A stretch of 64,000 bases of DNA from the NCBI RefSeq assembly GCF_029223255.1, contig NZ_JARHUC010000008.1:1-64000 (forward strand), given 5' to 3'. Made by a program: the position numbers and the translations under genes. The notes beneath the pieces are model-generated. The model had not been told where the DNA came from, ran no database searches, and saw only the letters and a list, made by a program, of their open reading frames with translations. The stretch is from Albimonas marina (lineage in GTDB: Bacteria; Pseudomonadota; Alphaproteobacteria; Rhodobacterales; Rhodobacteraceae). This document shows, piece by piece, positions 1-64,000 of the stretch; position 1 is the stretch's first letter; the number at the start of each line of letters is the position of its first letter.

Positions 1-119
1 AGCCCATAGGCAATGTGCCGCCCGCAGAAGCCGAAGCCGCATTCCACGCTGCGCTGGAAACGCGCGATGTGGCCGCGTAGCTAACGAACATCGGCCTCCG
101 GCAGACCCGGAGCGGTTCA
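1..119 (+). mobile_element. Right end of an IS3-family insertion sequence
   Basis: The window opens inside an IS. The last 26 codons of an IS3-type transposase are followed by a GC-rich terminal inverted repeat at 91-119 (begins TCGGCCTCCGG, ends GGAGCGGTTCA), which has the look of IS3/IS150-group ends in alphaproteobacteria. The left part lies outside the window, so neither completeness nor target duplication can be judged. It interrupts or borders the phage-like element that follows. Confidence 0.75.
3..80 (+). CDS. IS3-family transposase, C-terminal fragment (cut by window edge)
   Basis: Only the last 26 residues are visible, reading PIGNVPPAEAEAAFHAALE and then TRDVAA before the stop. 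This is the typical tail of the IS3 OrfB integrase-type transposase, in which an I-G-N-x-P-P-A-E motif sits about 25 residues from the end. The catalytic DDE core lies to the left of the window. The stop codon is 10 bases before the terminal inverted repeat, as expected for this family. The call rests on this short tail together with the adjoining repeat. Confidence 0.7.
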   Translation, partial: PIGNVPPAEAEAAFHAALETRDVAA

Positions 120-226
120 GTCCGACCCGGCACGTCCTTCTCAGCAGTTCCCCCGGTGTCGGTCATCGCGGCCTCCTGTCGGAAGGGGTAAGGGGATGTT
201 TCACATCATGTCTGGTCTAGGTCGGC

Positions 227-280
227 GACAGCTGTCGGAGACGGTGTCGCGACACTGTCCGTCACTGTCGTGACGACAGT
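227..280. promoter_or_regulatory. Cluster of three palindromes
   Basis: Three dyads are packed into 54 bases: GACAGCTGTC (227-236, perfect), GTGTCGCGACAC (244-255, perfect, extending to a 20-bp imperfect dyad at 240-259), and ACTGTCGT-G-ACGACAGT (264-280). All share a GACA/TGTC core. They lie immediately 3' of the DUF1376-like gene, whose stop is at 283, and 107 bases from the IS3 end. They could be operators for a leftward gene removed by the IS, or replication-protein binding sites. Function is not known. Confidence 0.5.
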
Positions 281-282
281 TC

Positions 283-981
283 TCAGCGCGCTTCCCGGCG
301 CCTCCGTTCCTCTTCGATGTCGGTGATTTCGGCGCCGATCATCTCGGCGTAGCCCAGGAAGATCAGCGCTGAGCGTACCGCCTTCCGGGTGATGTCGCTG
401 CCGTTGCCCTGCACATGCTCCAGCACGCGCATCTGGAGGCCCTGGTCGGCGATGACGCGACCCGGCAGTTTGTTCCAAGCCATCTGCTTGCGGACGCGCT
501 CCAGGTGCTTGGAAAGAACCCCTTCCTGAGCGCGGCTCTTCCGCTTCTCGATCCCCTCGACCGCCGCGACCACCGCCGCGGTGAGCTTCGGGTGATGGAG
601 ACGCACCTCCCAGCCCAGGTCGATGAAGCCGGGGTCCGCGCAGCACAGCACCGGCTCCCACCCGCGAAGGGCGCCCCGCTCTCGGTAGACGAGCCATGCC
701 TCCAGCGTCGAGGCGCTGCGGGCGGGTCCGATGCCGGCGAGTTCGCCCAGTTGAGCGTCGTTGTCAGGCAGCGTGCCGGCCGTGTCCTGCGCCGCAGCCT
801 TGCCCCAAAGCAGATGGCCGAAGAACCCGGCAGCGGGATCGACTTCGCCGCGCCAGCTCGACTCGTTCAACTCGTGGAAGTCGAACTTGATCCACGAGCC
901 GCTGAGCCTCTGGCCGAGGGGAAGAGGGTAGACGGCCAGCCCGGGCGGCGGATCGAGGTAAGCGCCGTCATGCTCAGCCAT
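283..981 (-). CDS. Phage protein resembling DUF1376/YdaU replication-associated proteins
   Basis: This 232-residue protein begins with an 80-residue segment (FDFHELN, then GTLPDNDAQLGELAGI) resembling the N-terminus of DUF1376/YdaU-type phage proteins. In those proteins it is a winged-helix-like module linked to replication initiation. The C-terminal third is basic and helical and ends in an Arg-rich tail. Its start overlaps the stop of the upstream 92-residue gene by 8 bases, so it is probably the last gene of a leftward operon with the DUF2303 and DUF6378-like genes. The replication role is inferred from the family resemblance; no catalytic motif is visible. Confidence 0.55.
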   Translation of the reverse strand: MAEHDGAYLDPPPGLAVYPLPLGQRLSGSWIKFDFHELNESSWRGEVDPAAGFFGHLLWGKAAAQDTAGTLPDNDAQLGELAGIGPARSASTLEAWLVYRERGALRGWEPVLCCADPGFIDLGWEVRLHHPKLTAAVVAAVEGIEKRKSRAQEGVLSKHLERVRKQMAWNKLPGRVIADQGLQMRVLEHVQGNGSDITRKAVRSALIFLGYAEMIGAEITDIEEERRRREAR

Positions 982-1252
982 CGGATCGGCCCTCCCGCCC
1001 CTGCAGCAGCTGCACCGCGGCGCGCGCGACCTCGACCCGCGCGCGTTCCCAGTCGCCGGTCTGGTGGGGCGAGCGGATCGCCTGCAGGACGTCGTTCGGG
1101 TGCAGGCCGGCGGAGGCCGCCCAGATCACGTGCTCGACCGCCAACGACTGCGCGCGCTGGAACAGGCCGGCGTCCGCAGGCCCGTCGAGCGCCACGGGGC
1201 GGCGCAGATGCGCCGCCGCCGATAGGGCCGTGACCTCGCTCGCCAGGGCCAT
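974..1252 (-). CDS. Hypothetical phage protein, 92 residues
   Basis: This small ORF is not recognised. The longer open frame continues upstream, but the reading from the ATG at 1252 (MALASEVTALSAAAHLRRP) looks like a normal helical protein, whereas the upstream extension is Arg/Pro-rich and lies antiparallel to nothing plausible. That start sits 11 bases after the stop of the DUF2303 gene. Its end overlaps the next gene's start by 8 bases, consistent with translational coupling in the leftward operon. No domain or membrane segment is seen. Confidence 0.6.
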   Translation of the reverse strand: MALASEVTALSAAAHLRRPVALDGPADAGLFQRAQSLAVEHVIWAASAGLHPNDVLQAIRSPHQTGDWERARVEVARAAVQLLQGREGRSDG

Positions 1253-1263
1253 CGCCGGGGCCC

Positions 1264-2091
1264 TCAGGCGCGCGACGCGACGCGGCCGCGGTGGATCGGC
1301 ATGTCCGGCAGGTCCACGGCCACCGAGTCGACCAGCCGGTCGAACTCGGCGTCGAGCAGCTCCTCGAGGCGGATGATCTGGACGCGGAAGGTCAGCTTCC
1401 CGCCCTCGCCGATGTTGTAGGCCAGCCGCGCCGCCCATTCGACCGGATCGCAGCCGGTGAAGACCGGGGTGCGCAGCCGGATCAGCTTCGGGCAGGTGAC
1501 GGCGCCCTTGGTCTGGTCCGTCTCCTCGAACTTGAACTGGCGCTCGCCCGTCGAGAGGTTCACCGCGGACTTGAACTTCACGTCGCGGATGACGTCGAAG
1601 TTCTGCGCGACCTCCATCAGGTCGGCCGCCTCCGGCTCGATCGCGTCGAAGCACCGATCCTGCAGGAACTCGGCGAACTCCCGCTGGCCCATCGGCTTGT
1701 CGTGGACGTCGTGCCAGCCGGCGAACGCGGGCGTCAGGGTGGCCGGCCAGGTCGCGCGGTGCGTGGCCCAGGAGGCGCCGCCCGCGCCGGGCCCGTGCCA
1801 GTCGATGTGCGCGACGACCTCCCGTTTCTCCAGCGACGCCATGACCCGCGTCCGGCCGGCGTCGGCGAAGTCCTTCACGTAGGCGACGAAGCTCGACGGC
1901 GTTTCATGCACGACGTCGGCGCGGACGCGCTTCGGCTGGGCGCGGAACTTCTCCAGATCCTCGAACCGGACCGTGGCGCCTTCGGGCGTGATGATCGCCA
2001 GCGCCTCGTCGGGCGCGGCGACGGTCTGCAGCTCGGCTTTCGGCAGGTGCTCCCGGGCGGCGTCCAGCAGCGTGCGGGTTTCGGTGTTCAT
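1264..2091 (-). CDS. DUF2303 (YfdQ) family protein
   Basis: This 275-residue protein matches the YfdQ/DUF2303 family, found mostly in prophages. Family landmarks visible here are the central HIDWHG block with the following His/Trp-rich stretch (about residues 95-130), the GQREFAEFLQDR segment (about 135-150), FKSAVNLSTGERQF (about 175-190), and the hydrophobic RTPVFTG and LTFRVQIIR strands near the end. The biochemical role of the family is unknown. It lies in the leftward phage operon, 48 bases downstream of a 106-residue partner often found next to DUF2303. Confidence 0.8.
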   Translation of the reverse strand: MNTETRTLLDAAREHLPKAELQTVAAPDEALAIITPEGATVRFEDLEKFRAQPKRVRADVVHETPSSFVAYVKDFADAGRTRVMASLEKREVVAHIDWHGPGAGGASWATHRATWPATLTPAFAGWHDVHDKPMGQREFAEFLQDRCFDAIEPEAADLMEVAQNFDVIRDVKFKSAVNLSTGERQFKFEETDQTKGAVTCPKLIRLRTPVFTGCDPVEWAARLAYNIGEGGKLTFRVQIIRLEELLDAEFDRLVDSVAVDLPDMPIHRGRVASRA

Positions 2092-2139
2092 GGGCGGGCT
2101 CCTCGGCTCGCGATGACAGGGGAACGGGAACGACGACGA

Positions 2140-2460
2140 TCAGGCCTTCGCCATGCCGCCGGGGATCGACCGCGGGCCGAACTCCAGTTCGTCCTTCGGC
2201 GGGGTGCGGGTGAGGTCGTGATCTTCGGTCGGCCAGTAGAAGGCTTCGCCCTGGGGCCGCTTCGGCAGCGTCGCCTTGACGTCCGCCTTGACCTTGAGCG
2301 CGCTCTCGCCGTTCGGCTCGACGGTCAGGGTCACCACGACCTTGCCGGACTTGCCGTAGCGGGTGACGTCGCGCACCACCTCGCGGAGCATCTCGTCGGC
2401 GTTCTCGACCAGCGAGCCGCCGTCATGGCGGCCGAGCGCCATCAGGAAGGAACTGTTCAC
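2140..2460 (-). CDS. Hypothetical phage protein, 106 residues
   Basis: A compact protein with a beta-rich centre (KVVVTLTVEPNG, then LKVKADVKATLP) and a tail containing EAFYWPTEDHDLTRTPP. Small proteins with this layout commonly accompany DUF2303 genes in alphaproteobacterial prophages; no function is established. Its ATG overlaps the stop of the upstream DUF6378-like gene by 4 bases, which supports the start and indicates coupled translation. No signal peptide or membrane segment is seen. Confidence 0.65.
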   Translation of the reverse strand: MNSSFLMALGRHDGGSLVENADEMLREVVRDVTRYGKSGKVVVTLTVEPNGESALKVKADVKATLPKRPQGEAFYWPTEDHDLTRTPPKDELEFGPRSIPGGMAKA

Positions 2461-2759
2461 GGGGTCGTCTCCTCTGCTGAAACGGAAAGGGCGGCCGAGG
2501 CGGCGGCCTCGCCGGCGAGGGCGAAATAGGCGGCGCCGTCGACGAAGCTGTCGGCCCGGTGCGCGCCCTGTTGGGAGCGCACGGCCTTCAGCATCACCAT
2601 GAACAGCCAGCCCTGCGTCTCGGTCAGCCGAAGGCCGGTGACGGCGGCGAAGGCCGCCACGGTCGCGGCCATCGACCGCTCGCCCTCGGGCCGGTCATAG
2701 GTGCGGGCGCGGTCGGCCATCTCGGCTGCGGCCTGGGCGAGGATGTCGGGCGCGCTCAT
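2457..2759 (-). CDS. DUF6378-like phage protein
   Basis: A 100-residue helical protein with an N-terminal RARTYDRPEGERSMAATVAAF segment, a central WLFMVMLKAVRSQQG helix, and a HRADSFVDGAAYFALAGE helix. This order (RAxTYG-type start, a helix with repeated Met/Leu, then a D-S-x-x-D-x-A-x-Y motif) matches small phage proteins annotated as DUF6378, some of which resemble MazG-type all-alpha folds. Whether it hydrolyses nucleotides is unknown. It overlaps both neighbours by 4 bases, so it is firmly inside the leftward operon. Confidence 0.6.
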   Translation of the reverse strand: MSAPDILAQAAAEMADRARTYDRPEGERSMAATVAAFAAVTGLRLTETQGWLFMVMLKAVRSQQGAHRADSFVDGAAYFALAGEAAASAALSVSAEETTP

Positions 2760-3649
2760 GCCGCCGCCCTCAGTTCGGCCGCCTGCGCGATCAGCCTCTC
2801 CAGCCCTTCGTCTCCGACATGCATCCCGATCGCGAGCGCCGCCTCGGCCTCGGTGCGGGGCTCAGCCGCGACGCGCTCGCCGAGCTGCTTGGCCACTCGC
2901 GACCAGATCCACAGGCAGGGCGTCTCGTCGAAGGTGACACGCTTCGGGGTGTGGTCCGGCGCCGGCGGGGCGAGGCGTGCCGCGACGCCGGCTTTCGATT
3001 GCGCGACCAGCTTGCCCACCTGCGCCGCCCGACCGCGCTGGACGAGCGCCGCGCGCAGATCCGGGTCGAAGTGCGCCAGGACGCGCGAGACGACGCCCTC
3101 GGAGGAGCCCATCATCTTCGCCACCTCGCGGACGCCGGAAGCCTCTCGCGCGAGGTCGAGGATCATGAAGATCCGCTCCGCGGTGATGCCATGGCTGCTG
3201 CGCCCCGCGACGAAGTCCGCGACCCGCTGGGCGATGTCGCCGCCGCCGTCAGCCTTCCGCGCCAGCGCCATCCGCATGTCGGAAATGTCCGCCATCGCCA
3301 GTTCCCTCTCGGCTTCCAATGTCCGTGCCTGCCGACTCGCCTCCTCGAGCGCGGCCCGCAGCTGGGCGCGGTCGCGCTCCAGCCGCCGGCACTCGGCCGA
3401 TCGGGACGCCTCCGCCTCCCGCGCCACCTCGACGGCGCGCTCCAGCTCGGCGAAGTGCTCGGCCGACGATCCATCGGTCCCAGGCGCAAGGCGCTCCTCG
3501 GCGTCCCGCGCGGCGGTCTGCGCGGCCTCGGGACCCGCAGGCCGGTCGGTCGCCGGCGCGTGTCGGCAGGAGGAACAGAAGCCGCGCCGGTCGATCTCGC
3601 CCGAGGCGAAGGTCCGCTCGCAGCGGCGACAGGTCTTCACCCAGGCCAT
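2756..3649 (-). CDS. Zinc-ribbon and coiled-coil phage protein
   Basis: A 297-residue protein of unknown function. It opens with a likely zinc ribbon (C-x2-C at about residues 7-10 and C-x2-C at about 25-28). A long Glu/Arg/Ala coiled coil follows (about 60-120), then a segment that reads like a helix-turn-helix (REVAKMMGSSEGVVSRVLAHF, about 170-190). A DNA-associated role is plausible but is an inference from these parts. It is the first gene of the leftward phage operon. A 945-base stretch without a clear gene precedes it and should hold its promoter. Confidence 0.6.
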   Translation of the reverse strand: MAWVKTCRRCERTFASGEIDRRGFCSSCRHAPATDRPAGPEAAQTAARDAEERLAPGTDGSSAEHFAELERAVEVAREAEASRSAECRRLERDRAQLRAALEEASRQARTLEAERELAMADISDMRMALARKADGGGDIAQRVADFVAGRSSHGITAERIFMILDLAREASGVREVAKMMGSSEGVVSRVLAHFDPDLRAALVQRGRAAQVGKLVAQSKAGVAARLAPPAPDHTPKRVTFDETPCLWIWSRVAKQLGERVAAEPRTEAEAALAIGMHVGDEGLERLIAQAAELRAAA

Positions 3650-4594
3650 AGCCTCACTCCGAAAGGGCCCGCCGGCGCGCGGCCGGCGGGCAGGTCAGGG
3701 AGGAAACGTCCAGGCGGTGAATCCCGACGCCGCCCGCCCGCTGCGATCCCTCGCGGCAGGCAGACCTGGTGGCCGGGGCGCGCCCGGCGACTTCGCAACG
3801 CGTGGAAGGTGTCGTCGAACTGAGAGTGCGACGAAGCCCCGAATGGGAAGGTTGGGCGGCCCGAGCCGACGCTGCACCGCTGGGACGGGCCGCCCTCAGG
3901 GCGGCGATGCCGGCCCTGCGCGGACGCGGCCATGGAGTGCGAGGGAGAGGGAGGCCACGCCGTCCCTGACGGTTGCGCAGCGCATTACCGAGAGCAATCC
4001 CGATCAATAGCCATCGGCTGAAAGACTGTCCCGCAGACCGGTGGCCGACGATGCATTGGATGCCTGCGGCCGGCGCCGCGTCCGCCGCGCGCAAGCGGCC
4101 GACCGGCGAAAGAAACCGCCAGCTGGCCCAAAGCCAGCTGGCGGCCAAGTCCAACAGGAAGTGTACCTTATCATCCCCGGGCGAGATTGCTAGCGCGTCG
4201 GGGTCAGGGCGGACCACGCCGAAAAACCGGAAAGCGCGGCCGAGCCGAGGGAGGTCGGCCCGGCCGCAGTCGCCCCGCGACCGTTTCACGAGCTTGACAG
4301 ACAGGTGGATGCCGAGGCCGCGGGGATTGGAATGGATGCCGGGCGTCTCGCCCCCGGCCGGCGCCGCGTGGCCGCATTCGACGCTTGATCGCTGCCCCGC
4401 CGAGCCACCCTGCGCGCGCCGTTGATCCCGAAGGGCATGCGAACCTGCGCCGGAGCGGAACCCGGTCAAACCCGCGCAGGGATCGAAGACGCGCCCCGCC
4501 CGAGAACCGGTTCGAGATGACCGGGCGGGACGCTGGCCGGCAGGCGCCGAGGGGGAAGGCGCCGGCCGGATGGGATGGGCGAGCGGGAGGGCGA
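3650..4594. other. 945-base stretch without a convincing gene
   Basis: Open frames cross this stretch on both strands, but their translations are Arg/Pro/Ser-rich with no recognisable domain and poor start contexts, so none is annotated. The stretch contains a strong dyad at 4116-4144 and a loosely repeated block (TGGATGCC followed by GGCCGGCGCCGCGT near 4056-4081 and 4332-4369). It presumably carries the promoter of the leftward operon beginning at 3649. A spot with lower GC at about 4145-4200 is the likeliest promoter position. Confidence 0.5.
4116..4144. repeat. Perfect 12-bp inverted repeat with 5-base loop
   Basis: The arms are CCGCCAGCTGGC (4116-4127) and GCCAGCTGGCGG (4133-4144), with loop CCAAA. 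Each arm itself contains the 10-bp palindrome GCCAGCTGGC, so the site is both a hairpin and a tandem pair of identical palindromes 16-17 bp apart centre to centre. No T-run follows on either strand, so an operator for a dimeric regulator of the leftward operon is more likely than a terminator. Confidence 0.6.
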
Positions 4595-5071
4595 TCACGA
4601 CGTCGCTTCCCGGGTCAGGCGGGAACGCGCGACGGCGATGCTCTCGGCCGCGAGGTCCAGGTCGAACTGGAGGCGTCGTCGCTCGGCGGGCGTGATTTCC
4701 GCGCCGCCGGGGCCGTGGGGGTCGGTCGCCTCCAGCATGTGCGCGCCGATCTCGCCGGCAGCACGGGCGATCGCGGCGACGGCCGTCGACAGCGTCCGAT
4801 CTTCGCCGGCCAGCTCCCGCACTTCGGCGCCCGCGAGCGCGGCGAAGTGCCGGGCAGCGACCAGGGCGGCGGCTGGGGAGAACCCGGCGACCTCATGCAG
4901 GGCCGAGACCGGCATCCGCCGCCCGTTCGTCTCGGAAGGGTCGCACCAGTGCGAGAGGGTAGCGGCGTCGAAGCCCAGCTCTGCCTGCACCGCCCTCCGC
5001 CGGGCGGCGTCGAGCGCGTCCGAGATCATCGCGGTGGCGGAGCCGGCCGACTGGATGCGAGGGGCGCCCAT
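4595..5071 (-). CDS. Putative phage regulator, CII/Cp76-like
   Basis: A 158-residue protein. The central part (LGFDAATLSHWCDPSETNGRRMPVSALHEVAGF) has the pattern of phage CII/Cp76-type regulators: a helix-turn-helix followed by a W-x-x-P segment and a short helix choosing between states. The second half is helical (about 75-150). I chose the ATG at 5071; an upstream start at 5146 would add 25 low-complexity residues without a clear ribosome site. It is transcribed away from the VasI-like cargo gene, and the assignment to CII is by pattern only. Confidence 0.5.
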   Translation of the reverse strand: MGAPRIQSAGSATAMISDALDAARRRAVQAELGFDAATLSHWCDPSETNGRRMPVSALHEVAGFSPAAALVAARHFAALAGAEVRELAGEDRTLSTAVAAIARAAGEIGAHMLEATDPHGPGGAEITPAERRRLQFDLDLAAESIAVARSRLTREATS

Positions 5072-5232
5072 CGTCAAACCCCGGCCGAGTTGTTGCGTTG
5101 CGGCGGGACGCGACGCGCCGCAGGGTTCAGGCCACGCGCCCCGCACCAGTGTTGGGCGAGGTTGAACGAAGGGACTCGATCAATGCAGCCGAGGGGGCCA
5201 CAATGCCGACGGATTTCAGAGGGGGACCTATT

Positions 5233-5841
5233 ATGCTCCGGTTTTTGATCTGGCCGGCCGTCGCGGGAGCCTGCGCCGGTGCAAGCTTTGCCATGGCGGA
5301 AGCTGCCGACTGCGCCTCCATCAGCCAGGACCTCGACCGTCTCGCCTGCTACGATCAGGAGTCCGGGCGAACCCCGACGCCCTCGACCGCAATGGCCGGG
5401 GCATGGCGCGTCGATACGTCTGTCTCCAAGTTCGACGACCGAACCGATGTATTCCTTACAGTCGCGTCCGAAGAAATTCCGCATTGCAGCTGGAACCGCG
5501 AAGGCGAACCGGTCTTCTTGACGATTCGCTGCCTTGAGAACACCACCGCCTTGGTTGTCGATACGCCGTGCCACGTTACCGACAACCGCAACTATGGCGA
5601 AGTCGACATGCGCGCGGACGATGAGCCCACAAGCACGGTTAGGATGCGCGCCAGCACGAACAACCAGGCACTCGGCCTTTGGACCGGAGGTCGAGCGATC
5701 CCTGTGGTTAAGCGCCTCATCGGCAAGTCCACGCTTCTGGTGCGGTTCACGCCCTACAGCCACAGCGCGGAGACGCTGACCTTCAACATCTCCGGTCTGG
5801 ACACCGCCATCCCGCGCCTTCGCGAGTCTTGTGGATGGTAG
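5233..5841 (+). CDS. VasI/TagO-like type VI secretion-associated protein (prophage cargo)
   Basis: A 202-residue secreted protein. The hydrophobic start (MLRFLIWPAVAGACAGASFA) is a signal peptide ending near AEA at about residue 24, followed by ADCASISQDLDRLACYDQ, the N-terminal signature of the VasI/TagO family. The body matches that family throughout: C-x-W near the centre, RCLENTTALV, ASTNNQALGLW, LLVRFTPYS and a final R-x-x-CGW. TagO is a periplasmic/outer-membrane accessory of type VI secretion, but VasI-like proteins also occur outside such loci, and no other T6SS gene is here. The ATG at 5233 follows AGAGGGGG and precedes the signal peptide directly. Confidence 0.75.
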   Translation: MLRFLIWPAVAGACAGASFAMAEAADCASISQDLDRLACYDQESGRTPTPSTAMAGAWRVDTSVSKFDDRTDVFLTVASEEIPHCSWNREGEPVFLTIRCLENTTALVVDTPCHVTDNRNYGEVDMRADDEPTSTVRMRASTNNQALGLWTGGRAIPVVKRLIGKSTLLVRFTPYSHSAETLTFNISGLDTAIPRLRESCGW

Positions 5842-5879
5842 CGGCGCGGGATCCGGACTGGCCAACGTGACCTGCGCGA

Positions 5880-6164
5880 TCATGCGGCCTCCGCCTCCTC
5901 GCCGTCAGCGCGGGGGAGACTTGCGAGCGCTCTTTCCGCCGTTTCATCGCGGCGCATGTGAGCCAGAAGCATCCACTCGGCCGTGATCTCGGCGAAGCCG
6001 CGTTTCTGCGCTGCGGCGACAACGGCAGCCTGATGCTGCGACGGGATCCGACCGGACCGGGCCCACTTGTGGACTGCGGCCTCCTTTGCGCCGACCTCAT
6101 CCGACATCGCTCGGCGGGTAGGCCAGCGATCGATCAGGTCGCGAATATGGTTCTCGCTGCTCAT
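5880..6164 (-). CDS. Cro-like / YdaS-type phage DNA-binding protein
   Basis: A 94-residue protein with a helix-turn-helix in its first half (TRRAMSDEVGAKEAAVHKWARSGRIPSQHQAAV, about 16-48). The motif ends in the W-x-x-S/R-G-R-I-P pattern of Cro/YdaS-type phage regulators. It diverges from the XRE repressor gene across a 90-base region with two operator copies. One of these lies exactly in the spacer of its probable promoter, reading TTGACC with the operator in the following 17 bases. This is the expected position of a Cro or early leftward gene. Confidence 0.7.
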   Translation of the reverse strand: MSSENHIRDLIDRWPTRRAMSDEVGAKEAAVHKWARSGRIPSQHQAAVVAAAQKRGFAEITAEWMLLAHMRRDETAERALASLPRADGEEAEAA

Positions 6165-6178
6165 GGTCAGCCACCCTA

Positions 6179-6195
6179 ATGGAAAAAACGTCCAT
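6179..6195. promoter_or_regulatory. Repressor operator O1 (ATGGA-N7-TCCAT)
   Basis: This is the first of four sites with the dyad [A/T]TGGA-N7-TCCA[T/C]; its sequence is ATGGAAAAAACGTCCAT. On the minus strand it follows TTGACC after one base, so it fills the spacer of the presumed promoter for the Cro-like gene. It is 42 bp (four helical turns) centre to centre from O2, which favours cooperative binding on one face of the DNA. Confidence 0.75.
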
Positions 6196-6220
6196 CGGTC
6201 AATCGTGGGAAAACCTTAGA

Positions 6221-6237
6221 TTGGAAAAAACATCCAT
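6221..6237. promoter_or_regulatory. Repressor operator O2 (TTGGA-N7-TCCAT)
   Basis: Sequence TTGGAAAAAACATCCAT, nearly identical to O1. It lies 17 bases before the ATG of the XRE repressor, so binding would block or tune repressor transcription (autoregulation). Confidence 0.75.
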
Positions 6238-6254
6238 AGAGACATCATGCGCGC

Positions 6255-6548
6255 ATGAAGAATGATGGCGACCGACAGCCCCAGGAGCTTGATCTCGTTG
6301 CCGAGCGCCTCGTGGCACTGCGAGAGGCGCTCGGCATGAAGAGCGCGCATTTCGCCGATGTCATCGGCGTCGATCGGTCGAGCTATTCGAAGATCGAGAG
6401 CGGCAAGAAACCGCTGCTACCGCCTGTGGCGCTCAAAATCTGGAAGCTATTTGGCGTGGATATGAACTTCATCTACCTGGGTCAGATCCGCGGCCTCCCC
6501 GAGAGCTTGTCCAGCACGGTCACCCAGAAACTCACGAAACGTAGTTGA
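6255..6548 (+). CDS. XRE-family phage repressor (short CI-like)
   Basis: A 97-residue DNA-binding protein with a canonical XRE helix-turn-helix: LVALREALGMKSAHFADVIG, then VDRSSYSKIESGKKPLLP (about residues 17-55). It has no C-terminal peptidase or dimerisation domain of the LexA/CI type, so it would not respond to RecA by self-cleavage. It diverges from the Cro-like gene and is bracketed by four copies of one operator, two upstream and two between its stop and the next gene. This makes it the probable lysogeny repressor. Confidence 0.8.
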   Translation: MKNDGDRQPQELDLVAERLVALREALGMKSAHFADVIGVDRSSYSKIESGKKPLLPPVALKIWKLFGVDMNFIYLGQIRGLPESLSSTVTQKLTKRS

Positions 6549-6688
6549 TACAGTTCGTGAACCCCGAGCCCAGATAGTCGGCTTGCGGCGAACAGCATCC
6601 GTGTGCCGAATGGGTATGCGTCCATCTAATCCCCCCAAGTTTGTTCTCTATGCGTTCATGATGGGCCGCATCGACGGCTACAGCAATG

Positions 6689-6705
6689 ATGGAAGTTTTA
6701 TCCAC
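6689..6705. promoter_or_regulatory. Repressor operator O3 (ATGGA-N7-TCCAC)
   Basis: Sequence ATGGAAGTTTTATCCAC, the least exact copy of the phage operator. It is 31 bp (three helical turns) centre to centre from O4. The pair lies upstream of the rightward gene set starting at 6772. Confidence 0.65.
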
Positions 6706-6713
6706 AATCCGAG

Positions 6714-6736
6714 TTGACTTTGGAAGAAATGTCCAT
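6714..6736 (+). promoter_or_regulatory. Operator O4 within a rightward promoter
   Basis: TTGACT (6714-6719) is followed directly by the operator TTGGAAGAAATGTCCAT (6720-6736), which occupies the 17-base spacer of a presumed promoter for the rightward genes. This mirrors the arrangement of TTGACC and O1 for the leftward gene. The -10 region (CAACTT) is weak, so the promoter itself is less certain than the operator. Confidence 0.65.
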
Positions 6737-6771
6737 CAACTTCTCCTCCGTCACCCCCGACGGAGGACCCC

Positions 6772-7137
6772 ATGCCCGCCCCCAACCGCAAAGCCATCGC
6801 AACCGCCGTCACGCCGCGTATGGCCGAAGCCGGCGCCCGCGCCCTGCGCGATCTCCTGATCGACGGCGATCTCGCGCCGGCCTGCGCCGCCATCTACTCC
6901 GCGATGGAGGACGAGCGCCTCTCCGAGCATGCCTTTTCCGGGGCCCGGCCCGGTTATGACGAGGCCCCCGCGCCCGCCGCCCACGCCATCGTCGACGCGC
7001 TGGTGCGCCTCGAGGCCGCGATCCTCACGTTCATCGCCAACGACAGCGACGCCGACATCTTCGACGCCTTGGTAGAGGAGATCGCGCACGCGCGCCGCGC
7101 CCGGCTCGAGTTCGCCGCCGCGGGGGCGCGGACATGA
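6772..7137 (+). CDS. Hypothetical phage protein, 121 residues
   Basis: An acidic, all-helical protein not recognised from sequence. It has a short basic start (MPAPNRKAIATAVTPRM) and then Ala/Asp/Glu-rich helices, with no membrane segment, signal peptide or metal motif. It is the first gene after operators O3/O4 and therefore probably the first gene of the repressor-controlled rightward transcript. Its stop overlaps the start of the MerR-type gene by 4 bases. Confidence 0.6.
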   Translation: MPAPNRKAIATAVTPRMAEAGARALRDLLIDGDLAPACAAIYSAMEDERLSEHAFSGARPGYDEAPAPAAHAIVDALVRLEAAILTFIANDSDADIFDALVEEIAHARRARLEFAAAGART

Positions 7138-7580
7138 CCGACGCTGCCTCGCCCGTCACCACCACCATCTTTAAAGTGGTCGAGGCCACCGGCCTCACGC
7201 CCCGCACTCTGCGCCATTGGGAGAGCGAGGGTCTGATCACCTCAAGCCGCACCGGCCGCACGTCGCCCCGCACCTATGACGCCGACCAGGTCGCCCGAAT
7301 TCGTCGGGTGATGGACGTGCGCCGCATGGGCTTCTCGATCCGCGAGGTGCGCGACCTGCTGGCGCTGGAAGCCGCCGGCGACGACGGCGCCCCGCTCGCC
7401 ACCCGCATGCGGATGTTCAACGCCCGCGCCGCCGCGATCACCGAGGCGCAGGAGGAGCTTCGCCGCGCCGCGTGCATGGTTGCCGAAGAGCGTCTGACGC
7501 TGCATCGGCGGGAGGCGGCGGGCGTTTGTAAGGTTCGGTCATCGTTGTCTGCTTCGCTCGTCGGAGAGGCGCGCGCATGA
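7134..7580 (+). CDS. MerR-family transcriptional regulator
   Basis: A 148-residue protein with the N-terminal MerR winged helix: FKVVEATGLTPRTLRHWESEGL, then TYDADQVARIRRVMDVRRMGFSIREVRDLL (about residues 12-80). A coiled coil follows (about 95-130). No cysteine-based metal site is seen in the short C-terminal region (a lone Cys at about 113 and another at about 135), so the signal is unknown. In phages, small MerR-like proteins may act as excisionase-type or early regulators. It is coupled to the preceding gene by a 4-base overlap. Confidence 0.8.
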   Translation: MTDAASPVTTTIFKVVEATGLTPRTLRHWESEGLITSSRTGRTSPRTYDADQVARIRRVMDVRRMGFSIREVRDLLALEAAGDDGAPLATRMRMFNARAAAITEAQEELRRAACMVAEERLTLHRREAAGVCKVRSSLSASLVGEARA

Positions 7581-7630
7581 CCCGCTCTCCCCTATTCTCG
7601 AGGCTGACGCTGCGGCTCAGCTTGCTAGGC

Positions 7631-8098
7631 CTAGTGACCTCGAACGTGAGGAAACGGCATCAGCTTCGAGAGCTTGTCGACGCGCAGCGTGCTGCGACGA
7701 TACAGCTCCCACTCGCGGCGAGACGCATCCCGATGCCTCGCTCGCAACGGGCGGCGCAACCGCCATTCCTCCAGCGGGCGAGGCGTGTGGTCTTGGTCGA
7801 GCCGTCGCTCGAACTCGTCGACCAAAGAAGAGGAAATGCGCTCCGGCAGCAGCACAACGTCAATCACGGCACAGAGCATCGCAAGCCGGAGACGTCCCAC
7901 GGTCGGCTCGACCTCGAGCCAGGCGTCGACAACGTCAAGAATGTCGTCCGGATCTGTATCGGCCGCCGTCGTCGGGCCAAGTATCGCGCAGGCGATATCC
8001 GCCAACACATCGTAGGCAATGGTCGTGGGCAGGCTGGCGAGGAAACCCAGTATCGTGGCTTTCGCTTCGAGCCAGGCGAAATCAGCCTCGTCGGGCAT
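7631..8098 (-). CDS. Hypothetical protein, 155 residues, on the opposite strand to its neighbours
   Basis: Not recognised. An acidic N-terminal half of hydrophobic helices (FAWLEAKATILGFLASLPTTIAYD, then VLADIACAILG) is followed by a very basic second half (RLRRPLRARHRDASRREWELYRR). The start is well supported by AGGAGG 6 bases before the ATG. It is the only leftward gene between 6,255 and 14,615, which suggests an independently transcribed accessory gene of the phage. An immunity or toxin-type role would be a guess. Confidence 0.6.
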   Translation of the reverse strand: MPDEADFAWLEAKATILGFLASLPTTIAYDVLADIACAILGPTTAADTDPDDILDVVDAWLEVEPTVGRLRLAMLCAVIDVVLLPERISSSLVDEFERRLDQDHTPRPLEEWRLRRPLRARHRDASRREWELYRRSTLRVDKLSKLMPFPHVRGH

Positions 8099-8144
8099 GA
8101 GCTCGCCTCCTTTCTAGATTCGCGCCGCGAAATCATGCCGCGCA

Positions 8145-8180
8145 GATCCGTCTGCCGCACGCATTTCCGTCTGACGGATC
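8145..8180. repeat. Inverted repeat between divergent genes
   Basis: Arms GATCCGTC (8145-8152) and GACGGATC (8173-8180) are perfect and separated by 20 bases. Each arm also sits in its own small dyad (GCAGA-tccg-TCTGC and CCGTC-t-GACGG). It lies between the leftward gene starting at 8098 and the rightward gene starting at 8320, a natural place for a shared operator. Confidence 0.45.
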
Positions 8181-8319
8181 AGGATTCCGCAGTCTCTTCA
8201 TCTCGTTGGCGACGTCGCGGGTGTGGTCGCAATTTGCACCCGACCGCGGTGCAACTGCAAACGCATCTCCCGGCGCAGAGCTTTGGCTTCGACGCCTGCA
8301 GCGCGACGGAGCCGGTCCG

Positions 8320-8619
8320 ATGAGACCAGTTGCGCGAGAGGCCGAAAGCCAAGATCCGCCGTGTGCACGGCTCCATCTCGACGATCTCCGCTTCGCCGCA
8401 ACCCTGATCGCCACGCTCGCGCGCCAGGTCGAGACGGCGGCTAGCCACGCGGAACTGCGCAAGGCGCTGGAAGCGATCCCCGCCGCCCGCGACGCGCTGG
8501 AGGCCGCCATCGCCACGATCGAAGCGGGCGAGCCAATCCAACCCCGCAAGCCGACGCTCTGCGCCGAATGCTTCCGAACCGAGGGCGACGCGCATCGCCC
8601 CTGGTGCCCCCACGCCTGA
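8320..8619 (+). CDS. Hypothetical phage protein with C-terminal metal-site-like motif
   Basis: A 99-residue protein: a helical body (LDDLRFAATLIATLARQVETA, then a second helix to about residue 70) and a tail reading TLCAECFRTEGDAHRPWCPHA. The tail's C-x2-C, H and C-x-H residues could bind a zinc ion. I chose the ATG at 8320 because the frame upstream of it is Arg-rich and reads through the probable regulatory dyad. It is followed after 22 bases by the clamp-like gene, with GAGAGGAG ahead of that start. Function unknown. Confidence 0.6.
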   Translation: MRPVAREAESQDPPCARLHLDDLRFAATLIATLARQVETAASHAELRKALEAIPAARDALEAAIATIEAGEPIQPRKPTLCAECFRTEGDAHRPWCPHA

Positions 8620-8641
8620 GCCGAGAGAGGAGACCGCCGAC

Positions 8642-9394
8642 ATGACGAAGACGACGAACGATTTCGGTCCGCTAATCGCCCGCTTCGACGTGCGCGCGTT
8701 CCGCTTCATCACCCATTTCGTCGGGGCCGAGACGACGCGCTATTACCTCGAGGCGGTCCACGTCGAGCCGGTCGCCGCGGAGCTCGGCGGCGGCGTGGTG
8801 CTGGTCGCCACCGACGGCCACCGCCTCGGCGCCTACTGGGATGCGAACGGCAAGGCCGCGCGTCCCGTCTCGATCTCGGTCCCCAATCACGCCGGCTTCG
8901 AGCACATGGTCCACCGCTGGCGCCTGGGCGACCTCGCCATGCACGAAGGCATGGGACCTGACGCGCGGGTGTTCACCGCGCATCACTCCGCGGAGGACGC
9001 CTTCGCCGAGATCGTGCTGGGCTGCGAGAACGCAGGCTCCGAGCATTTCCCCAACTGGCGGAAGGTGGTGCCCTGGGGCCTGATGAAGGTCCAAGGCGGC
9101 ACGCGCGCCGAGTTCAACTGGCGCGTGGTCGAATCCTTCGCGGCGGCCTTCGCCGACGACGTGATCGACGACTACGACGGCGGGACGATACCGGCGGCCC
9201 GCATCCCGATGATCTTCGGCGACGACCTCACGGGACCGCAGCTCGTGCTGCGCGATGACGTGCCGGACTTCGTCGGCGTGATGATGCCCGTGGGCAAGCC
9301 CAAGCTGACCAAGGACAAGCCCGCGGGGCAGCTCTCCACAAAGCAGGTCAAGCGCCTGCTGAAGCTGGCTCCCGCGCCGGAGGCCGCGGCGTGA
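8642..9394 (+). CDS. Sliding-clamp-like (DnaN-related) phage protein lacking the first domain
   Basis: A 250-residue protein that reads like the middle and last domains of the DNA polymerase III beta clamp. The opening TTRYYLEAVHVE and LVATDGHRLGAYW match the clamp middle domain (RYYLNG, VATDGHRLA). EHFPNWRKVVP matches the interdomain F/Y-P-x-x-R-x-V-x-P. LVLRDDVPDFVGVMMPVG matches the C-terminal strand that normally ends in MPMRL, and a Lys-rich tail follows. Bacterial clamps have about 370 residues and three domains; this one is about one domain short at its N-terminus. A phage processivity factor is the best guess. Confidence 0.65.
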   Translation: MTKTTNDFGPLIARFDVRAFRFITHFVGAETTRYYLEAVHVEPVAAELGGGVVLVATDGHRLGAYWDANGKAARPVSISVPNHAGFEHMVHRWRLGDLAMHEGMGPDARVFTAHHSAEDAFAEIVLGCENAGSEHFPNWRKVVPWGLMKVQGGTRAEFNWRVVESFAAAFADDVIDDYDGGTIPAARIPMIFGDDLTGPQLVLRDDVPDFVGVMMPVGKPKLTKDKPAGQLSTKQVKRLLKLAPAPEAAA

Positions 9395-9657
9395 CCGGGT
9401 CCGCGCGCAGCTTCGCTCCGCCCAGCCTCGACGGCCGCGTAAGGGCCGTCGAGGCGCTTGCGGCCGATGCGAGGGGCATGGCCGCCGGCAGTTCCCCGTC
9501 GGCCGCCGAGGGGCGTCTCGCCCGCAGCAAGGCCGCCGCCGCCATGCAGGAGGCCGAGGCGGCCCTCCTGGCGCTCGACGCCCTGCGCGAGCGTCTGCTC
9601 TCCGCACATGACCTCGCTGCCGAGATCGTGCGCCAATCCGAGGAGAAGGCCGCATGA
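9391..9657 (+). CDS. Hypothetical phage protein, 88 residues
   Basis: A small Ala/Arg/Glu-rich protein, mostly helical and probably coiled-coil from about residue 40 to the end; not recognised. It overlaps the clamp-like gene upstream and the next gene downstream by 4 bases each, so all three are translated as one coupled block. There is no membrane segment or metal motif. Confidence 0.6.
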   Translation: MTGSARSFAPPSLDGRVRAVEALAADARGMAAGSSPSAAEGRLARSKAAAAMQEAEAALLALDALRERLLSAHDLAAEIVRQSEEKAA

Positions 9658-9890
9658 ACGTCATCCCCTTCGCCGGCGCCGAGGCGAGGCTCGCCCGGCT
9701 GGCGGCCTCGGCCTACGCGGTGGCCACATGCAACGGCTCGCCGACCCTCTACGTCGAAGAGCCCACGTTCGCATCCATCCAGACGCTGCGGGACGCCTGG
9801 GCGACGCTCGTCAAGGTTCGCCGCGACCGCGAGCTCGCGCGCCGGGCGATCGAGGCCGCTCGCGCCCCGGGCGGGGGAGACGCGGCATGA
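9654..9890 (+). CDS. Hypothetical phage protein, 78 residues
   Basis: Begins MNVIPFAGAEARLARLA and contains a short TFASIQTLRDAWATLVKVRRDRELARRAIE helix pair. It is unrecognised. It is joined to its neighbours by 4-base overlaps on both sides. Small basic helical proteins of this sort are common in the early regions of Rhodobacterales phages, with no assigned role. Confidence 0.6.
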   Translation: MNVIPFAGAEARLARLAASAYAVATCNGSPTLYVEEPTFASIQTLRDAWATLVKVRRDRELARRAIEAARAPGGGDAA

Positions 9891-10192
9891 ACGGGATAGA
9901 GAGCATCGCCGCCGAGCGTCTTCGCCAGTTTCAGGTCGAAGGCTTCACGCGCGAGCACGACGACGAGCATGCGTCCGGAGAGATCGCCAATGCAGCGCTC
10001 TGCTACGTCTGGTCGGCGATGACGGGCGCCCACCAGATGACGCCGCCACGTCCTCCGGTCTGGTGGCCGTGGGCGCATAGGTGGTGGAAGCCCAAGGACC
10101 GGCGCGCCGACCTCGTGCGCGCCGGCGCCCTCATCGCTGCGGAGATCGATCGGCTCGACCGAGCCGCCCTCCGAGACGGAGCGGCCCGATGA
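9887..10192 (+). CDS. Conserved small phage protein (IAAER...WKPKDRRADLVRAGALI type)
   Basis: This 101-residue protein belongs to a recurrent phage family recognisable by its order of motifs: IAAERLRQFQVEGFTREHDDEH at the start, a CYVWSA helix, a PPVWWPWAHRWWKPKDRRADL Trp-rich turn, and a closing helix AGALIAAEIDRLDRA. The acidic EHDDEH segment and the helical layout recall phage MazG-like nucleotide pyrophosphohydrolases, but that is only a suggestion. The ATG at 9887 overlaps the preceding stop by 4 bases. Confidence 0.65.
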   Translation: MNGIESIAAERLRQFQVEGFTREHDDEHASGEIANAALCYVWSAMTGAHQMTPPRPPVWWPWAHRWWKPKDRRADLVRAGALIAAEIDRLDRAALRDGAAR

Positions 10193-10293
10193 CCCGCCTC
10201 GCGTCCGGCTGGTGGATCGTCCCGGGCGTCCTGCTGGGCGCCGCCGGCTGGTCGTGGATCGCTTCCTTTTTCATCGCCGCATTCGGAGGCTGA
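10189..10293 (+). CDS. Small single-span membrane protein, 34 residues
   Basis: This short ORF starts at an ATG overlapping the upstream stop by 4 bases and ends 2 bases before the methyltransferase start. The peptide is almost entirely one hydrophobic span (WWIVPGVLLGAAGWSWIASFF, about residues 8-28) with a basic N-terminus, so it should insert with the N-terminus in the cytoplasm. Function unknown. Position, coupling and hydrophobicity argue that it is real despite its size. Confidence 0.5.
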   Translation: MTRLASGWWIVPGVLLGAAGWSWIASFFIAAFGG

Positions 10294-10295
10294 TC

Positions 10296-12149
10296 TTGAA
10301 CGACCTCTCAGGCCTCTTCGACCTCGCCGCCCAGGCCGACGCCGCGCCGCAGCGCGAGCTGATCGTCGACAGCTTCGCCGGCGGCGGCGGCGCCTCGACC
10401 GGGATCGAGATGGCGCTCGGCCGCTCTCCCGACTTCGCGATCAACCACGACCCCGAGGCGCTGGCGCTGCACGCGGCCAACCACCCCCAGACGGTGCACC
10501 TTTCGAAGAACGTCTGGCAGGTGGACCCGCTGGAGGTCGTCGGCCGACGGCCGGTCGGGCTCGCCTGGTTCAGCCCGGACTGCAAGCATTTCTCGAAGGC
10601 CAAGGGCGGCCGCCCCCTGTCGAAGGGCGTTCGCGACCTCGCGTGGGTCGTGGTGCTCTGGGCGAAGCGCGTCCGGCCCCGGGTGATCATCCTCGAGAAC
10701 GTCGAGGAGTTCCGCACCTGGGGGCCCCTGACCGCGGACGGGATGCCGTGTCCCGAGCGTCGCGGCCAGACGTTCGAGCGCTGGTGCGCCGAGCTGAAGC
10801 GCCTGGGCTACCGGGTCGAGTGGCGCGAGCTCCGCGCCTGCGGCTATGGCGCCCCGACGATCCGCAAGCGGTTCTTCCTGATTGCCCGGCGCGACGGCCG
10901 CCCCATCGTCTGGCCCGAGCCGACCCACGGCGCGCCCGACTCCGAAGACGTCGAGGCCGGCCGCCGGAAGCCTTGGCGCACCGCGGCCGAGATCATCGAC
11001 TGGTCGCTGCCGTGCCCGTCGATCTTCGACACGGCCGAGGAGATCAAGGCGAAGCACGGCCTGCGCGCGATCCGGCCGTTGGCCGACGCGACGCTGCGCC
11101 GGATCGCGCGAGGCGTGATGCGCTACGTGGTCGAGAACCCGCGGCCCTTCATCATCCCGGTTACGCACCAGGGCGACCTGCGGACCCACGACAGCCGCGA
11201 CCCGCTCCCCACGCTGACGGCAGCCAACCGGGGCGAGCACGCGCTCGTGACCCCGTTCGTCAGCTACGGCCAGCAGGGGGGGATGAACCGCTCGGCCGAG
11301 GATCCGCTCCACACGATTACCGCCAGCGCGAAGGACACCAACGGGCTGGTCGCCGCGACGCTCATCCAGACCGGGCAGGGCGAGCGCCCCGGCCAGGCGC
11401 CGCGCGTCCCGGGCATTGACAAGCCCATCGGCACCCAGGTGGCCGCCGGCGGCCGGCATGCGCTGGTCGCGGCGTTCCTCGCCAAGCACACCACCGGCGC
11501 CACCGGCGCGCCGCTGACCGACCCGGCCCCGACGATCACGGCGAACGGCTACGTGAAGCGTCCAGGCGGCGCCGCGCCGGTCGGCGTGGTCGCCGCCTAC
11601 CTCGCCCAGCACAACGGCGGCGAGGTCGGGCGACCGGCCGACGCCCCCGTCTCGACGCTCACGACCGCAGGATCCCACCAGCAGCTCGTCGCCGCATCCA
11701 TGGTCACTCTAAGGGGCAGCGACCGCCGCGCCGCCGCGGTCGACGCGCCCGTGCGCACGATCTCGGCCGGGGGCACGCATGCCGGCCTGATCGGGGCCTT
11801 CCTGACCAAGTATTACGGCACCGGCGACGGCGCCCAGGTCGACGGCCCCGCGCCCACCGACACGACCCGCGACCGCTTCGGGCTGGTCACCGTCGAGATC
11901 GACGGGGCGACCTACGCGATCGCCGACATCGGCATGCGGATGCTCACCCCGCGCGAGCGCTTCCGCGCCCAGGGCTTCCCCGACAGCTACCAGATCGAGA
12001 TCGGCCGGGGCCCGGACGGCGAGCCGGTGAAGCTGACCAGCACCGCGCAGGGCCGAATGTGCGGAAACAGCGTCTCCCCGCCGATGGCCGAGGCGCTGGC
12101 GCGGGCAAACGTGCCGGAGATGGCCGAGGGGCGGGAGGCCGCAGCATGA
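10296..12149 (+). CDS. Phage DNA cytosine-C5 methyltransferase with internal repeat region
   Basis: A 617-residue DNA (cytosine-5) methyltransferase; it would modify host or phage DNA using S-adenosylmethionine. Motif I is DSFAGGGGASTGIE (about 25-38). The catalytic loop is SPDCKHFSK with Cys at about 96 (PDC instead of the usual PPC). ENV is at about 134-136, RKRFFLIARR at about 190-199, LTPRERFRAQGFP at about 550-562 and GNSVSPPMAEAL at about 590-601. Between about 302 and 531, where the target-recognition region belongs, are seven copies of a D-P-x-P-T-[I/L]-T-A...H-x-L-V unit. I chose the TTG at 10296 because GGAGG lies 7 bases before it; an upstream ATG would add 28 Arg-rich residues. 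Confidence 0.85.
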   Translation: MNDLSGLFDLAAQADAAPQRELIVDSFAGGGGASTGIEMALGRSPDFAINHDPEALALHAANHPQTVHLSKNVWQVDPLEVVGRRPVGLAWFSPDCKHFSKAKGGRPLSKGVRDLAWVVVLWAKRVRPRVIILENVEEFRTWGPLTADGMPCPERRGQTFERWCAELKRLGYRVEWRELRACGYGAPTIRKRFFLIARRDGRPIVWPEPTHGAPDSEDVEAGRRKPWRTAAEIIDWSLPCPSIFDTAEEIKAKHGLRAIRPLADATLRRIARGVMRYVVENPRPFIIPVTHQGDLRTHDSRDPLPTLTAANRGEHALVTPFVSYGQQGGMNRSAEDPLHTITASAKDTNGLVAATLIQTGQGERPGQAPRVPGIDKPIGTQVAAGGRHALVAAFLAKHTTGATGAPLTDPAPTITANGYVKRPGGAAPVGVVAAYLAQHNGGEVGRPADAPVSTLTTAGSHQQLVAASMVTLRGSDRRAAAVDAPVRTISAGGTHAGLIGAFLTKYYGTGDGAQVDGPAPTDTTRDRFGLVTVEIDGATYAIADIGMRMLTPRERFRAQGFPDSYQIEIGRGPDGEPVKLTSTAQGRMCGNSVSPPMAEALARANVPEMAEGREAAA

Positions 12150-12766
12150 GCCTTGTCCCGTCCACCCAAACGTTGCGCAAACCTGAGGTCGAGCCTCAGA
12201 AAGTAGCCCGACTGCAAATCGGCGCCGCGTCGGACGGTCGTTCTCTGGGGCGTCGAACGGATCGCTCGGCCGGGACCTGGCTCTGTTCGCCTTGGGTATC
12301 GATCCGGAGGCAACCTCGCATAAGTGAACAATTTCACGTGAAGTGGGAAAGGTTTGCTTCCTGCAGGCAACGAATTTTTGGAGCTGCACTCAAGTTCGTG
12401 GATTTCTATGTGATATCAATCGGCGGGGTTAACTGGGGAGTTGCCCTCGCTGCGCTGGAAGCCGCGATTGAGATTTTGGAGTCGCGCTTGGCGGTGACGC
12501 GTCGCCTGCTGTCCATAGCTGGGGAGAGGCTGCAGGCGACGCTGATCCACCGTCTTCTGATTGCGATCACTGAGTCTGTGGATCACGCCCTGCAGGACCG
12601 CGCCGCCTCCGGCTTCGATCGCATCGGCCTCAATCTCGACCATCTCCTGACGATCGCCCGCCTCGCCGGGACAGTGACGGTTTCGGCCAGGAGCAAGGGC
12701 GACCCCGCTCGTCTCGTCGGCGACGATCCCGACGCGTTGTGGATCGTCATGCCGATGCGGCTCTGA
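12146..12766 (+). CDS. Hypothetical protein; C-terminus resembles the end of a DnaN clamp
   Basis: This 206-residue frame starts at an ATG overlapping the methyltransferase stop by 4 bases. The first 90 residues come from DNA with lower GC and atypical codons and look poorly coding. From about residue 90 on, the codon pattern is normal. The last 45 residues (IGLNLDHLLTIARL, then DPARLVGDDPDALWIVMPMRL) resemble the C-terminal strand of the beta clamp, which normally ends MPMRL or MPMRV. It may be a decayed or recombined clamp relative, or a chance match. A start nearer 12,400 is possible. Confidence 0.45.
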   Translation: MSLVPSTQTLRKPEVEPQKVARLQIGAASDGRSLGRRTDRSAGTWLCSPWVSIRRQPRISEQFHVKWERFASCRQRIFGAALKFVDFYVISIGGVNWGVALAALEAAIEILESRLAVTRRLLSIAGERLQATLIHRLLIAITESVDHALQDRAASGFDRIGLNLDHLLTIARLAGTVTVSARSKGDPARLVGDDPDALWIVMPMRL

Positions 12767-12775
12767 GGGCGCGGC

Positions 12776-13108
12776 GTGTCGCTCCCCGTTAGACAGGGAG
12801 CCGTCAGCGAGCCGCTGACGGGCTGGCGCGAGGATCGCGGCCTTGCGCACCCGCGGATCGCGGGGCGCGCCTACGGCTGCGCCTGGTGCGGCGAGCGCTT
12901 CCGGGCCCGTCGCGCGAACGCCCGATATTGCGGCCCCGCCTGCAGCTCGGCCGCCCGCGCTCTCGCAGCAGCGCACGGCCCGGAGCTGGTCGAGGCGCTG
13001 CTCGCGCATGTCGCCGCCCGCGGCCGCAAGGCGGGGACGCCGGAGCGGCTGCGCGCCGCCCAGGTCGCGGCCTTGCGCGCCGAACGCGAAGGGGGCGACG
13101 CCGCATGA
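12776..13108 (+). CDS. Phage zinc-finger-like protein (GTG start)
   Basis: A 110-residue protein with the motif CAWCGERFRARRANARYCGPAC (C-x2-C...C-x3-C, about residues 35-56), followed by SSAARALAAAHG and a basic helical tail. This C-W-C-G-x-x-F...R-Y-C-x-x-x-C arrangement is common in small actinobacterial and alphaproteobacterial phage proteins and probably binds zinc. The GTG at 12776 gives the only reasonable N-terminus. Its stop overlaps the ATG of the Xis-like gene. DNA binding is likely but unproven. Confidence 0.6.
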   Translation: MSLPVRQGAVSEPLTGWREDRGLAHPRIAGRAYGCAWCGERFRARRANARYCGPACSSAARALAAAHGPELVEALLAHVAARGRKAGTPERLRAAQVAALRAEREGGDAA

Positions 13109-13332
13109 CGAGCCCGCGCCTCCCCGTTCCGCCCCTGCAGATGGACGCCGATCTCGCCGCCGCCTATGTCGGCGAGCGGTCGAGGGCGACGTTCCTTTCG
13201 CGCGTCGGCGAGGTCTATCCTCGTCCGACGGCGCGACTCGGGAGGCGGGACCTATGGCTGCGGACGGACCTGGAATCGGCGGTCGACCGTCTGCACGGAC
13301 GAGGGCCCTCCCGCCTCGCCGACGAACTATGA
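13105..13332 (+). CDS. Probable excisionase / AlpA-like DNA-binding protein
   Basis: A 75-residue protein in the position expected for Xis, directly upstream of and overlapping the integrase start by 4 bases. The core MDADLAAAYVGERSRATFLSRVGEVYP, then RRDLWLRTDLESAVDRL (about 13-65), has the winged-helix layout of AlpA/excisionase proteins: a helix ending in A-A-x-Y, a turn, and then a W-x-x-x-D-L-E-x-A-V helix. It would bend attachment-site DNA for excision. Identity rests on pattern and location. Confidence 0.65.
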   Translation: MTSPRLPVPPLQMDADLAAAYVGERSRATFLSRVGEVYPRPTARLGRRDLWLRTDLESAVDRLHGRGPSRLADEL

Positions 13333-14615
13333 CCGGCCTGCCCCGCTACCTTCGCGAACGTCGCACGAAGTCCGGCGTCGCCTACTACTGGATCCCGCGC
13401 AGCGCGGACGTCGCCTCCGGCTGGATGATCTCCTCGGTTCCGCTCGGCCGCGACCTCGCGGCGGCGATCGTCCGCGCCGAGGCGCTGAACGGGGATCTCG
13501 ACGCGTGGCGCGCCGGCCTCGACACCTCGACCACCGCGGCCGCGCGGCCCGGCTCGCTCGACTGGATGCTGACGACCTATCAGGCGTCGCCGCGCTTCCG
13601 TCAGCTCGCCGTACGCTCGCGCGACGAATACCGCCGGCACATGGCGCACGTCAGCGACCGGAAGACGAAGCGCGGCCGCCGGGTCGGCGACCTCGCCGTC
13701 GCCGACTTCGACGGCGCTGCGGCGGACACGCTCTATCTGCGGCTGCAGACGGTCGAGGAGGAGGATGGAACGATCCGCCATCGCATCCGCCAGGCGGATT
13801 TCGAGATCGTGATCCTCAAGGCCGCGTGGGACGTCGTCCAGCGGCTGCACCCGGAAGCGTTCCCGAAGGGGAACCCGTTCCGAGGCGTGACCCCGGTCAA
13901 GCGCCGCAAAGCGACCAAGACGCCGGCTACGCGCGCCCAGGCCTATGCGCTCGCCGAGGCGCTGCGCGGCCTCGGGCATCCCGGCCTGGGGGCCGCGGCG
14001 CTGATCTGTTTCGAGTGGCTGCAGCGGCCCGAGAACGTCCTCGACGGGGCGCTCGCCTGGACGGACTACAGGCCCGGCGCTTCGGTTCGGATCGACCACT
14101 GGAAGACGGGAGAGACGATCGACCTCGCGCTCGCCTCGGGCGGGGTCGCGCTGTTCCCCGAGATCGAGGCCTATCTCGCGACGGTCCCGAAGCTCGGCGC
14201 GCCGGTCGTCTGCTGGACGGGCGACCATGCGAGGCGGCCGGGCCGCCGCGCCGAGGCCCCGGTCGCCCGCCCCTACACCCACCGGCACGCGCATTCGGTC
14301 GTGGCGCGGGCGCGCAAGGCCGCGGGCCTGCCGGATCACGTCACGCTCGCCGCGTGCCGGCATGGCGGCTTCACCGAATTGGGGGAGGCCGAATTGACGG
14401 ACGGCCAGATTCGCGCGCTGGGCGGACACCGCTCGCCGACCATGCCTGCGGTCTACGCGAAGCGGACCGACAAGGTCCGCGAAGGCGCGGCCAGGCGACG
14501 ATTCGAGATGCGCCAGGCGGAGGCCGGCGCGGGGTCGGATGGGACTGGATCGGGAACCAGAGTTGAAACGAGCCTCAGAAACCGAGTTGAAACGGGAGGC
14601 TCGAAACAGGGCTAA
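13329..14615 (+). CDS. Tyrosine-recombinase integrase
   Basis: This 428-residue integrase joins and excises the element at the adjacent tRNA gene. The N-terminal part (about 1-75) is basic and contains a short beta-type arm-binding segment; a SAM-like core-binding domain follows (about 77-190). The catalytic domain shows Arg233 in RPENVLDGALAW, Arg344 in LAACRHGGF (the usual preceding His is Ala), His367 in GGHRSP and the nucleophile Tyr376 in AVYAKR. It overlaps the Xis-like gene by 4 bases and ends 5 bases before the tRNA-Arg 3' end, the classic arrangement for tRNA-targeting integrases. The last 25 residues are encoded by a direct repeat. Confidence 0.9.
   Translation: MTGLPRYLRERRTKSGVAYYWIPRSADVASGWMISSVPLGRDLAAAIVRAEALNGDLDAWRAGLDTSTTAAARPGSLDWMLTTYQASPRFRQLAVRSRDEYRRHMAHVSDRKTKRGRRVGDLAVADFDGAAADTLYLRLQTVEEEDGTIRHRIRQADFEIVILKAAWDVVQRLHPEAFPKGNPFRGVTPVKRRKATKTPATRAQAYALAEALRGLGHPGLGAAALICFEWLQRPENVLDGALAWTDYRPGASVRIDHWKTGETIDLALASGGVALFPEIEAYLATVPKLGAPVVCWTGDHARRPGRRAEAPVARPYTHRHAHSVVARARKAAGLPDHVTLAACRHGGFTELGEAELTDGQIRALGGHRSPTMPAVYAKRTDKVREGAARRRFEMRQAEAGAGSDGTGSGTRVETSLRNRVETGGSKQG
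14560..14602. repeat. Direct repeat with nested inverted repeat next to the attachment site
   Basis: GAGTTGAAACG occurs at 14560-14570 and again at 14584-14594 (24-bp period). GAGCCTC (14570-14576) pairs with GAGGCTC (14596-14602). The block lies inside the last codons of the integrase, 19 bases from the tRNA 3' end. It fits arm-type integrase or Xis binding sites beside the crossover site. Confidence 0.5.
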
Positions 14616-14620
14616 GGTAT

Positions 14621-14660
14621 TGGCGCACCGGGGAGGATTCGAACCCCCGACCCCCAGATT
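14621..14660. other. Probable attachment site (att) in the tRNA-Arg 3' half
   Basis: The integrase gene ends 5 bases from the CCA end of tRNA-Arg, so the crossover most likely lies within the T-arm and acceptor stem of the tRNA gene. The element restores an intact tRNA. The second copy of the core should lie left of the window; none is found within 1-14,620. The core limits cannot be set from this window alone. Confidence 0.5.
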
Positions 14661-14697
14661 CGTAGTCTGGTGCTCTATCCAGCTGAGCTACCGGTGC
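14621..14697 (-). tRNA. tRNA-Arg (anticodon ACG)
   Basis: Read on the minus strand, a complete 77-nt cloverleaf is present. The acceptor stem is GCACCGG pairing with CCGGTGC. The D arm contains AGCTCAGCTGGATAGAGC. The anticodon stem CCAGA/TCTGG has loop CTACGAA (anticodon ACG, decoding CGU/C/A after A-to-I editing). The T loop is TTCGAAT, the discriminator is G and CCA is encoded. The T stem has one G-T wobble. It serves as the integration site of the phage-like element. Confidence 0.95.
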
Positions 14698-14906
14698 GAG
14701 GCGCTGCGGGTCGTCTCCGCGGCGCTGCGGGGCTTCTAGCGGGGGGGCGGGGGGAGTGCAAGAGGGGTTTTCGCATAACCGACGCAACGTCGTGCAGGAA
14801 AACGGATCGGGAGTGCTGCGGCGAGGGGTGAAGAGGGGCGTCGGTCGCGACGGGAGGGTTCCGCGCCCGCAAGGGCGCGTCGCGACGGCGCCCCTGCCCC
14901 CTCCCC

Positions 14907-15995
14907 TCAAGCCAGGTCCCGCCAGGCGGGGCGGCCGTTGGGGAGGGCGGTCGCGGCGTGGACGGCGCGGGCGACGGAGCGGGCGACGCAGTCGGCGGCG
15001 GCCGAGCCGACCGCCGCGAGGCGCAGGGCGCGGCCGCGGGCGTCGCCGGCGGGAATCGCCTCGGTCGAGAGGGAGAAGATCGTGTCGCCGTCCATCGGCG
15101 TGTGCGCAGGGCGGATCGCGCGGGCGAGACCGTCCTGCGCCATCATCGCGAGCCGGCGGCACTCGGCCGAGGTCAGGGCGAGGTCAGTGGCGGCGAGGCC
15201 GATGGCGGTCGCCCGGCCGGGCTCGGCGGCGGGCGCGTCGGCGGGGGCGAGGGAGAGGCGGCCCTCCTCGGGCAGCGGGTCGGGGGCGCGGGGGGCGTGG
15301 GGGTCGGGGCGCAGGCCGCCGAACTCCCAGCCCTCGGGGCCCTCCATCTCAAAGGGCCAGGCCCAGAAGGCGCGCGAGCCGGGGATCAGGACCGAGCCCA
15401 CGGGGTTCGCGGCCACCAGGGCGGCGACCGTGACGTCGCGGCCGTCCGCGCCCAGCCCCGGCAGCACCACGGAGGCGGAGCCGAGGCCGCCCTTGATCCG
15501 GCCGGCATGGGCGCCGGTCCCCGCCCCGACGGTGCCGAGCGCGAAGTCGGGGCCGGCGGCCGCCAGCGCCTCGCGCGCGAGGCGGGGGTGGGGCGGGCCG
15601 CCCTCGGCCGCGAAGGTCTCGGCGAAGCCGGGGGCGAGGTCGAAGAGGATCGCCGAGGGCACGATGGGCACCGGCGGCAGGCCCGGCGCCATGGGCAGGC
15701 CCTCGCCCCGGGCGGAAAGGGCGGCGGCCACCGCGTCCCCCGCGCCCAGGCCCAGCGCCGAGCCGCCGGAGAGGACCAGCGCATGCAGGCCGCCCACGAG
15801 GTTCTCGGCCGAGAGCGCCTCGATCTCCCGCGTGCCGGGGCCGCCGCCGCGAACGTCGGCGCCGGCGGGGACGCGGCCGGGGGCGAGGATCACGGTGACG
15901 CCGGTCGCCAGGGTCGCGTGGCGCGCGTGGCCCACGGAGAGGCCGGCGACGTCGGTCAGCAGGTTGCGGGGGCCGGGACGGATGGCGCGGGACAT
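14907..15995 (-). CDS. P1-family (DmpA/NylC-like) N-terminal-nucleophile peptidase
   Basis: A 362-residue member of the S58/P1 family, which includes L-aminopeptidase DmpA and the nylon-oligomer hydrolase NylC. These enzymes cleave themselves to expose a catalytic Thr or Ser. Landmarks are NLLTDVAGLSVGHA at the start, LVLSGGSALGLGAGDAVAAAL (about 73-93), GTVGAGTGAHAGRIKGGLG (about 154-172), RATAIGLAATDLALT with the probable nucleophile Thr263 (about 261-275) and HTPMDGDTIFSLST (about 298-311). The ATG at 15995 precedes the family's normal start; upstream sequence is low-complexity. The substrate cannot be read from sequence. Confidence 0.85.
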   Translation of the reverse strand: MSRAIRPGPRNLLTDVAGLSVGHARHATLATGVTVILAPGRVPAGADVRGGGPGTREIEALSAENLVGGLHALVLSGGSALGLGAGDAVAAALSARGEGLPMAPGLPPVPIVPSAILFDLAPGFAETFAAEGGPPHPRLAREALAAAGPDFALGTVGAGTGAHAGRIKGGLGSASVVLPGLGADGRDVTVAALVAANPVGSVLIPGSRAFWAWPFEMEGPEGWEFGGLRPDPHAPRAPDPLPEEGRLSLAPADAPAAEPGRATAIGLAATDLALTSAECRRLAMMAQDGLARAIRPAHTPMDGDTIFSLSTEAIPAGDARGRALRLAAVGSAAADCVARSVARAVHAATALPNGRPAWRDLA

Positions 15996-16270
15996 CGGGG
16001 CTCCGGGGGCTTGGGGGACGGATCGGGCGACCATAGGCGGCGGCGGGTCGGAGGCAAAGGGCGAGGGCGTGGCGCCCTGCCCGGCCGGCTGCCGGAGAAG
16101 GCGCGAGGGGCTGGATTGCTGATGCGCAGGGGGAGGCGCTCTTGGCCCTCGAGGACGCGCCGCGTCGGGCGGGGCGCCGTCGGCCCGGGCGCGCTCGCGG
16201 CGCGGGGCGGGCGATGGCGACTGGGGCGGGCGGAGCGTTCCGGCGAGGGGGAGAGAAGGCGCAGGGGCGG
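15996..16270. other. 275-base gap between the peptidase gene and repeat copy A
   Basis: This stretch is GC-rich with no supportable gene. It should contain the peptidase promoter, but no clear -35/-10 pair is visible. A block at 16132-16150 (GGGGGAGGCGC followed by TCTTGGCCCT) is a partial match to the conserved 28-base leader that precedes repeat copies B, C and D. Confidence 0.4.
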
Positions 16271-16478
16271 GGAGCCTCCGGCGGGCTCCTGACTCACCCA
16301 AGAACAAAGCGCCCGCGCCTGTTCTCCGGAGCCGTCTCTCGCTGATGGATGCCTGAGCGACTCGGCCCCCGGGGTCAAGGACAAGCCCCGCTTCGCGGGG
16401 TCGCTCCGCGATCCTTGACCCCGGGGGCCGAGTCGCTCTTTCCGGCATCCGCGAGAGACGGCTCCGGAGAACAGGCGC
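16271..16478 (-). repeat. Long-stem Y-shaped repeat, copy A (version I)
   Basis: Accessory hairpin GGAGCC/GGCTCC (16271-16289). Basal helix of 28 perfect pairs (16315-16342 with 16451-16478). TGAT bulge, then 7-bp helix GGATGCC/GGCATCC (16347-16353 with 16444-16450). Internal loop TG opposite CTTTCC, then a 26-bp perfect helix (16356-16381 with 16412-16437; its left arm holds CGACTCGGCCCCCGG). Tip hairpins are CCCCGC-TTC-GCGGGG and TCGC-TCC-GCGA. Strand is given as minus because each copy follows a minus-strand gene; transcription is not proven. Once the IS is subtracted, the copy lies about 300 bases past the histidine kinase stop. Confidence 0.9.
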
Positions 16479-16753
16479 TTGGCGGCCCGGGCGGGCGGTG
16501 CGCCATGGCGCCTGGATCGCAGGTGGAGAAACGGGGGCGCGGGCGCGTCGGCCGGGGGGCGCCGCGGGCGGGGCGACCGGCGCGACGGGGGACGCGGCGC
16601 CTGGGGCGGCGGGGAGAGGGGGTGCGGCAGGCGTGGAACGGGGCGCGGGGGGGGAGCGCCCGTGTGGCGGGAACGGGCCTAGGGCCTGGCCCCATAAACG
16701 GGATTCCCCTGACGGCTCAGATTTGATTCAACTTCCGCAAGGAGGAGGTTTCG

Positions 16754-17119
16754 ATGCGCCGTCACGAACTGAGCGACCAGGAATGGGCGATCATCCAGCC
16801 GCTGCTGCCGCAGGAGTCGCGCGGCGTGCCACGGGTGGACGACCGGCGGGTGATCAACGGCATCCTGTGGCGGTTCCGGGCCGGAACGCCATGGCGGGAC
16901 GTGCCCGAGCGCTATGGCCCGCGCACCACGCTCTGCAACCGCTTCACGCGGTGGCGGGCGGCCGGGGTCTGGGACCGAATTCTGGAAGCGATCTCAGAAG
17001 CCTATGACGGCGACATCGTGATGATCGACAGCTCCTGCGTCCGCGTCCACCAGCACGGAGCCGCAGGAAAAAGGGGGGCGACGACCATGGCTGCATGGGA
17101 CATTCCCGCGGCGGCCTGA
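16754..17119 (+). CDS. IS5-family transposase, first frame
   Basis: This frame encodes the N-terminal half of the transposase. It has the helix-turn-helix-like DUF4096 region (MRRHELSDQEWAIIQPLLP, then VINGILWRFRAGTPWRDVPERYGP) and the first catalytic Asp in DIVMIDSSCVRVHQHG (about residue 96). A strong AAGGAGG lies just upstream of the ATG. After the run AAAAAGGGGGG at 17068-17078 the reading becomes nonsense (ATTMAAWDIPAAA). The conserved family sequence G-K-K-G-G-D-D resumes only in the frame one base back, so a -1 shift at this run would join the two frames. Confidence 0.85.
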   Translation: MRRHELSDQEWAIIQPLLPQESRGVPRVDDRRVINGILWRFRAGTPWRDVPERYGPRTTLCNRFTRWRAAGVWDRILEAISEAYDGDIVMIDSSCVRVHQHGAAGKRGATTMAAWDIPAAA

Positions 17120-17511
17120 CCACGAAGATCCATGCCCTGGTCGATGCCGAGGGCCGCCCCATCCGTCTGAAGCTCACCCCCGGCCAGGCGGGCGACGCGC
17201 CCGTGGGGACGGCGTTCGTCGCCGATCTCGTTCCCGGCTCGACCCTGATCGCGGACCGCGCCTACGACACCAACCCGATCCGCGAGGTCGCGGCGGCCCG
17301 CGGCGTCTGGGCCAACATCCCGCCCCGCATGATCCGAAAACAGGCCTTCAGCTTCAGCCCCTGGGTCTATCGTCAGCGCAATCGGGTCGAGCGCTTCTTC
17401 AACCGCATCAAACAGTTCCGCGGCCTCGCCACCCGCTACGACCGCAGGCCCGACAACTACCTAGCCGCCCTCAAGCTCGCTGCGATCCGCTTCTGGATTG
17501 CGAACATATGA
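17095..17511 (+). CDS. IS5-family transposase, second frame
   Basis: Encodes the C-terminal catalytic half: SRGGLTTKIHALVDAEGRPIRL, the second catalytic Asp in LIADRAYDTN (about residue 48), and the Glu in YRQRNRVERFFNRIKQFRGLATRYDR (about 102). The coordinates begin at the first ATG, but the functional protein is probably the fusion made by -1 frameshifting near 17,070. If the A-run instead reflects a one-base deletion, this copy would be inactive. It ends with FWIANI, 8 bases before the right inverted repeat region closes. Confidence 0.8.
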   Translation: MGHSRGGLTTKIHALVDAEGRPIRLKLTPGQAGDAPVGTAFVADLVPGSTLIADRAYDTNPIREVAAARGVWANIPPRMIRKQAFSFSPWVYRQRNRVERFFNRIKQFRGLATRYDRRPDNYLAALKLAAIRFWIANI

Positions 17512-17621
17512 GTCCGCGCCCTAGGCCAGGACGGGGAGCTCCGCAGGAGTTGGGAGGCGCTCTGGGGCCGGGTCGGCGGCGGAGGGCCGTCCAGGATGGC
17601 GCGCGCCGGGAGGGCGCGGCA

Positions 17622-19079
17622 TCAGGCGGCGTGGTCGCGGGAGGGGCGGCCGCGGGGGACGAGGCGGGGGCGGGAGGGAAGGCTGACGCGGAAGGCGGCG
17701 CCCTCGGTGGTGGAGGCGGCGAGCTCCACCCGCCCGCCGTGGGCGCGGGCGAGCTCGGCGGCGATCGCGAGGCCCAGGCCCGCGCCGCCGCGGGTGGCGC
17801 CGCCCTTGAACGGGGTGAAGAGATTGGCGCGCGCCTGCTCGGGCAGGCCCGGGCCCTGGTCGGAGACCTCGATCACCACCGTCTCGTCCTCCCTGCTCGC
17901 CGACAGGCGCACCTCGCCCGAGCGCGAGGCGTTCTCCATCGCCTGGCGGGCGTTGCGCGCGAGGTTCACCAGGACCCGGTGCAGCTGGTCGGGATCGGCG
18001 GGCACCGTCAGCCCCTCGGGCGCGGCGTTCACGAAGCGCACGCCCGCGGCGCCGGCGCCGGCGGGGGGCGCCTCGGGGGCGTTGCGGTCGGGGAAGACCA
18101 CGTCGCCCACCTCCTCGGCCAGCGCCCGCAGGGCCACCGTGCGGATCACCGGCGCGGGCTCCTCGGCCTTGCCGAAGTCGAGCGTCGAGGCGCAGAGCGC
18201 GGCCGCCCGGTCCAGCGAGCGGATGATCTTGGGGCCCACCCGCGCCACGCGGGGATCGGCGGAGCCTTCCAGCCGGTCGGCCAGAAGCTGGGCGGTGGTC
18301 AGCAGGTTGCGCAGGTCGTGGGAGACCTTGGCGAGCGCCTCGCCCATCGCCGCCAGCCGCGCCTTGTGGCGCAGGGCCGAGCGCAGCTCGGTCTCGAGCC
18401 CCGCGAGGGTCTTCTCGGCCTCGGCGATCTCGGCGATGGAGCTGTCGGGGCGGATCACCCGCTCGGGATCCTCGGGGTCCTCGGAGAAGCGGCGCATGTT
18501 CTCGATCACCCGGGTCATCGGGCGCACCAGGAAGCGGCGCAGCGCCAGCCAGATCAGGCAGCCGGTCAGCAGCGCGATCACCGCCGACATCGCCAGGATC
18601 CGCAGCGCGTAGGCGACCATGGCCTGGTGCAGGCGCGATTCCTCGACCGTCGCCTCGATCGCGTCGCCGCCGCCGTTCACCGGCAGGCCGATCACCCGGA
18701 TCACCCGGTCGCCGCCGAGCAGCAGCGCCCGCCCCGCGTGGCGCCATTGCGCGAGCAGCCCCTCGGAGCGCAGGTCGTAGGTGGCGTCGACCGGGCGCGG
18801 CATCGGCTGGGCGAGGATCAGCACGCGGGCCTCGTCGCGCTGGAGCACGATGTTGAGGACCTCGGCGGTCTTCAGGAGCTCGGCCTCCAGCTCCGGCGTC
18901 ACCATGTCGTCAGGGGTCGCGAGCAGCGCCAGCGAGGCGATCTGCGCCCGCTCCAGCCGCTCGTCCAGCCAGGCCTCGCGGAAGGCGACGACGGTGGGCG
19001 CGAAGAACAGGCCCTCGATCAGCATGACGAAGGCGGCGGTCAGCAGCAGCAGCCGGCCGGACAGGCTTCGGATCAGCAT
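17622..19079 (-). CDS. Membrane sensor histidine kinase
   Basis: A 485-residue inner-membrane histidine kinase. TM1 is at about 8-32. A periplasmic sensor of about 120 residues contains no recognised domain. TM2 is at about 157-182, with a HAMP linker at about 183-235. The dimerisation/phosphoacceptor segment is KVSHDLRNLLTTAQLLADRL (His254). The ATPase domain has N box NLARNARQAM (about 372-381), G1 DQGPG (about 407-411) and G2 GGAGLGLA. No response regulator is adjacent, so it is an orphan here. The signal is unknown. Start at 19079 chosen because the upstream frame is Arg/Pro-rich. Confidence 0.85.
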   Translation of the reverse strand: MLIRSLSGRLLLLTAAFVMLIEGLFFAPTVVAFREAWLDERLERAQIASLALLATPDDMVTPELEAELLKTAEVLNIVLQRDEARVLILAQPMPRPVDATYDLRSEGLLAQWRHAGRALLLGGDRVIRVIGLPVNGGGDAIEATVEESRLHQAMVAYALRILAMSAVIALLTGCLIWLALRRFLVRPMTRVIENMRRFSEDPEDPERVIRPDSSIAEIAEAEKTLAGLETELRSALRHKARLAAMGEALAKVSHDLRNLLTTAQLLADRLEGSADPRVARVGPKIIRSLDRAAALCASTLDFGKAEEPAPVIRTVALRALAEEVGDVVFPDRNAPEAPPAGAGAAGVRFVNAAPEGLTVPADPDQLHRVLVNLARNARQAMENASRSGEVRLSASREDETVVIEVSDQGPGLPEQARANLFTPFKGGATRGGAGLGLAIAAELARAHGGRVELAASTTEGAAFRVSLPSRPRLVPRGRPSRDHAA

Positions 19080-19283
19080 GGCGGCGCGCAGGCTCCCATC
19101 GCGCTCCTCCTCGCGCAGGCCCGGGGATGCGGAGCTGCGGGGGTCGACGCCGCCGTCGCGGCGCCGAGTTGCCCCAATTGTAGGGCTGAGGTAGGAGGCG
19201 CGCCAGTGGCCGCGGCGACCCGTCCCGTTTCGGGACGCAGCCGCGGTTTCCCCGCGGGAGGCGCGGGAGGGGAGGATCAGCCG

Positions 19284-20090
19284 ATGCCCGAGACCCTCGA
19301 GGTCATGCTGAAGGGAAAGCGTCTGCGGGTGCAGGCGCGCACCGAGATCGAGCGCGCCTTCTGGACGCCCTTCGCCAAGGGCGCCGAGCATGTCGGCTGG
19401 GAGGACGAGACGCTGGATTTCGTGGCCGCCCGGGCCGCGCGCGGCGTGGTCTTCGTCGACATCGGCGCCTGGATCGGGCCGGTCAGCCTGCTCGCCGCCT
19501 CGAAGGGCGCGCGGGTGCTGGCGCTGGAGCCCGACCCGGTGGCGCGCGCCTCGCTGGAGGAGAACCTGGCGCTGAACGGGCTGCGGGCCGAGATCGTGCC
19601 CGCCGCCCTGCACGCGGACGGGGGCGGGCTGACGCTGTTCGGCGGACGGCGGGGGCTGGGCGGCTCGATGACCTCGGCGCTCGGCGTGCACAAGGGCGAG
19701 CCGGTGCATGTGCCCACCGTGACGGTCGAGGAGGTCGCCGACCGCGCGGGCGAGGGGCCGGCGCTGATGAAGGTGGACATCGAGGGGCACGAATATTCGC
19801 TGGGCCCGGAGCTGTCGCGGCTGCGCGCCCGGCTGGGCGGACGGCCCGAGGGGGCGGCGCTGCACCTGTCGCTGCACCCGCGGCTGCTGGTGAAGAAGCT
19901 GCGCCGGTCGTGGACGCTGTTCGCCACGAAGCGCGCCTTCGAGGCGACGCGCGACCTGCTGGCCTGCTTCGGGGACGCGCCGGTCGCCGTCTCGGGCGAG
20001 GGGGGCGGGCCGCTCGACGAGGCGGCCCTGCGCGCGCGGTTCGAGCGCAAGGGCGGCGTGCGCAACTTCGCGGTCGAGATCGGCGGCTGA
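19284..20090 (+). CDS. FkbM-family methyltransferase
   Basis: A 268-residue class I SAM-dependent methyltransferase of the FkbM type, which usually O-methylates sugars or small molecules. The SAM-binding motif is GVVFVDIGAWIGPVSLLAASKGARVLALEPD (about residues 50-80). A later TVTVEEVADRAGEG and LMKVDIEGHEYSLG (about 155-175) is the characteristic FkbM K-x-D-I-E-G-x-E motif. GGAGGGGAGG precedes the ATG. It diverges from the histidine kinase across 204 bases and is followed by a strong terminator. Substrate unknown. Confidence 0.8.
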   Translation: MPETLEVMLKGKRLRVQARTEIERAFWTPFAKGAEHVGWEDETLDFVAARAARGVVFVDIGAWIGPVSLLAASKGARVLALEPDPVARASLEENLALNGLRAEIVPAALHADGGGLTLFGGRRGLGGSMTSALGVHKGEPVHVPTVTVEEVADRAGEGPALMKVDIEGHEYSLGPELSRLRARLGGRPEGAALHLSLHPRLLVKKLRRSWTLFATKRAFEATRDLLACFGDAPVAVSGEGGGPLDEAALRARFERKGGVRNFAVEIGG

Positions 20091-20146
20091 GGCCCCCTGC
20101 CCCGCGGCGCGGGGCGGTTTCGCATGAAATTATCCAATGACGTCAG

Positions 20147-20176
20147 GGCGCCCCGGCTTTCCGCCGGGGCGCCTTT
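20147..20176 (+). terminator. Rho-independent terminator after the FkbM gene
   Basis: A perfect 11-bp stem GGCGCCCCGGC / GCCGGGGCGCC with loop TTTCC, followed by TTT. It lies 57 bases past the stop. Confidence 0.75.
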
Positions 20177-20456
20177 CGCGTTCCGGGCGAGCGTTCCGGG
20201 CGGGCGGAACGCCCCGCTCCGCGCAGAGATCGCCTGCGCTTTGCGCAACTGCGCCTGTCGAAAAGGCGCCCGGCATCGTCGGTGCACGAATGAACCGGGC
20301 GGCGGACCGCTTCGCTTGACAGCCACGTAAGGCGAGTCGCAGCGTGGAGGGGCTCCGTCCCGTGGATGGCGCGCGAACCGTACATGCAGGCCCAGTCTCC
20401 GGCCGCCTTCAACGACCCGAGTCCCGCAGCACTCTTCCGAACACCGAGAGGACCGC
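20177..20456 (+). promoter_or_regulatory. Leader region of the peptide-type ABC operon
   Basis: These 280 bases precede the substrate-binding protein gene. TTGACA at 20316-20321 is a consensus -35, but no good -10 is found 17 bases on, so an activator-dependent or alternative promoter is possible. A short open frame from about 20366 is not convincing. A GAGAGG ribosome site precedes the ATG. Confidence 0.4.
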
Positions 20457-22511
20457 ATGAAACGCCAGTTGCTCGCGAGCGCTTCGCTCTGCGCCTTCGC
20501 GACCGTCTTCGCGACCGCCGCCGCGGCGAACTGCCCGGCCGTCACCGTCGCCGATCCGATGGGGGTCGCCGCCGGCGCCTATCCCCAGCAGTACGACCTG
20601 GCGGAGTTCCAGGAGCTGGCCTCCTGCGAGCTGGGCTTCCAGGAGAACCCCGCGATCGGGGAGCTGAACGCCCGCATCACCGGCAACCCCGCCGAGCTGC
20701 CCCCGGTGGCCGAGCGCCTGCCGGAGGAGCCCCTCGTCGTCGCCCCCTACACCAAGATCGGCGTCTACGGCGGCGTTCTGGACGGGCTGTCGAACGCGAC
20801 CGAGGCCGGCACCTCGGACCTGCTGTCGGTGCGCCACGTGAACCTGGTGCGCTTCTCGGACGACCTGCAGACGATCGTGCCGAACGTCGCCAAGTCGTGG
20901 GAGTGGAACGCGGACTTCACCGAGCTGACCTTCACCCTGCGCAAGGGGCACAAGTGGTCGGACGGATCGCCCTTCACCGCCGAGGACGTGGCGTTCTGGT
21001 ACAACGACGTCACCATGAATAAGAACCTGGTCGAGAAGCCGCGCGACCTGTGGTTCGCGGGCGGCGAGCCCTTCAAGGTCGAGGTCGTGGACGAGGTCAC
21101 GGTGAAGTTCACCATGGCCGCGCCGAAGCCGGGCCTGCTGGCGAGCTTCGCCACCGACTTCGCCCAGCCGTTCCTGCCCAAGCGCTTCTTCGGCCCGTTC
21201 CACCCCGACGTCTCGGCGGACGCGGACGAGAAGGCCAAGGCGCTCGGGTTCGAGAGCGGCTATGAGCTGATCAACTTCTACTACGGCGCCTCGGACTGGA
21301 AGGACGTGCCCTCGCCTTATCTGAAGGACCCGGCGAAGATCCCCTCCCTCCCCGCAGCGGTGGCGCCGACGCTCGAGAGCCACATCACCGTCGAGGACAC
21401 CACCGAGGGGCGGCGCGTGGTCGCCAACCCCTACTTCCACATGGTGGACACGGCGGGCAACCAGCTCCCCTACTTCAACGAGATGGCCGAGCTCTACGTC
21501 AACGAGAACGAGGTCCGGATCCTGAAGATGGTCAACGGGGAGATCGACTACAAATCCCAGTCGATCACCCTGCCCGACGCGCCCACGCTGCTCGATGGGC
21601 AGGAGGCCGGCGGCTACGTGGTGGACCTGCGCCCGCAGATCGCCTCGCCCACCATCACCTTCAACCTGACCGACGCCGACGAGGGCAAGCGGGCGCTGTT
21701 CAACGAGAAGGACTGGCGCCTGGCGATGTCGACCGCGATCAATCGCGACGAGATCAACTCGGTCGCCTATTTCGATCTCGGCGAGCCGAAGCAGATGCTG
21801 ACCTTCGCGCCCACCCCCTCCTTCGCCACCGAGGAGCAGGCGACCTTCGCGACCGAGTACGATCCCGACGGCGCCAAGGCCAAGCTCGACGCGCTGGGGG
21901 TGGTGGACAAGGACGGCGACGGCTGGCGCGACCTGCCCGACGGCGCGCCGCTCACGCTCAACATCCAGTTCGCGACGCAGGGCGTGGCCACGGCGGTGAT
22001 CGAGCTGGTGGCCCAGCACTGGCAGGACGTGGGCGTGAACGCCACCATCAAGGAAGTGACGCCCGACGAGTATCGCGCCGCGCAATCGGCCAACGAGCTC
22101 TCGGTCCACGTCTGGCTGCACGGCGCGCCGATCCCGGTGCTGCTGGGCGACCCGCAGCCCTTCATCGCGCCCTTCGGCAGCTACTTCTTCCTGCGCAACG
22201 GCATGCTGTGGGCGCAGTACATCGAGACCGAGGGCAAGGAGGGCGTCGAGCCCCCCGCCTGGGTCGGCGAGTGGAAGGACCTGGTCCTGTCCTGGCAGCA
22301 GCACCTGCCCGGCAGCGCGGAGTCCGACGAGATCGGCGCGAAGCTGATCGAGGCGCAGCTCGACCAGTTCATCTTCATCGGCCTCGTCGAGGCGCCGAAC
22401 CCGATCTACCACTCCACCAAGCTCGAGAACTTCGAGACGCCCAAGACCTGGTCCTACGAGTATTACCGCGTCTATCCCTACCGCCCGCAGCAGTGGTCGC
22501 TGGCGGACTGA
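20457..22511 (+). CDS. ABC importer substrate-binding protein (family 5, peptide/nickel type)
   Basis: A 684-residue periplasmic solute-binding protein. It has a signal peptide (MKRQLLASASLCAFATVFATAAAA, cleaved near residue 24) and no lipobox Cys. SBP family 5 hallmarks are VPNVAKSWEWNADFTELTFTLRKGHKWSDGSPFTAEDVAFW (in two adjoining blocks, about 140-182), DTAGNQLPYFNEMAE, and VDKDGDGWRDLPDG, a likely calcium-binding-type loop common in this family. It is longer than OppA/DppA (about 540) and closer in size to the large variants used for oligopeptide or sugar-like ligands, so the ligand is open. First gene of a five-gene operon with both permeases and both ATPases. Confidence 0.85.
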   Translation: MKRQLLASASLCAFATVFATAAAANCPAVTVADPMGVAAGAYPQQYDLAEFQELASCELGFQENPAIGELNARITGNPAELPPVAERLPEEPLVVAPYTKIGVYGGVLDGLSNATEAGTSDLLSVRHVNLVRFSDDLQTIVPNVAKSWEWNADFTELTFTLRKGHKWSDGSPFTAEDVAFWYNDVTMNKNLVEKPRDLWFAGGEPFKVEVVDEVTVKFTMAAPKPGLLASFATDFAQPFLPKRFFGPFHPDVSADADEKAKALGFESGYELINFYYGASDWKDVPSPYLKDPAKIPSLPAAVAPTLESHITVEDTTEGRRVVANPYFHMVDTAGNQLPYFNEMAELYVNENEVRILKMVNGEIDYKSQSITLPDAPTLLDGQEAGGYVVDLRPQIASPTITFNLTDADEGKRALFNEKDWRLAMSTAINRDEINSVAYFDLGEPKQMLTFAPTPSFATEEQATFATEYDPDGAKAKLDALGVVDKDGDGWRDLPDGAPLTLNIQFATQGVATAVIELVAQHWQDVGVNATIKEVTPDEYRAAQSANELSVHVWLHGAPIPVLLGDPQPFIAPFGSYFFLRNGMLWAQYIETEGKEGVEPPAWVGEWKDLVLSWQQHLPGSAESDEIGAKLIEAQLDQFIFIGLVEAPNPIYHSTKLENFETPKTWSYEYYRVYPYRPQQWSLAD

Positions 22512-22619
22512 CGCGCCCGGCGTGAGACCTGCGCGCGGCCGGCCGGACCGGCCGCGCGGCCCCCTCTTCCCGCCCGGCGAGATCGCCGCACCCGAGCCCG
22601 CGCGGCCCCGTCCGCGCCC

Positions 22620-23648
22620 ATGCGCCAGGAGCCGTCGCGCCGCATGGCCTTCGTCCGATTCATCGCGGTGCGCCTGGTCAGCTCCCTGGCCACGCTGCTG
22701 CTGATCTCGTTCATCGTGTTCTCGTTGATGGAGCTGGTGCCGGGGAACTGCGCCGAGCGCTACATCGCCTACAAGAACACCCAGGGGCAGACGATCACCG
22801 AGGCCGACATCAAGGCCATGGAGGTGACCATGGGCCTGGACCGCCCCTTCGTGGAGCGCTGGGGCGGCTGGGTCTGGGACGTGTTCGCCAACGGGGATTT
22901 CGGCACCTCGTGTCTGATCCGCGCGGACGTGACCACCATCGTGGGCGACAAGTTCTGGCTTTCGCTGGCCATCTGCCTGGGCGCCCTGCTGCTGGCCTAC
23001 CTGATCGCGGTGCCGGTGGGGATCCTCTCGGCGCGGGTGCGGGGCGGCTGGTCGGATTCGATCCTGCGCTTCGTGAGCTACCTGGGCCTCGCCCTGCCCA
23101 ACTTCCTGCTGGCGCTGATGATCCTGCTGGCGGCGACGGTGTTCTGGAAGGTGGACCTGACCGGCCTGTTCTCGGCCCCCTACCGCGAGGCGCCGTGGAG
23201 CTGGGACCGCTTCGTGGACATGCTGAGCCACGCCTGGGTGCCCATCGTCATCCTGGGCTGGTCGGCCACCGCCTTCGCGCTGCAGACGGTGCGGGCGCTG
23301 GTGTCGGACGAGCTCGACAAGCTCTACGTCACCGCCGCGATGGCCCGCGGCGTCACCGGGCGGCGTCTGCTGTGGCGCTATCCGGCGCGGCATGCGCTGG
23401 GGCCGCTGGTGAACTCGGTCGGCTTCGACCTCAACCGGGTGTTCAACGAGCTGCCCATCGTCGCCGTGGTGCTGATCCTGACGGATGCGGGGAAGCTGCT
23501 GTTCGACGCGCTGGCGCGCTCCAACGACCAGGAGCTGGCGGGGGCGATCATCTTCATGCTGACCGCGTCCATCGTGGGGCTGAACTTCCTGACCGACATC
23601 CTGCTGGCGGTGATCGACCCGCGCGTGCGCAAGGGGCTGTTCAAATGA
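22620..23648 (+). CDS. ABC importer permease, DppB/OppB type
   Basis: A 342-residue inner-membrane permease with six predicted spans. The first span, MAFVRFIAVRLVSSLATLLLISF, has the usual OppB-type R-x-x-x-x-L start. A long periplasmic loop follows (about 45-105). The EAA coupling loop is DKLYVTAAMARGVTGRRLLWRYPARHALGPL (about 240-270). The extra periplasmic loop with a Cys pair region (PGNCAERYIAY) is typical of the large-SBP subfamily. Its ATG is 108 bases after the SBP gene and its stop overlaps the next permease by 4 bases. Confidence 0.85.
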   Translation: MRQEPSRRMAFVRFIAVRLVSSLATLLLISFIVFSLMELVPGNCAERYIAYKNTQGQTITEADIKAMEVTMGLDRPFVERWGGWVWDVFANGDFGTSCLIRADVTTIVGDKFWLSLAICLGALLLAYLIAVPVGILSARVRGGWSDSILRFVSYLGLALPNFLLALMILLAATVFWKVDLTGLFSAPYREAPWSWDRFVDMLSHAWVPIVILGWSATAFALQTVRALVSDELDKLYVTAAMARGVTGRRLLWRYPARHALGPLVNSVGFDLNRVFNELPIVAVVLILTDAGKLLFDALARSNDQELAGAIIFMLTASIVGLNFLTDILLAVIDPRVRKGLFK

Positions 23649-24823
23649 TCGCGCGGGTGTTCGGGCGCGGGGCGGCCCAGTCGAAGGAAGACTATTTCAC
23701 CGCCTCGCAGAGCCAGCTGATCTGGGCGCGGTTCAAGCGCAAGCGCTCCTCGATGGTGGCGGCCGCGATCCTGCTGGTCTTCGTGCTGTGCGGGGTCTTC
23801 GCCGATTTCCTGTCGCCCTACGACCCGAGCTCGGCCGGGCGCAACGCGGACTACACCAACGGCGCGCCGCAGATCCCGCAGTTCTGCGACGACCGGGGCT
23901 GCTCGGCCGTGCCCTTCATCAAGGGGGTGGAGCGCTATCGCGGGGCGGACACCAACTTCCGCTGGGTGACGCGGGAGACGGACGAGCGCAAGCATGTCGA
24001 GCTCTTCGTCGAGGGCTGGACCTACCACTGGTTCCGGCTGGACTGGACCGTGCCGGGGCTGGGGCGGATCTTCGTCCCCGGCATCGAGATGAACACCCAC
24101 CTCTTCGGGCTGGAGGGGGGCGGCTTCATCCACATCGCGGGGACCGACGCGCAGGGGAAGGACATCTTCTCGCGCACGCTGCACGCCATCGGGGTCAGCC
24201 TGGCGGTGGGGACCATCGGGGTGGTGATCTCCTTCGTGCTGGCGCTCGTGATCGGGGGGACGGCGGGGTATTTCGGCGGGGCCTACGACACCGGCGTGCA
24301 GATGGTGACGGACGCGATCCGCACGGTGCCCACGATCCCGCTGTTCATGGCGCTGGCGGCCTTCGTGCCCGACGAATGGTCGGCGGAGACGCGGTTCTTC
24401 TTCATCTCGATGATCATCGGCCTGATCAACTGGCCCACGCTGGCGCGGCGGGTGCGCACCCACATCCTGGCGGAGCGGCATGCCGACTACGTGCTGGCGG
24501 CGGAGCTGTGCGGCGCGCGCCCGGGGCACGTGATCCGCCGCCACCTGCTGCCGAGCTTCGCCAGCTACATCATCGTCGATCTGGTGATCTCGTTTCCCTA
24601 CATGGTGCTGTCGGAGACCGCGCTGAGCTTCATCGGGCTGGGGCTGAAGGACCCGGTGAACAGCCTCGGCGTGATGCTGCAGAACACCACCAAGGTCGAC
24701 GTGCTGCTGAACTACCAGTGGTATTTCATTCCCGTGCCGGTGTTCGTGTGCCTGGTGCTGGCCTTCGTCTTCGTGGGCGACGGGCTGCGCGACGCAGCCG
24801 ACCCTTATTCGGAGCGCAAATGA
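23645..24823 (+). CDS. ABC importer permease, DppC/OppC type
   Basis: A 392-residue permease. The N-terminal cytoplasmic segment SQLIWARFKRKRSSMVAAAILLVFVLCGVFADFLSPYDP is the OppC signature. It is followed by a periplasmic insert of about 120 residues (about 60-175, longer than in DppC) and five further spans. The EAA loop is ADYVLAAELCGARPGHVIRRHLLPSFASYIIV (about 278-310). It is coupled by 4-base overlaps to the permease upstream and the ATPase downstream. The insert may contact the large binding protein, which is an inference. Confidence 0.85.
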   Translation: MIARVFGRGAAQSKEDYFTASQSQLIWARFKRKRSSMVAAAILLVFVLCGVFADFLSPYDPSSAGRNADYTNGAPQIPQFCDDRGCSAVPFIKGVERYRGADTNFRWVTRETDERKHVELFVEGWTYHWFRLDWTVPGLGRIFVPGIEMNTHLFGLEGGGFIHIAGTDAQGKDIFSRTLHAIGVSLAVGTIGVVISFVLALVIGGTAGYFGGAYDTGVQMVTDAIRTVPTIPLFMALAAFVPDEWSAETRFFFISMIIGLINWPTLARRVRTHILAERHADYVLAAELCGARPGHVIRRHLLPSFASYIIVDLVISFPYMVLSETALSFIGLGLKDPVNSLGVMLQNTTKVDVLLNYQWYFIPVPVFVCLVLAFVFVGDGLRDAADPYSERK

Positions 24824-25815
24824 CCCTGCTTTCGGTCCGCGACCTGACGGTGCGCTTCGCCACCGACGAGGGGCTGGTGACGGCGGTCGACCAGGTCTCC
24901 TTCGATCTCGAGCCCGGGGAGGTGATGGGCCTCGTGGGGGAGAGCGGATCGGGCAAGTCGGTGACGGCCAAGTCGATCATGCAGCTGAACTTCGGCGGCA
25001 TCCGCTACGGCGAGGACAGCCGGATCCTGCTGAACGTCGACGGCCAGGAGACCGACGCCCTGAAGCTCAAGCGCCCGAAGGACCTGCGCCTGGTGCGGGG
25101 CGGGTCCGTGTCGATGATCTTCCAGGAGCCGATGGCGAGCTTCGCCCCCGCCATCACCATCGGCGACCAGATGGTCGAGCAGCTGGTGCTGCACAAGCGC
25201 GTGTCGAAGGCGGAGGCCAAGAAGACCTCGATCGAGTTCCTCGAGCGGGTCGGCATCTCCGACGCGCCGCGGCGCTTCGACCAGTATGCGTTCGAGCTCT
25301 CGGGCGGCATGCGCCAGCGGGCGATGATCGCCATGGCGCTCTCCACCCGCCCGCGGCTGCTGATCGCGGACGAGCCGACCACGGCGCTGGACGTGACCAT
25401 CCAGGCGCAGGTGATCGACCTGATGAAGGAGATCGTGGCCGAGTTCGGCATGGCGATCATCTTCATCACCCACGACCTGGGCGTGATCGCGCAGACCGCG
25501 GACAAGGTGGCGGTGATGTATCTCGGCCGGATGGTCGAGACGGGGCCGGTGCGCGAGGTGATCCGCACCGCGGCGCATCCCTACACGCAGGGGCTGCTGA
25601 ACGCCCTGCCCGATCTCGGCGACCTCGACAGCCCGCTCAAGCCCGTGCCGGGCGACATCCCCAGCCCGCTGGAGCGGCCCTCGGGCTGCGTCTTCCACAC
25701 CCGCTGCCCCGAGCGGATCCCCGGGCGCTGCGAGGCGGCCGTGCCGGCGATGGAGGCGCTGCGCCCCGGCCACGCCTGCGCCTGCTTCGCGCGCGAGACG
25801 GAGGGCGCGGCATGA
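24820..25815 (+). CDS. ABC importer ATPase, DppD/OppD type
   Basis: A 331-residue ATP-binding subunit. Walker A is [13 protein letters not shown] (about 44-56), the Q-loop is IFQEPMASFAPAITIG, the signature is ELSGGMRQRAMIAMAL, Walker B is LLIADEPTTALDVT and the switch is ITHDLGVIA. The C-terminal oligopeptide/dipeptide extension carries PSGCVFHTRCPERIPGRCEAA, matching the iron-sulphur-like C-x5-C-x6-C motif of OppD/DppD. The 4-base overlaps on both sides show translational coupling. Confidence 0.9.
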   Translation: MTLLSVRDLTVRFATDEGLVTAVDQVSFDLEPGEVMGLVGESGSGKSVTAKSIMQLNFGGIRYGEDSRILLNVDGQETDALKLKRPKDLRLVRGGSVSMIFQEPMASFAPAITIGDQMVEQLVLHKRVSKAEAKKTSIEFLERVGISDAPRRFDQYAFELSGGMRQRAMIAMALSTRPRLLIADEPTTALDVTIQAQVIDLMKEIVAEFGMAIIFITHDLGVIAQTADKVAVMYLGRMVETGPVREVIRTAAHPYTQGLLNALPDLGDLDSPLKPVPGDIPSPLERPSGCVFHTRCPERIPGRCEAAVPAMEALRPGHACACFARETEGAA

Positions 25816-26819
25816 GCCGGCCGCTGATCGACGTCCAGGGCCTCTCGGTCCACTACCACCTGAAGGGCGGGGTGTTCGGCGCGCCGGTGGTGCTGCGCGC
25901 GGTCGACCGGGTGAGCCTGGAGATCCCGAGGGGATCCTTCTTCGGGCTGGTGGGGGAGAGCGGCTCGGGCAAGACCACGCTGGGGCGGGCGATCCTGAAG
26001 GCGGCGCCGATCTCGGAAGGAAAGATCGAGTACGACGACGGCGAGGGGCGCCACGACGTCGGCGCGATGAGCAACAAGGGCGAGATCCGGGACTTCCGCC
26101 GCCGCGCCCAGCTGATCTTCCAGGATCCCTACGCCGCCCTCTCCCCCCGCATGACCGTGCGCGACATCATCGCCGAGCCGCTGGAGGTGATGGGGATCAC
26201 CAAGTCCCGCGCCGAGACGGACGCGCGGGTGCGCGAGATCGCGGCCCGCTGCCGGCTGAACGTCGAGCATCTGCGCCGCTTCCCGCACGCGTTCTCGGGC
26301 GGCCAGCGCCAGCGGATCTCGATCGCCCGCGCGCTGGCGCCGACGCCGCGGTTCCTGGTGGCGGACGAGAGCGTGGCGGCGCTGGACGTCTCGATCCAGG
26401 CCGACATCCTCAACCTGCTGAAGGGGCTGCAGCGAGACCTCGGCCTGACCTTCCTGTTCATCAGCCACGACCTCTCGGTGGTGGCGCATGTCTGCGACCA
26501 CGTGGCGGTGATGTACCTGGGCCGGCTGGTCGAGACGGCGCCCACGCGGGCGTTGTTCGCGCGGCCCCTGCACCCCTACACGCGGGCGCTGCTGTCGGCG
26601 ATCCCCTCGCTCGACCCCGACGACCGGGGCCGGGCGTGGAAGCTGCAGGGCGAGATCCCCTCCCCCGCCGATCCGCCCTCGGGCTGCCGCTTCCGCACCC
26701 GCTGCCCCTTCGCCAAGGAGCGCTGCGCGGCCGAGGAGCCGGCCCTGCGCCCGATGGCGAGCGGCCACGAGGTCGCCTGCCACTACGCCGAGGAGCTGGA
26801 GGGCGCGGTTCCCGCCTGA
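25812..26819 (+). CDS. ABC importer ATPase, DppF/OppF type
   Basis: A 335-residue ATPase partner. Walker A is GESGSGKTTLGRA (about 47-59), the Q-loop is IFQDPYAALSPRMTV, the signature is FSGGQRQRISIARAL, Walker B is FLVADESVAALDVS (Ser-Val in place of the commoner P-T) and the switch is ISHDLSVVAH. The C-terminal CRFRTRCPFAKERC motif is as in OppF. It is the last gene of the operon, followed by a hairpin shared with the convergent CoA-transferase genes. Confidence 0.9.
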   Translation: MSRPLIDVQGLSVHYHLKGGVFGAPVVLRAVDRVSLEIPRGSFFGLVGESGSGKTTLGRAILKAAPISEGKIEYDDGEGRHDVGAMSNKGEIRDFRRRAQLIFQDPYAALSPRMTVRDIIAEPLEVMGITKSRAETDARVREIAARCRLNVEHLRRFPHAFSGGQRQRISIARALAPTPRFLVADESVAALDVSIQADILNLLKGLQRDLGLTFLFISHDLSVVAHVCDHVAVMYLGRLVETAPTRALFARPLHPYTRALLSAIPSLDPDDRGRAWKLQGEIPSPADPPSGCRFRTRCPFAKERCAAEEPALRPMASGHEVACHYAEELEGAVPA

Positions 26820-26849
26820 GCGGGGCGGCGGCGGGGCCCGGAACGGCGA

Positions 26850-26875
26850 ACGCCCCGGCGCGGGGGCCGGGGCGT
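26850..26875. terminator. Bidirectional terminator-like hairpin
   Basis: A 10-bp perfect stem ACGCCCCGGC / GCCGGGGCGT with a 6-base loop, between the convergent ABC operon and CoA-transferase operon. There is no long T-run, so efficiency may be modest. Confidence 0.55.
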
Positions 26876-26901
26876 CTGCGGATCGTCGGCTCGGGCCGCG
26901 G

Positions 26902-27672
26902 TCAGGCGGCGGCGTCGCGGGGGACGCCGAAGACGCGTTCGGCGAACTCCGGGTAGGGGTTCGCGATCTTGGCCGCGATCTCGGTGCGGATGGTCGCGAG
27001 GGTCTCGGCCGAGGGCAGGTCCGTGACGGGGACCGACTCGGGCACGTCGAAGTCGAAGCCGGTGTTGTCGCGCACCTCCTCGACCGTGACGCCGGGGTGG
27101 ACCGACTTCAGGGTGAAGCGGACCCGCTGCCGGTCGAAGCTCATCACGCAGAGCCCGGTGACGAGCGCGTGGGCGCCGCCGGGACGGAACACCCCGGGCT
27201 CGGAGGCGCCGGGGGCGGAGATGAAGTCCACCTTCGGCACGAAGACGCGGCGGGTGTGCTCCTCGCGGAACAGGATCACCTTGGGGACCTGGAAGTAGAG
27301 GAAGGCCGAGCCGAAGGCGCCCGACCAGCGCACGTCGCCGCGGGGATAGTCGCCCGCGCCGGTGAGGTTGATGTTGGCCTGCCCGTCGATCTGCCCGCCC
27401 GACAGGAAGAACCCGTCAACGCGGCCCTGGGCGGCCATGTCGAAGAGCTCGACGCCCCCGTCCATGCGATGCGCCGGCAGGTCGGAGCCGATGATCGTCA
27501 CCCGCCCGCCCGAGCGCGAGGCGCCCAGCAGGGCCCCCGCGCCGGGGATCGGCGACAGCGCGCCGACCGCCACGTGCCGCGCGCCGGCCAGAAGCTCGGA
27601 GATGACGGAGATCAGCAGCTCTTCGCGCTTCACGTCTCCCATCGCGGCGGCCATGTCCGCAGCCCCGCTCAT
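26902..27672 (-). CDS. CoA-transferase subunit B (GctB/IpdB-like)
   Basis: A 256-residue beta-type subunit of class I CoA-transferases. Visible blocks are ISELLAGARHVAVGALSPIPGAGALLGA near the start, GGRVTIIGSD, FFLSGGQIDGQANINLTG (about 105-122, the region that carries the active-site residue in true transferases) and VPKVDFISAPG. The catalytic Glu of glutaconate CoA-transferase is not obvious there. Ring-cleaving hydrolase relatives such as IpdAB also lack it, so CoA-ester hydrolysis or C-C cleavage is an alternative. The ATG at 27672 overlaps the subunit A stop by 4 bases, which fixes the start. Confidence 0.75.
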   Translation of the reverse strand: MSGAADMAAAMGDVKREELLISVISELLAGARHVAVGALSPIPGAGALLGASRSGGRVTIIGSDLPAHRMDGGVELFDMAAQGRVDGFFLSGGQIDGQANINLTGAGDYPRGDVRWSGAFGSAFLYFQVPKVILFREEHTRRVFVPKVDFISAPGASEPGVFRPGGAHALVTGLCVMSFDRQRVRFTLKSVHPGVTVEEVRDNTGFDFDVPESVPVTDLPSAETLATIRTEIAAKIANPYPEFAERVFGVPRDAAA

Positions 27673-28502
27673 TCCGCCGCCTCCGCGTGGGAGGGCGTGA
27701 GCACCGCGAGCCATTCCTCGCCGCCGCCGGAGCGGGCGGACTGGCGGGCGGCGGAGGCGTAGGCGCGCACCGCGCCGGGGTCGAGCGCGTAGTCCGGCGG
27801 GCAGGCCAGCGGCCAGGAGCCGCCGGGCGCCTCGGCCAGCGCGTCGACGTAGATCGGGGTGATGAGGTTCGCGGACTTCGCCTCGTCCTCGCGCAGGTCG
27901 TGGTCGACGATGCGCTCGGCGGTGACGATGGTGCGGTGGGCGGCGTGGGCCATGGTCTTCAGCTCATGCCGGTCGCCGATCCAGGCGTTGCCGAAGCGGT
28001 CGGCGACCGAGACGTGGACCACCGCCACGTCGGGACGGATGGCGGGGATCAGCACGATCGGGTCGCCCGACGCCTCGAACGGGTTGTCGATCACCTTCCA
28101 GTCCGGCCGGTTGGCGAGCACGTCCGAGCCGATGATGCCGCGGATCGGCATGAAGGGGATGCCCTTCTCGCCGGCCTGAAGGCCGGTGTAGACGGCGGGA
28201 CAGGTGGCGTCGCGGATCTCGACCGCGCCGGACTTCACCGCCTCGGCGAAGAAGGGGGCGGGGCCGAACTCGCCCAGCGAGATGCCCGAGGTCTCGACGA
28301 TCTTCACGCAGCCCGCGCCGATCAGCGCGTCGGCGAAGACGCCGGCGGTGGGCAGCGTGACGAGGTGCAGGTTCTTCGTGCCCCGCCGGATCAGCTCGCG
28401 CGCCAGCGCCATGGGGGCGTTGGGCTCCTTGGCCACCGAGAGGAGGGCGCCGTCGGGGATCCGGGCGGCGAGGTCGGCGAGGTCGATCACGGGCGGGCGC
28501 AT
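27669..28502 (-). CDS. CoA-transferase subunit A (GctA/IpdA-like)
   Basis: A 277-residue alpha-type subunit. It starts at the ATG after GGAGGAGACCCC; upstream frame sequence is Arg/Pro-rich. Characteristic blocks are MALARELIRRGTKNLHLVTLPTAG (about 30-53), GCVKIVETSGISLGEFGPAP (about 64-83), FMPIRGIIGSDVLANRPDWKVIDNPF and VAVVHVSVADRFGNAWIG (about 158-175). Together with subunit B it would form a heteromer acting on a CoA thioester of an organic acid. The operon contains only these two genes. Substrate unknown. Confidence 0.8.
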   Translation of the reverse strand: MRPPVIDLADLAARIPDGALLSVAKEPNAPMALARELIRRGTKNLHLVTLPTAGVFADALIGAGCVKIVETSGISLGEFGPAPFFAEAVKSGAVEIRDATCPAVYTGLQAGEKGIPFMPIRGIIGSDVLANRPDWKVIDNPFEASGDPIVLIPAIRPDVAVVHVSVADRFGNAWIGDRHELKTMAHAAHRTIVTAERIVDHDLREDEAKSANLITPIYVDALAEAPGGSWPLACPPDYALDPGAVRAYASAARQSARSGGGEEWLAVLTPSHAEAAE

Positions 28503-28692
28503 GGGGTCTCCTCCGGGAGGGCCGTCTTCGCGGCGAAAGGGCCGGCGGCCGCGGGCCGGAGCCCGGGCGTCGGGGCGCGGGAGCGGAATCCCCACGCTTC
28601 GGCCGTAAAATCGACCTTGCCTGTCGGGCGGTCAACCCTTCGTCGTCAGGTCGCCTTCGCAAATCGACGCGAGGGGGGCGCCGCGCCCGCGG

Positions 28693-29763
28693 CTAGCGCG
28701 AGGACGGCGCCCGCTCGGTCCCCGGCCCGGGCTTGGGCTCGGGCGCCGGCTCGGTCTCGGGTTCGGGCGTCGGCCCGGTTCCGGGCGGGGGCGTGTCGGC
28801 GACCTCGGCCCCGCGCTCGCCCATCGGGCGGTCGGGGCCCTTGGTCGAGTCGACGCGGGTCTGCAGCTCGCTCTCGGCGTTCAGGGCGGCGCCGACCAGC
28901 ACGGCGTAGGCCGAGATCCACAGCCACATCAGCAGGATCACCACGCCCGCGATGGCGCCGAAGCTCTCGTTGTAGCTGGCGAAGTTGGAGACGTAGGCCG
29001 AGAAGCCGACCGAGGCCGCCAGCCACAGCCCGCAGGCCAGCACCGCGCCGGGCGTCAGCCAGCGCCACTTGGCCGCCCGGCGGGAGGGGCCGAAGCGGTA
29101 GAGGAACGACAGGCCCAGGATGGTCATCAGCGTCAGCAGGATCCAGCGCGCGCCGCGCAGCAGGATCTCGGCGGTCACGCCCAGGTCGATGATGGCGAAG
29201 ATCGTGGGCAGGACCAGCGCCGCGCTGAGCCCCGCGAGGAGCCCCACGATCAGGCACATCGTCAGCGCCAGGGTGACCAGGATGCGGAGGAAGAAGCCGC
29301 GCTTCTCGCGCTCGCCATAGGCGACGTTGAGCCCCTCGATCAGGCTGCCGACCCCGCGCGAGGCCGACCACAGCGCCAGGGCGACGCCCAGGAGGGCGGT
29401 CAGCTGGAGCCCCTCGGACCGCGAGCCGGTGACCTCGTTCACCTGGGCGAGCACGATGTCGGCGGCCTGCTGGGGCAGGACGCCGGCGAACTTCTGCAGC
29501 TCCTGCGCGACCTCGGGCGGGTTCAGCACGATGCCGCCGATGGCCATCGAGGCGGTGATCGCGGGGAACAGCGCCAGCAGGCCGTAGAAGGCGACGCCCG
29601 CGGCGATCAGGCCGATGTGGTCCACGTTCATCGCCCGCCAGACCCGGCCCAGCACGGCGATCCAGGCGCGCCGCGGGATCTCGGAGGGGGCGTCGGCGTG
29701 GTGGCCGAGCTCGGCGGAGCCCTGCGGGGCGGGATCGGAGGCGGGATCGCGGGCGGCGGTCAT
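28693..29763 (-). CDS. YihY/BrkB-family inner-membrane protein
   Basis: A 356-residue polytopic protein of the YihY/virulence factor BrkB family. Six or so spans lie between about residues 48 and 290. Family blocks are DHIGLIAAGVAFYGLLALFPAITA (about 48-71), ALWSASRGVGSLIEGLNVAYGE (about 130-151), FLYRFGPSRRAAKWRWLTPGAVLACGLWL (in two blocks, about 218-246) and ASYNESFGAIAGVVILLMWLW (about 262-282). The tail is Pro/Glu-rich (PEPETEPAPEPKPGP) and probably disordered. The family was once thought to be RNase BN; its true function is unsettled. Confidence 0.85.
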   Translation of the reverse strand: MTAARDPASDPAPQGSAELGHHADAPSEIPRRAWIAVLGRVWRAMNVDHIGLIAAGVAFYGLLALFPAITASMAIGGIVLNPPEVAQELQKFAGVLPQQAADIVLAQVNEVTGSRSEGLQLTALLGVALALWSASRGVGSLIEGLNVAYGEREKRGFFLRILVTLALTMCLIVGLLAGLSAALVLPTIFAIIDLGVTAEILLRGARWILLTLMTILGLSFLYRFGPSRRAAKWRWLTPGAVLACGLWLAASVGFSAYVSNFASYNESFGAIAGVVILLMWLWISAYAVLVGAALNAESELQTRVDSTKGPDRPMGERGAEVADTPPPGTGPTPEPETEPAPEPKPGPGTERAPSSR

Positions 29764-29986
29764 CGGCGGCTTTCGAAATCGGCGGCGGGAAACGGGCGGA
29801 GGCAGGGGCGAGCGGCGGCTGCGACAAGCCTCCCGCCCGCAGGTGGCGGCGGCGAGGCGGAACGGCGCCGGGCGCGGAACGCCGCCGGCGCGCGCCGCCC
29901 TGCGTTCGGCGCCGCCCGCGGCGCCGGCGCGTGGGGCGCCGTTGCGTGGGGCGCCGGCGCGTGGAGCGCACGGGACGCGGCGAGGC

Positions 29987-31036
29987 TCATCGGCCCGCGG
30001 CCGCGTCGGCGGCGGCGGAGGACGGCTCGGCGGGGGGCGGCGGCTCGTTGCGCGCGGCGCGGCGCTGCTCGGCGGGGCCGGCGCCGTGGACGGCGGCGGC
30101 GAAGGCGCGGAACAGGCGGCGGTGGGGGCGGCGCCACAGCAGGAACTCGGGGTGCCACTGCACGCCGAAGCGGAAACGGGCCGAGGCGTCCTCGATCGCC
30201 TGCACCACGCCCCACTCGTCGCGCGCGGCGATGCGCAGCCCCTCGCCCAGGCGGTCGATGGCCTGGTGGTGGAGGCTGTTCACGCGGAAGGTCTCGCGCC
30301 CGATCACCTCGCGCAGGCGCACGCCGGGCTCGGTGGTGACGGTCTTCACCGGCAGGGGGGTCCACATCTCGGGCACGTCGACATAGGCCTCGCGCACCTC
30401 CTGGTGGATGTCGCCGCCGCGGTGGATGTTGAGCATCTGGGCGCCGCGGCAGATGCCCAGCACCGGCAGGTCGAGGGGCAGCGCGTGGTCGAGCACGCGC
30501 AGCTCCATCGCGTCGCGCTCGGCGTCGATGCGCACGTCCATCAGGGGGCGGGCGCCGTAGAGGTCGGCGCCGATGTCGTCCCCGCCCCCGATCAGGAAGC
30601 CGTCGAAACCCGAGAGGTCGAGCGCGTCGTCCATCGGCGGGCGCAGGCGCACGGGATCGAGCCCCATCACCCGCAGGCCCAGCCAGGAGAGCCACCACAT
30701 CCAGCGTCCCCCCTTGGCCGAGGAGGTCACCCCGATGCGCGGCCGGCCGTTCCTGCGCCGCGGCCCGCCGCCGGGCGCCCCGGGCCCCGCGCGCGACGGC
30801 GCCTGCGCCGCGGGGCGCGACGGCGCGTCCGGCGCGCCCTGCTCCGCGGCGCCCGCGCCGGAGGGCGCAGCCGGGGCGGAGGCCTCGCCCGGCGCCGGGA
30901 CTGCGCGCCGCGGCGAGGGGGCGTCCGGCGCGCGGTCCTGCGCCGACGCGCCGGGCGCTGTCTCGCGCGCCGGGACGTCGGGCGCGGCGGGGGGCGTCGC
31001 GCCGGCGGGGCCGGTTTCGTGCCGTGCGCCGCTCAT
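29987..31036 (-). CDS. Class I glutamine amidotransferase-like gamma-glutamyl hydrolase (PuuD/peptidase C26 type)
   Basis: A 349-residue protein. Residues 1-97 are an Ala/Pro-rich, probably disordered extension. The amidotransferase fold follows: RPRIGVTSSAKGGRWMWWLSWLGLRVMG, GFLIGGGDDIG (about 146-156), nucleophile Cys196 in LGICRGAQMLN, NSLHHQAIDRLG (about 253-264), and His295/Glu297 in QWHPEF. PuuD-type enzymes hydrolyse gamma-glutamyl amides. Its ATG overlaps the stop of the amidoligase gene by 4 bases, so the two are made together, a pairing known from amidoligase systems. Confidence 0.8.
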   Translation of the reverse strand: MSGARHETGPAGATPPAAPDVPARETAPGASAQDRAPDAPSPRRAVPAPGEASAPAAPSGAGAAEQGAPDAPSRPAAQAPSRAGPGAPGGGPRRRNGRPRIGVTSSAKGGRWMWWLSWLGLRVMGLDPVRLRPPMDDALDLSGFDGFLIGGGDDIGADLYGARPLMDVRIDAERDAMELRVLDHALPLDLPVLGICRGAQMLNIHRGGDIHQEVREAYVDVPEMWTPLPVKTVTTEPGVRLREVIGRETFRVNSLHHQAIDRLGEGLRIAARDEWGVVQAIEDASARFRFGVQWHPEFLLWRRPHRRLFRAFAAAVHGAGPAEQRRAARNEPPPPAEPSSAAADAAAGR

Positions 31037-32043
31037 TCCAGCAGCATCCACTCGGTGGCCAGCACCGCCCAGGAGGCGGGGAAGGTCCGGTTGGCGTTCG
31101 CCTGCCAGGCGCGGCCCATGGCCTCCAGCCGCTCGGGGCGCTCGGCCATCTTCTCGACCATCCGCCAGCGGTTCCACTCGACCGAGACGTTCCAGCCCTC
31201 GCGGCCGAGGTCGGCGTTGGGCAGGCGGTAGTGGAAGGTGGGGCGGGCGTGGATCTTCTCGTCCGGCAGGGCCGAGCGCACCCGCTCCTCGTCCAGCCAG
31301 CAGAACAGCGGCAGCATGTCGAGCTCGCGGTTCCGGGTGGGGTTGTCGGCGAGGTAGTCGTCGATCAGCGCGGGCAGGTCGGGGGCGTAGCCGGGCTCGA
31401 CGATCCGCTCGACGTATTCCTTGGGGAACGGGTCGGCGAAGGCCGCGATGCGGCGGGTGGCGTCGAGCTCGGTCACCTCGCGCAGCCAGTCCGAGAGCAG
31501 CACGTAGGCGCGCAGCATGTCGGTCAGCCAGGCGGGGTCGTCGGTGGCGATCTCGGGGTTGAGCTGGGCGCCGAAGGCGTGCAGCGGGCTGTCGGCGGTG
31601 CCCACCGCCCCCGCCCCGCGCAGCGCGTCGACCAGCCCGTCGATGCGCGGCAGCGAGGTCAGGGGGATCGGCGGGCAGACGATCTCGCAGGGCACCAGCA
31701 GCGAGGAGACGTCGCCGTAGAGGCTGCGCAGCTCCTCCTCCATCTCGTCGAAGAAGCGCTCGAGCCCCTTGCGGGAGGCCTTCTCGGGCGAGCTGGAGCT
31801 GTGGGCGTGGCGGGTGTCGAGCTCCACGGTGAAGTCGCCGAGCTCGGCCTCCTTCACGTGGAAGCGGTGGGGATCCTCCTCGTAGATGTCGCCGCCGAAG
31901 AGCTCGCGCACCAGGCGCGCGCCGTCGCGGGCGGAGATCGCGGCGAACTCCAGCTCGACGCCCACGCGCCGCTCCTCCCCCTGCGCGTTGGTCAAGCGGG
32001 GGGGCGGGAGGAACTCGGTTCCGGGGAGCGTCGGGCGGGTCAT
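31033..32043 (-). CDS. Amidoligase-family protein (ATP-grasp-like/glutamine-synthetase fold)
   Basis: A 336-residue protein of the predicted amidoligase family related to the carboxylate-amine ligases (COOH-NH2 ligase fold). The diagnostic VGVELEFAAIS (about 27-37) is the G-x-E-x-E strand. FTVELDTRHAHSS (about 71-83), then CEIVCPPIPLT and NPEIATDDPAWLTDMLRAYVLLSDWL (in two blocks, about 163-188), also fit. Members are predicted to form amide bonds between a carboxylate and an amine with ATP. It is co-translated with the gamma-glutamyl hydrolase downstream. Repeat copy B lies between it and the next minus-strand gene. Confidence 0.75.
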   Translation of the reverse strand: MTRPTLPGTEFLPPPRLTNAQGEERRVGVELEFAAISARDGARLVRELFGGDIYEEDPHRFHVKEAELGDFTVELDTRHAHSSSSPEKASRKGLERFFDEMEEELRSLYGDVSSLLVPCEIVCPPIPLTSLPRIDGLVDALRGAGAVGTADSPLHAFGAQLNPEIATDDPAWLTDMLRAYVLLSDWLREVTELDATRRIAAFADPFPKEYVERIVEPGYAPDLPALIDDYLADNPTRNRELDMLPLFCWLDEERVRSALPDEKIHARPTFHYRLPNADLGREGWNVSVEWNRWRMVEKMAERPERLEAMGRAWQANANRTFPASWAVLATEWMLLE

Positions 32044-32236
32044 GCGTCTCCTGGCGGGCTGGCTGCGGCGCGGCGGCGGGTCGGCCGTTCACCTATGGCG
32101 ATGGGACGGTTCGTCCACCCCTCGGCGGAGGCTTCCGAGGGGCGGCGAGGGAGGGACGGAGGCGCCCTGCGGGCGGGCTTGGGCCTGCGGCGAAGGGTGC
32201 GCGGGGTTGTGGAAGGGCGCTCGGCGCGGGGAGGTC

Positions 32237-32442
32237 GGAACCTCCGGCGGGCTCCTGACTCACCAAAGAACAGGGCCGCGCCTGTCCTCCGGATCCGTCT
32301 CTCGCTGATGGATGCCTGAGCGAGTCGGGGGGAGGGGTCAAGGACAAGCCCGCGCAAGCGCGGGTCGCTTCGCGATCCCTGACCCCTCCCCCCGACTCGC
32401 TCTTTCCGGCATCCGCGAGAGACGGCTCCGGAGAACAGGCGC
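32237..32442 (-). repeat. Long-stem Y-shaped repeat, copy B (version II)
   Basis: Basal helix 32278-32305 with 32415-32442, with two mismatches in the left arm (GTCC for GTTC; GGATCC for GGAGCC). 7-bp helix 32310-32316 with 32408-32414. 26-bp helix 32319-32344 with 32376-32401 (left arm holds CGAGTCGGGGGGAGG; one A-C mismatch). Tip hairpins are CCCGCGC-AA-GCGCGGG and TCGC-TTC-GCGA. The accessory hairpin 32237-32255 is imperfect. A 28-base leader shared with C and D lies at 32158-32185. It starts 49 bases past the stop of the minus-strand TIM-barrel gene. Confidence 0.88.
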
Positions 32443-32490
32443 TTCGTGGGCCCGGGCGGGCGTCGCGCCGGGGCGCCAGGGGGCGGGCGG

Positions 32491-33171
32491 TCAGGCGAAG
32501 CAGGCGGCGGCGGAGAGGATGGCGCGCAGCTGGGAGGGGAGGTCGGCGGGCGCGCCCTGGAAGGCGCCGTCGAGGGCGGCGGTGCCCACCGTGAAGCCCG
32601 CGCAGCCGGCGCGGGCCATCGCCTCGACCCGCGCGGGGCGGTCGATGGAGCCGGCGGCGATCACCGGCTTGCCGGCGGCGGCGCAGACCCGGGCGGCCAA
32701 CGCTTCGGCCGGGACCGAGCCGCGGTAGGCGAGCAGGTCGAGCCCCGCCACCTCCGGGCGCGCGGCGAGCGCGCGGGCGGAGGCGGCGATCTCCTCGACG
32801 TCGCCTTCCAGCACGCTGGGATGGCCGGTGATGCGGCCGGGGAACGGGTAGTAGCCGATGCCGGTTCCGGCCAGCAGGGGCGCCGCCACCTCGGGGCGGC
32901 AGCCGCCGAGCAGGCGGTCGACGCCGATCTCGACCCCCGCGCGGACCGAGGCGGCCTCGGACGCGGCGTCGAGCGAGACCACCTCCAGCCAGCAGGTCCC
33001 GCCCGCCGCCCGGATGCGGGCCGCGAGCGCGCGCAGATCCTCCACCGGCAGGCCCACGTCCTTGAAGCCGACCTGGCGCACGCCGGCGGCGAGCGCCGTC
33101 TCGAGGTGATGGGGCGCGTCGGGGACCGTCAGGTCGTTGCGGGTGAGCATGAAGATGAAGCCGGGGCGCAT
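32491..33171 (-). CDS. TIM-barrel protein of the phosphate-binding (HisA/HisF-like) kind
   Basis: A 226-residue alpha/beta barrel protein. Strand ends are readable in order: FIFMLTRNDLTVPDA, VRQVGFKDVGLP (Lys on strand 2), CWLEVVSLDAAS, GVDRLLGGCRPE, IGYYPFPGRITGHPSVLEG, GLDLLAYRGS, PVIAAGSID and GFTVGTAALDGAF. The last two form a standard phosphate-binding site (AAGSID, GTAALDGAF). No pathway genes are adjacent, so the reaction is unknown; an aldolase or isomerase is plausible. The ATG at 33171 directly precedes the first strand, whereas the frame upstream is low-complexity. Confidence 0.7.
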   Translation of the reverse strand: MRPGFIFMLTRNDLTVPDAPHHLETALAAGVRQVGFKDVGLPVEDLRALAARIRAAGGTCWLEVVSLDAASEAASVRAGVEIGVDRLLGGCRPEVAAPLLAGTGIGYYPFPGRITGHPSVLEGDVEEIAASARALAARPEVAGLDLLAYRGSVPAEALAARVCAAAGKPVIAAGSIDRPARVEAMARAGCAGFTVGTAALDGAFQGAPADLPSQLRAILSAAACFA

Positions 33172-33709
33172 GGCGGGCGTTCCTTGGCGACGACGCGGCG
33201 GAGGCAGAGCATAGGCCGGAACCCGCGGGGGACGCGATGGGTTTCGGGGACGCGGGAGGCGCGCCGAGGGCGGCTCGCCCGGGACGGGGAGAAGGGCGGT
33301 CGAGGGCCTGCGCCCGGCCCGACGGGTCGGGCGCGGCGGCGGGGCGCGCCGTCGCTGCGGTAGGGGGGCGGCGCGCGCGCGGCTCCGGCGGCGCCGGCCC
33401 GCCCTGCCCGTCCCGGCGCGCCGGCGGGGCCGGGGCGCAGTCCGCCCGGAGCCGGCGCCGGCGCCTCGCCCGGCCGCCGGGGACGCGGCGCGGCCGTCCC
33501 GGCGCCCCGGCCGGTCCTGCGCGGCGGCCTGCCGCTCTGGTCCCCGGCGCGGGGGCATGGCAAACTGACCGGACGGCCGGTCGCGTCCTGACGCGGGCGG
33601 CCGGGCGCGTCGCGGGCCTCCGGCCTCGTCGGAGAGGACGAGGCCGGCCAGGCCCTGCGCGCGGCAGACGGAACACAGCCGGCATCTGAACGCCGGCGCG
33701 GGAGGATGC
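33172..33709. other. 538-base stretch without a supportable gene
   Basis: An extremely GC-rich divergent intergenic region. Open frames on both strands translate to Arg/Gly/Pro/Ala-rich sequence without domains. It must carry promoters for the TIM-barrel gene and the CoA-transferase pair, but no convincing -35/-10 pair is visible. Near 33605-33650 there is a dyad-like CGGCCTCGTC/GACGAGGCCG. Confidence 0.45.
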
Positions 33710-34987
33710 ATGACCGAAGACGCCGGAGGCCGCACGGGCTTCCTCGCCCCCTATCGCGCCCTGGACCTGAGCGACCGCCGCGGGCAGCTCGCGGGGCGGA
33801 TGCTCGCCCAGATGGGCTGCGACGTGCTGCAGATCGAACCGCCCGAGGGCTCGAACGGCCGCCGCGTCGGCCCGTTCGACGACGCCGGGCGCTCGATGCA
33901 CTGGGCGGCCTACGCCGCGGGCAAGCGCAGCCTGGCGCTGGACCCGCAGGACGCCGGCGACCGCGAGACGCTGAAGGCCCTCGTCGCCAAGGCCGATTTC
34001 GTGATCGAGAGCCGCGGCCCGGGCGAGCCCGCGCGGCTGACGCCCGAGGAGATCGCCGCGATCAACCCGCGCGCCATCCACATGCTGATCACGCCCTGGG
34101 GCGAGACCGGGCCGAAGGCGGAGTGGGCCGAGAGCGACCTGGTGCTGTGGGCCGCGGGCGGCCCGCTGGCGCCGACCGCGATGGCCGGCGGCACGCCGAC
34201 CCGGATCTCGGTCCCGCAGGCCTGGCATTTCGCGGCCTCCGACGCCGTGTGCGGGGCGATGGTGGCGCTGTTCCACCGCCACGCGACGGGCGAGGGGCAG
34301 AAGGTCTCGACCTCGGTGCAGCGTTCGTCGACCTCGGCGACGCTGTCGGGCAGCCTCGCGGCGGTGGTCGGACATCCCGACTTCTCGCTGCGCCCGCGCT
34401 ACACCGGATCGAAGAAGCCGCTGGACCTCTCGGGCTCGGGCGCGCGCACGGCGCGCTCCAAGTGGGAGGGCAAGGACGGGCTGCTGGAGATCCACCTCGC
34501 CATGGGTCCCGCCACCGGGCGCTTCACCAACAACTTCATGAAGGTGATGAAGGAGAAGGGCGCGCTGTCCGAGCGCTTCCACGGCTGGGACTGGTCCACG
34601 ATCCATGAGCGGATCATGGCCGACGAGATCGACGACGACGACCTCGAGGACTGCCGGACCGAGGTGGGCGCCTTCCTGCGCACCGTGAGCCAGGACGAGG
34701 CGGTGGAGCTCGCCATCGCCAACCGCCTGCTGCTGGCGCCGGTGACCACCGCCGACAGCCTCTACAAGAGCCCGCACGAGACCGCCCGCGGCTTCTTCCG
34801 CACGGTGACCGACACGGAGGGGCGCGAGACCCTGCTGCCCGGGCCCTTCGCGATGACCGCGGCCCCGGCCTTCGCCCCCGACGCCCCCGCGCCCGCGCTG
34901 GGCGAGGGCGGCGAGGCGGCGGTCGAGGACTGGCTGGGCTCCCGCGCGGCCGCGAAGCAGACGATCACGGAAGGAGCGGCGGAATGA
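33710..34987 (+). CDS. Class III (CaiB/BaiF) CoA-transferase-like subunit lacking the catalytic Asp
   Basis: A 425-residue CaiB/BaiF-family protein. The fold is recognisable: YRALDLSDRRGQLAGRMLAQMGCDVLQIEPPEG (in two adjoining blocks, about 15-48), YAAGKRSLALDPQD, ADFVIESRGPGEPARL and TPWGETGPKAEW (about 128-139). Where active family members have Y-T-D-Y (compare the next gene) it reads QAWHFAASD, so the CoA-carrying Asp is replaced by Trp172. It overlaps the next gene, an intact relative, by 4 bases. This suggests a heteromer like BbsEF of benzylsuccinate activation. Start at 33710 follows GGAGG. Confidence 0.8.
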   Translation: MTEDAGGRTGFLAPYRALDLSDRRGQLAGRMLAQMGCDVLQIEPPEGSNGRRVGPFDDAGRSMHWAAYAAGKRSLALDPQDAGDRETLKALVAKADFVIESRGPGEPARLTPEEIAAINPRAIHMLITPWGETGPKAEWAESDLVLWAAGGPLAPTAMAGGTPTRISVPQAWHFAASDAVCGAMVALFHRHATGEGQKVSTSVQRSSTSATLSGSLAAVVGHPDFSLRPRYTGSKKPLDLSGSGARTARSKWEGKDGLLEIHLAMGPATGRFTNNFMKVMKEKGALSERFHGWDWSTIHERIMADEIDDDDLEDCRTEVGAFLRTVSQDEAVELAIANRLLLAPVTTADSLYKSPHETARGFFRTVTDTEGRETLLPGPFAMTAAPAFAPDAPAPALGEGGEAAVEDWLGSRAAAKQTITEGAAE

Positions 34988-36201
34988 GCGGGCCTCTCGC
35001 GGACATCAAGGTCCTGGACCTCGCCTGGGTCGTGGCCGGCCCGATGATCGGGCGGAGCCTCGCGGACTTCGGCGCGACGGTGGTGCGGGTGGAGCATCCC
35101 AAGCGCACCGACACCGCGCGCGCGATCGGCCCCTACTACGGCGGCGGCTACGACGTGCAGCGCTCGGCCTGCTACGCCAACGGCAACGCCGGCAAGCTGG
35201 GCCTCGCGCTCGACCTGCAGAACGAGGACGCGCGCGACGTGGTGCGCGAGCTCGCCGCCTGGGCGGACGTGGTGGTCGAGAGCTTCGCGCCCGGCCAGGT
35301 GAACCGCTGGGGCCTGGACTACGAGTCCCTGAAGGCGATCAACCCGAAGATCATCATGGTCTCGACCTCGCTGATGGGCCAGTCGGGGCCGTGGAAGGCG
35401 CTGGCGGGCTTCGGCAACATCGGCGCGGCCATGTCGGGCTACCAGGGCCTGGTGGGCCCGGAGGAGGGGCTGCCGACCGGCCCGTTCGGGCCCTACACCG
35501 ACTATGTCGCGCCCCGCTTCGGCATCCCGATGGTGCTGGCCGCGATCGACTGGCGCAACCGCTCGGGCGAGGGCTGCTACATCGACCTCGGGCAGGCCGA
35601 GACCGGCATGCAGTTCCTGGCCTCGGCCTTCGCGGACTACGGCGCCACCGGTCGAGTGGCCAAGGCCGAGGGCAACCGCGACCCCGACATGGCGCCGCAC
35701 AACGTCTACCCCGCCCTGACCAAGGAGGGGGAGGACCCGCGCTGGATCGCGATCGTGGCGCAGGACGACGCGGCCTGGAAGGCGCTGGCGGCGGAGATCG
35801 GGGGCGACGCGCTGGACGACCGGTTCGTCTCGCTCGAGGGGCGCAAGGCCAACGAGGCGGCGCTGGACGCCATCGTCGCGGCCTGGGCCGCGCCGCTCGA
35901 TCCGACGGCGACGGCCGAGAAGCTGCAGGGGCTGGGCGTCGCGGCCTCGGTCGTGGCGACGGCGATGGACCTCGCCGAGGATCCGCAGCTCGAGCATCTG
36001 GGCCACTGGGAGCGCGTGCCCCATCCCCAGATCGGCGCCGCCACGGTGGAGGCGAGCCGCTTCGTGCTGTCGCGCACGCCCGCCCACGTGGAGCGGCCCG
36101 CGCCGGAGTACGGGCGCGACCAGGACGCGGTGCTGAAAGGCATCCTCGGCTACGACGCCGACCGGATGGAGGCGCTGCGGGCCGCGGGCGCGATGCCCTG
36201 A
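34984..36201 (+). CDS. Class III (CaiB/BaiF) CoA-transferase, catalytic subunit
   Basis: A 405-residue enzyme moving CoA between carboxylic acids. Blocks are IKVLDLAWVVAGPMIGRSLADFGATVVRVEHP (in two adjoining blocks, about 8-39), the substrate/CoA-binding NAGKLGLALDLQ, ADVVVESFAPGQVNRWGLDYE, STSLMGQSGPWKALAGFG (about 127-144) and the catalytic Asp173 in GPFGPYTDYVAPRFG. The C-terminal half carries GRKANEAALDAIVAAWA. It is translated with the Asp-less partner upstream. Substrates are not evident; no degradation pathway is adjacent. Confidence 0.85.
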   Translation: MSGPLADIKVLDLAWVVAGPMIGRSLADFGATVVRVEHPKRTDTARAIGPYYGGGYDVQRSACYANGNAGKLGLALDLQNEDARDVVRELAAWADVVVESFAPGQVNRWGLDYESLKAINPKIIMVSTSLMGQSGPWKALAGFGNIGAAMSGYQGLVGPEEGLPTGPFGPYTDYVAPRFGIPMVLAAIDWRNRSGEGCYIDLGQAETGMQFLASAFADYGATGRVAKAEGNRDPDMAPHNVYPALTKEGEDPRWIAIVAQDDAAWKALAAEIGGDALDDRFVSLEGRKANEAALDAIVAAWAAPLDPTATAEKLQGLGVAASVVATAMDLAEDPQLEHLGHWERVPHPQIGAATVEASRFVLSRTPAHVERPAPEYGRDQDAVLKGILGYDADRMEALRAAGAMP

Positions 36202-36391
36202 GGCCAGGACGCCCCCGCCCGCGCCCGCTCCTGAGGCGGCGCGAGGGCGCGGCGGCGATGCGACGACGATCACGCCCCGTCCGCGGTTCCGCGGGCGGGG
36301 CGTTCTCGTTCGCGGAGGGGCGCTGGAGGGCCGGGCCGGCGGCGGCAGATCTTGAATCGGAGGGGCCCTCCGTTAAATGCCCACATGGTCG

Positions 36392-36436
36392 TTGACGGAT
36401 GCTGCGGCGCGGGATATCCAACCGCTTGGTCGGATA
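36392..36436 (+). promoter_or_regulatory. Promoter and TetR operator for the AcrAB-type operon
   Basis: TTGACG (36392-36397), a 17-base spacer, then TATCCA (36415-36420). A 22-bp dyad TATCCAACC-GCTT-GGTCGGATA (36415-36436, 8 of 9 pairs match) overlaps the -10 and the start of transcription. This is where a TetR repressor would bind to block its own operon. Confidence 0.65.
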
Positions 36437-36460
36437 AACCATCAGACGACAGGACTTTCC

Positions 36461-37111
36461 TTGGGACGAAAACGGGCCGTCGCGGACGGCGCCCTTCTGG
36501 ACGCGGCCGAGGCGGTCGTCCGGCGCGACGGCGCGGCGCGCCTGACGCTCGACGCCGTGGCCGCGGAGGCGGGGATCTCGAAGTCGAGCGTGCTCTACGC
36601 CGTGGGCTCCAAGCGGGGCCTGATCCGCGCGATCATCGAGCGGCGTATAGACGACTGGCGCTGCGGCTGCGCGGGACGGGAGGCGGAGCTGGCCGACCGC
36701 CCCAACCGCACGGTGGAGGCGGTGCTGGAGATGATCGCCGAGCCGATCCCGCAGGCCGACCGCTCGGTCGCGGTGTCCCTGGCGGCGGCGGTGTTCGCGG
36801 ACGAGGCGCTGCGCGAGCCGATCCGCAAGGACATCGCCGACCGTTTCGCGCGGGCCGAGCGCGACGCCCCCGCCCCCACCGGGGCGCTGTGCGCGCTCTT
36901 GGCCATCGAGGGTCTGCTGTCGCTCGAGCGGCTGGACCTTCACCAGTTCGAGCCGGCGCGTCGCGACCGGCTCCTGTCCGCGATCGCCTGGATCGCGCAG
37001 ACTGAACCCGGCGAGGGGCGCGTCGCCCCCCCCGCCGCCACGGACGAAGACGACGGCGGCGCGCCGTCGGGGGGGGCCTGCGCCCTGCCCGGCTGCCGCG
37101 GCCAGGGCTGA
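36461..37111 (+). CDS. TetR-family repressor of the adjacent RND pump
   Basis: A 216-residue TetR/AcrR-type regulator. The DNA-binding helix-turn-helix is LTLDAVAAEAGISKSSVLYAVGSKRGLI (in two adjoining blocks, about 29-54), with a helical ligand domain behind it and a disordered Ala/Pro/Asp-rich tail with two Cys. I chose the TTG at 36461, because the likely promoter and operator occupy 36392-36436 and would lie inside the coding region if the upstream ATG at 36377 were used. It is followed 11 bases later by the membrane-fusion gene, so it probably controls itself and the pump. Confidence 0.8.
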   Translation: MGRKRAVADGALLDAAEAVVRRDGAARLTLDAVAAEAGISKSSVLYAVGSKRGLIRAIIERRIDDWRCGCAGREAELADRPNRTVEAVLEMIAEPIPQADRSVAVSLAAAVFADEALREPIRKDIADRFARAERDAPAPTGALCALLAIEGLLSLERLDLHQFEPARRDRLLSAIAWIAQTEPGEGRVAPPAATDEDDGGAPSGGACALPGCRGQG

Positions 37112-37122
37112 GGAGCCTTGCG

Positions 37123-38466
37123 ATGATCGAACTTTCCCGACGCGGCGCGGCCGCGCCCGCGGCGCCTCGCCGCCTCCGCCGGGGCGGCGCGCCCCGGACC
37201 CTCGCCGCGCTCCTCTCCACCGCGCTGCTGCTGGGCGCGCCGGGCGGCGCGCTGGCGCAGGGCGCGGGGGGCCAGGCGCCGCCGCCGCAGGCCGTCTCGA
37301 TCGTCACCGCCACGCCCGAGGCGATCCCGGTGGTCAACGAGCTGCCGGGCCGCATCGCCGCCACCCGCATCGCCGAGGTGCGCCCGCGCGTGTCGGGCAT
37401 CATCGAGGAGCGGGTGTTCACCCAGGGCGCGCTGGTCGAGGCGGACGACGTGCTCTACCGGATCGATTCCGCGCCCTTCAAGGTGCAGGTCGACCGCGCC
37501 AAGGCCGCCGTCGCCCAGGCCGAGGCCGCGCGCAAGCGCGCCGAGCAGGCCGCCGCCCGGCAAGAGGAGCTGCGCGACCGCCGGGTCGTCTCGGCCCAGC
37601 AGTTCGACGACGCGGCCGCCGAGCTCGCCCAGTCCACCGCCGCCGTGGCCCAGGCCGAGGCGGAGCTGCGCGCGGCCGAGCTGAACCTGCATTACTCCGA
37701 GGTGCGCGCCCCGATCTCCGGCCGCATCGGCCGGGCGCGGATCACCGAGGGCGCGCTGGTCTCGGCCCAGGGGGACAACCTGGCGACGATCCAGCAGCTC
37801 GACCCGGTCTACGCCGACTTCACCCAGTCGGCGACCGAGCTGCTGGCCCTGCGCAAGGCGTTCAAGGCGGGGGCGCTGACGCGCTCGGCCTCGGGCGACG
37901 TGGCGGTGAGGCTGATGTTCGACGACGGCGCCCCCTACGCCGAGGAGGGGCGGCTGCTGTTCTCGGAGTCCACCGTGGACGAGACGACCGGCCAGGTGAC
38001 CCTGCGCGCCGAGTTCCCCAATCCCGACGACGACCTGCTGCCGGGCATGTACGTGCGCGTGCAGATCGAGCAGGGCGTGGAGCCTGACGCGCTGGCGGTG
38101 CCGGTGCAGGCGATCCAGCGGGGCTCGGACGGCCAGGCGATCCTCTACATCGTGGGCGAGGGCGACAAGATCGAGGCGCGCCCGGTGGTCACCAACCGCA
38201 TCGTCGACGACCGCTGGGTGATCGAGAGCGGCCTGAACCCCGGCGACCGCGTGGTGGTCGAGGGCTTCCAGAAGATCCGCCCCGGCGCCCCGGTGACCCC
38301 GCAGCCCTGGGCCAAGGCCAAGGCGCCCGAGGCCGCGGCCGCGGCCGCGGACGGCGCGGCGCCGGCCGACGGCGCCAAGCCCGCCGACGCACCCGCCGAG
38401 GCCCCCGCCGACGCCCCGGCCGGCTCCCCGTCGGACAAGGCCGCGGCCCCGGCGGACAAGGGCTGA
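37123..38466 (+). CDS. RND efflux membrane-fusion protein (AcrA/MexA type)
   Basis: A 447-residue periplasmic adaptor. The signal peptide is TLAALLSTALLLGAPGGALAQ (cleaved near 46) with no lipobox, so it is not a lipoprotein as AcrA is. The lipoyl half-motif RIAEVRPRVSGIIEERVFTQGALV lies at about 80-105, the alpha hairpin at about 115-185, the second lipoyl half LNLHYSEVRAPISGRIGRARITEGALV (in two blocks) at about 186-212, and the beta-barrel and membrane-proximal domains to about 385. The last 60 residues are an Ala/Pro/Asp-rich tail not found in AcrA. Co-transcribed with the pump gene 10 bases downstream. Confidence 0.9.
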   Translation: MIELSRRGAAAPAAPRRLRRGGAPRTLAALLSTALLLGAPGGALAQGAGGQAPPPQAVSIVTATPEAIPVVNELPGRIAATRIAEVRPRVSGIIEERVFTQGALVEADDVLYRIDSAPFKVQVDRAKAAVAQAEAARKRAEQAAARQEELRDRRVVSAQQFDDAAAELAQSTAAVAQAEAELRAAELNLHYSEVRAPISGRIGRARITEGALVSAQGDNLATIQQLDPVYADFTQSATELLALRKAFKAGALTRSASGDVAVRLMFDDGAPYAEEGRLLFSESTVDETTGQVTLRAEFPNPDDDLLPGMYVRVQIEQGVEPDALAVPVQAIQRGSDGQAILYIVGEGDKIEARPVVTNRIVDDRWVIESGLNPGDRVVVEGFQKIRPGAPVTPQPWAKAKAPEAAAAAADGAAPADGAKPADAPAEAPADAPAGSPSDKAAAPADKG

Positions 38467-38476
38467 GGGAGGACCG

Positions 38477-41400
38477 ATGCCCAGCTTCTTCATCGACCGG
38501 CCGATCTTCGCCTGGGTCGTCGCGATCTTCATCATGATCGGCGGCGCCCTGGCGATCCCGCAGCTTCCCATCGCGCAGTATCCCAACGTCGCCCCGCCCA
38601 GCGTGCAGATCCGCGCGGTCTACCCGGGCGCGGCGCCCGAGGACCTCTACCAGACCGTCACCCGGCCCATCGAGGACGAGCTGAACGGCATCGAGGGGCT
38701 GCTCTATTTCGAATCCACCTCCGAGGCCTCGGGCTCGGTCCAGATCACGGCGACCTTCCAGCCCGGCACCTCGCTCGACCAGGCGCAGGTGGACGTGCAG
38801 AACCGCATCCGGCGCGTGGAATCCCGCCTGCCGGAGACGGTGACGCGGCTGGGCATCGACGTCGAGACCTCGGCCTCGGGCTTCCTGATGGTGGTCTCGC
38901 TGACCTCGACCGACGGCTCGGTGTCGCCGGTGGGGCTGGGCGACTACCTCAGCCGCAACGTGGCGGGCGAGATCCGGCGCATCGAAGGGGTCGGCGGCGC
39001 CACCGTCTTCTCGGCCGAGCGCGCCATGCGCATCTGGCTCGACCCCGACAAGATGCTGGGGCTGGGCCTGACCACCAACGACGTGCTGGCCGCGATCCGC
39101 GCGCAGAACGCGCAGGTGGCCGCGGGCAAGATCGGCGCGGCCCCCAACCCCGAGGACCAGTCGATCACCGCCTCGGTCGTGGTGCGCGGCCAGCTCGACA
39201 GCGTCGAGGCCTTCGAGCAGATCCTGCTGCGCGCCAACGCCGACGGCGCGGTGGTGCGCCTGAAGGACGTGGCGCGCGTCGAGATCGGGGCCGAGGACTA
39301 CAACTTCTCCTCCCGCCTCAACGGGCAGTCGTCGGCCGCGCTGGGCGTGCAGCTCGCCCCCGCGGGCAACGCCATCGCCACCTCCGAGGCGGTGCGCGCG
39401 AAGATGGAGGAGCTGTCGCGCTACTTCCCAGAGGGGATCGAGTACTCGGTGCCCTACGACACCTCGCCCTTCGTGGCGCTGTCGATCGAGAAGGTGCTGC
39501 ACACGCTGCTCGAGGCGGTGGGCCTGGTGTTCCTGGTGATGCTGCTGTTCCTGCAGAGCTTCCGCTACACCGTCATCCCCACCATCGTGGTCCCCGTGGC
39601 CCTGCTGGGCGCCTGCGCGGTGATGCTTCTGGCGGGCTTCTCGATCAACGTGCTGACCATGTTCGCCATGGTGCTGGCCATCGGCATCCTGGTCGACGAC
39701 GCCATCGTGGTGGTCGAGAACGTCGAGCGCATCATGTCCGAGGAGGGGCTGCCCCCGCGCGAGGCGACCCGCAAGGCGATGGGCCAGATCTCGGGCGCCA
39801 TCGTGGGCATCACGCTGGTGCTCTCGGCGGTGTTCATCCCCATGGCCTTCTTCCCGGGCGCGGTGGGCGTGATCTACCGGCAGTTCTCGCTGACCATGGT
39901 GGTCTCGATCCTGTTCTCGGGGTTCCTCGCGCTGTCGCTGACGCCGGCGCTGTGCGCGAGCTTCCTCAAGCCCGTCAAGGCCGGTCACCAGATGACCAAG
40001 AAGGGGCCGCTGGGCTGGTTCAACCGCGGCTTCGACCGCACCACCAACGGCTATTCGCGCCTCGCGCGGCTGGCGGCCCGGCGGGCGGGGATCATGATGG
40101 TCCTCTACCTCGGGCTGGTGGGCTTCCTGGGCTGGAGCTGGACCAACCTGCCCTCCTCGTTCCTTCCGAACGAGGACCAGGGCTTCCTGATCGTCGACAT
40201 GCAGACCCCGCCCGAGGCGAGCGTCAACCGCACCCTGGACTTCGTGAAGACGGTCGAGGGCGTGGCGAGCTCGCAGGAGGGGGTGCAGGACATCGTGGCG
40301 ATCCTGGGCTTCTCCTTCTCCGGCGGCGGGCAGAACGCGGCGCTGGCCTTCATCACCCTTAAGGACTGGTCCGAGCGCGGGCCCGACCAGTCGGCGCAGG
40401 CGATCGCGGGTCGGGTCACGGGGATGCTGTGGCCGCAGAAGGACGGCTTCGCCTTCGCCCTCTCGCCCCCGCCGATCCAGGGGCTGGGCACCAGCTCGGG
40501 CTTCGACTTCCGCCTGCAGGACCGCAACGGGGCGGGGATCGCGGCGCTCTACGAGGCGCGGGACCAGCTGATGGCGGCGGCCTCGCAGAGCGAGATCGTG
40601 ACCGGGCTGCGCGTGTCGGGCCTGCCGGACGCGGCGCAGCTGCGGGTGACGCTGGACCGCGAGAAGGCGAACACCTTCGGCGTCGCCTTCTCCGACATCA
40701 ACGCCACGCTGACCTCGTTCCTCGGCTCGGCCTACGCCAACGACTTCCCCAACTCCGGGCGCATGCAGCGGGTGGTGGTGATGGCCGAGGACGCGGCCCG
40801 CATGACCCCCGACGACGTGCTGTCGCTGAACGTGCGGAACTCGCTGGGGGGGATGGTGCCGCTGTCGGCCTTCGCGACGGTGGACTGGATCCGCGGGCCG
40901 CTGCAGATCGTGGGCTACAACGGCTATCCCTCGATCCGCATCTCGGGCTCGGCGGCGGAGGGCTTCTCCTCCGGCCAGGCCATCGACGAGATGGAGCGGC
41001 TGATGGGCGAGCTGCCGGCGGGCTTCGGCTACGAGTGGACCGGCCAGTCGCTGCAGGAGATCCAGTCGGGCAGCCAGGCGCCGTTCCTGATCGCGCTGTC
41101 GGGCGTGTTCGTGTTCCTGCTGCTGGCGGCCCTCTACGAAAGCTGGGCGATCCCGCTGTCGGTGATGCTCGTGGTGCCGCTGGGCGCGATCGGCGCGGTG
41201 CTGGGGGTGACCTGGCACGGCATGTCGAACGACGTCTACTTCAAGGTCGGCCTGATCGCGATCATGGGCCTGTCGGCGAAGAACGCGATCCTGATCGTGG
41301 AGTTCGCCAAGGACCTGCGCGACGAGGGGATGGACCTGCTGGAGGCCACCGTCGAGGCCGCCAAGCTGCGCTTCCGCCCGATCATCATGACCTCGCTCGC

Positions 41401-41626
41401 CTTCACCCTGGGCGTGACGCCGCTGGCGATCGCGACGGGGGCGTCCTCGGCCTCCCAGAACGCGATCGGCGTGGCGGTGCTGGGGGGCATGATCTCGGCC
41501 ACCCTGCTGGCGGTGATCTTCGTGCCGGCCTTCTTCGCCTTCGTGATGAAGCGCATGGGACGCAAGCCGCCGCCGCCGAGGCCGGCGCCCCCCGCGGAGG
41601 AGGAGGGCAACCTCTTCACCGGCTGA
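38477..41626 (+). CDS. RND multidrug efflux transporter (AcrB/MexB, HAE-1 type)
   Basis: A 1,049-residue proton-driven inner-membrane pump, the same length as E. coli AcrB. It opens MPSFFIDRPIFAWVVAIFIM. The proton-relay Asp407-Asp408 in LAIGILVDDAIVVVENVERI is at the same residue numbers as AcrB, and the relay Lys is at 935 in GLSAKNAILIVEF. Phe/Gly-rich pocket segments such as GLGTSSGFDFRLQDRNG (about 670) mark the HAE-1 class. No outer-membrane channel gene is adjacent, so a shared TolC-type protein is expected. Regulated with the upstream TetR. Confidence 0.95.
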   Translation: MPSFFIDRPIFAWVVAIFIMIGGALAIPQLPIAQYPNVAPPSVQIRAVYPGAAPEDLYQTVTRPIEDELNGIEGLLYFESTSEASGSVQITATFQPGTSLDQAQVDVQNRIRRVESRLPETVTRLGIDVETSASGFLMVVSLTSTDGSVSPVGLGDYLSRNVAGEIRRIEGVGGATVFSAERAMRIWLDPDKMLGLGLTTNDVLAAIRAQNAQVAAGKIGAAPNPEDQSITASVVVRGQLDSVEAFEQILLRANADGAVVRLKDVARVEIGAEDYNFSSRLNGQSSAALGVQLAPAGNAIATSEAVRAKMEELSRYFPEGIEYSVPYDTSPFVALSIEKVLHTLLEAVGLVFLVMLLFLQSFRYTVIPTIVVPVALLGACAVMLLAGFSINVLTMFAMVLAIGILVDDAIVVVENVERIMSEEGLPPREATRKAMGQISGAIVGITLVLSAVFIPMAFFPGAVGVIYRQFSLTMVVSILFSGFLALSLTPALCASFLKPVKAGHQMTKKGPLGWFNRGFDRTTNGYSRLARLAARRAGIMMVLYLGLVGFLGWSWTNLPSSFLPNEDQGFLIVDMQTPPEASVNRTLDFVKTVEGVASSQEGVQDIVAILGFSFSGGGQNAALAFITLKDWSERGPDQSAQAIAGRVTGMLWPQKDGFAFALSPPPIQGLGTSSGFDFRLQDRNGAGIAALYEARDQLMAAASQSEIVTGLRVSGLPDAAQLRVTLDREKANTFGVAFSDINATLTSFLGSAYANDFPNSGRMQRVVVMAEDAARMTPDDVLSLNVRNSLGGMVPLSAFATVDWIRGPLQIVGYNGYPSIRISGSAAEGFSSGQAIDEMERLMGELPAGFGYEWTGQSLQEIQSGSQAPFLIALSGVFVFLLLAALYESWAIPLSVMLVVPLGAIGAVLGVTWHGMSNDVYFKVGLIAIMGLSAKNAILIVEFAKDLRDEGMDLLEATVEAAKLRFRPIIMTSLAFTLGVTPLAIATGASSASQNAIGVAVLGGMISATLLAVIFVPAFFAFVMKRMGRKPPPPRPAPPAEEEGNLFTG

Positions 41627-41633
41627 CGAACCG

Positions 41634-41661
41634 ACGGCCGCCTCCCAGGGGGCGGCCGTTT
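41634..41661 (+). terminator. Terminator after the AcrB-type gene
   Basis: A 9-bp stem ACGGCCGCC / GGCGGCCGT with loop TCCCAGGG, then TT, 7 bases after the stop. It is separate from, and upstream of, repeat copy C. Confidence 0.7.
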
Positions 41662-41738
41662 CGCTTCGCGAGGGACGGAGGCGCCCTGCGGGCGGGCTTG
41701 GGCCTGTGGGGGCCGGCGCGCCCGGATTGCAGGGGCAG

Positions 41739-41947
41739 GGAGCCTCCGGCGGGCTCCTGACTCACCAAAGAACAGGGCCGCGCCTGTTCTCCGGAGCCGT
41801 CTCTCGCTGATGGATGCCTGAGCGAGTCGGGGGGAGGGGTCAAGGACAAGCCCCGCGCAGAGCGCGGGGTCGCTTCGCGATCCCTGACCCCTCCCCCCGA
41901 CTCGCTCTTTCCGGCATCCGCGAGAGACGGCTCCGGAGAACAGGCGC
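41739..41947 (-). repeat. Long-stem Y-shaped repeat, copy C (version II)
   Basis: Accessory hairpin GGAGCC/GGCTCC (41739-41757). Basal helix of 28 perfect pairs (41780-41807 with 41920-41947). 7-bp helix 41812-41818 with 41913-41919. 26-bp helix 41821-41846 with 41881-41906 (left arm holds CGAGTCGGGGGGAGG; one A-C mismatch). Tip hairpins are CCCCGCGC-AGA-GCGCGGGG and TCGC-TTC-GCGA. The 28-base leader shared with B and D is at 41677-41704. It lies between convergent genes, 57 bases past the stop of the minus-strand AttH-like gene. Confidence 0.9.
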
Positions 41948-42003
41948 TTCGCGGCCCCTGCGGGCGTCGCGACCCGGCGCCTGGAGGGGCCGACGGGGCG
42001 CGG

Positions 42004-43167
42004 TCAGTAGCCGGCGAGCTCCATCCAGCCCTCGCCGGAATGGGTGCCGCGGAAGACGATGGGCCCCTCCCACCAGGGCGGCTCGGCGGGGGTCCAGGCC
42101 TGGGGGTTGAGGGGGGTCGTGGTGACGTCGAGGGCCCGGGAGGGGATCTGCAGGCGCCAGGAGACGGGGATCTCGCGCCCGGCGACGGGGGCGGTCGCGA
42201 CGGGGGTCATCGTGAACTGGGCGGGGGAGAGCGTCTCGACCGCGCCGTCGGGGGCGATCAGGGCGCAGCTCTGCAACGGGTCGCCGCCGTCGCGGCGCAG
42301 GCGCTGGACGGTCAGCTTCCCGCCCTCGGGCAGGTGCAGGGCGAACCCGTCCCAGCCGGACGCAGGCGCGCCGGGGGCGGGGCTCGACCATTCGCGCTCG
42401 AGCCAGGCGCGGCCGCTGACCGCGAGGCTCTCGCCGCCCATCTCGATGCGCCCGCTCGCCTCGAGGAAGGGCAGCGCGTAGCGCCGGGGCGCGGGGCCTG
42501 CGCCGCCGGGGCGCGCGGGCTCGGCCGCCTGCGGCGCGACGACCGGGCCGGCGGCGACGAGGCGCAGGTCGTAGGCGAAGCCGGGGCCGCGGGCGGTCAG
42601 GCGCAGGGGCGGGATCGGCGCGTCGGGGGCGGCGGGACCCACGCTCTGCAGCCGCCAGTCGTCGATCCAGGCCCGGAACGGAACGGCGGTCGCGCCCGCC
42701 CGCCCCACGCCGCCGCGGCCCGGCTTCTCGGCCGTCAGATGGGCGGCGGCGGAAGTCAGCGCGGCGCGCGCGATCCACAGCTGGGGGGCCGACCAGCCCT
42801 CGGCCGCCGGGTCGAGGGAGAGGGACTGGCGCACCAGCGACCACTGCACCCCGAAGGCGCGGCCGTCGGGCGCCTCGAGGTTCGCGGCCACGTGCCACCC
42901 CTCGAGGCGGTGGTCGGGATGGGCGCCGTGGTCGGCGGGGAAGGCGAGGGCCGCGTCGGGCAGGACCGCGGCGGGCGGGCGGTCGACCGGCGCGGGGGCC
43001 GGCGCCGGGGCCGCGTCGCCCCGCCCCGTCAGTCCGGAGAGGCCCGACGGGCCCTGCCCCTGCCCCGCGGCGCCGCCGGCGAGGCCGAGCGCGAGGACGG
43101 CGGCCAGAGCCGGGGCCGCGAGGCGGCGGAGGAGGCCGCGCAGGACGGCGGAGCGCTCAGCGTTCAT
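42004..43167 (-). CDS. AttH-like (CrtC/lipocalin-type) secreted protein
   Basis: A 387-residue exported protein with signal peptide [21 protein letters not shown] (about 16-36) and a Pro/Ala linker. The AttH/carotenoid-hydratase-type beta domain opens [39 protein letters not shown] (in two adjoining blocks, about 76-114). The conserved W-x-W-F/D region appears as [13 protein letters not shown] (about 250-262), and [13 protein letters not shown] follows. AttH-type proteins are encoded beside an FtsX-like permease and a LolD-like ATPase, exactly as here. The complex probably handles lipids or hydrophobic material across the envelope; the substrate is unknown. Confidence 0.8.
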
Positions 43168-45739
43168 CGGCGAAGACCTTGGCGAGGCGGGCGGGCGGGG
43201 TCCGCACCAGCCGCAGGAGCGGGATCGCCGCCGCGATCCCCGCGACGGCCACGGCCAGCAGCGCGAGCCGCGCCCACTGGCCGGGGAAGAGATGCAGCGG
43301 CAGGCGCCAGCCGAAGGCCTCGACGTTGACCACCGCGGTCAACGCCCAGGCCACCCCCACCCCCAGCGGCACCGCCAGCGCCGCGGTGAGGGCGGCGAGC
43401 GCCAGGATGCGGGAGAGCTCGATCCCCGCCAGGCGCCGCCGGCGCACGCCCATCGCCCACAGCGGCGCGACCTGCGGCAGGCGGGTCTCGGCGAGGGTGA
43501 GCAGCGCGGTCAGGAGCGCGATGGCGGCCACCCCCAGGGTCAGCGCGTTGAGGGCGGCGGTGACGGCGAAGGTCCGCTCGAACACCGCGCGGCTGAGCGC
43601 GCGGATGCGGCCCTGGTCCAGCGCCTCGGCCGCGCCGGCCCGGGGCGCGCGGGCGAGGTCGGAGAGCAGGCCGGGCACCGCCGCTGGGTCGAGGCGCAGG
43701 GCGAAGCGGCCCTGCTCGACCTCGGGCCAGCGGGCGACGAGGGCGGGGGCGGCGAGGCGCAGCTCCCCCTTCGCGTTGCCGTAGTCGGCGTAGACCCCCG
43801 CCACCGTCAGCGGCCAGGGGCCGGTGGGGGTGTCGAGCGCGAAGGACGCGCCGGGGGCGAGGTCGAAGCGGCGGGCGAACTGCTCGGAGACCAGCGTCGC
43901 CTCGCCGGCGGCGACCCGGTCCCAGGCGTCGGGCAGCGAGGCGAGCAAAGGCCAGGAGGCGCGCAGGCCCGGGTGGTCGGTCACGCCCGCGAGCTGCACG
44001 GGCCAGCCGTCGACCACGGTTTCGGCGCGCGGCTCGGGCAGCACGGCCTCGATCTCGGGGCGGGCGGAGAGCCAGGATTCGAGCCGGTCGGCGGCGCCGG
44101 GGTCGGCGCGCACGTAGGCCTCGGCCACCAGGCGCTGGTCGAGCCAGTCGAGGAAGGTCAGGCGGAAGCCGTCGACCATGGTCCCCACGCCGATGTTGGC
44201 CGAGAGCGCGAGGAGGAGGGAGGCGAGCGCCAGCGACAGGCCCGGGAGCTGCTGGCGCCCGTCCGCCGCCGCCCAGCGCCAGAGCGGCGCGGAGGAGAGG
44301 CGCGCGGCGCCGGCGAGCGCGAGGCCCAGCAGCGGCGGCAGGCCCAGCGCCGCGGCGCCCAGGATCGCGCCCAGCAGGGCGAAGCCGGCGACGAGCCCCG
44401 TGCCGAAAAGGCCCAGCGCCAGCGCCGCGAGGGCCAGCGCCGCGGCGGCCAGGGCCTGGCGGCGGGCGGCGCGGGCGTGGGCGGCGCGCCAGGCCTCGGG
44501 GCGGGCGCTCTCCAGGGGCGGGGTCCGCGCGGCGCGGAGGAGGGCGGGGCCGGCGGCGGCGGCGGCGCCCAGCAGGCTCATGCCCAGGCCCGCGGCCCAC
44601 CAGGCGGGAGAGAGCGACAGCGCGCCCGGCACCCGCGCGCCGTAGAGGCCGCGCAGGCTCGCCGCCACGTCGGGCAGCAAGGCCGCGGCGACGAGGTAGC
44701 CCAGCGCCACGCCCGCGAGCCCCGCCAGCAGCGCCCCCGCCCCCAGCTCGATCGCCAGCGCCGCGCCCAGCGCCCGGGCCGAGAGGCCGCAGGCGCGCAG
44801 GGTGCGGAACAGGGGGCGGCGCTGCTCCACCGCCAGCCCCACCGCGCCGTGGACGATGAACAGGCCGACGATGAAGCTGAGCCCGCCGAAGGCGGTGAGG
44901 TTGAGGTGGAAGGACCCGGCGAGGCGGCCGGGGTCCACCCGCGGCTCGGGCGCCGTGCGCCGCCAGCCCTCGGGCGCGCCGGGGGGCGCGCGCTCGGGGT
45001 CGAGCAGGAGGCGGGAGAGGCGGCCCTCCATCCCCAGCAGCGCCTGGGCGTAGGCGATGTCGGCGAGGGCGACGCCGGGCGCGGGGGCGTCGGAGGCGAC
45101 GAGCGGCGGCAGCGGGCCGCGCGGGGTGGCGGGGCGCTCGCCCTCCGCCCAGCCGTTGGCGCTCAGGGTCTGGGGGGAAAGCAGCAGGCGGCCGGGCGGC
45201 AGGATGAAGTCGGCGACGGCGCGGGAGGGGTCTGCGCCCGCCTCGGCGCCGGGGTCGGCGCCCGGTTCTGCGCCGGAGGCGAGGGCGAGGCCGGCGGCGG
45301 GGGGGAGTGTCGCGGGCTCGACCCCCAGAAGGCGCAGGCGGTCGGGGGCCTCGGGCGGGCCGGCCTCGATCCAGCCCTCGATGAGGGGGGAGACGGGCCA
45401 GCCGGCGCGGCGCAGCTCGGCGAAGGCGGCCTCGGGGATCGGGCCGCCGTCGAGGGGGACCAGCGCGGGGACCTGCGCGCCGGAGAAGGCGGAGGCCGCG
45501 CGGGCGTAGCTGTCGCGGGCCTGGGCGTTGAGGGCCTGGACGCCGGACCAGAGCGCCGTGGCGGCCGCGAGGCCCACCAGAAGCGCCAGGAGCTGGAGGG
45601 GGCGGCGGCGCCAGTGGCTGGTCAGGACGCGCAGCGTCCACAGGAGCGCCGCGAGGCGCAGGCCCCCGCCGTCGGGCGCCGAGGCGACGGGCGCGGCGCC
45701 CTGCCCTGCGGCGCCGGCGCTTGCAGCGGGGACGGTCAC
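43157..45739 (-). CDS. FtsX-like ABC permease (AttF/AttG-type fused)
   Basis: An 860-residue permease with two FtsX-type units, each with periplasmic and membrane parts. The first span is [27 protein letters not shown] (in two blocks, about 35-60). A membrane block at about 270-400 contains [21 protein letters not shown] central block lies at about 430-520, and the last block at about 730-850 contains [22 protein letters not shown]. It appears to be a fusion of the AttF and AttG roles. Start is GTG at 45739 within a GTGA overlap with the ATPase stop; the stop overlaps the AttH-like start by 11 bases. Confidence 0.85.
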
Positions 45740-46434
45740 GGGGCCTCGGGCGGCGCGACGAGGCGGCCGGCCTGGAGGTGCAGGCGGTGCGAGAGGCGCG
45801 CGGCGAGGCGGGGGGAGTGGGTGACCATCATCAGCGCCCCGCCCGCCTCGGCCGTCAGCTCCAGCAGCAGGTCGAGGGCGGCGTCGGCGGCGGTCTCGTC
45901 GAGGGCGCCGGTGGGCTCGTCGGCGAGGATCAGCGCCGGGCGCGCGGCCAGCGCCCGGCCGATGGCCACCCGCTGCTGCTGGCCGCCGGAGAGCTGCTCG
46001 GGCCAGCGGGAGAGGAGGTCGGCGATGCCGAGGCGCTCGGCCAGCATGGCGGTCCAGTCGGGGTCCTCGCGCCGGGCGAGGCGGGCCTGGAAGGCGAGGT
46101 TGTCGGCGACCGAGAGGCTGGGGACCAGGTTGAACTGCTGGAAGACCAGGCCCACCCGGTCCCGGCGCAGCGCCGCCCGGCCCCCGTCGTCGAGGCCGGA
46201 GGCGGTGCGGCCGGCGACCCGGATCTCGCCCCCGTCGGGCGTGTCGAGCCCGCCGGCGAGGTGGAGGAGCGTGCTCTTGCCCGACCCGCTCTCGCCGGTC
46301 AGGGCCAGGCTCCCGCCCGCCGGGATCTTCAGCGAGACGCCGCGCAGCACCTCGAGCCGGCCCTGAGGGGTGGCGTAGCCCTTGCGGACCCCGGTCAGGG
46401 CGAGGGCGGGGGGCGGATCGGCGGGCGTGGTCAT
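45736..46434 (-). CDS. LolD/AttE-like ABC ATPase
   Basis: A 232-residue ATP-binding protein of the MacB/LolD group. Walker A is [18 protein letters not shown] (about 47-64), the Q-loop is [17 protein letters not shown], the signature is [16 protein letters not shown], Walker B is [13 protein letters not shown] and the switch is [11 protein letters not shown] chose the ATG at 46434; the upstream frame adds only Arg-rich residues. First gene of the three-gene operon, coupled to the permease by a 4-base overlap. Confidence 0.9.
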
Positions 46435-46504
46435 GGCGCGGACCCTGCGCCGGCGCCGCGCCGCGGGCAAGCCGGCGCGGTCGCGCAGGGCGGGGGGCGG
46501 CGCG

Positions 46505-46921
46505 TCAGCTGCGCGCCATGCCCAGCGCCTGGATGATGGCGACGCCGGCGGCGGCGGAGGCCGCGGTCAGGACCCCGCCCCAGATCGTGTCGAGGATCAC
46601 GGTCTGCCAGCTCCAGCCCTTGAGGGTCGCCATGTTGACGAACTCGTAGGTGGCGTAGGCGAGCAGGCCCAGGATCGCGCCGTTGAGCGCGGCCGAGCGC
46701 CAACCTCCGCCCTCGGGCGCGAGCGCGGGCCAGCTCGCGAACCACAGGATGCCGGCGACGTAGCCGAGGTAGAACACCCCCGCGACGGCGAACTTGGGAT
46801 CTTCGAGCATGATCGCGCCGTAGTGGCGGTCGAACAGGGGCTTCATCACGCGGGTGAGCATCAGCGCGTCGAGCGCGAGGAACACCGCGAAGGTGGCGAG
46901 GTAGAGCGCGCCGAGGGTCAT
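46505..46921 (-). CDS. DUF2177-family membrane protein
   Basis: A 138-residue inner-membrane protein with four predicted spans (about 3-22, 45-64, 78-97 and 112-132). It matches DUF2177 through LDALMLTRVMKPLFDRHYGAIM (about 17-38), FYLGYVAGILWFA (about 50-62), LLAYATYEFVNMATLKGWSW (about 86-105) and DTIWGGVLTAASAA (about 111-124). Function unknown. It stands alone, 70 bases downstream of nothing on its strand and ahead of the ABC operon, which could be read through from it. Confidence 0.8.
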   Translation of the reverse strand: MTLGALYLATFAVFLALDALMLTRVMKPLFDRHYGAIMLEDPKFAVAGVFYLGYVAGILWFASWPALAPEGGGWRSAALNGAILGLLAYATYEFVNMATLKGWSWQTVILDTIWGGVLTAASAAAGVAIIQALGMARS

Positions 46922-47105
46922 CCGACCTTCCCCTGTTTGGATCGATGCAAGGGGATACGCGGGCGGGGGCGGATCGGATCAGTCGCAGCCCGGGTCGTGG
47001 CGCGGGTCCTGGCGCGGAGCGCGGGCGGCGGAGGCCCCGGGTCGGGCCCGGGGCGCCCTGCGCCGGCCGGCGGGGCGAGCGCCTGGGGCCCCGGCGCGCC
47101 GGGGG

Positions 47106-50100
47106 TCACTCGGCGGCGAAGAGGTTGCCCTGCGCGGGCGCGGGGCGGGACGGAAGCGCGGCGAGGGCGGGGCGCGCGGCCTCCGGCTCGGGCGGCACGG
47201 GGGCGCCCTGCCCCGCGGGCGTCGCGCGGCGGGCGACGAGGGCGAACATCGGCGGCGTGAAGTAGAAACTGACGACCGTGGACAGCAGCACGCCGCCGGC
47301 GATCGACATCGCGAAGGGGGGCCAGAAGCCGCCGCCGCCGAGGATCAGCGGCAGGAAGCCGCCGAAGGTGGTGACGGTGGTCGAGACGATGTGGCGCGAC
47401 GCGCCCAGCACCACCTCGGCCATCGCGTCGCGGTCGCCGGCCGCGGCCCGCGGATCCTCCTGCAAGGCCGTGAGGATGATGATGCAGGCGTTCACCGAGA
47501 CGCCGATCGAGCCGATCACGCCGACCACCGCGGTGATCCCGAACGGGTAGCCGCAGATCGCCAGCGACAGGATCGAGAGCCCGGCCGAGAGGACCATCAC
47601 GACGGTCGCCACCGCGCCGAGGCGGAAGCTGTTGAAGGTCAGCACCACGGTGGCGATCGAGAGGGTCACGATCAGGCCCAGCGGCGCCATCAGGTTCTGG
47701 ATCACCTCGTTGCGCGCGTCCGCGTCGCCGCCGACCTCGAGGCGCACGCCCTGGGGCGGCTCGAACCCCGCCTCGTCCAGCAGCCGCTGGGCCTGGGCGA
47801 GCGCGGCCTCGGGCAGGACGCCGTAGCGCACGAAGGCGGCGACCGTGTTCACCCGCTCCCCGTCGCGGCGCGAGATCGCGCTGTCGGAGGGGACCACGCG
47901 CATCTCGCCCAGGGTCGAGAGGGGGACGAGGCGGCCGTCGGGGGCCACGACCTCGAAGGTCTCGACGAAGGCGGCGTCGGCGCGGCGCGCGGCGCCGACG
48001 CGGACCCGGACGGGCAGCTCCTCGGAGCCCTCGACCAGGCTGCCGCCGACCACGCCCTCGAGCGCCGCGTCGAGCTGGCGGGCGACGGAGACGAGGTCGA
48101 GCCCGGCGAGGCGCGCCTTGTCCTCGTCCAGCGCGAAGTCGAGCTTCGGCGCGCCGCCCTCCATGGTGGTCTGGACGGAGGCGATGTCGGGGCTGCTCTC
48201 GATGATCCCGCGGATCGCGTCGCCGGTGGCGCGCAGCAGCGCGAGGTCGTCGCCGTGCAGGCGCAGCTCCACCGGGGCCTGCACCGGCGGGCCCTGCACC
48301 AGGTCGCGCACCAGGATGCGGGCGCCGGGGGCGACCGCGGGGAGGGTGCGTTGGAGGTGGGGGACGAGGCGCGCGGTGGCGGCGTTCGACTCGGTGGTGA
48401 CCAGGGCGCGGGCGAAGCCGGGGACGCCCACCTTGTTCATGGTCATGTTGTAGTAGAAGGAGGGCGCGCTCTCCCCGATCACCCAGGCGACCTGGCGGAT
48501 GCCGTCCTCGCTCGCCAGCGCCTGCGAGATCGCCTCGGACGTCGCCTCGGTGGCGGCGACGGCGGCGCCCGACGGCATCTCGACGTCGATGTAGAACTGG
48601 TCGCGGTCGACGCCGGGGAAGAACTGCGGGGTGAGGGAGGGGAAGGCGAGGAAGCCCATCACCGGCAGGACCAGCGCCCAGGCGACGGCGGGGACCGGGT
48701 TGCGGGTGGCGAGGCGCAGGGAGCCCGCGAAGAGCCGCCCGAAGGCCGCGCCCGAGATGCCGTTCGCCACGATCCCCCCGCCCTTCGAGGGGTCGGGCAG
48801 CAGCCAGCCCGAAAGGGCGGGCGTGACGGTCATGGCGATGACGAAGGACCACGCCAGCATCGCCACCACCGAGATCGCGACCGTGCCCACAAAGTCCCCC
48901 GCCGGGCCCGGCAGCAGGATCATCGGCATGAAGGTCAGCGCGGTGGTGACGGTGGAGGCGAGGAGCGGCGCGGCCAGCCGCCCGACCGCGTCGCCCACCG
49001 CCTCGACCCGCGGCATCCCGGCGGCGAGGCGGCGGCGGATCTCGTCGGTCATCACGATGGCGGCGTCCACCAGCAGGCCCAGCGCCACGATCATGCCGGT
49101 GACCGACATCTGGTGGATGGGGATGCCCATGAAGTTCAGCGTCGCCAGCGTCGCCAGCCCCACCAGCGGCAGCACCGCGGCCACCACCAGGGCGGCGCGG
49201 AAGCCGAGCGTCAGGAACAGCACCGCCACGACCAGGCCCACGCCCACGGCCATGTTCATCGCGACCTCGGAGAGGCGGTCGGCGGTGTAGCCGGACTGGT
49301 CGAAGATCAGCCGATGCTCCAGCCCGCCCGGCAGGCTCGCCTCGTAGTCGGCGAGCGCGGCCTTCACCGTACGGATCCAGGCGTCGACCTGGCGGCCCTC
49401 CTCCATCTTCGCGGCGACGAGCACGGCGGGACGGCCGTCGACGCGGGCCAGCGAGGGGGCGGGGACGCGCGCGGTCTTCTCGACCGTGGCGACGTCGCCG
49501 ACGCGGACCGAGAAGCCCTCGGCGTTGGTGGCGAGCGGGATCTCGCGCACCCGGTCCAGCGAGCGGATCTCTCCCGACACCTCGATCAGCAGGTCGGTCG
49601 CCGCGCCGCGCAGTCGGCCGGCCGAGACCTTGGGATCGGCCTGGGAGATGGCGGCGGCGACCTGCGCGGCCGAGAGGCCCAGCGGCCCCAGCGCGTCGGG
49701 ATCGACGGTGACCAGAACCTCCTCCTCCGGCATCCCGTAGGAGCTGACCAGCGACACGCCGGAGAGGGCGCGCAGGCGATCCTCCAGCATCTCGGCATGG
49801 CGGGCGAGGATGGCGGGGGGCACGTCCGCGTCGCGGGGCATCAGGGCCGAGATGGCCGAGAAGGCGCCGGTGCGGTCGTCGTCGAACTCGGGCTCGGGCA
49901 CGCCCTCGGGCAGCTCGCGGGCCACGTCGCGCAGGGCCTGGCGGATGTCGGACCAGGCGATGTCGATGGCGGCGTCGTCGAGGAACTCGGAGAGCTCGAC
50001 GTTCAGCACCGACATGCCGGTCGAGGAGGTGGAGGTGATGCGCTTGATCTCGGGAATCTCGCGCAGTTCGGCCTCGATCTTCTCGGTCACCAGCGCCTCG

Positions 50101-50270
50101 ACCCGGGCGGGGTCGGCGCCGGGATAGGGGGTGAAGATGTTGGCGAAGAGGTTGGTGATCGTGGGGTCTTCCTGCCGGCCGATGGTCAGGAAGGCGGAGG
50201 CGCCGGCGGCGACCAGGACCAGGATCACCAGCGCGGTCAGGCGGGCCTGGCGGAAGAACAGCGTGCGCAT
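47106..50270 (-). CDS. RND efflux transporter with altered proton-relay pair
   Basis: A 1,054-residue RND pump of the group that pairs with HlyD-type adaptors rather than AcrA. It begins MRTLFFRQARLTALVILVLV and has GRQEDPTITNLFANIFTPYPGADP (in two blocks, about 31-54). The TM4 relay reads LGLLVDAAIVMTDEIRRR, with Asp402 followed by Ala403, so the second Asp of AcrB is absent and the nearest acidic residues are Asp409-Glu410. The late membrane part has GVIGSIGVSVNACIIILTAL without a Lys at the AcrB relay position. The drug or metal specificity is unknown. It follows its adaptor gene after 88 bases. Confidence 0.9.
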   Translation of the reverse strand: MRTLFFRQARLTALVILVLVAAGASAFLTIGRQEDPTITNLFANIFTPYPGADPARVEALVTEKIEAELREIPEIKRITSTSSTGMSVLNVELSEFLDDAAIDIAWSDIRQALRDVARELPEGVPEPEFDDDRTGAFSAISALMPRDADVPPAILARHAEMLEDRLRALSGVSLVSSYGMPEEEVLVTVDPDALGPLGLSAAQVAAAISQADPKVSAGRLRGAATDLLIEVSGEIRSLDRVREIPLATNAEGFSVRVGDVATVEKTARVPAPSLARVDGRPAVLVAAKMEEGRQVDAWIRTVKAALADYEASLPGGLEHRLIFDQSGYTADRLSEVAMNMAVGVGLVVAVLFLTLGFRAALVVAAVLPLVGLATLATLNFMGIPIHQMSVTGMIVALGLLVDAAIVMTDEIRRRLAAGMPRVEAVGDAVGRLAAPLLASTVTTALTFMPMILLPGPAGDFVGTVAISVVAMLAWSFVIAMTVTPALSGWLLPDPSKGGGIVANGISGAAFGRLFAGSLRLATRNPVPAVAWALVLPVMGFLAFPSLTPQFFPGVDRDQFYIDVEMPSGAAVAATEATSEAISQALASEDGIRQVAWVIGESAPSFYYNMTMNKVGVPGFARALVTTESNAATARLVPHLQRTLPAVAPGARILVRDLVQGPPVQAPVELRLHGDDLALLRATGDAIRGIIESSPDIASVQTTMEGGAPKLDFALDEDKARLAGLDLVSVARQLDAALEGVVGGSLVEGSEELPVRVRVGAARRADAAFVETFEVVAPDGRLVPLSTLGEMRVVPSDSAISRRDGERVNTVAAFVRYGVLPEAALAQAQRLLDEAGFEPPQGVRLEVGGDADARNEVIQNLMAPLGLIVTLSIATVVLTFNSFRLGAVATVVMVLSAGLSILSLAICGYPFGITAVVGVIGSIGVSVNACIIILTALQEDPRAAAGDRDAMAEVVLGASRHIVSTTVTTFGGFLPLILGGGGFWPPFAMSIAGGVLLSTVVSFYFTPPMFALVARRATPAGQGAPVPPEPEAARPALAALPSRPAPAQGNLFAAE

Positions 50271-50358
50271 GGCGGGCTCCGTGATCGGGTCCGGGCGGCG
50301 GGAGGGCGGAAGGGTCGGGGGCGCCCCGGGCCTGGCCCGGAGCCTCCCGGGGCCGGGG

Positions 50359-51648
50359 TCAGTCGGCGGAGGCGAGGGTGGCGGGCGCATCCTCGCCCAG
50401 CGCCTCGGAGAGCGGGATCTCGGCCGCGTCGAGGCGCAGGCCGGGGGCGAGCTTGTGGGCGCCCGCGGCCACCACCCGGTCGCCGGGGGCGAGGCTGCCG
50501 CGCACGAAGGCGCGCTCGCCCTCGACATGCAGGAGTTCGACCGATTCCACGCCCGCGACCGCGCCGCCGGGGCGCTCCTCGACCGTCAGCACGGTCCACA
50601 GGCCCTTGCCGCCCTCGCGCAGCGCGGCGACGGGGAGCCAGAAGCCGCTTTCGTCGCGGGTGCGCTCCAGGATCACCGAGACGGCGGCGCCGAAGGCGAC
50701 GGGAAACTCGGGGGGCGCCAGCAGGTCGAGCAGCGCCGCCCGGGTGCGGGTGGCGGGGTCCACGTCGGGGCGCACCGCGGCGACGGCGGCGGTCAGGCGG
50801 CGGCCGTCGATCTCCACCGTCATCAGCGTGCCGGGTTCGAGCCGCGCGGCGGCGTCGGCGGGCAGGCCCACGCGCACCTGGGGGCGGTCGGCCTCGATCA
50901 GCTCCAGGATCGGCTGGCCGGCGGAGACCACCGCGCCCTCGTCGGCGGAGCGGGCGGCGATCTCCCCGGCGAAGGGGGCGCGCAGCTCGGAATGGTCGAG
51001 GTCGATGCGCGCGGCGCGCAGGCCGGCGTCGCTCTGGCGAAGGGCGGCGGCGATGCGGTCGGCCTCGAGCCGCGCCTCGTCCCAGCGCTGGTCGGAGGCG
51101 AAGCCGCGGTCGCGCAGCGCCGCCTGGCGCTCCAGCGTGCGGCGGGCGAGCTCGGCCTGCGCCTCCTGCGCCGCGCGCTGGGCCTCGAGCTCGGCGATGC
51201 GGGCGCGGATGCGGGCGGCGTCGAGACGGGCGAGGAGCTGGCCCGCCTGCACGCGGTCCCCTTCCTGCACCGCCACCGTCTCGACCGTGCCGGCGAGGTC
51301 GAAGGCCGCCTGGATGCGGCGGGCGGGCTCGACCACGCCCAGGCGCCGGGTCTCGACGCGCAGGCCGTCGGCGCGCGCGACCGTGACCACCGGCGCGGTG
51401 GTGGGCGCGGAGGCGGCGTGGGGCGCGAGGTCGGGGGCGTTGCGCTCCTGCAGGGCCTGGGCGCCCAGCACGGCGGCGACGCCCGCGGCGGCGGCGAGAC
51501 CGGTGGAGAGGGTCAGCCGGCCCGCCCGGCGGGCGATCCGGCGGCCGAGGGACGGCGCGGCGGGGGACGACGCGGCTGGGGACGGCGCGGCGGGGGCGGG
51601 GCCCGATCCGGCCGGGGCGCCGTCTGCGGCGGAACGCTGGGGCGTCAT
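50359..51648 (-). CDS. RND membrane-fusion protein (HlyD-type adaptor)
   Basis: A 429-residue adaptor. The cytoplasmic/low-complexity N-terminus is followed by one span (LTLSTGLAAAAGVAAVLGAQA, about 45-65). Lipoyl halves are IQAAFDLAGTVETVAVQEGDRVQAGQLLARLD (in two blocks, about 112-143) and LDHSELRAPFAGEIAARSADEGAVV (in two blocks, about 218-242). A coiled coil (about 145-215) and a beta barrel with VGLPADAAARLEPG lie in the expected places. It is anchored by its N-terminal helix rather than secreted. It diverges from a TetR gene across a region with two tandem operators, so it is probably repressed by that protein. Confidence 0.88.
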   Translation of the reverse strand: MTPQRSAADGAPAGSGPAPAAPSPAASSPAAPSLGRRIARRAGRLTLSTGLAAAAGVAAVLGAQALQERNAPDLAPHAASAPTTAPVVTVARADGLRVETRRLGVVEPARRIQAAFDLAGTVETVAVQEGDRVQAGQLLARLDAARIRARIAELEAQRAAQEAQAELARRTLERQAALRDRGFASDQRWDEARLEADRIAAALRQSDAGLRAARIDLDHSELRAPFAGEIAARSADEGAVVSAGQPILELIEADRPQVRVGLPADAAARLEPGTLMTVEIDGRRLTAAVAAVRPDVDPATRTRAALLDLLAPPEFPVAFGAAVSVILERTRDESGFWLPVAALREGGKGLWTVLTVEERPGGAVAGVESVELLHVEGERAFVRGSLAPGDRVVAAGAHKLAPGLRLDAAEIPLSEALGEDAPATLASAD

Positions 51649-51666
51649 CGACTCTCTCCACGCGAT

Positions 51667-51700
51667 GTTAGCGTTGCTAACTTATGTTAGAGACACTAAC
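51667..51700. promoter_or_regulatory. Tandem TetR operators (GTTAG-N5-CTAAC twice)
   Basis: GTTAGCGTTGCTAAC (51667-51681) and GTTAGAGACACTAAC (51686-51700) share perfect GTTAG/CTAAC half-sites and lie 19 bp apart centre to centre. They are the only AT-rich stretch between the divergent adaptor gene (start 51648) and TetR gene, and are ideally placed to repress both. Confidence 0.8.
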
Positions 51701-51792
51701 TTGCATTGCAACCCCCGACCAGCGAAAATCGGCGGAAGATGATCGGCGGGCGACCCTCGCCCCCACCCGAACAGCAATCGACCGGACCGCCC

Positions 51793-52470
51793 ATGGCTCA
51801 AGCCTCCCCTCCGTCCCCGCCCGCGGACGCCGACCCGGCGTCCGGCGCGGCCTGCTGCCGACGCGCGAGCTACCACCACGGAGACCTGGCGCAGGCCCTG
51901 CTGGCGGCGGTGCGCGAGCTGGTGGAGCGGGACGGGGCGGACCGCATGTCCGTCTCGAAGGCCTGCCGGATGGCGGGCGTCTCGACCGCGGCGCCCTACA
52001 AGCATTTCCGCGACCGCAACGACATCCTGCGCACGCTGTGCGACCACGGCTTCGACGAGATGCGCGAGACGATGCACGCCTCGCGCGCGGTGGTCCCCGA
52101 GCCGGGGGCGGAGCGGATCGCGGCCATCGGCAAGGCCTACGTGGCCTTCGCCGCCGCCAACCCGGGCCTGTTCCGGGTGATGTTCGGCATGAAGCGGGAG
52201 CTGACGGACCCCTCGGACGAGGACTACGGGCTCGAGGCGAAGAAGTGCTTCGAGGTGGTGATCTCGGACGTCGCCGCGGCCTCGGGGCTGGAGCCGGGGA
52301 CCGAGCCGGCGATGCGCCTCGCGATCATGCTGTGGACCTTCGTGCATGGGGTGGCGACGCTGCTGATCGACGGCGACTACGAGGTGACCGAGGTGCCGGT
52401 GAACACCGACGCCCTGATCGAGGCCGCCGCCCGCGGCCTGCTGCAGGGCGGCCCCCCGCGGGCGGACTGA
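51793..52470 (+). CDS. TetR-family repressor of the second RND system
   Basis: A 225-residue TetR regulator. The diagnostic YHHGDLAQALLAAVRELVERDGADRMSVSKACRMAGVSTAAPYKHFRDRNDI (several adjoining blocks, about 27-78) holds the helix-turn-helix. The ligand domain includes AYVAFAAANPGLFRVMFG (about 118-135), the TetR_C_33-like core. The N-terminal 25 residues are Pro/Ala-rich. Start is uncertain: ATG 51793 is used here; ATG 51739 and TTG 51706 are upstream in frame, but both lie close behind the operators. Paired operators in the shared promoter support autoregulation. Confidence 0.85.
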   Translation: MAQASPPSPPADADPASGAACCRRASYHHGDLAQALLAAVRELVERDGADRMSVSKACRMAGVSTAAPYKHFRDRNDILRTLCDHGFDEMRETMHASRAVVPEPGAERIAAIGKAYVAFAAANPGLFRVMFGMKRELTDPSDEDYGLEAKKCFEVVISDVAAASGLEPGTEPAMRLAIMLWTFVHGVATLLIDGDYEVTEVPVNTDALIEAAARGLLQGGPPRAD

Positions 52471-52844
52471 GCGCAGGCGCGCGCCGTCCACCTCGTCTCT
52501 CTCCCCGGCCCTTGCGCCCGGCGTCTGCGTGGCAGGCGCCGCGTGAACCCGCCCGCCCCTGGCCGGCCTCGCGCCCGCGGCGCATCCCGGCCGGGGGGCG
52601 GGGGACGACCGTTTCCCGCGGCGGGCCGCGCGGCGTCCGCCCGGCGCCGGGGCCTCCGGGCGACGGGATCGGCCCCGGGCGGCGCCCGCCCCGAGCGCCG
52701 ACGCCGGGGCGCGCCGCGGGCGGGGCCTCGGCCCCCGGCGCGGGGGTCCACGCGGCGCATTCGCTGCGCATGCGGCTCCCTCCCGCCCCTCGTCTTCCCT
52801 TCCTCCGGGCCCGGGTCTATCGTCCGGCGCCCAGGGAGGACCTC
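52471..52844. other. 374-base intergenic stretch
   Basis: Very GC-rich, with no recognisable gene, repeat family member or terminator. It should carry the promoter of the dehydrogenase gene, whose ribosome site (AGGGAGG) is at 52832-52838. No -35/-10 pair is convincing. Confidence 0.4.
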
Positions 52845-54218
52845 ATGACCATCCAGACCGCGATCGCCGAGCTCAGGACCCTCCTGGGCGAGCGCCTGTC
52901 CACCGCCGATTCCGTGCGCGACCTGCACGGCCGGGACGAAAGCTGGCACCCCGACGTGCTCCCCGACGCCGTCGCCTTCCCCGAGACCACGCAGGAGGTC
53001 TCGGAGATCGTGAAGATCTGCGCGGCGAACGGCTGCCCGATCGTGCCCTGGGGCGTGGGCACCTCGCTCGAGGGGCACGCGCTGGCGGTGCAGGGGGGGC
53101 TCAGCCTCGACATGACCCGCATGGACAAGGTCCTGGAGGTGCATGCCGAGGACATGGACGCCGTCGTGCAGCCCGGCATCACCCGCGAGGCGCTGAACGA
53201 GCACCTGCGCGCCACGGGCCTGTTCTTCTCGGTCGATCCCGGCGCCAACGCCACGCTGGGCGGCATGGCCGCCACCCGCGCCTCGGGCACCAACGCGGTG
53301 CGCTACGGCACCATGCGCGAGAACGTGCTGGCGCTGGAGGCGGTTCTGGCCGACGGGCGGATCATCCGCGCCGGCTCCCGCGCGCGCAAATCCTCCACCG
53401 GCTACGACCTCAAGAGCCTGCTGGTCGGCTCCGAGGGGACGCTGGGCATCATCACCGAGCTGACCGTGCGCCTGTGGGGCACGCCCGAGGGGATCTCGGC
53501 CGCCACCTGCGCCTTCGAGAGCCCCGAGGGCGCGGTCGCCGCCGTGATCCAGACCATCCAGATGGGCGTGCCGATGGCGCGCATCGAATACGTGGACGAA
53601 TGGTCGATCGCCGCGGTGAACGCCTGGGCGAAGATGTCCCTGCCCGAGACGCCGCACCTGTTCGTCGAGTTCCACGGCACGCCCGAGGGCGTGAAGGAGC
53701 AGGCCGAGATTTTCGGCGAGATCGCCGCCGAGCACGGCGGCGGCGACTTCAAGTGGACCACCAACGCCGAGGAGCGCGCGAAGCTCTGGCACGCGCGGCA
53801 CAACTTCTACTATGCGGGCCGGGCGCTGCGGCCGGGCTGCAAGGGCATCTCGACCGACGTCTGCGTGCCGATCTCGCGCCTCGCCGAGGCGGTGATCGAG
53901 GCGCGCCGCGACATCCGCGAGGCGGGCCTGCAGGGCGGCATCATCGGCCACGTGGGCGACGGCAACTTCCACTGCGGCCTCTACTTCGATCCCGACAGCC
54001 CCGAGGAGCTGGCCAACGTCAAGACGGTCGCCGCGAAGCTCGCGCAGACCGCGCTGCGCCTGGGCGGCACCGTCTCGGGCGAGCACGGCATCGGGGTCGG
54101 CAAGAAGGGCTACATGGCCGCCGAGCATGGCGAGGCGCTGGGGGTGATGGCCCAGATCAAGCGGACGCTGGACCCGCAGGGCATCCTCAACCCCGGCAAG
54201 ATGCTGGACCTGAACTGA
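52845..54218 (+). CDS. FAD-linked D-lactate/glycolate-type dehydrogenase (GlcD/Dld family)
   Basis: A 457-residue FAD oxidase of the vanillyl-alcohol-oxidase superfamily, likely D-lactate dehydrogenase (cytochrome) or glycolate oxidase subunit D. The FAD-binding domain shows PIVPWGVGTSLEGHALAVQGG (in two blocks, about 65-85), VVQPGITREALNEHLRATGLFFSVDPGANATLGGMAATRASGTNAVRYGTMRENVL (several blocks, about 105-160) and GSEGTLGIITELTVRLWG (about 192-209). The C-terminal cap has IIGHVGDGNFHCGLYFD (about 366-382) and SGEHGIGVGKKGYM (about 410-423). No GlcE/F genes follow, which favours the single-subunit D-lactate type. ATG after AGGGAGG. Confidence 0.85.
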   Translation: MTIQTAIAELRTLLGERLSTADSVRDLHGRDESWHPDVLPDAVAFPETTQEVSEIVKICAANGCPIVPWGVGTSLEGHALAVQGGLSLDMTRMDKVLEVHAEDMDAVVQPGITREALNEHLRATGLFFSVDPGANATLGGMAATRASGTNAVRYGTMRENVLALEAVLADGRIIRAGSRARKSSTGYDLKSLLVGSEGTLGIITELTVRLWGTPEGISAATCAFESPEGAVAAVIQTIQMGVPMARIEYVDEWSIAAVNAWAKMSLPETPHLFVEFHGTPEGVKEQAEIFGEIAAEHGGGDFKWTTNAEERAKLWHARHNFYYAGRALRPGCKGISTDVCVPISRLAEAVIEARRDIREAGLQGGIIGHVGDGNFHCGLYFDPDSPEELANVKTVAAKLAQTALRLGGTVSGEHGIGVGKKGYMAAEHGEALGVMAQIKRTLDPQGILNPGKMLDLN

Positions 54219-54688
54219 TGGAGGGCGAGGCGGAGGGGGAGGCCGCGCAGGGGGAGGCCGCGCGCCTCGCCCGCGGCTTCCTCGCCGCCTGGTCGGCCCA
54301 TGACGCGGCCGCGCTGGGGGCGCTGTTCGCCACGGACGCGGATTTCGTGAACGTGACCGGCCTGTGGTGGCACGGGGCCGAGCGGATCGCGCGCGTGCAC
54401 GGCGTCGCCTTCAAGACCTACTTCGCCGGCGCCGTCCTGACCGAGGAGCGCCTGGAGACCCGGGCGCTGGGCCCCGGCGCGGCGCTGGCCCGGGTGCGCG
54501 TGCGGATGGAGGGCCAGCGCGGCCCCGACGGCGCGCCCGGCGGCCCCCGGCGCGCGATGCTGCTGCTGGTCGCCCAGGCCCGGCCCGAGGGCTGGCGGCT
54601 GGTCGCCGCCCAGAACACCGACCTGGTGGAGGGGGCGGAGACGCTGCTCGCCGGCCCCGACGGCCTGGGCGGCGCGCGCTACGCCTGA
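54218..54688 (+). CDS. NTF2-like (SnoaL/SgcJ-EcaC type) protein
   Basis: A 156-residue protein with the cone-shaped NTF2-like fold pattern: LARGFLAAWSAHDAAALGALFATDADFVNVTGLWWHG (in two blocks, about 18-54), then strands RLETRALGPGAALARVRVRM, AMLLLVAQARPEGWRLVAAQNT and a short tail. This resembles the SgcJ/EcaC group, whose members are mostly uncharacterised. Its ATG overlaps the dehydrogenase stop by one base, so it is part of that transcript. Confidence 0.7.
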   Translation: MEGEAEGEAAQGEAARLARGFLAAWSAHDAAALGALFATDADFVNVTGLWWHGAERIARVHGVAFKTYFAGAVLTEERLETRALGPGAALARVRVRMEGQRGPDGAPGGPRRAMLLLVAQARPEGWRLVAAQNTDLVEGAETLLAGPDGLGGARYA

Positions 54689-54778
54689 GGGCGGCGGGCG
54701 GCTCGCGTCGCCCGGCCGCGGAGGGTAGGAAGGACCCCGACGACGGGCCGAAGCGCCCGCGATGGGAGGAGAGACCCG

Positions 54779-55234
54779 ATGACCGACGCCCCCTGCCCCG
54801 ATTTCTGCGTGGACCCCGAGCGCGCCCAGTGGGAGGCCTTCAAGGCCCTGCCCCGCGACGAGCCGGTGGAGATGCTGAACCTGGTGCGCTTCCGCGAGAC
54901 GGCCGCCTACCCCGAGGGCCACGCGCTGGCCGGGGCCGGCCTGACCGGCGCGCAGGCCTACGAGAATTACGGGCGCGAGAGCGGGCCGGTCTTCTCCGGC
55001 CTCGGCGGAAGGATCATCTGGCGGGGCGAGTTCCGCACCGTCCTGATCGGCCCAGCCGGCGAGCGCTGGGACGAGGCCTTCATCGCCCGCTATCCCACCG
55101 CCTCGGCCTTCATCGAGATGCTGATGACGCCGGCCTACCAGCAGGCGGTGGTGCATCGCCAGGCGGCGGTGCTGACCTCCCGCCTGATCCGCAACGCGCC
55201 GGCGGAGGCGGGCGACGGGTTCGCCTTCGGCTGA
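54779..55234 (+). CDS. DUF1330-family protein
   Basis: A 151-residue protein with the ferredoxin-like dimeric alpha/beta layout of DUF1330: EPVEMLNLVRFRETA (about 27-41), AYENYGRESGPVFSGLGGRIIWRGEFRTVLIGP (in two blocks, about 60-92) and YPTASAFIEMLMTPAYQQAVVHRQAAV (in two blocks, about 104-130). The function of the family is unknown. GGGAGGAG precedes the ATG. It follows the NTF2-like gene by 90 bases and is convergent with recN, with repeat copy D between. Confidence 0.8.
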   Translation: MTDAPCPDFCVDPERAQWEAFKALPRDEPVEMLNLVRFRETAAYPEGHALAGAGLTGAQAYENYGRESGPVFSGLGGRIIWRGEFRTVLIGPAGERWDEAFIARYPTASAFIEMLMTPAYQQAVVHRQAAVLTSRLIRNAPAEAGDGFAFG

Positions 55235-55306
55235 AGCGGGGGGCGGAGGCGCCCTGCGGGCGGGCTTGGGCCCGTGGGGTCGGGCGCGCCTGGGACGGCG
55301 AGGACG

Positions 55307-55511
55307 GGAGCCTCCGGCGGGCTCCTGACTCACCGAAGAACAGGGCCGCGCCTGTTCTCCGGAGCCATCTCTCGCTGATGGATGCCTGAGCGACTCGGCC
55401 CCCGGGGTCAAGGACGAGCCGGCTTCGCCGGTCGCCTGCGGCGATCCTTGACCCCGGGGGCCGAGTCGCTCTTTCCGGCATCCGCGAGAGACGGCTCCGG
55501 AGAACAGGCGC
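55307..55511 (-). repeat. Long-stem Y-shaped repeat, copy D (version I)
   Basis: Accessory hairpin GGAGCC/GGCTCC (55307-55325). Basal helix 55348-55375 with 55484-55511 (one mismatch, GCCATC for GCCGTC in the left arm). 7-bp helix 55380-55386 with 55477-55483. 26-bp perfect helix 55389-55414 with 55445-55470 (left arm holds CGACTCGGCCCCCGG). Tip hairpins are CCGGC-TTC-GCCGG and TCGCC-TGC-GGCGA, both changed from the other copies yet still paired. The 28-base leader is at 55245-55272 (one base differs). It lies 160 bases past the recN stop on the minus strand. Confidence 0.9.
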
Positions 55512-55670
55512 TTCGCGACCCGTGCGGACGGCGTGCCGGGGCGCGAGGTCTGCGGAGCGGGAGACGGGGGCCACGGGCGGAGAGGCCGGGGTGCGCCGCG
55601 GGCGGGGCGGCGGCGGCCGGCGGGGCGGAAGACGCGGCGCCTGCGCAGGGGCCGGCGTCTGGCGGCGGGG

Positions 55671-57326
55671 TCAGCCGGAGAGGAGCGCGCGGGCGGCGTC
55701 GCGGGCGGCGTCGGTGACCGTCTCGCCGGCGAGCATGCGGGCGATCTCGGCCTCGCGCTCGGCCTCGGGGAGGGCGGCGACGTCGGTGCGGGTGCGCCCG
55801 TCGGTCACCGATTTCTCGATGCGGAAGTGGCGGTCGGCGCGCGCGGCGACCTGGGGCGAGTGGGTGACCACCAGCACCTGGGCGCCGGCGGCGGCGAGGG
55901 CCGCGAGCCGCGCGCCGACGGCGGCGGCCGTCGCGCCGCCCACGCCGCGGTCGATCTCGTCGAAGATCATCGCCCGGCCCTCCGCCGCGCCCGAGAGGCA
56001 CACCTTCAGCGCCAGCAGCACCCGCGAGAGCTCGCCGCCCGAGGCCACCCGCGCCAGCGGGCCGGCGGGGGCGCCGGGGTTGGCGGCGAGGCGGAACTCG
56101 ACCCGGTCCACGCCCTCGGGGCCCGGGGCGCCGGGGGCGACCTCGGTCTCGAAGCGGGCGCGCTCCAGCTTCAGGGGGGCGAGCTCGCCGGTCACCGCGG
56201 CGTCGAGGCGCCCGGCGGCCTCGGACCGCGCCTCGGTGAGGCGGGCGGCGGCGGTCTCGTAGGCGGCGCGGGCCGTCTTCGCGGCGTGCTCCAGGTCGGC
56301 GATCTGCGCCTCGGCCCCGTCGATGGCGGCGAGGCGGGCGGCGAAATCCTCGGCGAGGGCAGGCAGGTCGTCGGGGGCGACGCCATGCTTGCGCGCGAGG
56401 CCGCGGATGGCGAAGAGGCGCTCCTCGACCATCTCCAGCCGGCCCGGGTCGAAGGCGAGCGCGTCGAGCGCGGCCTCGACGCCGACCTGCGCCTCGCCGA
56501 GCTCGGCCATGGCGCGGTCGAGGGCGGCGAGCGCGCCCTCCAGCCGCCCCTCGGCCGCGTCGGCGGCGCCGTCGAGCCAGCGGATCGCGTCGAGCAGGCG
56601 GCCCTCCGCCCCCTCGTCCGCGCCCAGCGCCTGGTTGGCGCGGGCGACGTCCTCGCGGATCTTCGCTGCGGACTTGATCAGGCGGCGCTCGGCGTCGAGC
56701 GCCTCGTCCTCGCCGGCCTCGGGGGAGAGCCTGGTCAGCTCCTCGACCGCGTGGCGCAGGAATTCCGCGTCGCGCGCGGCGGCCTCGGCCTCGGCGCGGG
56801 CGGCGTCGAGCGCCTGGTCGGCGCGGCGCGCCGCGTCCCAGGCGGCGCGGGCGGCGTCCACCAGGGGAAGCGCGCCGGCGAAGGCGTCGAGGATGGCGCG
56901 GTGGCCGCGAGGGTTCAGCAGGCCCCGGTCGTCGTGCTGGCCGTGGATCTCGACCAGCGTCTCGCCCAACGCCCGCAGCACCTCGGCGGGAGCGCGCTGG
57001 CCGTTGACGAAGCCGGTCAGCCGGCCGCCCGAGAGGCGCCGGCGCAGGATCACCTCGTCGTCCTCGGCCGAGAGCCCGGCCTCGGCCAGGATCTCGCGGC
57101 CGGGATGATCGGCGGGGAAGTCGAAGACCGCGGCGACCGCGCCTTCCTCGGCGCCCGCGCGCAGCATGTCGGCGCGCCCGGCCCCGCCGAGCGCCAGGCC
57201 CAGCGCGTCGAGCAGGATCGACTTGCCCGCCCCCGTCTCGCCGGTCAGGGCGTTGAGGCCCTGCGCCGGCTCGAGGTCGAGGCGCTCGATCAGGACGATG
57301 TCGCGGATCTCCAGCGACCGAAGCAT
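55671..57326 (-). CDS. recN: DNA repair protein RecN
   Basis: A 551-residue SMC-like repair ATPase acting in double-strand break repair. Walker A is LTGETGAGKSILLDALGLALGG (in two adjoining blocks, about 28-49). The RecN-specific VEIHGQHDDRGLLNPRGHRAILDAFAG (in two blocks) follows, with coiled-coil arms at about 165-360. The signature is LARVASGGELSRVLLALK (about 430-447), Walker B is MIFDEIDRGVGGATAAAVG, and QVLVVTHSPQVAARADRHFRIEK ends the ATPase core. Normal length for the family. It sits downstream of bamD with a 10-base gap. Confidence 0.95.
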   Translation of the reverse strand: MLRSLEIRDIVLIERLDLEPAQGLNALTGETGAGKSILLDALGLALGGAGRADMLRAGAEEGAVAAVFDFPADHPGREILAEAGLSAEDDEVILRRRLSGGRLTGFVNGQRAPAEVLRALGETLVEIHGQHDDRGLLNPRGHRAILDAFAGALPLVDAARAAWDAARRADQALDAARAEAEAAARDAEFLRHAVEELTRLSPEAGEDEALDAERRLIKSAAKIREDVARANQALGADEGAEGRLLDAIRWLDGAADAAEGRLEGALAALDRAMAELGEAQVGVEAALDALAFDPGRLEMVEERLFAIRGLARKHGVAPDDLPALAEDFAARLAAIDGAEAQIADLEHAAKTARAAYETAAARLTEARSEAAGRLDAAVTGELAPLKLERARFETEVAPGAPGPEGVDRVEFRLAANPGAPAGPLARVASGGELSRVLLALKVCLSGAAEGRAMIFDEIDRGVGGATAAAVGARLAALAAAGAQVLVVTHSPQVAARADRHFRIEKSVTDGRTRTDVAALPEAEREAEIARMLAGETVTDAARDAARALLSG

Positions 57327-57336
57327 GGGCTTGCGA

Positions 57337-58164
57337 TCAGATCGTGTCGCCGGTGGTCACCCGCCGGAACAGCTTGGAGATCCAGCTCTCGCGATCCTCG
57401 AAGGGCGCGATGTCGGCGCCCTGCATCAGGTCGTAGGCGCCCTCGTACCACTCGGAGCCGGGGAAGTTGTAGCCCAGGATCGCGGCGGCGGTCTGCGCCT
57501 CGGAGTTGATGCCCAGCGACAGGTACGCCTCCACCAGCCGGTACAGCGCCTCGGGCGCGTGCGAGGTGGTCTGGTAGAGCGAGAGCACCGTCTTGAAGCG
57601 GTTGATCGAGGCGATGTAGTTGCCCTGGCCCAGGTAGTAGCGGCCGATCGTCATCTCCTTGCCCGCCATCTGGTCGCGGGCGAGGTCGATCTTCAGGCGC
57701 GCCTCGCGGGCGTACTGGGAGCCGGGATAGCGGCGCACCACCTCCTCGAACTCCTGGATCGCGCGGAGCGTCGAGCTCTGGTCGCGCTGCACGTCCACGA
57801 TCTGGTCGTAGTAGGACATGCCGATCAGGTACTGCGCGTAGGCGGCGTCGGCGTCCGAGGGGAAGAAGGCGATGTAGCGCTGCGCGGCGGTGACCGCGTT
57901 GTCGTACTCGGCGCCCTGGTAGTAGCTGTAGGCGGCCATGATCATGGCGCGCTTGGACCACTCGGAATAGGGGTGGACGCGCTCCAGCTCCTCGAAGGTG
58001 TGGGCGGCGTCGACCGGCTCCCCGTCGTTCAGCTGCGCCTCGCCCTCGGCGAAGATCGAGGCGGCGGTGCGCTGCGAATAAGGATCGTAGAACGGGTCGT
58101 CGGACTCGGAGGAACAGCCGGCGAGCGCCAGCAGGGCCATGAGGGCGAGCGCGGGGCGGATCAT
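57337..58164 (-). CDS. bamD: Outer-membrane assembly lipoprotein BamD
   Basis: A 275-residue lipoprotein subunit of the Bam complex that inserts beta-barrel proteins. The signal peptide is MIRPALALMALLALAGC, with the lipidated Cys at 17 in the lipobox LAGC. TPR repeats follow: ASIFAEGEAQLNDGEPVDAAHTFEELERVHPYSEWSKRAMIMAAYSYYQGAEYDNAVTAAQRYIAFFP (several adjoining blocks, about 34-101), then QYLIGMSYYDQIVDVQRDQ and FEEVVRRYPGSQYAREARLKIDLARDQMAGKEM (in two blocks). It is encoded between lpxC and recN as in other Rhodobacterales, and is essential in most Gram-negative bacteria. Confidence 0.93.
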   Translation of the reverse strand: MIRPALALMALLALAGCSSESDDPFYDPYSQRTAASIFAEGEAQLNDGEPVDAAHTFEELERVHPYSEWSKRAMIMAAYSYYQGAEYDNAVTAAQRYIAFFPSDADAAYAQYLIGMSYYDQIVDVQRDQSSTLRAIQEFEEVVRRYPGSQYAREARLKIDLARDQMAGKEMTIGRYYLGQGNYIASINRFKTVLSLYQTTSHAPEALYRLVEAYLSLGINSEAQTAAAILGYNFPGSEWYEGAYDLMQGADIAPFEDRESWISKLFRRVTTGDTI

Positions 58165-58364
58165 CGCGGGTCCTTTGGTCCGGCGTCGGGGGTCGTCTGC
58201 GCGGCGCCCGAGGGTTCGGACGCGCGGGTACGGGTTTACGGCCTTGGGGAGGGGAGCCGCAAGGGCGCCGAAGGGCCGCGGGGCGGGATCGGGCGCCGGG
58301 AAGCGCGGGGCGGGGCGAGACGACGCGGCGGCGCCCGGCCCCGGGCGGCCGGCGGGAGGCGCGC

Positions 58365-59408
58365 TCAGGCGGCCCCCGCGGCGTCCTGCGCCACGATCCG
58401 CTCGGCCACGCGGGCGGCGAGGAGAGGCGCGAAGATCACGCCGGGATGGGCGAAGGCGAGCGTCAGGCCCTGCGCCGCCGTCGACAGGGGCGCGAGCGGC
58501 CGGGTCGCGGGCATCGGCCGCGCGGCCTCGACCGCGCGCGCCGGGGCGCCGGGGGCGGGGGCGAAGGCCGGGTGCAGGAGGCGGCGCATCGCCTCGGCCC
58601 GCCGCGCGGCGAGGGCGTCGAGCGTGTCGGGCGCCTGCGGCGGATCCTCGGCCATCACGATCTCGGCGCCGCGCCCTCCGGCGCGGGCCTCGAGCTCCGG
58701 ACCGCAGAGGATTCGCGACAGCGGGCGCGGGGCGGGGACGCGGACCAGCACCGAGGGGGAAAGGGAGAGCGCGGCGGCCGCGTCGGGGTCGAGCGGGCCG
58801 AGCAGCGCGGCGGAGGCGGCGCCGGCGGCGAGGACCACGTGGTCGGCCGCGAGACGCTCGGGCGCCGGGCCGCCGACGTCGACGCCCGCGACCCGGTCGC
58901 CGTCAAGGGCGAGGCGCAGGACGGGGCGGGAGAAGATCGTCTCCGCCCCCTGCCCCCGCGCGGCGGCGAGGAGGGCGGCGGCGGCCTCGGCCGGCTCGAT
59001 CGCGCCCTCGTCGGGGGAGAACAGGGCGAGCGGCGGCGGGGCGGCGAGCTCGGGGGCGAGGGCCGCGGCCTCGGGCCCCTCGACCAGGCGCGCGGTGGGG
59101 GCGTGGGGGCGCACGAGGGCGAAGAGCGCCTCGGTCTCCCGCGAGCTGTCGGCCCAGGTCAGGGCGCCGCGGCGGTCGGCGAAGCCGGGGGCGCGGCGGG
59201 CGAGGGCCAGGGCCTCGGCGCGGAGCGCGAGGTCGTCCTCGGCGGAGGCGACGGAGAGGTTCAGCCAGCCGAAGGAGTGGGCGGAGCAGCCGAGCCCCGG
59301 GGCGGCGGCGGCCTCGACCACCGCGACGCGGGCGCCGGCGGCGGCGAGCGCCCAGGCGCAGGCGGCGCCCACGACGCCGGCGCCGACCACGATCACGCGG
59401 GGTCCCAT
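58365..59408 (-). CDS. FAD-dependent amine/amino-acid oxidoreductase (DAO family)
   Basis: A 347-residue flavoprotein. The dinucleotide fold opens RVIVVGAGVVGAACAWALAAAGARVAVVEAA (in two blocks, about 4-34; G-x-G-x-x-G). It is followed by a substrate region with SAHSFGWLNLS (about 42-52), DEGAIEPAEAAAALLAAA (about 134-151), DHVVLAAGAASAALLGP and a C-terminal AFAHPGVIFAPLLAARVAERIV. It resembles glycine oxidase/D-amino-acid dehydrogenase proteins. The ATG at 59408 has GGAG 6 bases upstream; an in-frame GTG at 59426 lacks a ribosome site. Its insertion between lpxC and bamD is unusual for this gene block. Confidence 0.75.
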   Translation of the reverse strand: MGPRVIVVGAGVVGAACAWALAAAGARVAVVEAAAAPGLGCSAHSFGWLNLSVASAEDDLALRAEALALARRAPGFADRRGALTWADSSRETEALFALVRPHAPTARLVEGPEAAALAPELAAPPPLALFSPDEGAIEPAEAAAALLAAARGQGAETIFSRPVLRLALDGDRVAGVDVGGPAPERLAADHVVLAAGAASAALLGPLDPDAAAALSLSPSVLVRVPAPRPLSRILCGPELEARAGGRGAEIVMAEDPPQAPDTLDALAARRAEAMRRLLHPAFAPAPGAPARAVEAARPMPATRPLAPLSTAAQGLTLAFAHPGVIFAPLLAARVAERIVAQDAAGAA

Positions 59409-59433
59409 CTGCGGCTCCGAAATCACTGGAGGG

Positions 59434-59470
59434 GAAACGAAAACGGCCGCGCGAGCAATTCGCGCGGCCG
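59434..59470 (-). terminator. Rho-independent terminator of lpxC
   Basis: On the minus strand there is a perfect 11-bp stem CGGCCGCGCGA / TCGCGCGGCCG with a 5-base loop, followed by TTTTCGTTT. It lies 26 bases past the lpxC stop, so the oxidoreductase gene downstream needs its own promoter or read-through. Confidence 0.85.
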
Positions 59471-59496
59471 GGGAAGGGATCGGGGCGCGCCGGCCC

Positions 59497-60411
59497 TCAG
59501 GCCGCGGCGCGCAGGCCGAGGCCCAGGCCGTGGCGGGTCGGCTCGGGCGCCACCTCGACGCGCCAGGCGTCGGGGTTGCCGAACAGCGCGCGCAGCACGC
59601 GGTTGTTCATCTCGTGGCCGGCGCGGCGGCCCACGTAGCGGCCGATGATCGGCGCGCCGGCGAGCGCGAGGTCGCCCACGGCGTCCAGCATCTTGTGGCG
59701 CACGAACTCGTCCGGGCGACGCAGGCCGCCGGGGTTCAGCACCTGGGCGCCGTCGACCACGATAGCGTTGTCGAGCGAGCCGCCGAGCGCGAGGCCGGCC
59801 TTCTGCATCGCGTCCACCTCGGCCTGGCGGCAGAAGGTGCGGCAGTCGGCCAGATGCTCCATGAAGGCGCCGTTGACCAGCGTCAGCTTCAGCGACTGGG
59901 AGCCGATGGCGGCGTCCTCGAATTCGATGCCGAAGTCGATCTCGAAATTGTCGGCCGGCTCGAGCCGCGCGAGGCGCCCGCCGTCCTCGACCTCGATGGG
60001 CTTGAGGATGCGGATTGCGCGGGCCTCGCCGCGCAGGCCGACGAGGCCGGCGCCGCGGATGCCCTCGGCGAAGGCGACGGAGGAGCCGTCCATGATCGGA
60101 ACCTCGGGCCCGTCGATCTCGACCAGCGCGTTGGTCACGCCGCAGCCGGCGAGGGCGGCCATGATATGCTCGATCGTCGAGACCGAGACGCCGTCGCGGT
60201 TGCGGATCACGGTGCACAGGCGGGTGTCGGCCACCAGATCCCAGCGGGCGTGGATCATGGCGTCGCGGCCGGAGCCGTCGGCCTCGACGTCCACGCGCTT
60301 GAACCAGATGCCGTAGTTGACCGAGGCGGGCAGGATGCGCAGCCGGGCGGGACGGCCCGAATGAAGGCCGCAACCGCGGAACTCGATCGCCGATCTGACG
60401 GTGGCCTGCAC
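59497..60411 (-). CDS. lpxC: UDP-3-O-acyl-N-acetylglucosamine deacetylase LpxC
   Basis: A 304-residue zinc hydrolase catalysing the first committed step of lipid A synthesis. Conserved sites are all present: CGLHSGRPARL (about 14-24), zinc/catalytic Glu81-His82 in STIEHIMAALAG, DGSSVAFAEGIRGAGL (about 108-123), zinc ligands His239 and Asp243 in DEFVRHKMLDAVGDL, and His266 in GHEMNNRVLRAL. This shows that the organism makes lipopolysaccharide. It is followed by a strong terminator. Confidence 0.95.
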   Translation of the reverse strand: MQATVRSAIEFRGCGLHSGRPARLRILPASVNYGIWFKRVDVEADGSGRDAMIHARWDLVADTRLCTVIRNRDGVSVSTIEHIMAALAGCGVTNALVEIDGPEVPIMDGSSVAFAEGIRGAGLVGLRGEARAIRILKPIEVEDGGRLARLEPADNFEIDFGIEFEDAAIGSQSLKLTLVNGAFMEHLADCRTFCRQAEVDAMQKAGLALGGSLDNAIVVDGAQVLNPGGLRRPDEFVRHKMLDAVGDLALAGAPIIGRYVGRRAGHEMNNRVLRALFGNPDAWRVEVAPEPTRHGLGLGLRAAA

Positions 60412-60651
60412 TGTCTCGCCCTCTCTACTGCCTGTCTGCCCTGCTAGTCCTGCGGACTTCGCCTATTGGTTACTTTTTTGTTGCCCTCGACCTAAGGCCA
60501 CGGGGGCGTCCACACAAATCAAGCTTTGCAACGGATTGCGACAGGCCCTCACGCAGTGCGGCAAGCCGTTGCCGCAGCTGCGCTTTCGGCCGCAGGCGAG
60601 GATCACGCGGGAGAGAGCGTCGCAGGCCCCTGCGCCGGGCGCGGCGACAGC
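60412..60651. other. lpxC upstream region
   Basis: 240 bases between lpxC and the membrane-protein gene. An AT-rich patch at about 60460-60485 (TATTGGTTACTTTTTTGTT) is the likely lpxC promoter on the minus strand. No clear hexamer pair is seen. No gene is supported here. Confidence 0.4.
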
Positions 60652-61827
60652 CTAGCCGTTCCCGCCCAGCTCGTCCCAGGCGGCGAGCATGTCGGCCAGC
60701 GCCTCGCGGTCGGCGCGGGCGAAGGGGACGTCGCGGCTCTCCTGCAGGCCGGAGAAGCGCAGGATGGCGTCGTCCGCCGCCGCCAGCGCGCGCAGGATCG
60801 CGAGCTGGGCGGGGTCGGGACGCTCGTCGCGCCACTCGAAGGTGGCGGCGCCGTCCTCGCGCTCGAACCAGCCGGCGGAGAGGCTCTCGGTCCGCCCGGC
60901 GAAGACCGCCTGCACGGTGTCGACGAACAGCCACTCGCGCGCCGCGTAGACCGTGCGCATCCGCAACTGCGGCCGCGCCTGCCCCTCCGGCCCGATGGCG
61001 AGCATCACGGTGGAGCGGGAGCCGACGTAGCGTGGCCGGTCGGGATGTTCGAGCCAGACCTCCCCCGTCGCGGGATCCTCCACCCGCTCCAGCCGGTCCG
61101 CGACGTCGCCGGCGGGCGCGGCGCGCTCGGCGGCGGCGGCGAAGCTGTCGGCCTTCTCGGCGTAGGAGGGATCGGTGGGATCGAGGGCGGCGAGCAGCAG
61201 GTAGCCGTCGCGCGCCGAGGCCGGGTCGGAGGCGGAGACGCCGCGCACCTTGGCGCGGGCCGCGCGCTCGGCCTGGGAGAGGATGGCGGCGAGGTCCCAG
61301 CCGCCGGCGCGCAGGCGCGCGAGCCGGTCCTGCGCGTCGTCCCAGTCGGCGGAGGCGATGGCGCTCAGCAGCCCGCCGGCCTCGGCCGAGGGGGGCTCGC
61401 GCCCGGCCGCGGCGACGGGAAGCGCGCCCGGGATCGCGCCGGGGGCGGCGTCGGGCTGGGCGGCCTCCTCCTCGGCCCGGGCCTCGGCCAGCGCCGCGGC
61501 CTCGGCGGCGATGCGCAGGGCGCGGGCGGATTCGGCGGGGGGCTGGAGGACGGCGGCGGGCGCGTCCGCGGGCGCCTCGGTCGTGTCGGCGCCCTCGTGG
61601 CGGGCGGACGCGAGGTGCTGGGCGGGGTCGAACGTGGCGCGGGTGTCGTTGATGATCCCGGCCCCGAACATCGCCGCCACCGCGCACAGGAAGCCCAGGC
61701 CCAGCGTCTGCAGCGCGCCGATGCGCGAGCGGAACGGGTGGTAGGGCTTCATCAGCGCCACGAGGGCGGCCAGGCAGCTGATCGCGGAAATCGCGAAGAG
61801 GCCGACGAGCAATTCGAACATCGACAT
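60652..61827 (-). CDS. Hypothetical membrane-anchored protein between ftsZ and lpxC
   Basis: A 391-residue protein with two N-terminal spans (MSMFELLVGLFAISAISCLAALVAL, about 1-25, and LGLGFLCAVAAMFGAGIIN, about 42-60). An Ala/Glu-rich linker follows (about 61-160), then a soluble domain (about 165-385). The latter contains DPSYAEKADSFAAAAERAA, YVGSRSTVMLAIGPEGQARPQLRMRTVYAAREWLFVDTVQAV (in two blocks) and FEWRDERPDPAQL. No known domain was recognised. The middle strands look like a beta sandwich. Start at 61827 follows GGACGGGG. A cell-envelope role is suggested only by location. Confidence 0.6.
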   Translation of the reverse strand: MSMFELLVGLFAISAISCLAALVALMKPYHPFRSRIGALQTLGLGFLCAVAAMFGAGIINDTRATFDPAQHLASARHEGADTTEAPADAPAAVLQPPAESARALRIAAEAAALAEARAEEEAAQPDAAPGAIPGALPVAAAGREPPSAEAGGLLSAIASADWDDAQDRLARLRAGGWDLAAILSQAERAARAKVRGVSASDPASARDGYLLLAALDPTDPSYAEKADSFAAAAERAAPAGDVADRLERVEDPATGEVWLEHPDRPRYVGSRSTVMLAIGPEGQARPQLRMRTVYAAREWLFVDTVQAVFAGRTESLSAGWFEREDGAATFEWRDERPDPAQLAILRALAAADDAILRFSGLQESRDVPFARADREALADMLAAWDELGGNG

Positions 61828-61942
61828 CCCCGTCCAATCGCGGGCCCCGCGCGAAGGCTGAGCGGCGCCTCGGGTCAATTCCGTTCTGAACAAATCGTTA
61901 ATCTAAACCGCAGCCGATGTGAACGGCCGGCCGAAACGAAAT

Positions 61943-61976
61943 CCGCCCGGCCCCGGGTTTTCCGGGGGCCGGGCGG
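61943..61976 (-). terminator. Rho-independent terminator of ftsZ
   Basis: A 12-bp or longer perfect stem (CCGCCCGGCCCC / GGGGCCGGGCGG) followed on the minus strand by ATTTCGTTTCG, 48 bases past the ftsZ stop. Confidence 0.85.
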
Positions 61977-62024
61977 CGATGTCGCAAGGGCGGCCGGAGG
62001 GCGCGAGGGCCCCGGCCGCGGGCC

Positions 62025-63632
62025 TCAGTTGGCCTGGCGGCGCAGGAAGGCCGGGATCTCGCGCTGGCGGTCGGCCTCGGCGTGATCGTCGGCGCGCAGG
62101 CTGGGCTCGCCGCGGGCGGCGGGACGCGCGGCCGAGTCGCCCGAGCCGGTCATGCGGTGGATCAGGCTGTTGATCCCGAAGCGCGGCTCCTGGCGGGCGG
62201 CGGGGGCCGCCGCGGGGGTCGGCGCGGGACGGGGCGCGGGCGCCTCGGGGCGCCGCGCCGCAGGATCGGCCGGGTGGGACACAGCCGCCTGCAGGCGGGC
62301 CAGCGTCTCGGCCGAGGGCTCGCCGGCCACGCGGGGCTGGGCGGCGGCGGCGGCCGCAGCCGAGGCGGGCGTCTCGGCGGCCGGGGCGATGAAGGCGCCG
62401 TCCTGCTCGAAGCGGTTGCCGGGCTGCGCCTCGGGCGCAGGGGCGGGCGCCTCGGCCAGCGGACGCTCGTCGAAGTCGTGGACGCGCGCGACGGCGGGCT
62501 GCGGCGCGGGCGCCGGCTGCGGCGCCGGGGCGGGCGCGGCCTGGGCGGCGACCGGCTCGGCGACGGGGGTCTGCACGGCGGCCGGCGCCGGGGTCGGCTC
62601 GGGCGCGATCTCGAGGGCCTTGGCGTCGGCGGCGCGCACCGGGCGCGGGGTCTCGCGCACGCAGTCCTCGGCCTCGATGCCGGTGGCCACGACCGAGACG
62701 CGCATCACGCCGTCGATGTCCGGGTCGAGCGTCGAGCCGACGATGATGTTGGCGTCCGGATCCACTTCCTGGCGGATGCGGTTGGCGGCCTCGTCGAGCT
62801 CGAACAGGGTCAGGTCGTAGCCGCCGGTGATGTTGATCAGCACGCCCTTGGCGCCCTTCAGGCTGATCTCGTCCAGCAGCGGGTTGGCGATGGCCTTCTC
62901 GGCGGCCTGCACGGCGCGATCCTCGCCCGAGGCCTCGCCGGTGCCCATCATCGCCTTGCCCATCTCGTCCATCACCGAGCGGACGTCGGCGAAGTCGAGG
63001 TTGATCAGGCCCGGGCGGACCATCAGGTCGGTGACGCCCTTGACGCCCTGGTAGAGCACGTCGTCGGCCATCATGAAGGCCTCGGCGAAGGTCGTGCGCT
63101 CGTTGGCCAGGCGGAACAGGTTCTGGTTGGGGATGATGATCAGCGTGTCGACGACGCGCTGCAGCTCCTCGATGCCGGCCTCGGCGAAGCGCATCCGGCG
63201 GCCGCCCTCGAAGTGGAACGGCTTGGTCACCACGCCGACGGTCAGCACGCCCATCTCGCGCGCGGCGCGGGCGATCACGGGGGCCGCGCCGGTGCCGGTG
63301 CCGCCGCCCATGCCGGCGGTGATGAAGCACATGTGCGCGCCGTGCAGGCTCTCGACGATCTCCTCGATCGACTCCTCGGCGGCCGAGCAGCCGACCTGCG
63401 GCTTGGCGCCGGCGCCCAGGCCCTGGGTCACGGTGGTGCCCAGCTGGATGCGGCGCGTGGCCTTGGACTGCTGAAGGGCCTGCGCGTCGGTGTTGGCGGC
63501 GACGAAGTCGACCCCGTCCAGCGCCTGCTCGATCATGTTGTTGACGGCGTTGCCGCCCGCCCCGCCCACGCCGAAGACGGTGATGCGCGGAGACAGCTCG
63601 GTCTGCTCCGGAATCATGAGAGTGAGGGACAT
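62025..63632 (-). CDS. ftsZ: Cell division protein FtsZ
   Basis: A 535-residue tubulin-like GTPase that forms the division ring. N-terminal [18 protein letters not shown] (about 17-34). Tubulin signature GGGTGTG at about 109-115 within [18 protein letters not shown]. The T7 loop NLDFADVR at about 211-218 supplies the catalytic Asp. The GTPase and activation domains end near residue 320. A long Ala/Pro-rich linker of nearly 200 residues follows, typical of alphaproteobacterial FtsZ, and then the conserved C-terminal peptide ([12 protein letters not shown]). The ATG at 63632 is the normal start. An in-frame extension upstream would run through the promoter. Confidence 0.97.
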
Positions 63633-64000
63633 GTCGCCCGCCTGTATGTTCTGGACCCTTCCCGTCGGCCGCCTGCCTCGGGCTTCGCGCTGCACGAGGG
63701 GGAGTCCCCCCGGGGGCACGCGGAAATGGGATGGGTCGGTTGCCGCTCGATCTATGGCGCGCCGGTCTTTTTGTTTCGCCGTCCGCGCCTTCTTGTATTG
63801 AGGCGAGATTAACCGATGCAAGCCGCCCGGTCACGCAAAAATGCGTTAATTACATGGGTTTCCGGGCCATGATTGCCCCGGTATGGCCACGATTCGCCAA
63901 AATGCAGCATGCTCAGATGGATGGCGTTCGATGTTGACCTCACGGATCAATTGAAACGCCATGGACGCTGCGTCAGATCGCGGGGGCGATCCCCACCCGG
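63633..64000. promoter_or_regulatory. ftsZ upstream region with CtrA-like motif
   Basis: 368 bases upstream of ftsZ with a marked drop in GC at 63770-63930. TTGA-N7-TTAA at 63798-63812 (TTAA-N7-TCAA on the ftsZ strand) is one base off the CtrA consensus TTAA-N7-TTAA. A 14-bp dyad ACGCA-AAAA-TGCGT lies at 63833-63846, followed by TTAATTA. The end of ftsA would be expected to the right, but no FtsA-like tail can be read before the edge. Confidence 0.4.

What the first reader, a model, noticed from the sequence alone, without database searches (positions are those of the whole stretch)
16271..55511. Undescribed family of long-stem, Y-shaped intergenic repeats (four copies)
Four near-identical blocks of about 205-210 bases (16271-16478, 32237-32442, 41739-41947, 55307-55511) share the same ordered plan: an accessory hairpin (GGAGCC/GGCTCC), a 28-bp basal helix, a TGAT bulge, a 7-bp helix (GGATGCC/GGCATCC), a TG/CTTTCC internal loop, a 26-bp helix and two tip hairpins. 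Three of them also share a 28-base leader (32158-32185, 41677-41704, 55245-55272). No transposase-like gene or target duplication accompanies them, and they are far longer than ordinary terminators. I do not know a named family with this structure.
Basis: seen in the sequence. Interest (0 to 1): 0.92.

Follow-up and report, generated by a model that had tools for sequence, protein, structure and literature searches.

The report
Dispersed RNA-hairpin repeat in Rhodobacterales
The four long hairpins belong to a large, apparently unnamed family of repeats that sits between genes in a number of Rhodobacterales bacteria and looks like a folded RNA read from the opposite strand; what it does and how it spreads are unknown.

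Summary
The two blocks folded beat every shuffle (z about -14). The four belong to a family of at least 137 copies in this 5.8-Mb genome, probably an Albimonas. A model from six genera finds full-length matches in 20 of 390 sampled Rhodobacterales genomes, own included, 18 of 140 genera. Rfam 15 has no match; the phage, plasmid and viral-contig searches made found none.

In 20 of 20 other genomes (19 genera) the reverse complement folds better, with G.U in place of A.C; covariation is strong. This points to a single strand, most simply an RNA. An 8-nt direct repeat flanks the stem, nearly identical within a copy, different between copies.

Copies lie between genes, mostly at gene 3' ends, in either orientation. 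Two related genomes share many sites, yet copies there are not each other's closest relatives. I read it as a REP/ERIC-like repeat with a strand-specific RNA fold, probably mobile in trans. Function, mobility and enzyme are not shown; Y1-transposase and reverse-transcriptase mobilisers were not supported.

The parts
16266..16479 (-). copy 1, core (model R1 1-213); no leader A
   Evidence: best-folding strand of the family is minus
16300..16308 (-). copy 1, direct repeat DR1 (segment c on the RNA strand)
16318..16325 (-). copy 1, stem foot complementary to the repeats (segment b)
16467..16475 (-). copy 1, direct repeat DR2 (segment a)
16494..16512 (.). copy 1, trailer-like sequence
   Evidence: family statistics
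32158..32185 (.). copy 2, leader A
32232..32443 (-). copy 2, core; absent from the orthologous gap of genome G001, which keeps a leader A
32266..32274 (-). copy 2, DR1 (c)
32281..32288 (-). copy 2, stem foot (b)
32431..32439 (-). copy 2, DR2 (a)
32459..32477 (.). copy 2, trailer-like sequence
41677..41704 (.). copy 3, leader A; begins after a separate terminator-like hairpin of the upstream gene
41734..41948 (-). copy 3, core; a copy of different sequence occupies the same gap in G001
41768..41776 (-). copy 3, DR1 (c)
41783..41790 (-). copy 3, stem foot (b)
41936..41944 (-). copy 3, DR2 (a)
41963..41981 (.). copy 3, trailer-like sequence
55245..55272 (.). copy 4, leader A
55302..55512 (-). copy 4, core; a copy of different sequence occupies the same gap in G001
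55336..55344 (-). copy 4, DR1 (c)
55351..55358 (-). copy 4, stem foot (b)
55500..55508 (-). copy 4, DR2 (a)
55527..55545 (.). copy 4, trailer-like sequence

Best explanation
It is a family of dispersed, non-coding intergenic repeats (core about 190-215 nt, with leader and trailer about 320) whose functional form is a single strand folded from the minus strand, most simply an RNA. Shown by computation: high copy number; a fold kept by covariation and by wobble pairs on one strand only; spread over at least 18 Rhodobacterales genera; confinement to intergenic DNA, mostly facing a gene 3' end; differences in occupancy between two related genomes; and an 8-nt segment present twice (a and c) and, in most copies, once in complement (b). 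Inferred: copies spread as non-autonomous mobile elements through a trans-acting enzyme not identified here, and are exchanged between sites by gene conversion or re-insertion. Also inferred: the a/b/c foot can switch between a closed long stem (a:b) and a small hairpin (b:c), and a copy transcribed in the sense orientation puts a very stable hairpin in the neighbour's mRNA and alters its processing or decay, as proposed in print for ERIC.
For: Copies: 136 places with R1, 1 more. Spread: full-length R2 matches in 20 of 390 order genomes, own included (the weakest were not all inspected); 16, 13 and 16 places in G022, G233 and G268 after removing reverse-strand rows. The minus strand folds better in 44 of 44 copies, 20 of 20 genomes, 26 of 29 untied of 30 (G001) and 127 of 135 (G000); flanking controls 15 of 44 and 14 of 43, which lean the other way. 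Covariation on 17 sequences of 10 genomes: 91.4% of cells paired against 76.9% shuffled, score 0.441 against 0.176, 0 of 500 shuffles. Direct repeats: 7.44 of 8 letters equal against 3.79 shuffled, best of 2000 shuffles 4.79, 32 distinct 8-mers in 43 parsed of 44; 129 of 131 parsed G000 copies agree at the last two of three variable positions. Place: 0 of 136 inside predicted genes; convergent gaps enriched (odds ratio 3.9, p 3e-8), divergent depleted (0.30, p 1.6e-4). Turnover: of 11 comparable loci 7 are shared and 3 lack the core in G001; the 7 shared copies rank 3rd to 28th of 30 in similarity.
Against: No expression data. In tandem gaps the RNA strand is sense in 42 and antisense in 31 (p 0.24), so no general cis role in one orientation. 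Insertion was not seen: all 3 gaps that lack the core in G001 hold leader sequence there and one holds a single repeat without the stem, so loss in G001 is at least as likely as gain in G000. Sharing of 7 of 11 sites is unlike a freely jumping element. No duplication was found at the outer ends. In some copies a = c although b is weak or missing (rows L279, L295, L305, by eye), which weakens the switch reading; the minimum-energy fold uses a:b in 37 and b:c in 2 of 42, and the b:c state is a median 8.5 kcal/mol less stable. A single-stranded DNA intermediate would leave much the same strand signature.
Confidence: 0.55

Rival explanations
1. A two-way 3'-end device: the hairpin ends or insulates transcription between converging genes and protects mRNA 3' ends, as proposed for REP elements; position, not mobility, explains the pattern.
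For: Enriched in convergent gaps; sites shared between species while sequences are exchanged.
Against: No clear U-run follows the stem (by eye; segment c is pyrimidine-rich); at copy 3 the upstream gene has its own terminator-like hairpin before the leader in both genomes; a two-way device does not explain a strand-specific fold.
Confidence: 0.22
2. A multi-copy small-RNA gene family acting in trans, with the two equal 8-nt pyrimidine-rich segments a and c as seeds.
For: Strand-specific fold in 19 genera with conserved unpaired motifs in the 10 genomes aligned; a equals c even in copies where b is weak.
Against: No promoter was looked for; 137 copies in either orientation at gene ends is unusual for an RNA gene; 32 distinct 8-mers in 43 copies.
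Confidence: 0.13
3. A DNA-level palindrome: cruciform-forming DNA whose arms are kept equal by template switching, without selection on a single strand.
For: In G000 the upper helix has 39 distinct 17-nt blocks; in 76 of 131 parsed copies (of 135) the two arms are exact complements and in 47 more they differ at one place, with few one-sided intermediates; two G000 copies have the interior inverted.
Against: The A.C/G.T asymmetry and the one-sided folding energy are not expected from double-stranded DNA.
Confidence: 0.08

Closest known systems
YPAL/RU-2 (Yersinia palindromic sequence, about 168 bp)
   Same: Intergenic, internal inverted repeats, not AT-rich, no TA ends; target duplications of 3-26 bp at or next to dyad symmetry are reported (passages of PMC2229807).
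   Different: Here the direct repeat is inside the element, the fold is strand-specific and the hosts are Rhodobacterales; no sequence comparison with YPAL was run.
ERIC/IRU/RU-1
   Same: Intergenic repeat whose RNA was proposed to change shape under ribosomes and alter mRNA stability, orientation-dependent (passages of PMC2229807).
   Different: ERIC is 127 bp (abstract of PMC2759123 in the listing) with TA ends and inverted ends (table); this core is about 190-215 nt with three related 8-nt segments. No ERIC sequence was compared.
CIR (Caulobacter/Brucella intergenic repeats)
   Same: Alphaproteobacterial structured intergenic repeats (passages of PMC2229807).
   Different: CIR RNA is described as two arms with a linker and a GANTC motif; here one long arm with two tip hairpins. 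No CIR sequence was compared.
REP/BIME with RAYT (TnpA-REP)
   Same: More than 100 extragenic palindromes per genome (abstract of PMC2817692 in the listing).
   Different: REPs are 20-40 bp (abstract of PMC3733652 in the listing); no Y1_Tnp match in any of 8 genomes searched, with 5 of 14 control genomes positive.
HRC-8-4 motif
   Same: A structured element found only in Rhodobacterales (section read, PMC8632094).
   Different: HRC-8-4 lies mainly between the cco operons or by hvrB and resembles a terminator with a U-run; this family is dispersed over many loci. Sequences were not compared.

Membership tests
REP elements mobilised by RAYT (TnpA-REP) | a Y1 transposase gene in the same genome | tested here: not met
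   PF01797: 0 of 8 genomes, 5 of 14 controls positive
REP elements mobilised by RAYT (TnpA-REP) | short 20-40 bp hairpin | tested here: not met
   core of 213 model positions; REP length from the abstract of PMC3733652. The GTAG/CGTC tags were not searched
MITE | inverted ends with target-site duplications at the outer ends | tested here: inconclusive
   the stem is flanked by an 8-nt direct repeat, but conserved sequence lies outside it (CTCACC or a close form in most of the 44 copies); gaps without the core show no clean outer duplication
MITE | a parent transposon with the same ends | tested here: inconclusive
   none seen; the one split G000 copy holds a phage-like insert; no genome-wide search for separated ends was made
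ERIC | homology to the ERIC consensus | not tested
   no ERIC sequence was compared
YPAL/RU-2 | homology to the YPAL consensus | not tested
   no YPAL sequence was compared
Any Rfam 15 family | match at gathering score, or at E up to 0.5 or 0.1 | tested here: not met
   window at gathering, only a tRNA; 11 loci at E 0.5; 18 loci at E 0.1
Reverse-transcriptase-mobilised element (group II intron, retron) | a reverse transcriptase in the genomes that hold the copies | tested here: not met
   PF00078: none in G000, G233, G268, G540; one each in G001, G022, G587; three in G002, which has no R2 match

The most novel reading that the evidence does not exclude
A mobile element of a new kind that moves as a folded single strand (RNA or DNA) and carries its own 8-nt address: segment b pairs with the equal segments a and c at both feet of the stem, so that cutting and joining at a and c is programmed by base pairing, and changing the 8-mer retargets the element.
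Probability: 0.1. Interest if true: 0.92.

Novelty: new variant of a known kind. Interest (0 to 1): 0.62.

Why it matters
If right, a number of Rhodobacterales carry from one to well over a hundred copies of an unnamed structured repeat that puts a very stable hairpin beside gene ends. It would be a tractable case for two open questions: how bacterial repeats without a transposase of their own spread and stay alike, and whether such repeats act as RNA. The equal-but-changing 8-nt segments are a directly testable feature.

Tried and rejected
RAYT/Y1 transposase: no match in 8 genomes. Reverse transcriptase: none in G000, G233, G268, G540, one each in G001, G022, G587, three in G002 without copies; not the common mobiliser. 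Known Rfam family: none. Plasmid, phage and viral carriage: none found with two query stretches and two exact patterns; distant forms could be missed and records near the window's genome may be left out. Autonomous parent in the one split copy: the insert is about 40 kb with phage-type frames and the same 6 bases at both junctions, so it is an insertion into the repeat. Target-duplication reading of the direct repeats: not adopted, because conserved sequence lies outside DR1. Outside Rhodobacterales: 2 genomes of 385 in the class search, alike mainly at the tip, not counted. In one search five of the 25 matching genomes match only part of the model and were not counted as full-length. Scripts 42 and 43 failed for a wrong pattern; one search replaces them. 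One search dropped 22 of 135 copies that it could not parse; one search uses all 135. label 'one per genus' what is one per genome: the 20 genomes are 19 genera, two sharing one. Literature: searches gave no description of this family in the listings; passages were seen of PMC2864571, PMC8632094 and PMC2229807, and one section of PMC8632094; all other papers were seen in listings only. De Gregorio's own papers on ERIC and YPAL were not read.

Full report
OBSERVATION. Two of the four were folded: z -14.5 and -14.2, and no shuffle of 200 folds as well. Rfam at gathering scores shows only a tRNA in the window.

COPY NUMBER. A covariance model R1 from 65 copies (51 of G000, 14 of G001) listed 150 matches in the own genome; 14 are the reverse strand of another listed match, leaving 136 places, 135 intact and one interrupted. 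The genome is probably an Albimonas: an exact pattern hit three loci of Albimonas pacifica and one of an alphaproteobacterial MAG, and two of the A. pacifica loci align to G000 stretches at 88-91% over 2.9-5.8 kb; the genus is placed in Rhodobacterales, Paracoccaceae.

ANATOMY. In the G000 DNA held, leader A is next to a core in 83 of 84 occurrences, B in 19 of 19, C in 7 of 8, the eighth being the missed copy; but this DNA was, apart from the window, fetched around cores. In 380 kb of G001 chosen by contig, 11 of 17 leader A occurrences are next to a core. A trailer-like sequence follows in 93 of 135 copies against 4 of 135 in a control stretch. Leader and trailer were not defined for other genera. 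In G000 three variable positions of DR1 and DR2 were parsed in 131 of 136 copies; the last two agree in 129. The upper helix is variable but complementary: 39 distinct blocks in 131 parsed of 135 copies, 76 exact and 47 with one mismatch. Two copies have the interior inverted (C16:333973 and C16:319280).

WIDER FAMILY. BLAST matched 3 of 41 genomes: the own one, G001 (same genus) and G022; G002 of the same genus had none. R1 matched 6 of 295 family genomes, own included. R2, built from 19 sequences of six genera, matched 25 of 390 order genomes at E 1e-5, own included; 20 of these, in 18 genera, match over the full model, five only in part. At most six candidates per genome were scored, so these are lower bounds; on the other side the weakest full-length matches (45-58 bits) were not all inspected. 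With more scoring, G022, G233, G268, G271 and G276 gave 29, 23, 19, 2 and 3 rows, that is 16, 13, 16, 1 and 3 places after removing reverse-strand rows; G002 gave none. In the class search 2 of 385 genomes besides the own one had a match, alike mainly at the tip.

STRAND. I compared the two arms of each stem by identity, a method that treats both strands alike. On the complementary strand these are G.U wobbles. The minus strand has the lower folding energy in 44 of 44, in 20 of 20 with one per genome, in 26 of 29 untied of 30 in G001 and in 127 of 135 in G000; flanking stretches gave 15 of 44 and 14 of 43, so they lean to the other strand. Copies within a genome are related, so the one-per-genome count is the one to trust. 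On a 17-sequence minus-strand alignment from 10 genomes 39 of 62 pairs have changes on both sides and 91.4% of cells pair, against 76.9% in shuffles (0 of 500 reach it) and at most 51.3% when the partner is slid; that structure was derived from the same alignment, which favours it on the slid control.

THE THREE RELATED SEGMENTS. In 43 parsed of 44 copies from other genomes, DR1 and DR2 agree in 7.44 of 8 letters on average against 3.79 when repeats are dealt anew, the best of 2000 shuffles being 4.79; there are 32 distinct DR1 8-mers. On the RNA strand the order is a - stem - b - loop - c, with a = c and b complementary. The b pairing exceeds every shuffle, but by less (best window 7.17 with c and 7.26 with a, of 8, against 6.64 and 6.66, maxima 7.00 in 1000 shuffles; 42 copies), and in some copies b is weak or missing while a = c stays (rows L279, L295, L305, by eye). 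The minimum-energy fold uses a:b in 37 and b:c in 2 of 42, and the b:c state is a median 8.5 kcal/mol less stable.

PLACE AND TURNOVER. With a simple codon-usage gene finder of my own, 0 of 136 copies lie inside a gene; 52 are in convergent, 73 in tandem, 11 in divergent gaps, against 42, 193 and 70 for the other gaps in the same DNA, by subtraction. That background comes from DNA mostly around the copies and is not a genome-wide sample. In tandem gaps the minus (RNA) strand is sense in 42 and antisense in 31; adding 9 and 9 in other genomes gives 51 and 40: no significant preference. In 380 kb of G001, 11 G000 loci could be compared: 7 have a copy at the same place (two of them judged from one flank), 3 lack the core, and at one G000 has the split copy and G001 a truncated copy in the opposite orientation. 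At the 7 shared places the G001 copy ranks 19, 13, 3, 14, 28, 27 and 18 of 30 sampled G001 copies in similarity to the G000 copy; at one, even the leader type differs. All 3 gaps without a core hold leader sequence in G001, and one a single repeat unit without the stem. These gaps therefore fit loss of the core in G001 at least as well as gain in G000.

MECHANISM. Shown: dispersal, strand-specific fold with covariation, equal repeats, gap preference, differences in occupancy and exchange of sequence between sites. Inferred: mobility in trans; the switch; an effect on neighbouring mRNAs. A Y1 transposase is absent from all 8 genomes searched. A reverse transcriptase is absent from G000, G233, G268 and G540, present once each in G001, G022 and G587, and three times in G002, which has no copies. 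No plasmid, phage or viral-contig match was found.

KNOWN KINDS. By the review PMC2229807 (passages), YPAL/RU-2 and ERIC are the nearest in kind; homology to them was not tested. Rfam 15 has no match in 11 loci at E 0.5 or 18 loci at E 0.1. Paper searches listed no description of this family; the library holds open-licence papers only.

Noticed in passing
genome G000 contig C12, about 557916-598425 (L247 to L249): One copy of the repeat is split by an insert of about 40 kb with lower G+C near one end and ParB-like and other phage-type frames; the same six bases stand at both junctions, as in a Mu-like transposing prophage (frames judged by eye, no family search).
   Followed up: partly
window 16754-17511: Two overlapping frames of an IS4/5-type transposase (DUF4096 and DDE_Tnp_1) about 275 bases from copy 1.
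   Followed up: partly
L202 and L184 (G000 C16:319280) and L066 (C16:333973): Two copies in which the inner hairpin is inverted relative to leader and foot; in the first the arms have also become a near-perfect palindrome, as template switching in a hairpin would do.
   Followed up: partly
G001 contig C41 132752, 148678, 148737, 156292 and C32 (fetched part) 18435, 66768: Leader A sequences with no core beside them in G001: the leader may be a repeat of its own or a remnant of lost copies.
   Followed up: partly
L319 and L320: Two genomes outside the order have long hairpins with a similar tip (CAAGGCC..GCGCGG..CCTTGA type) but not the rest; the tip may be a module used by other alphaproteobacterial repeats.
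   Followed up: no
window 41626-41676 and its counterpart in G001 C41: A separate, conserved terminator-like hairpin follows the AcrB-family gene before the repeat begins.
   Followed up: no
L292 (G276), L298 (G022), L299 (G268) and others: A second main form of the element has an A-rich tip stem (AAAAT/ATTTT with AGCCGTCTCCCC/GGGGCCCCTCGGCG) instead of the GTCAAGGACAAGCC tip; both forms occur in G022.
   Followed up: no
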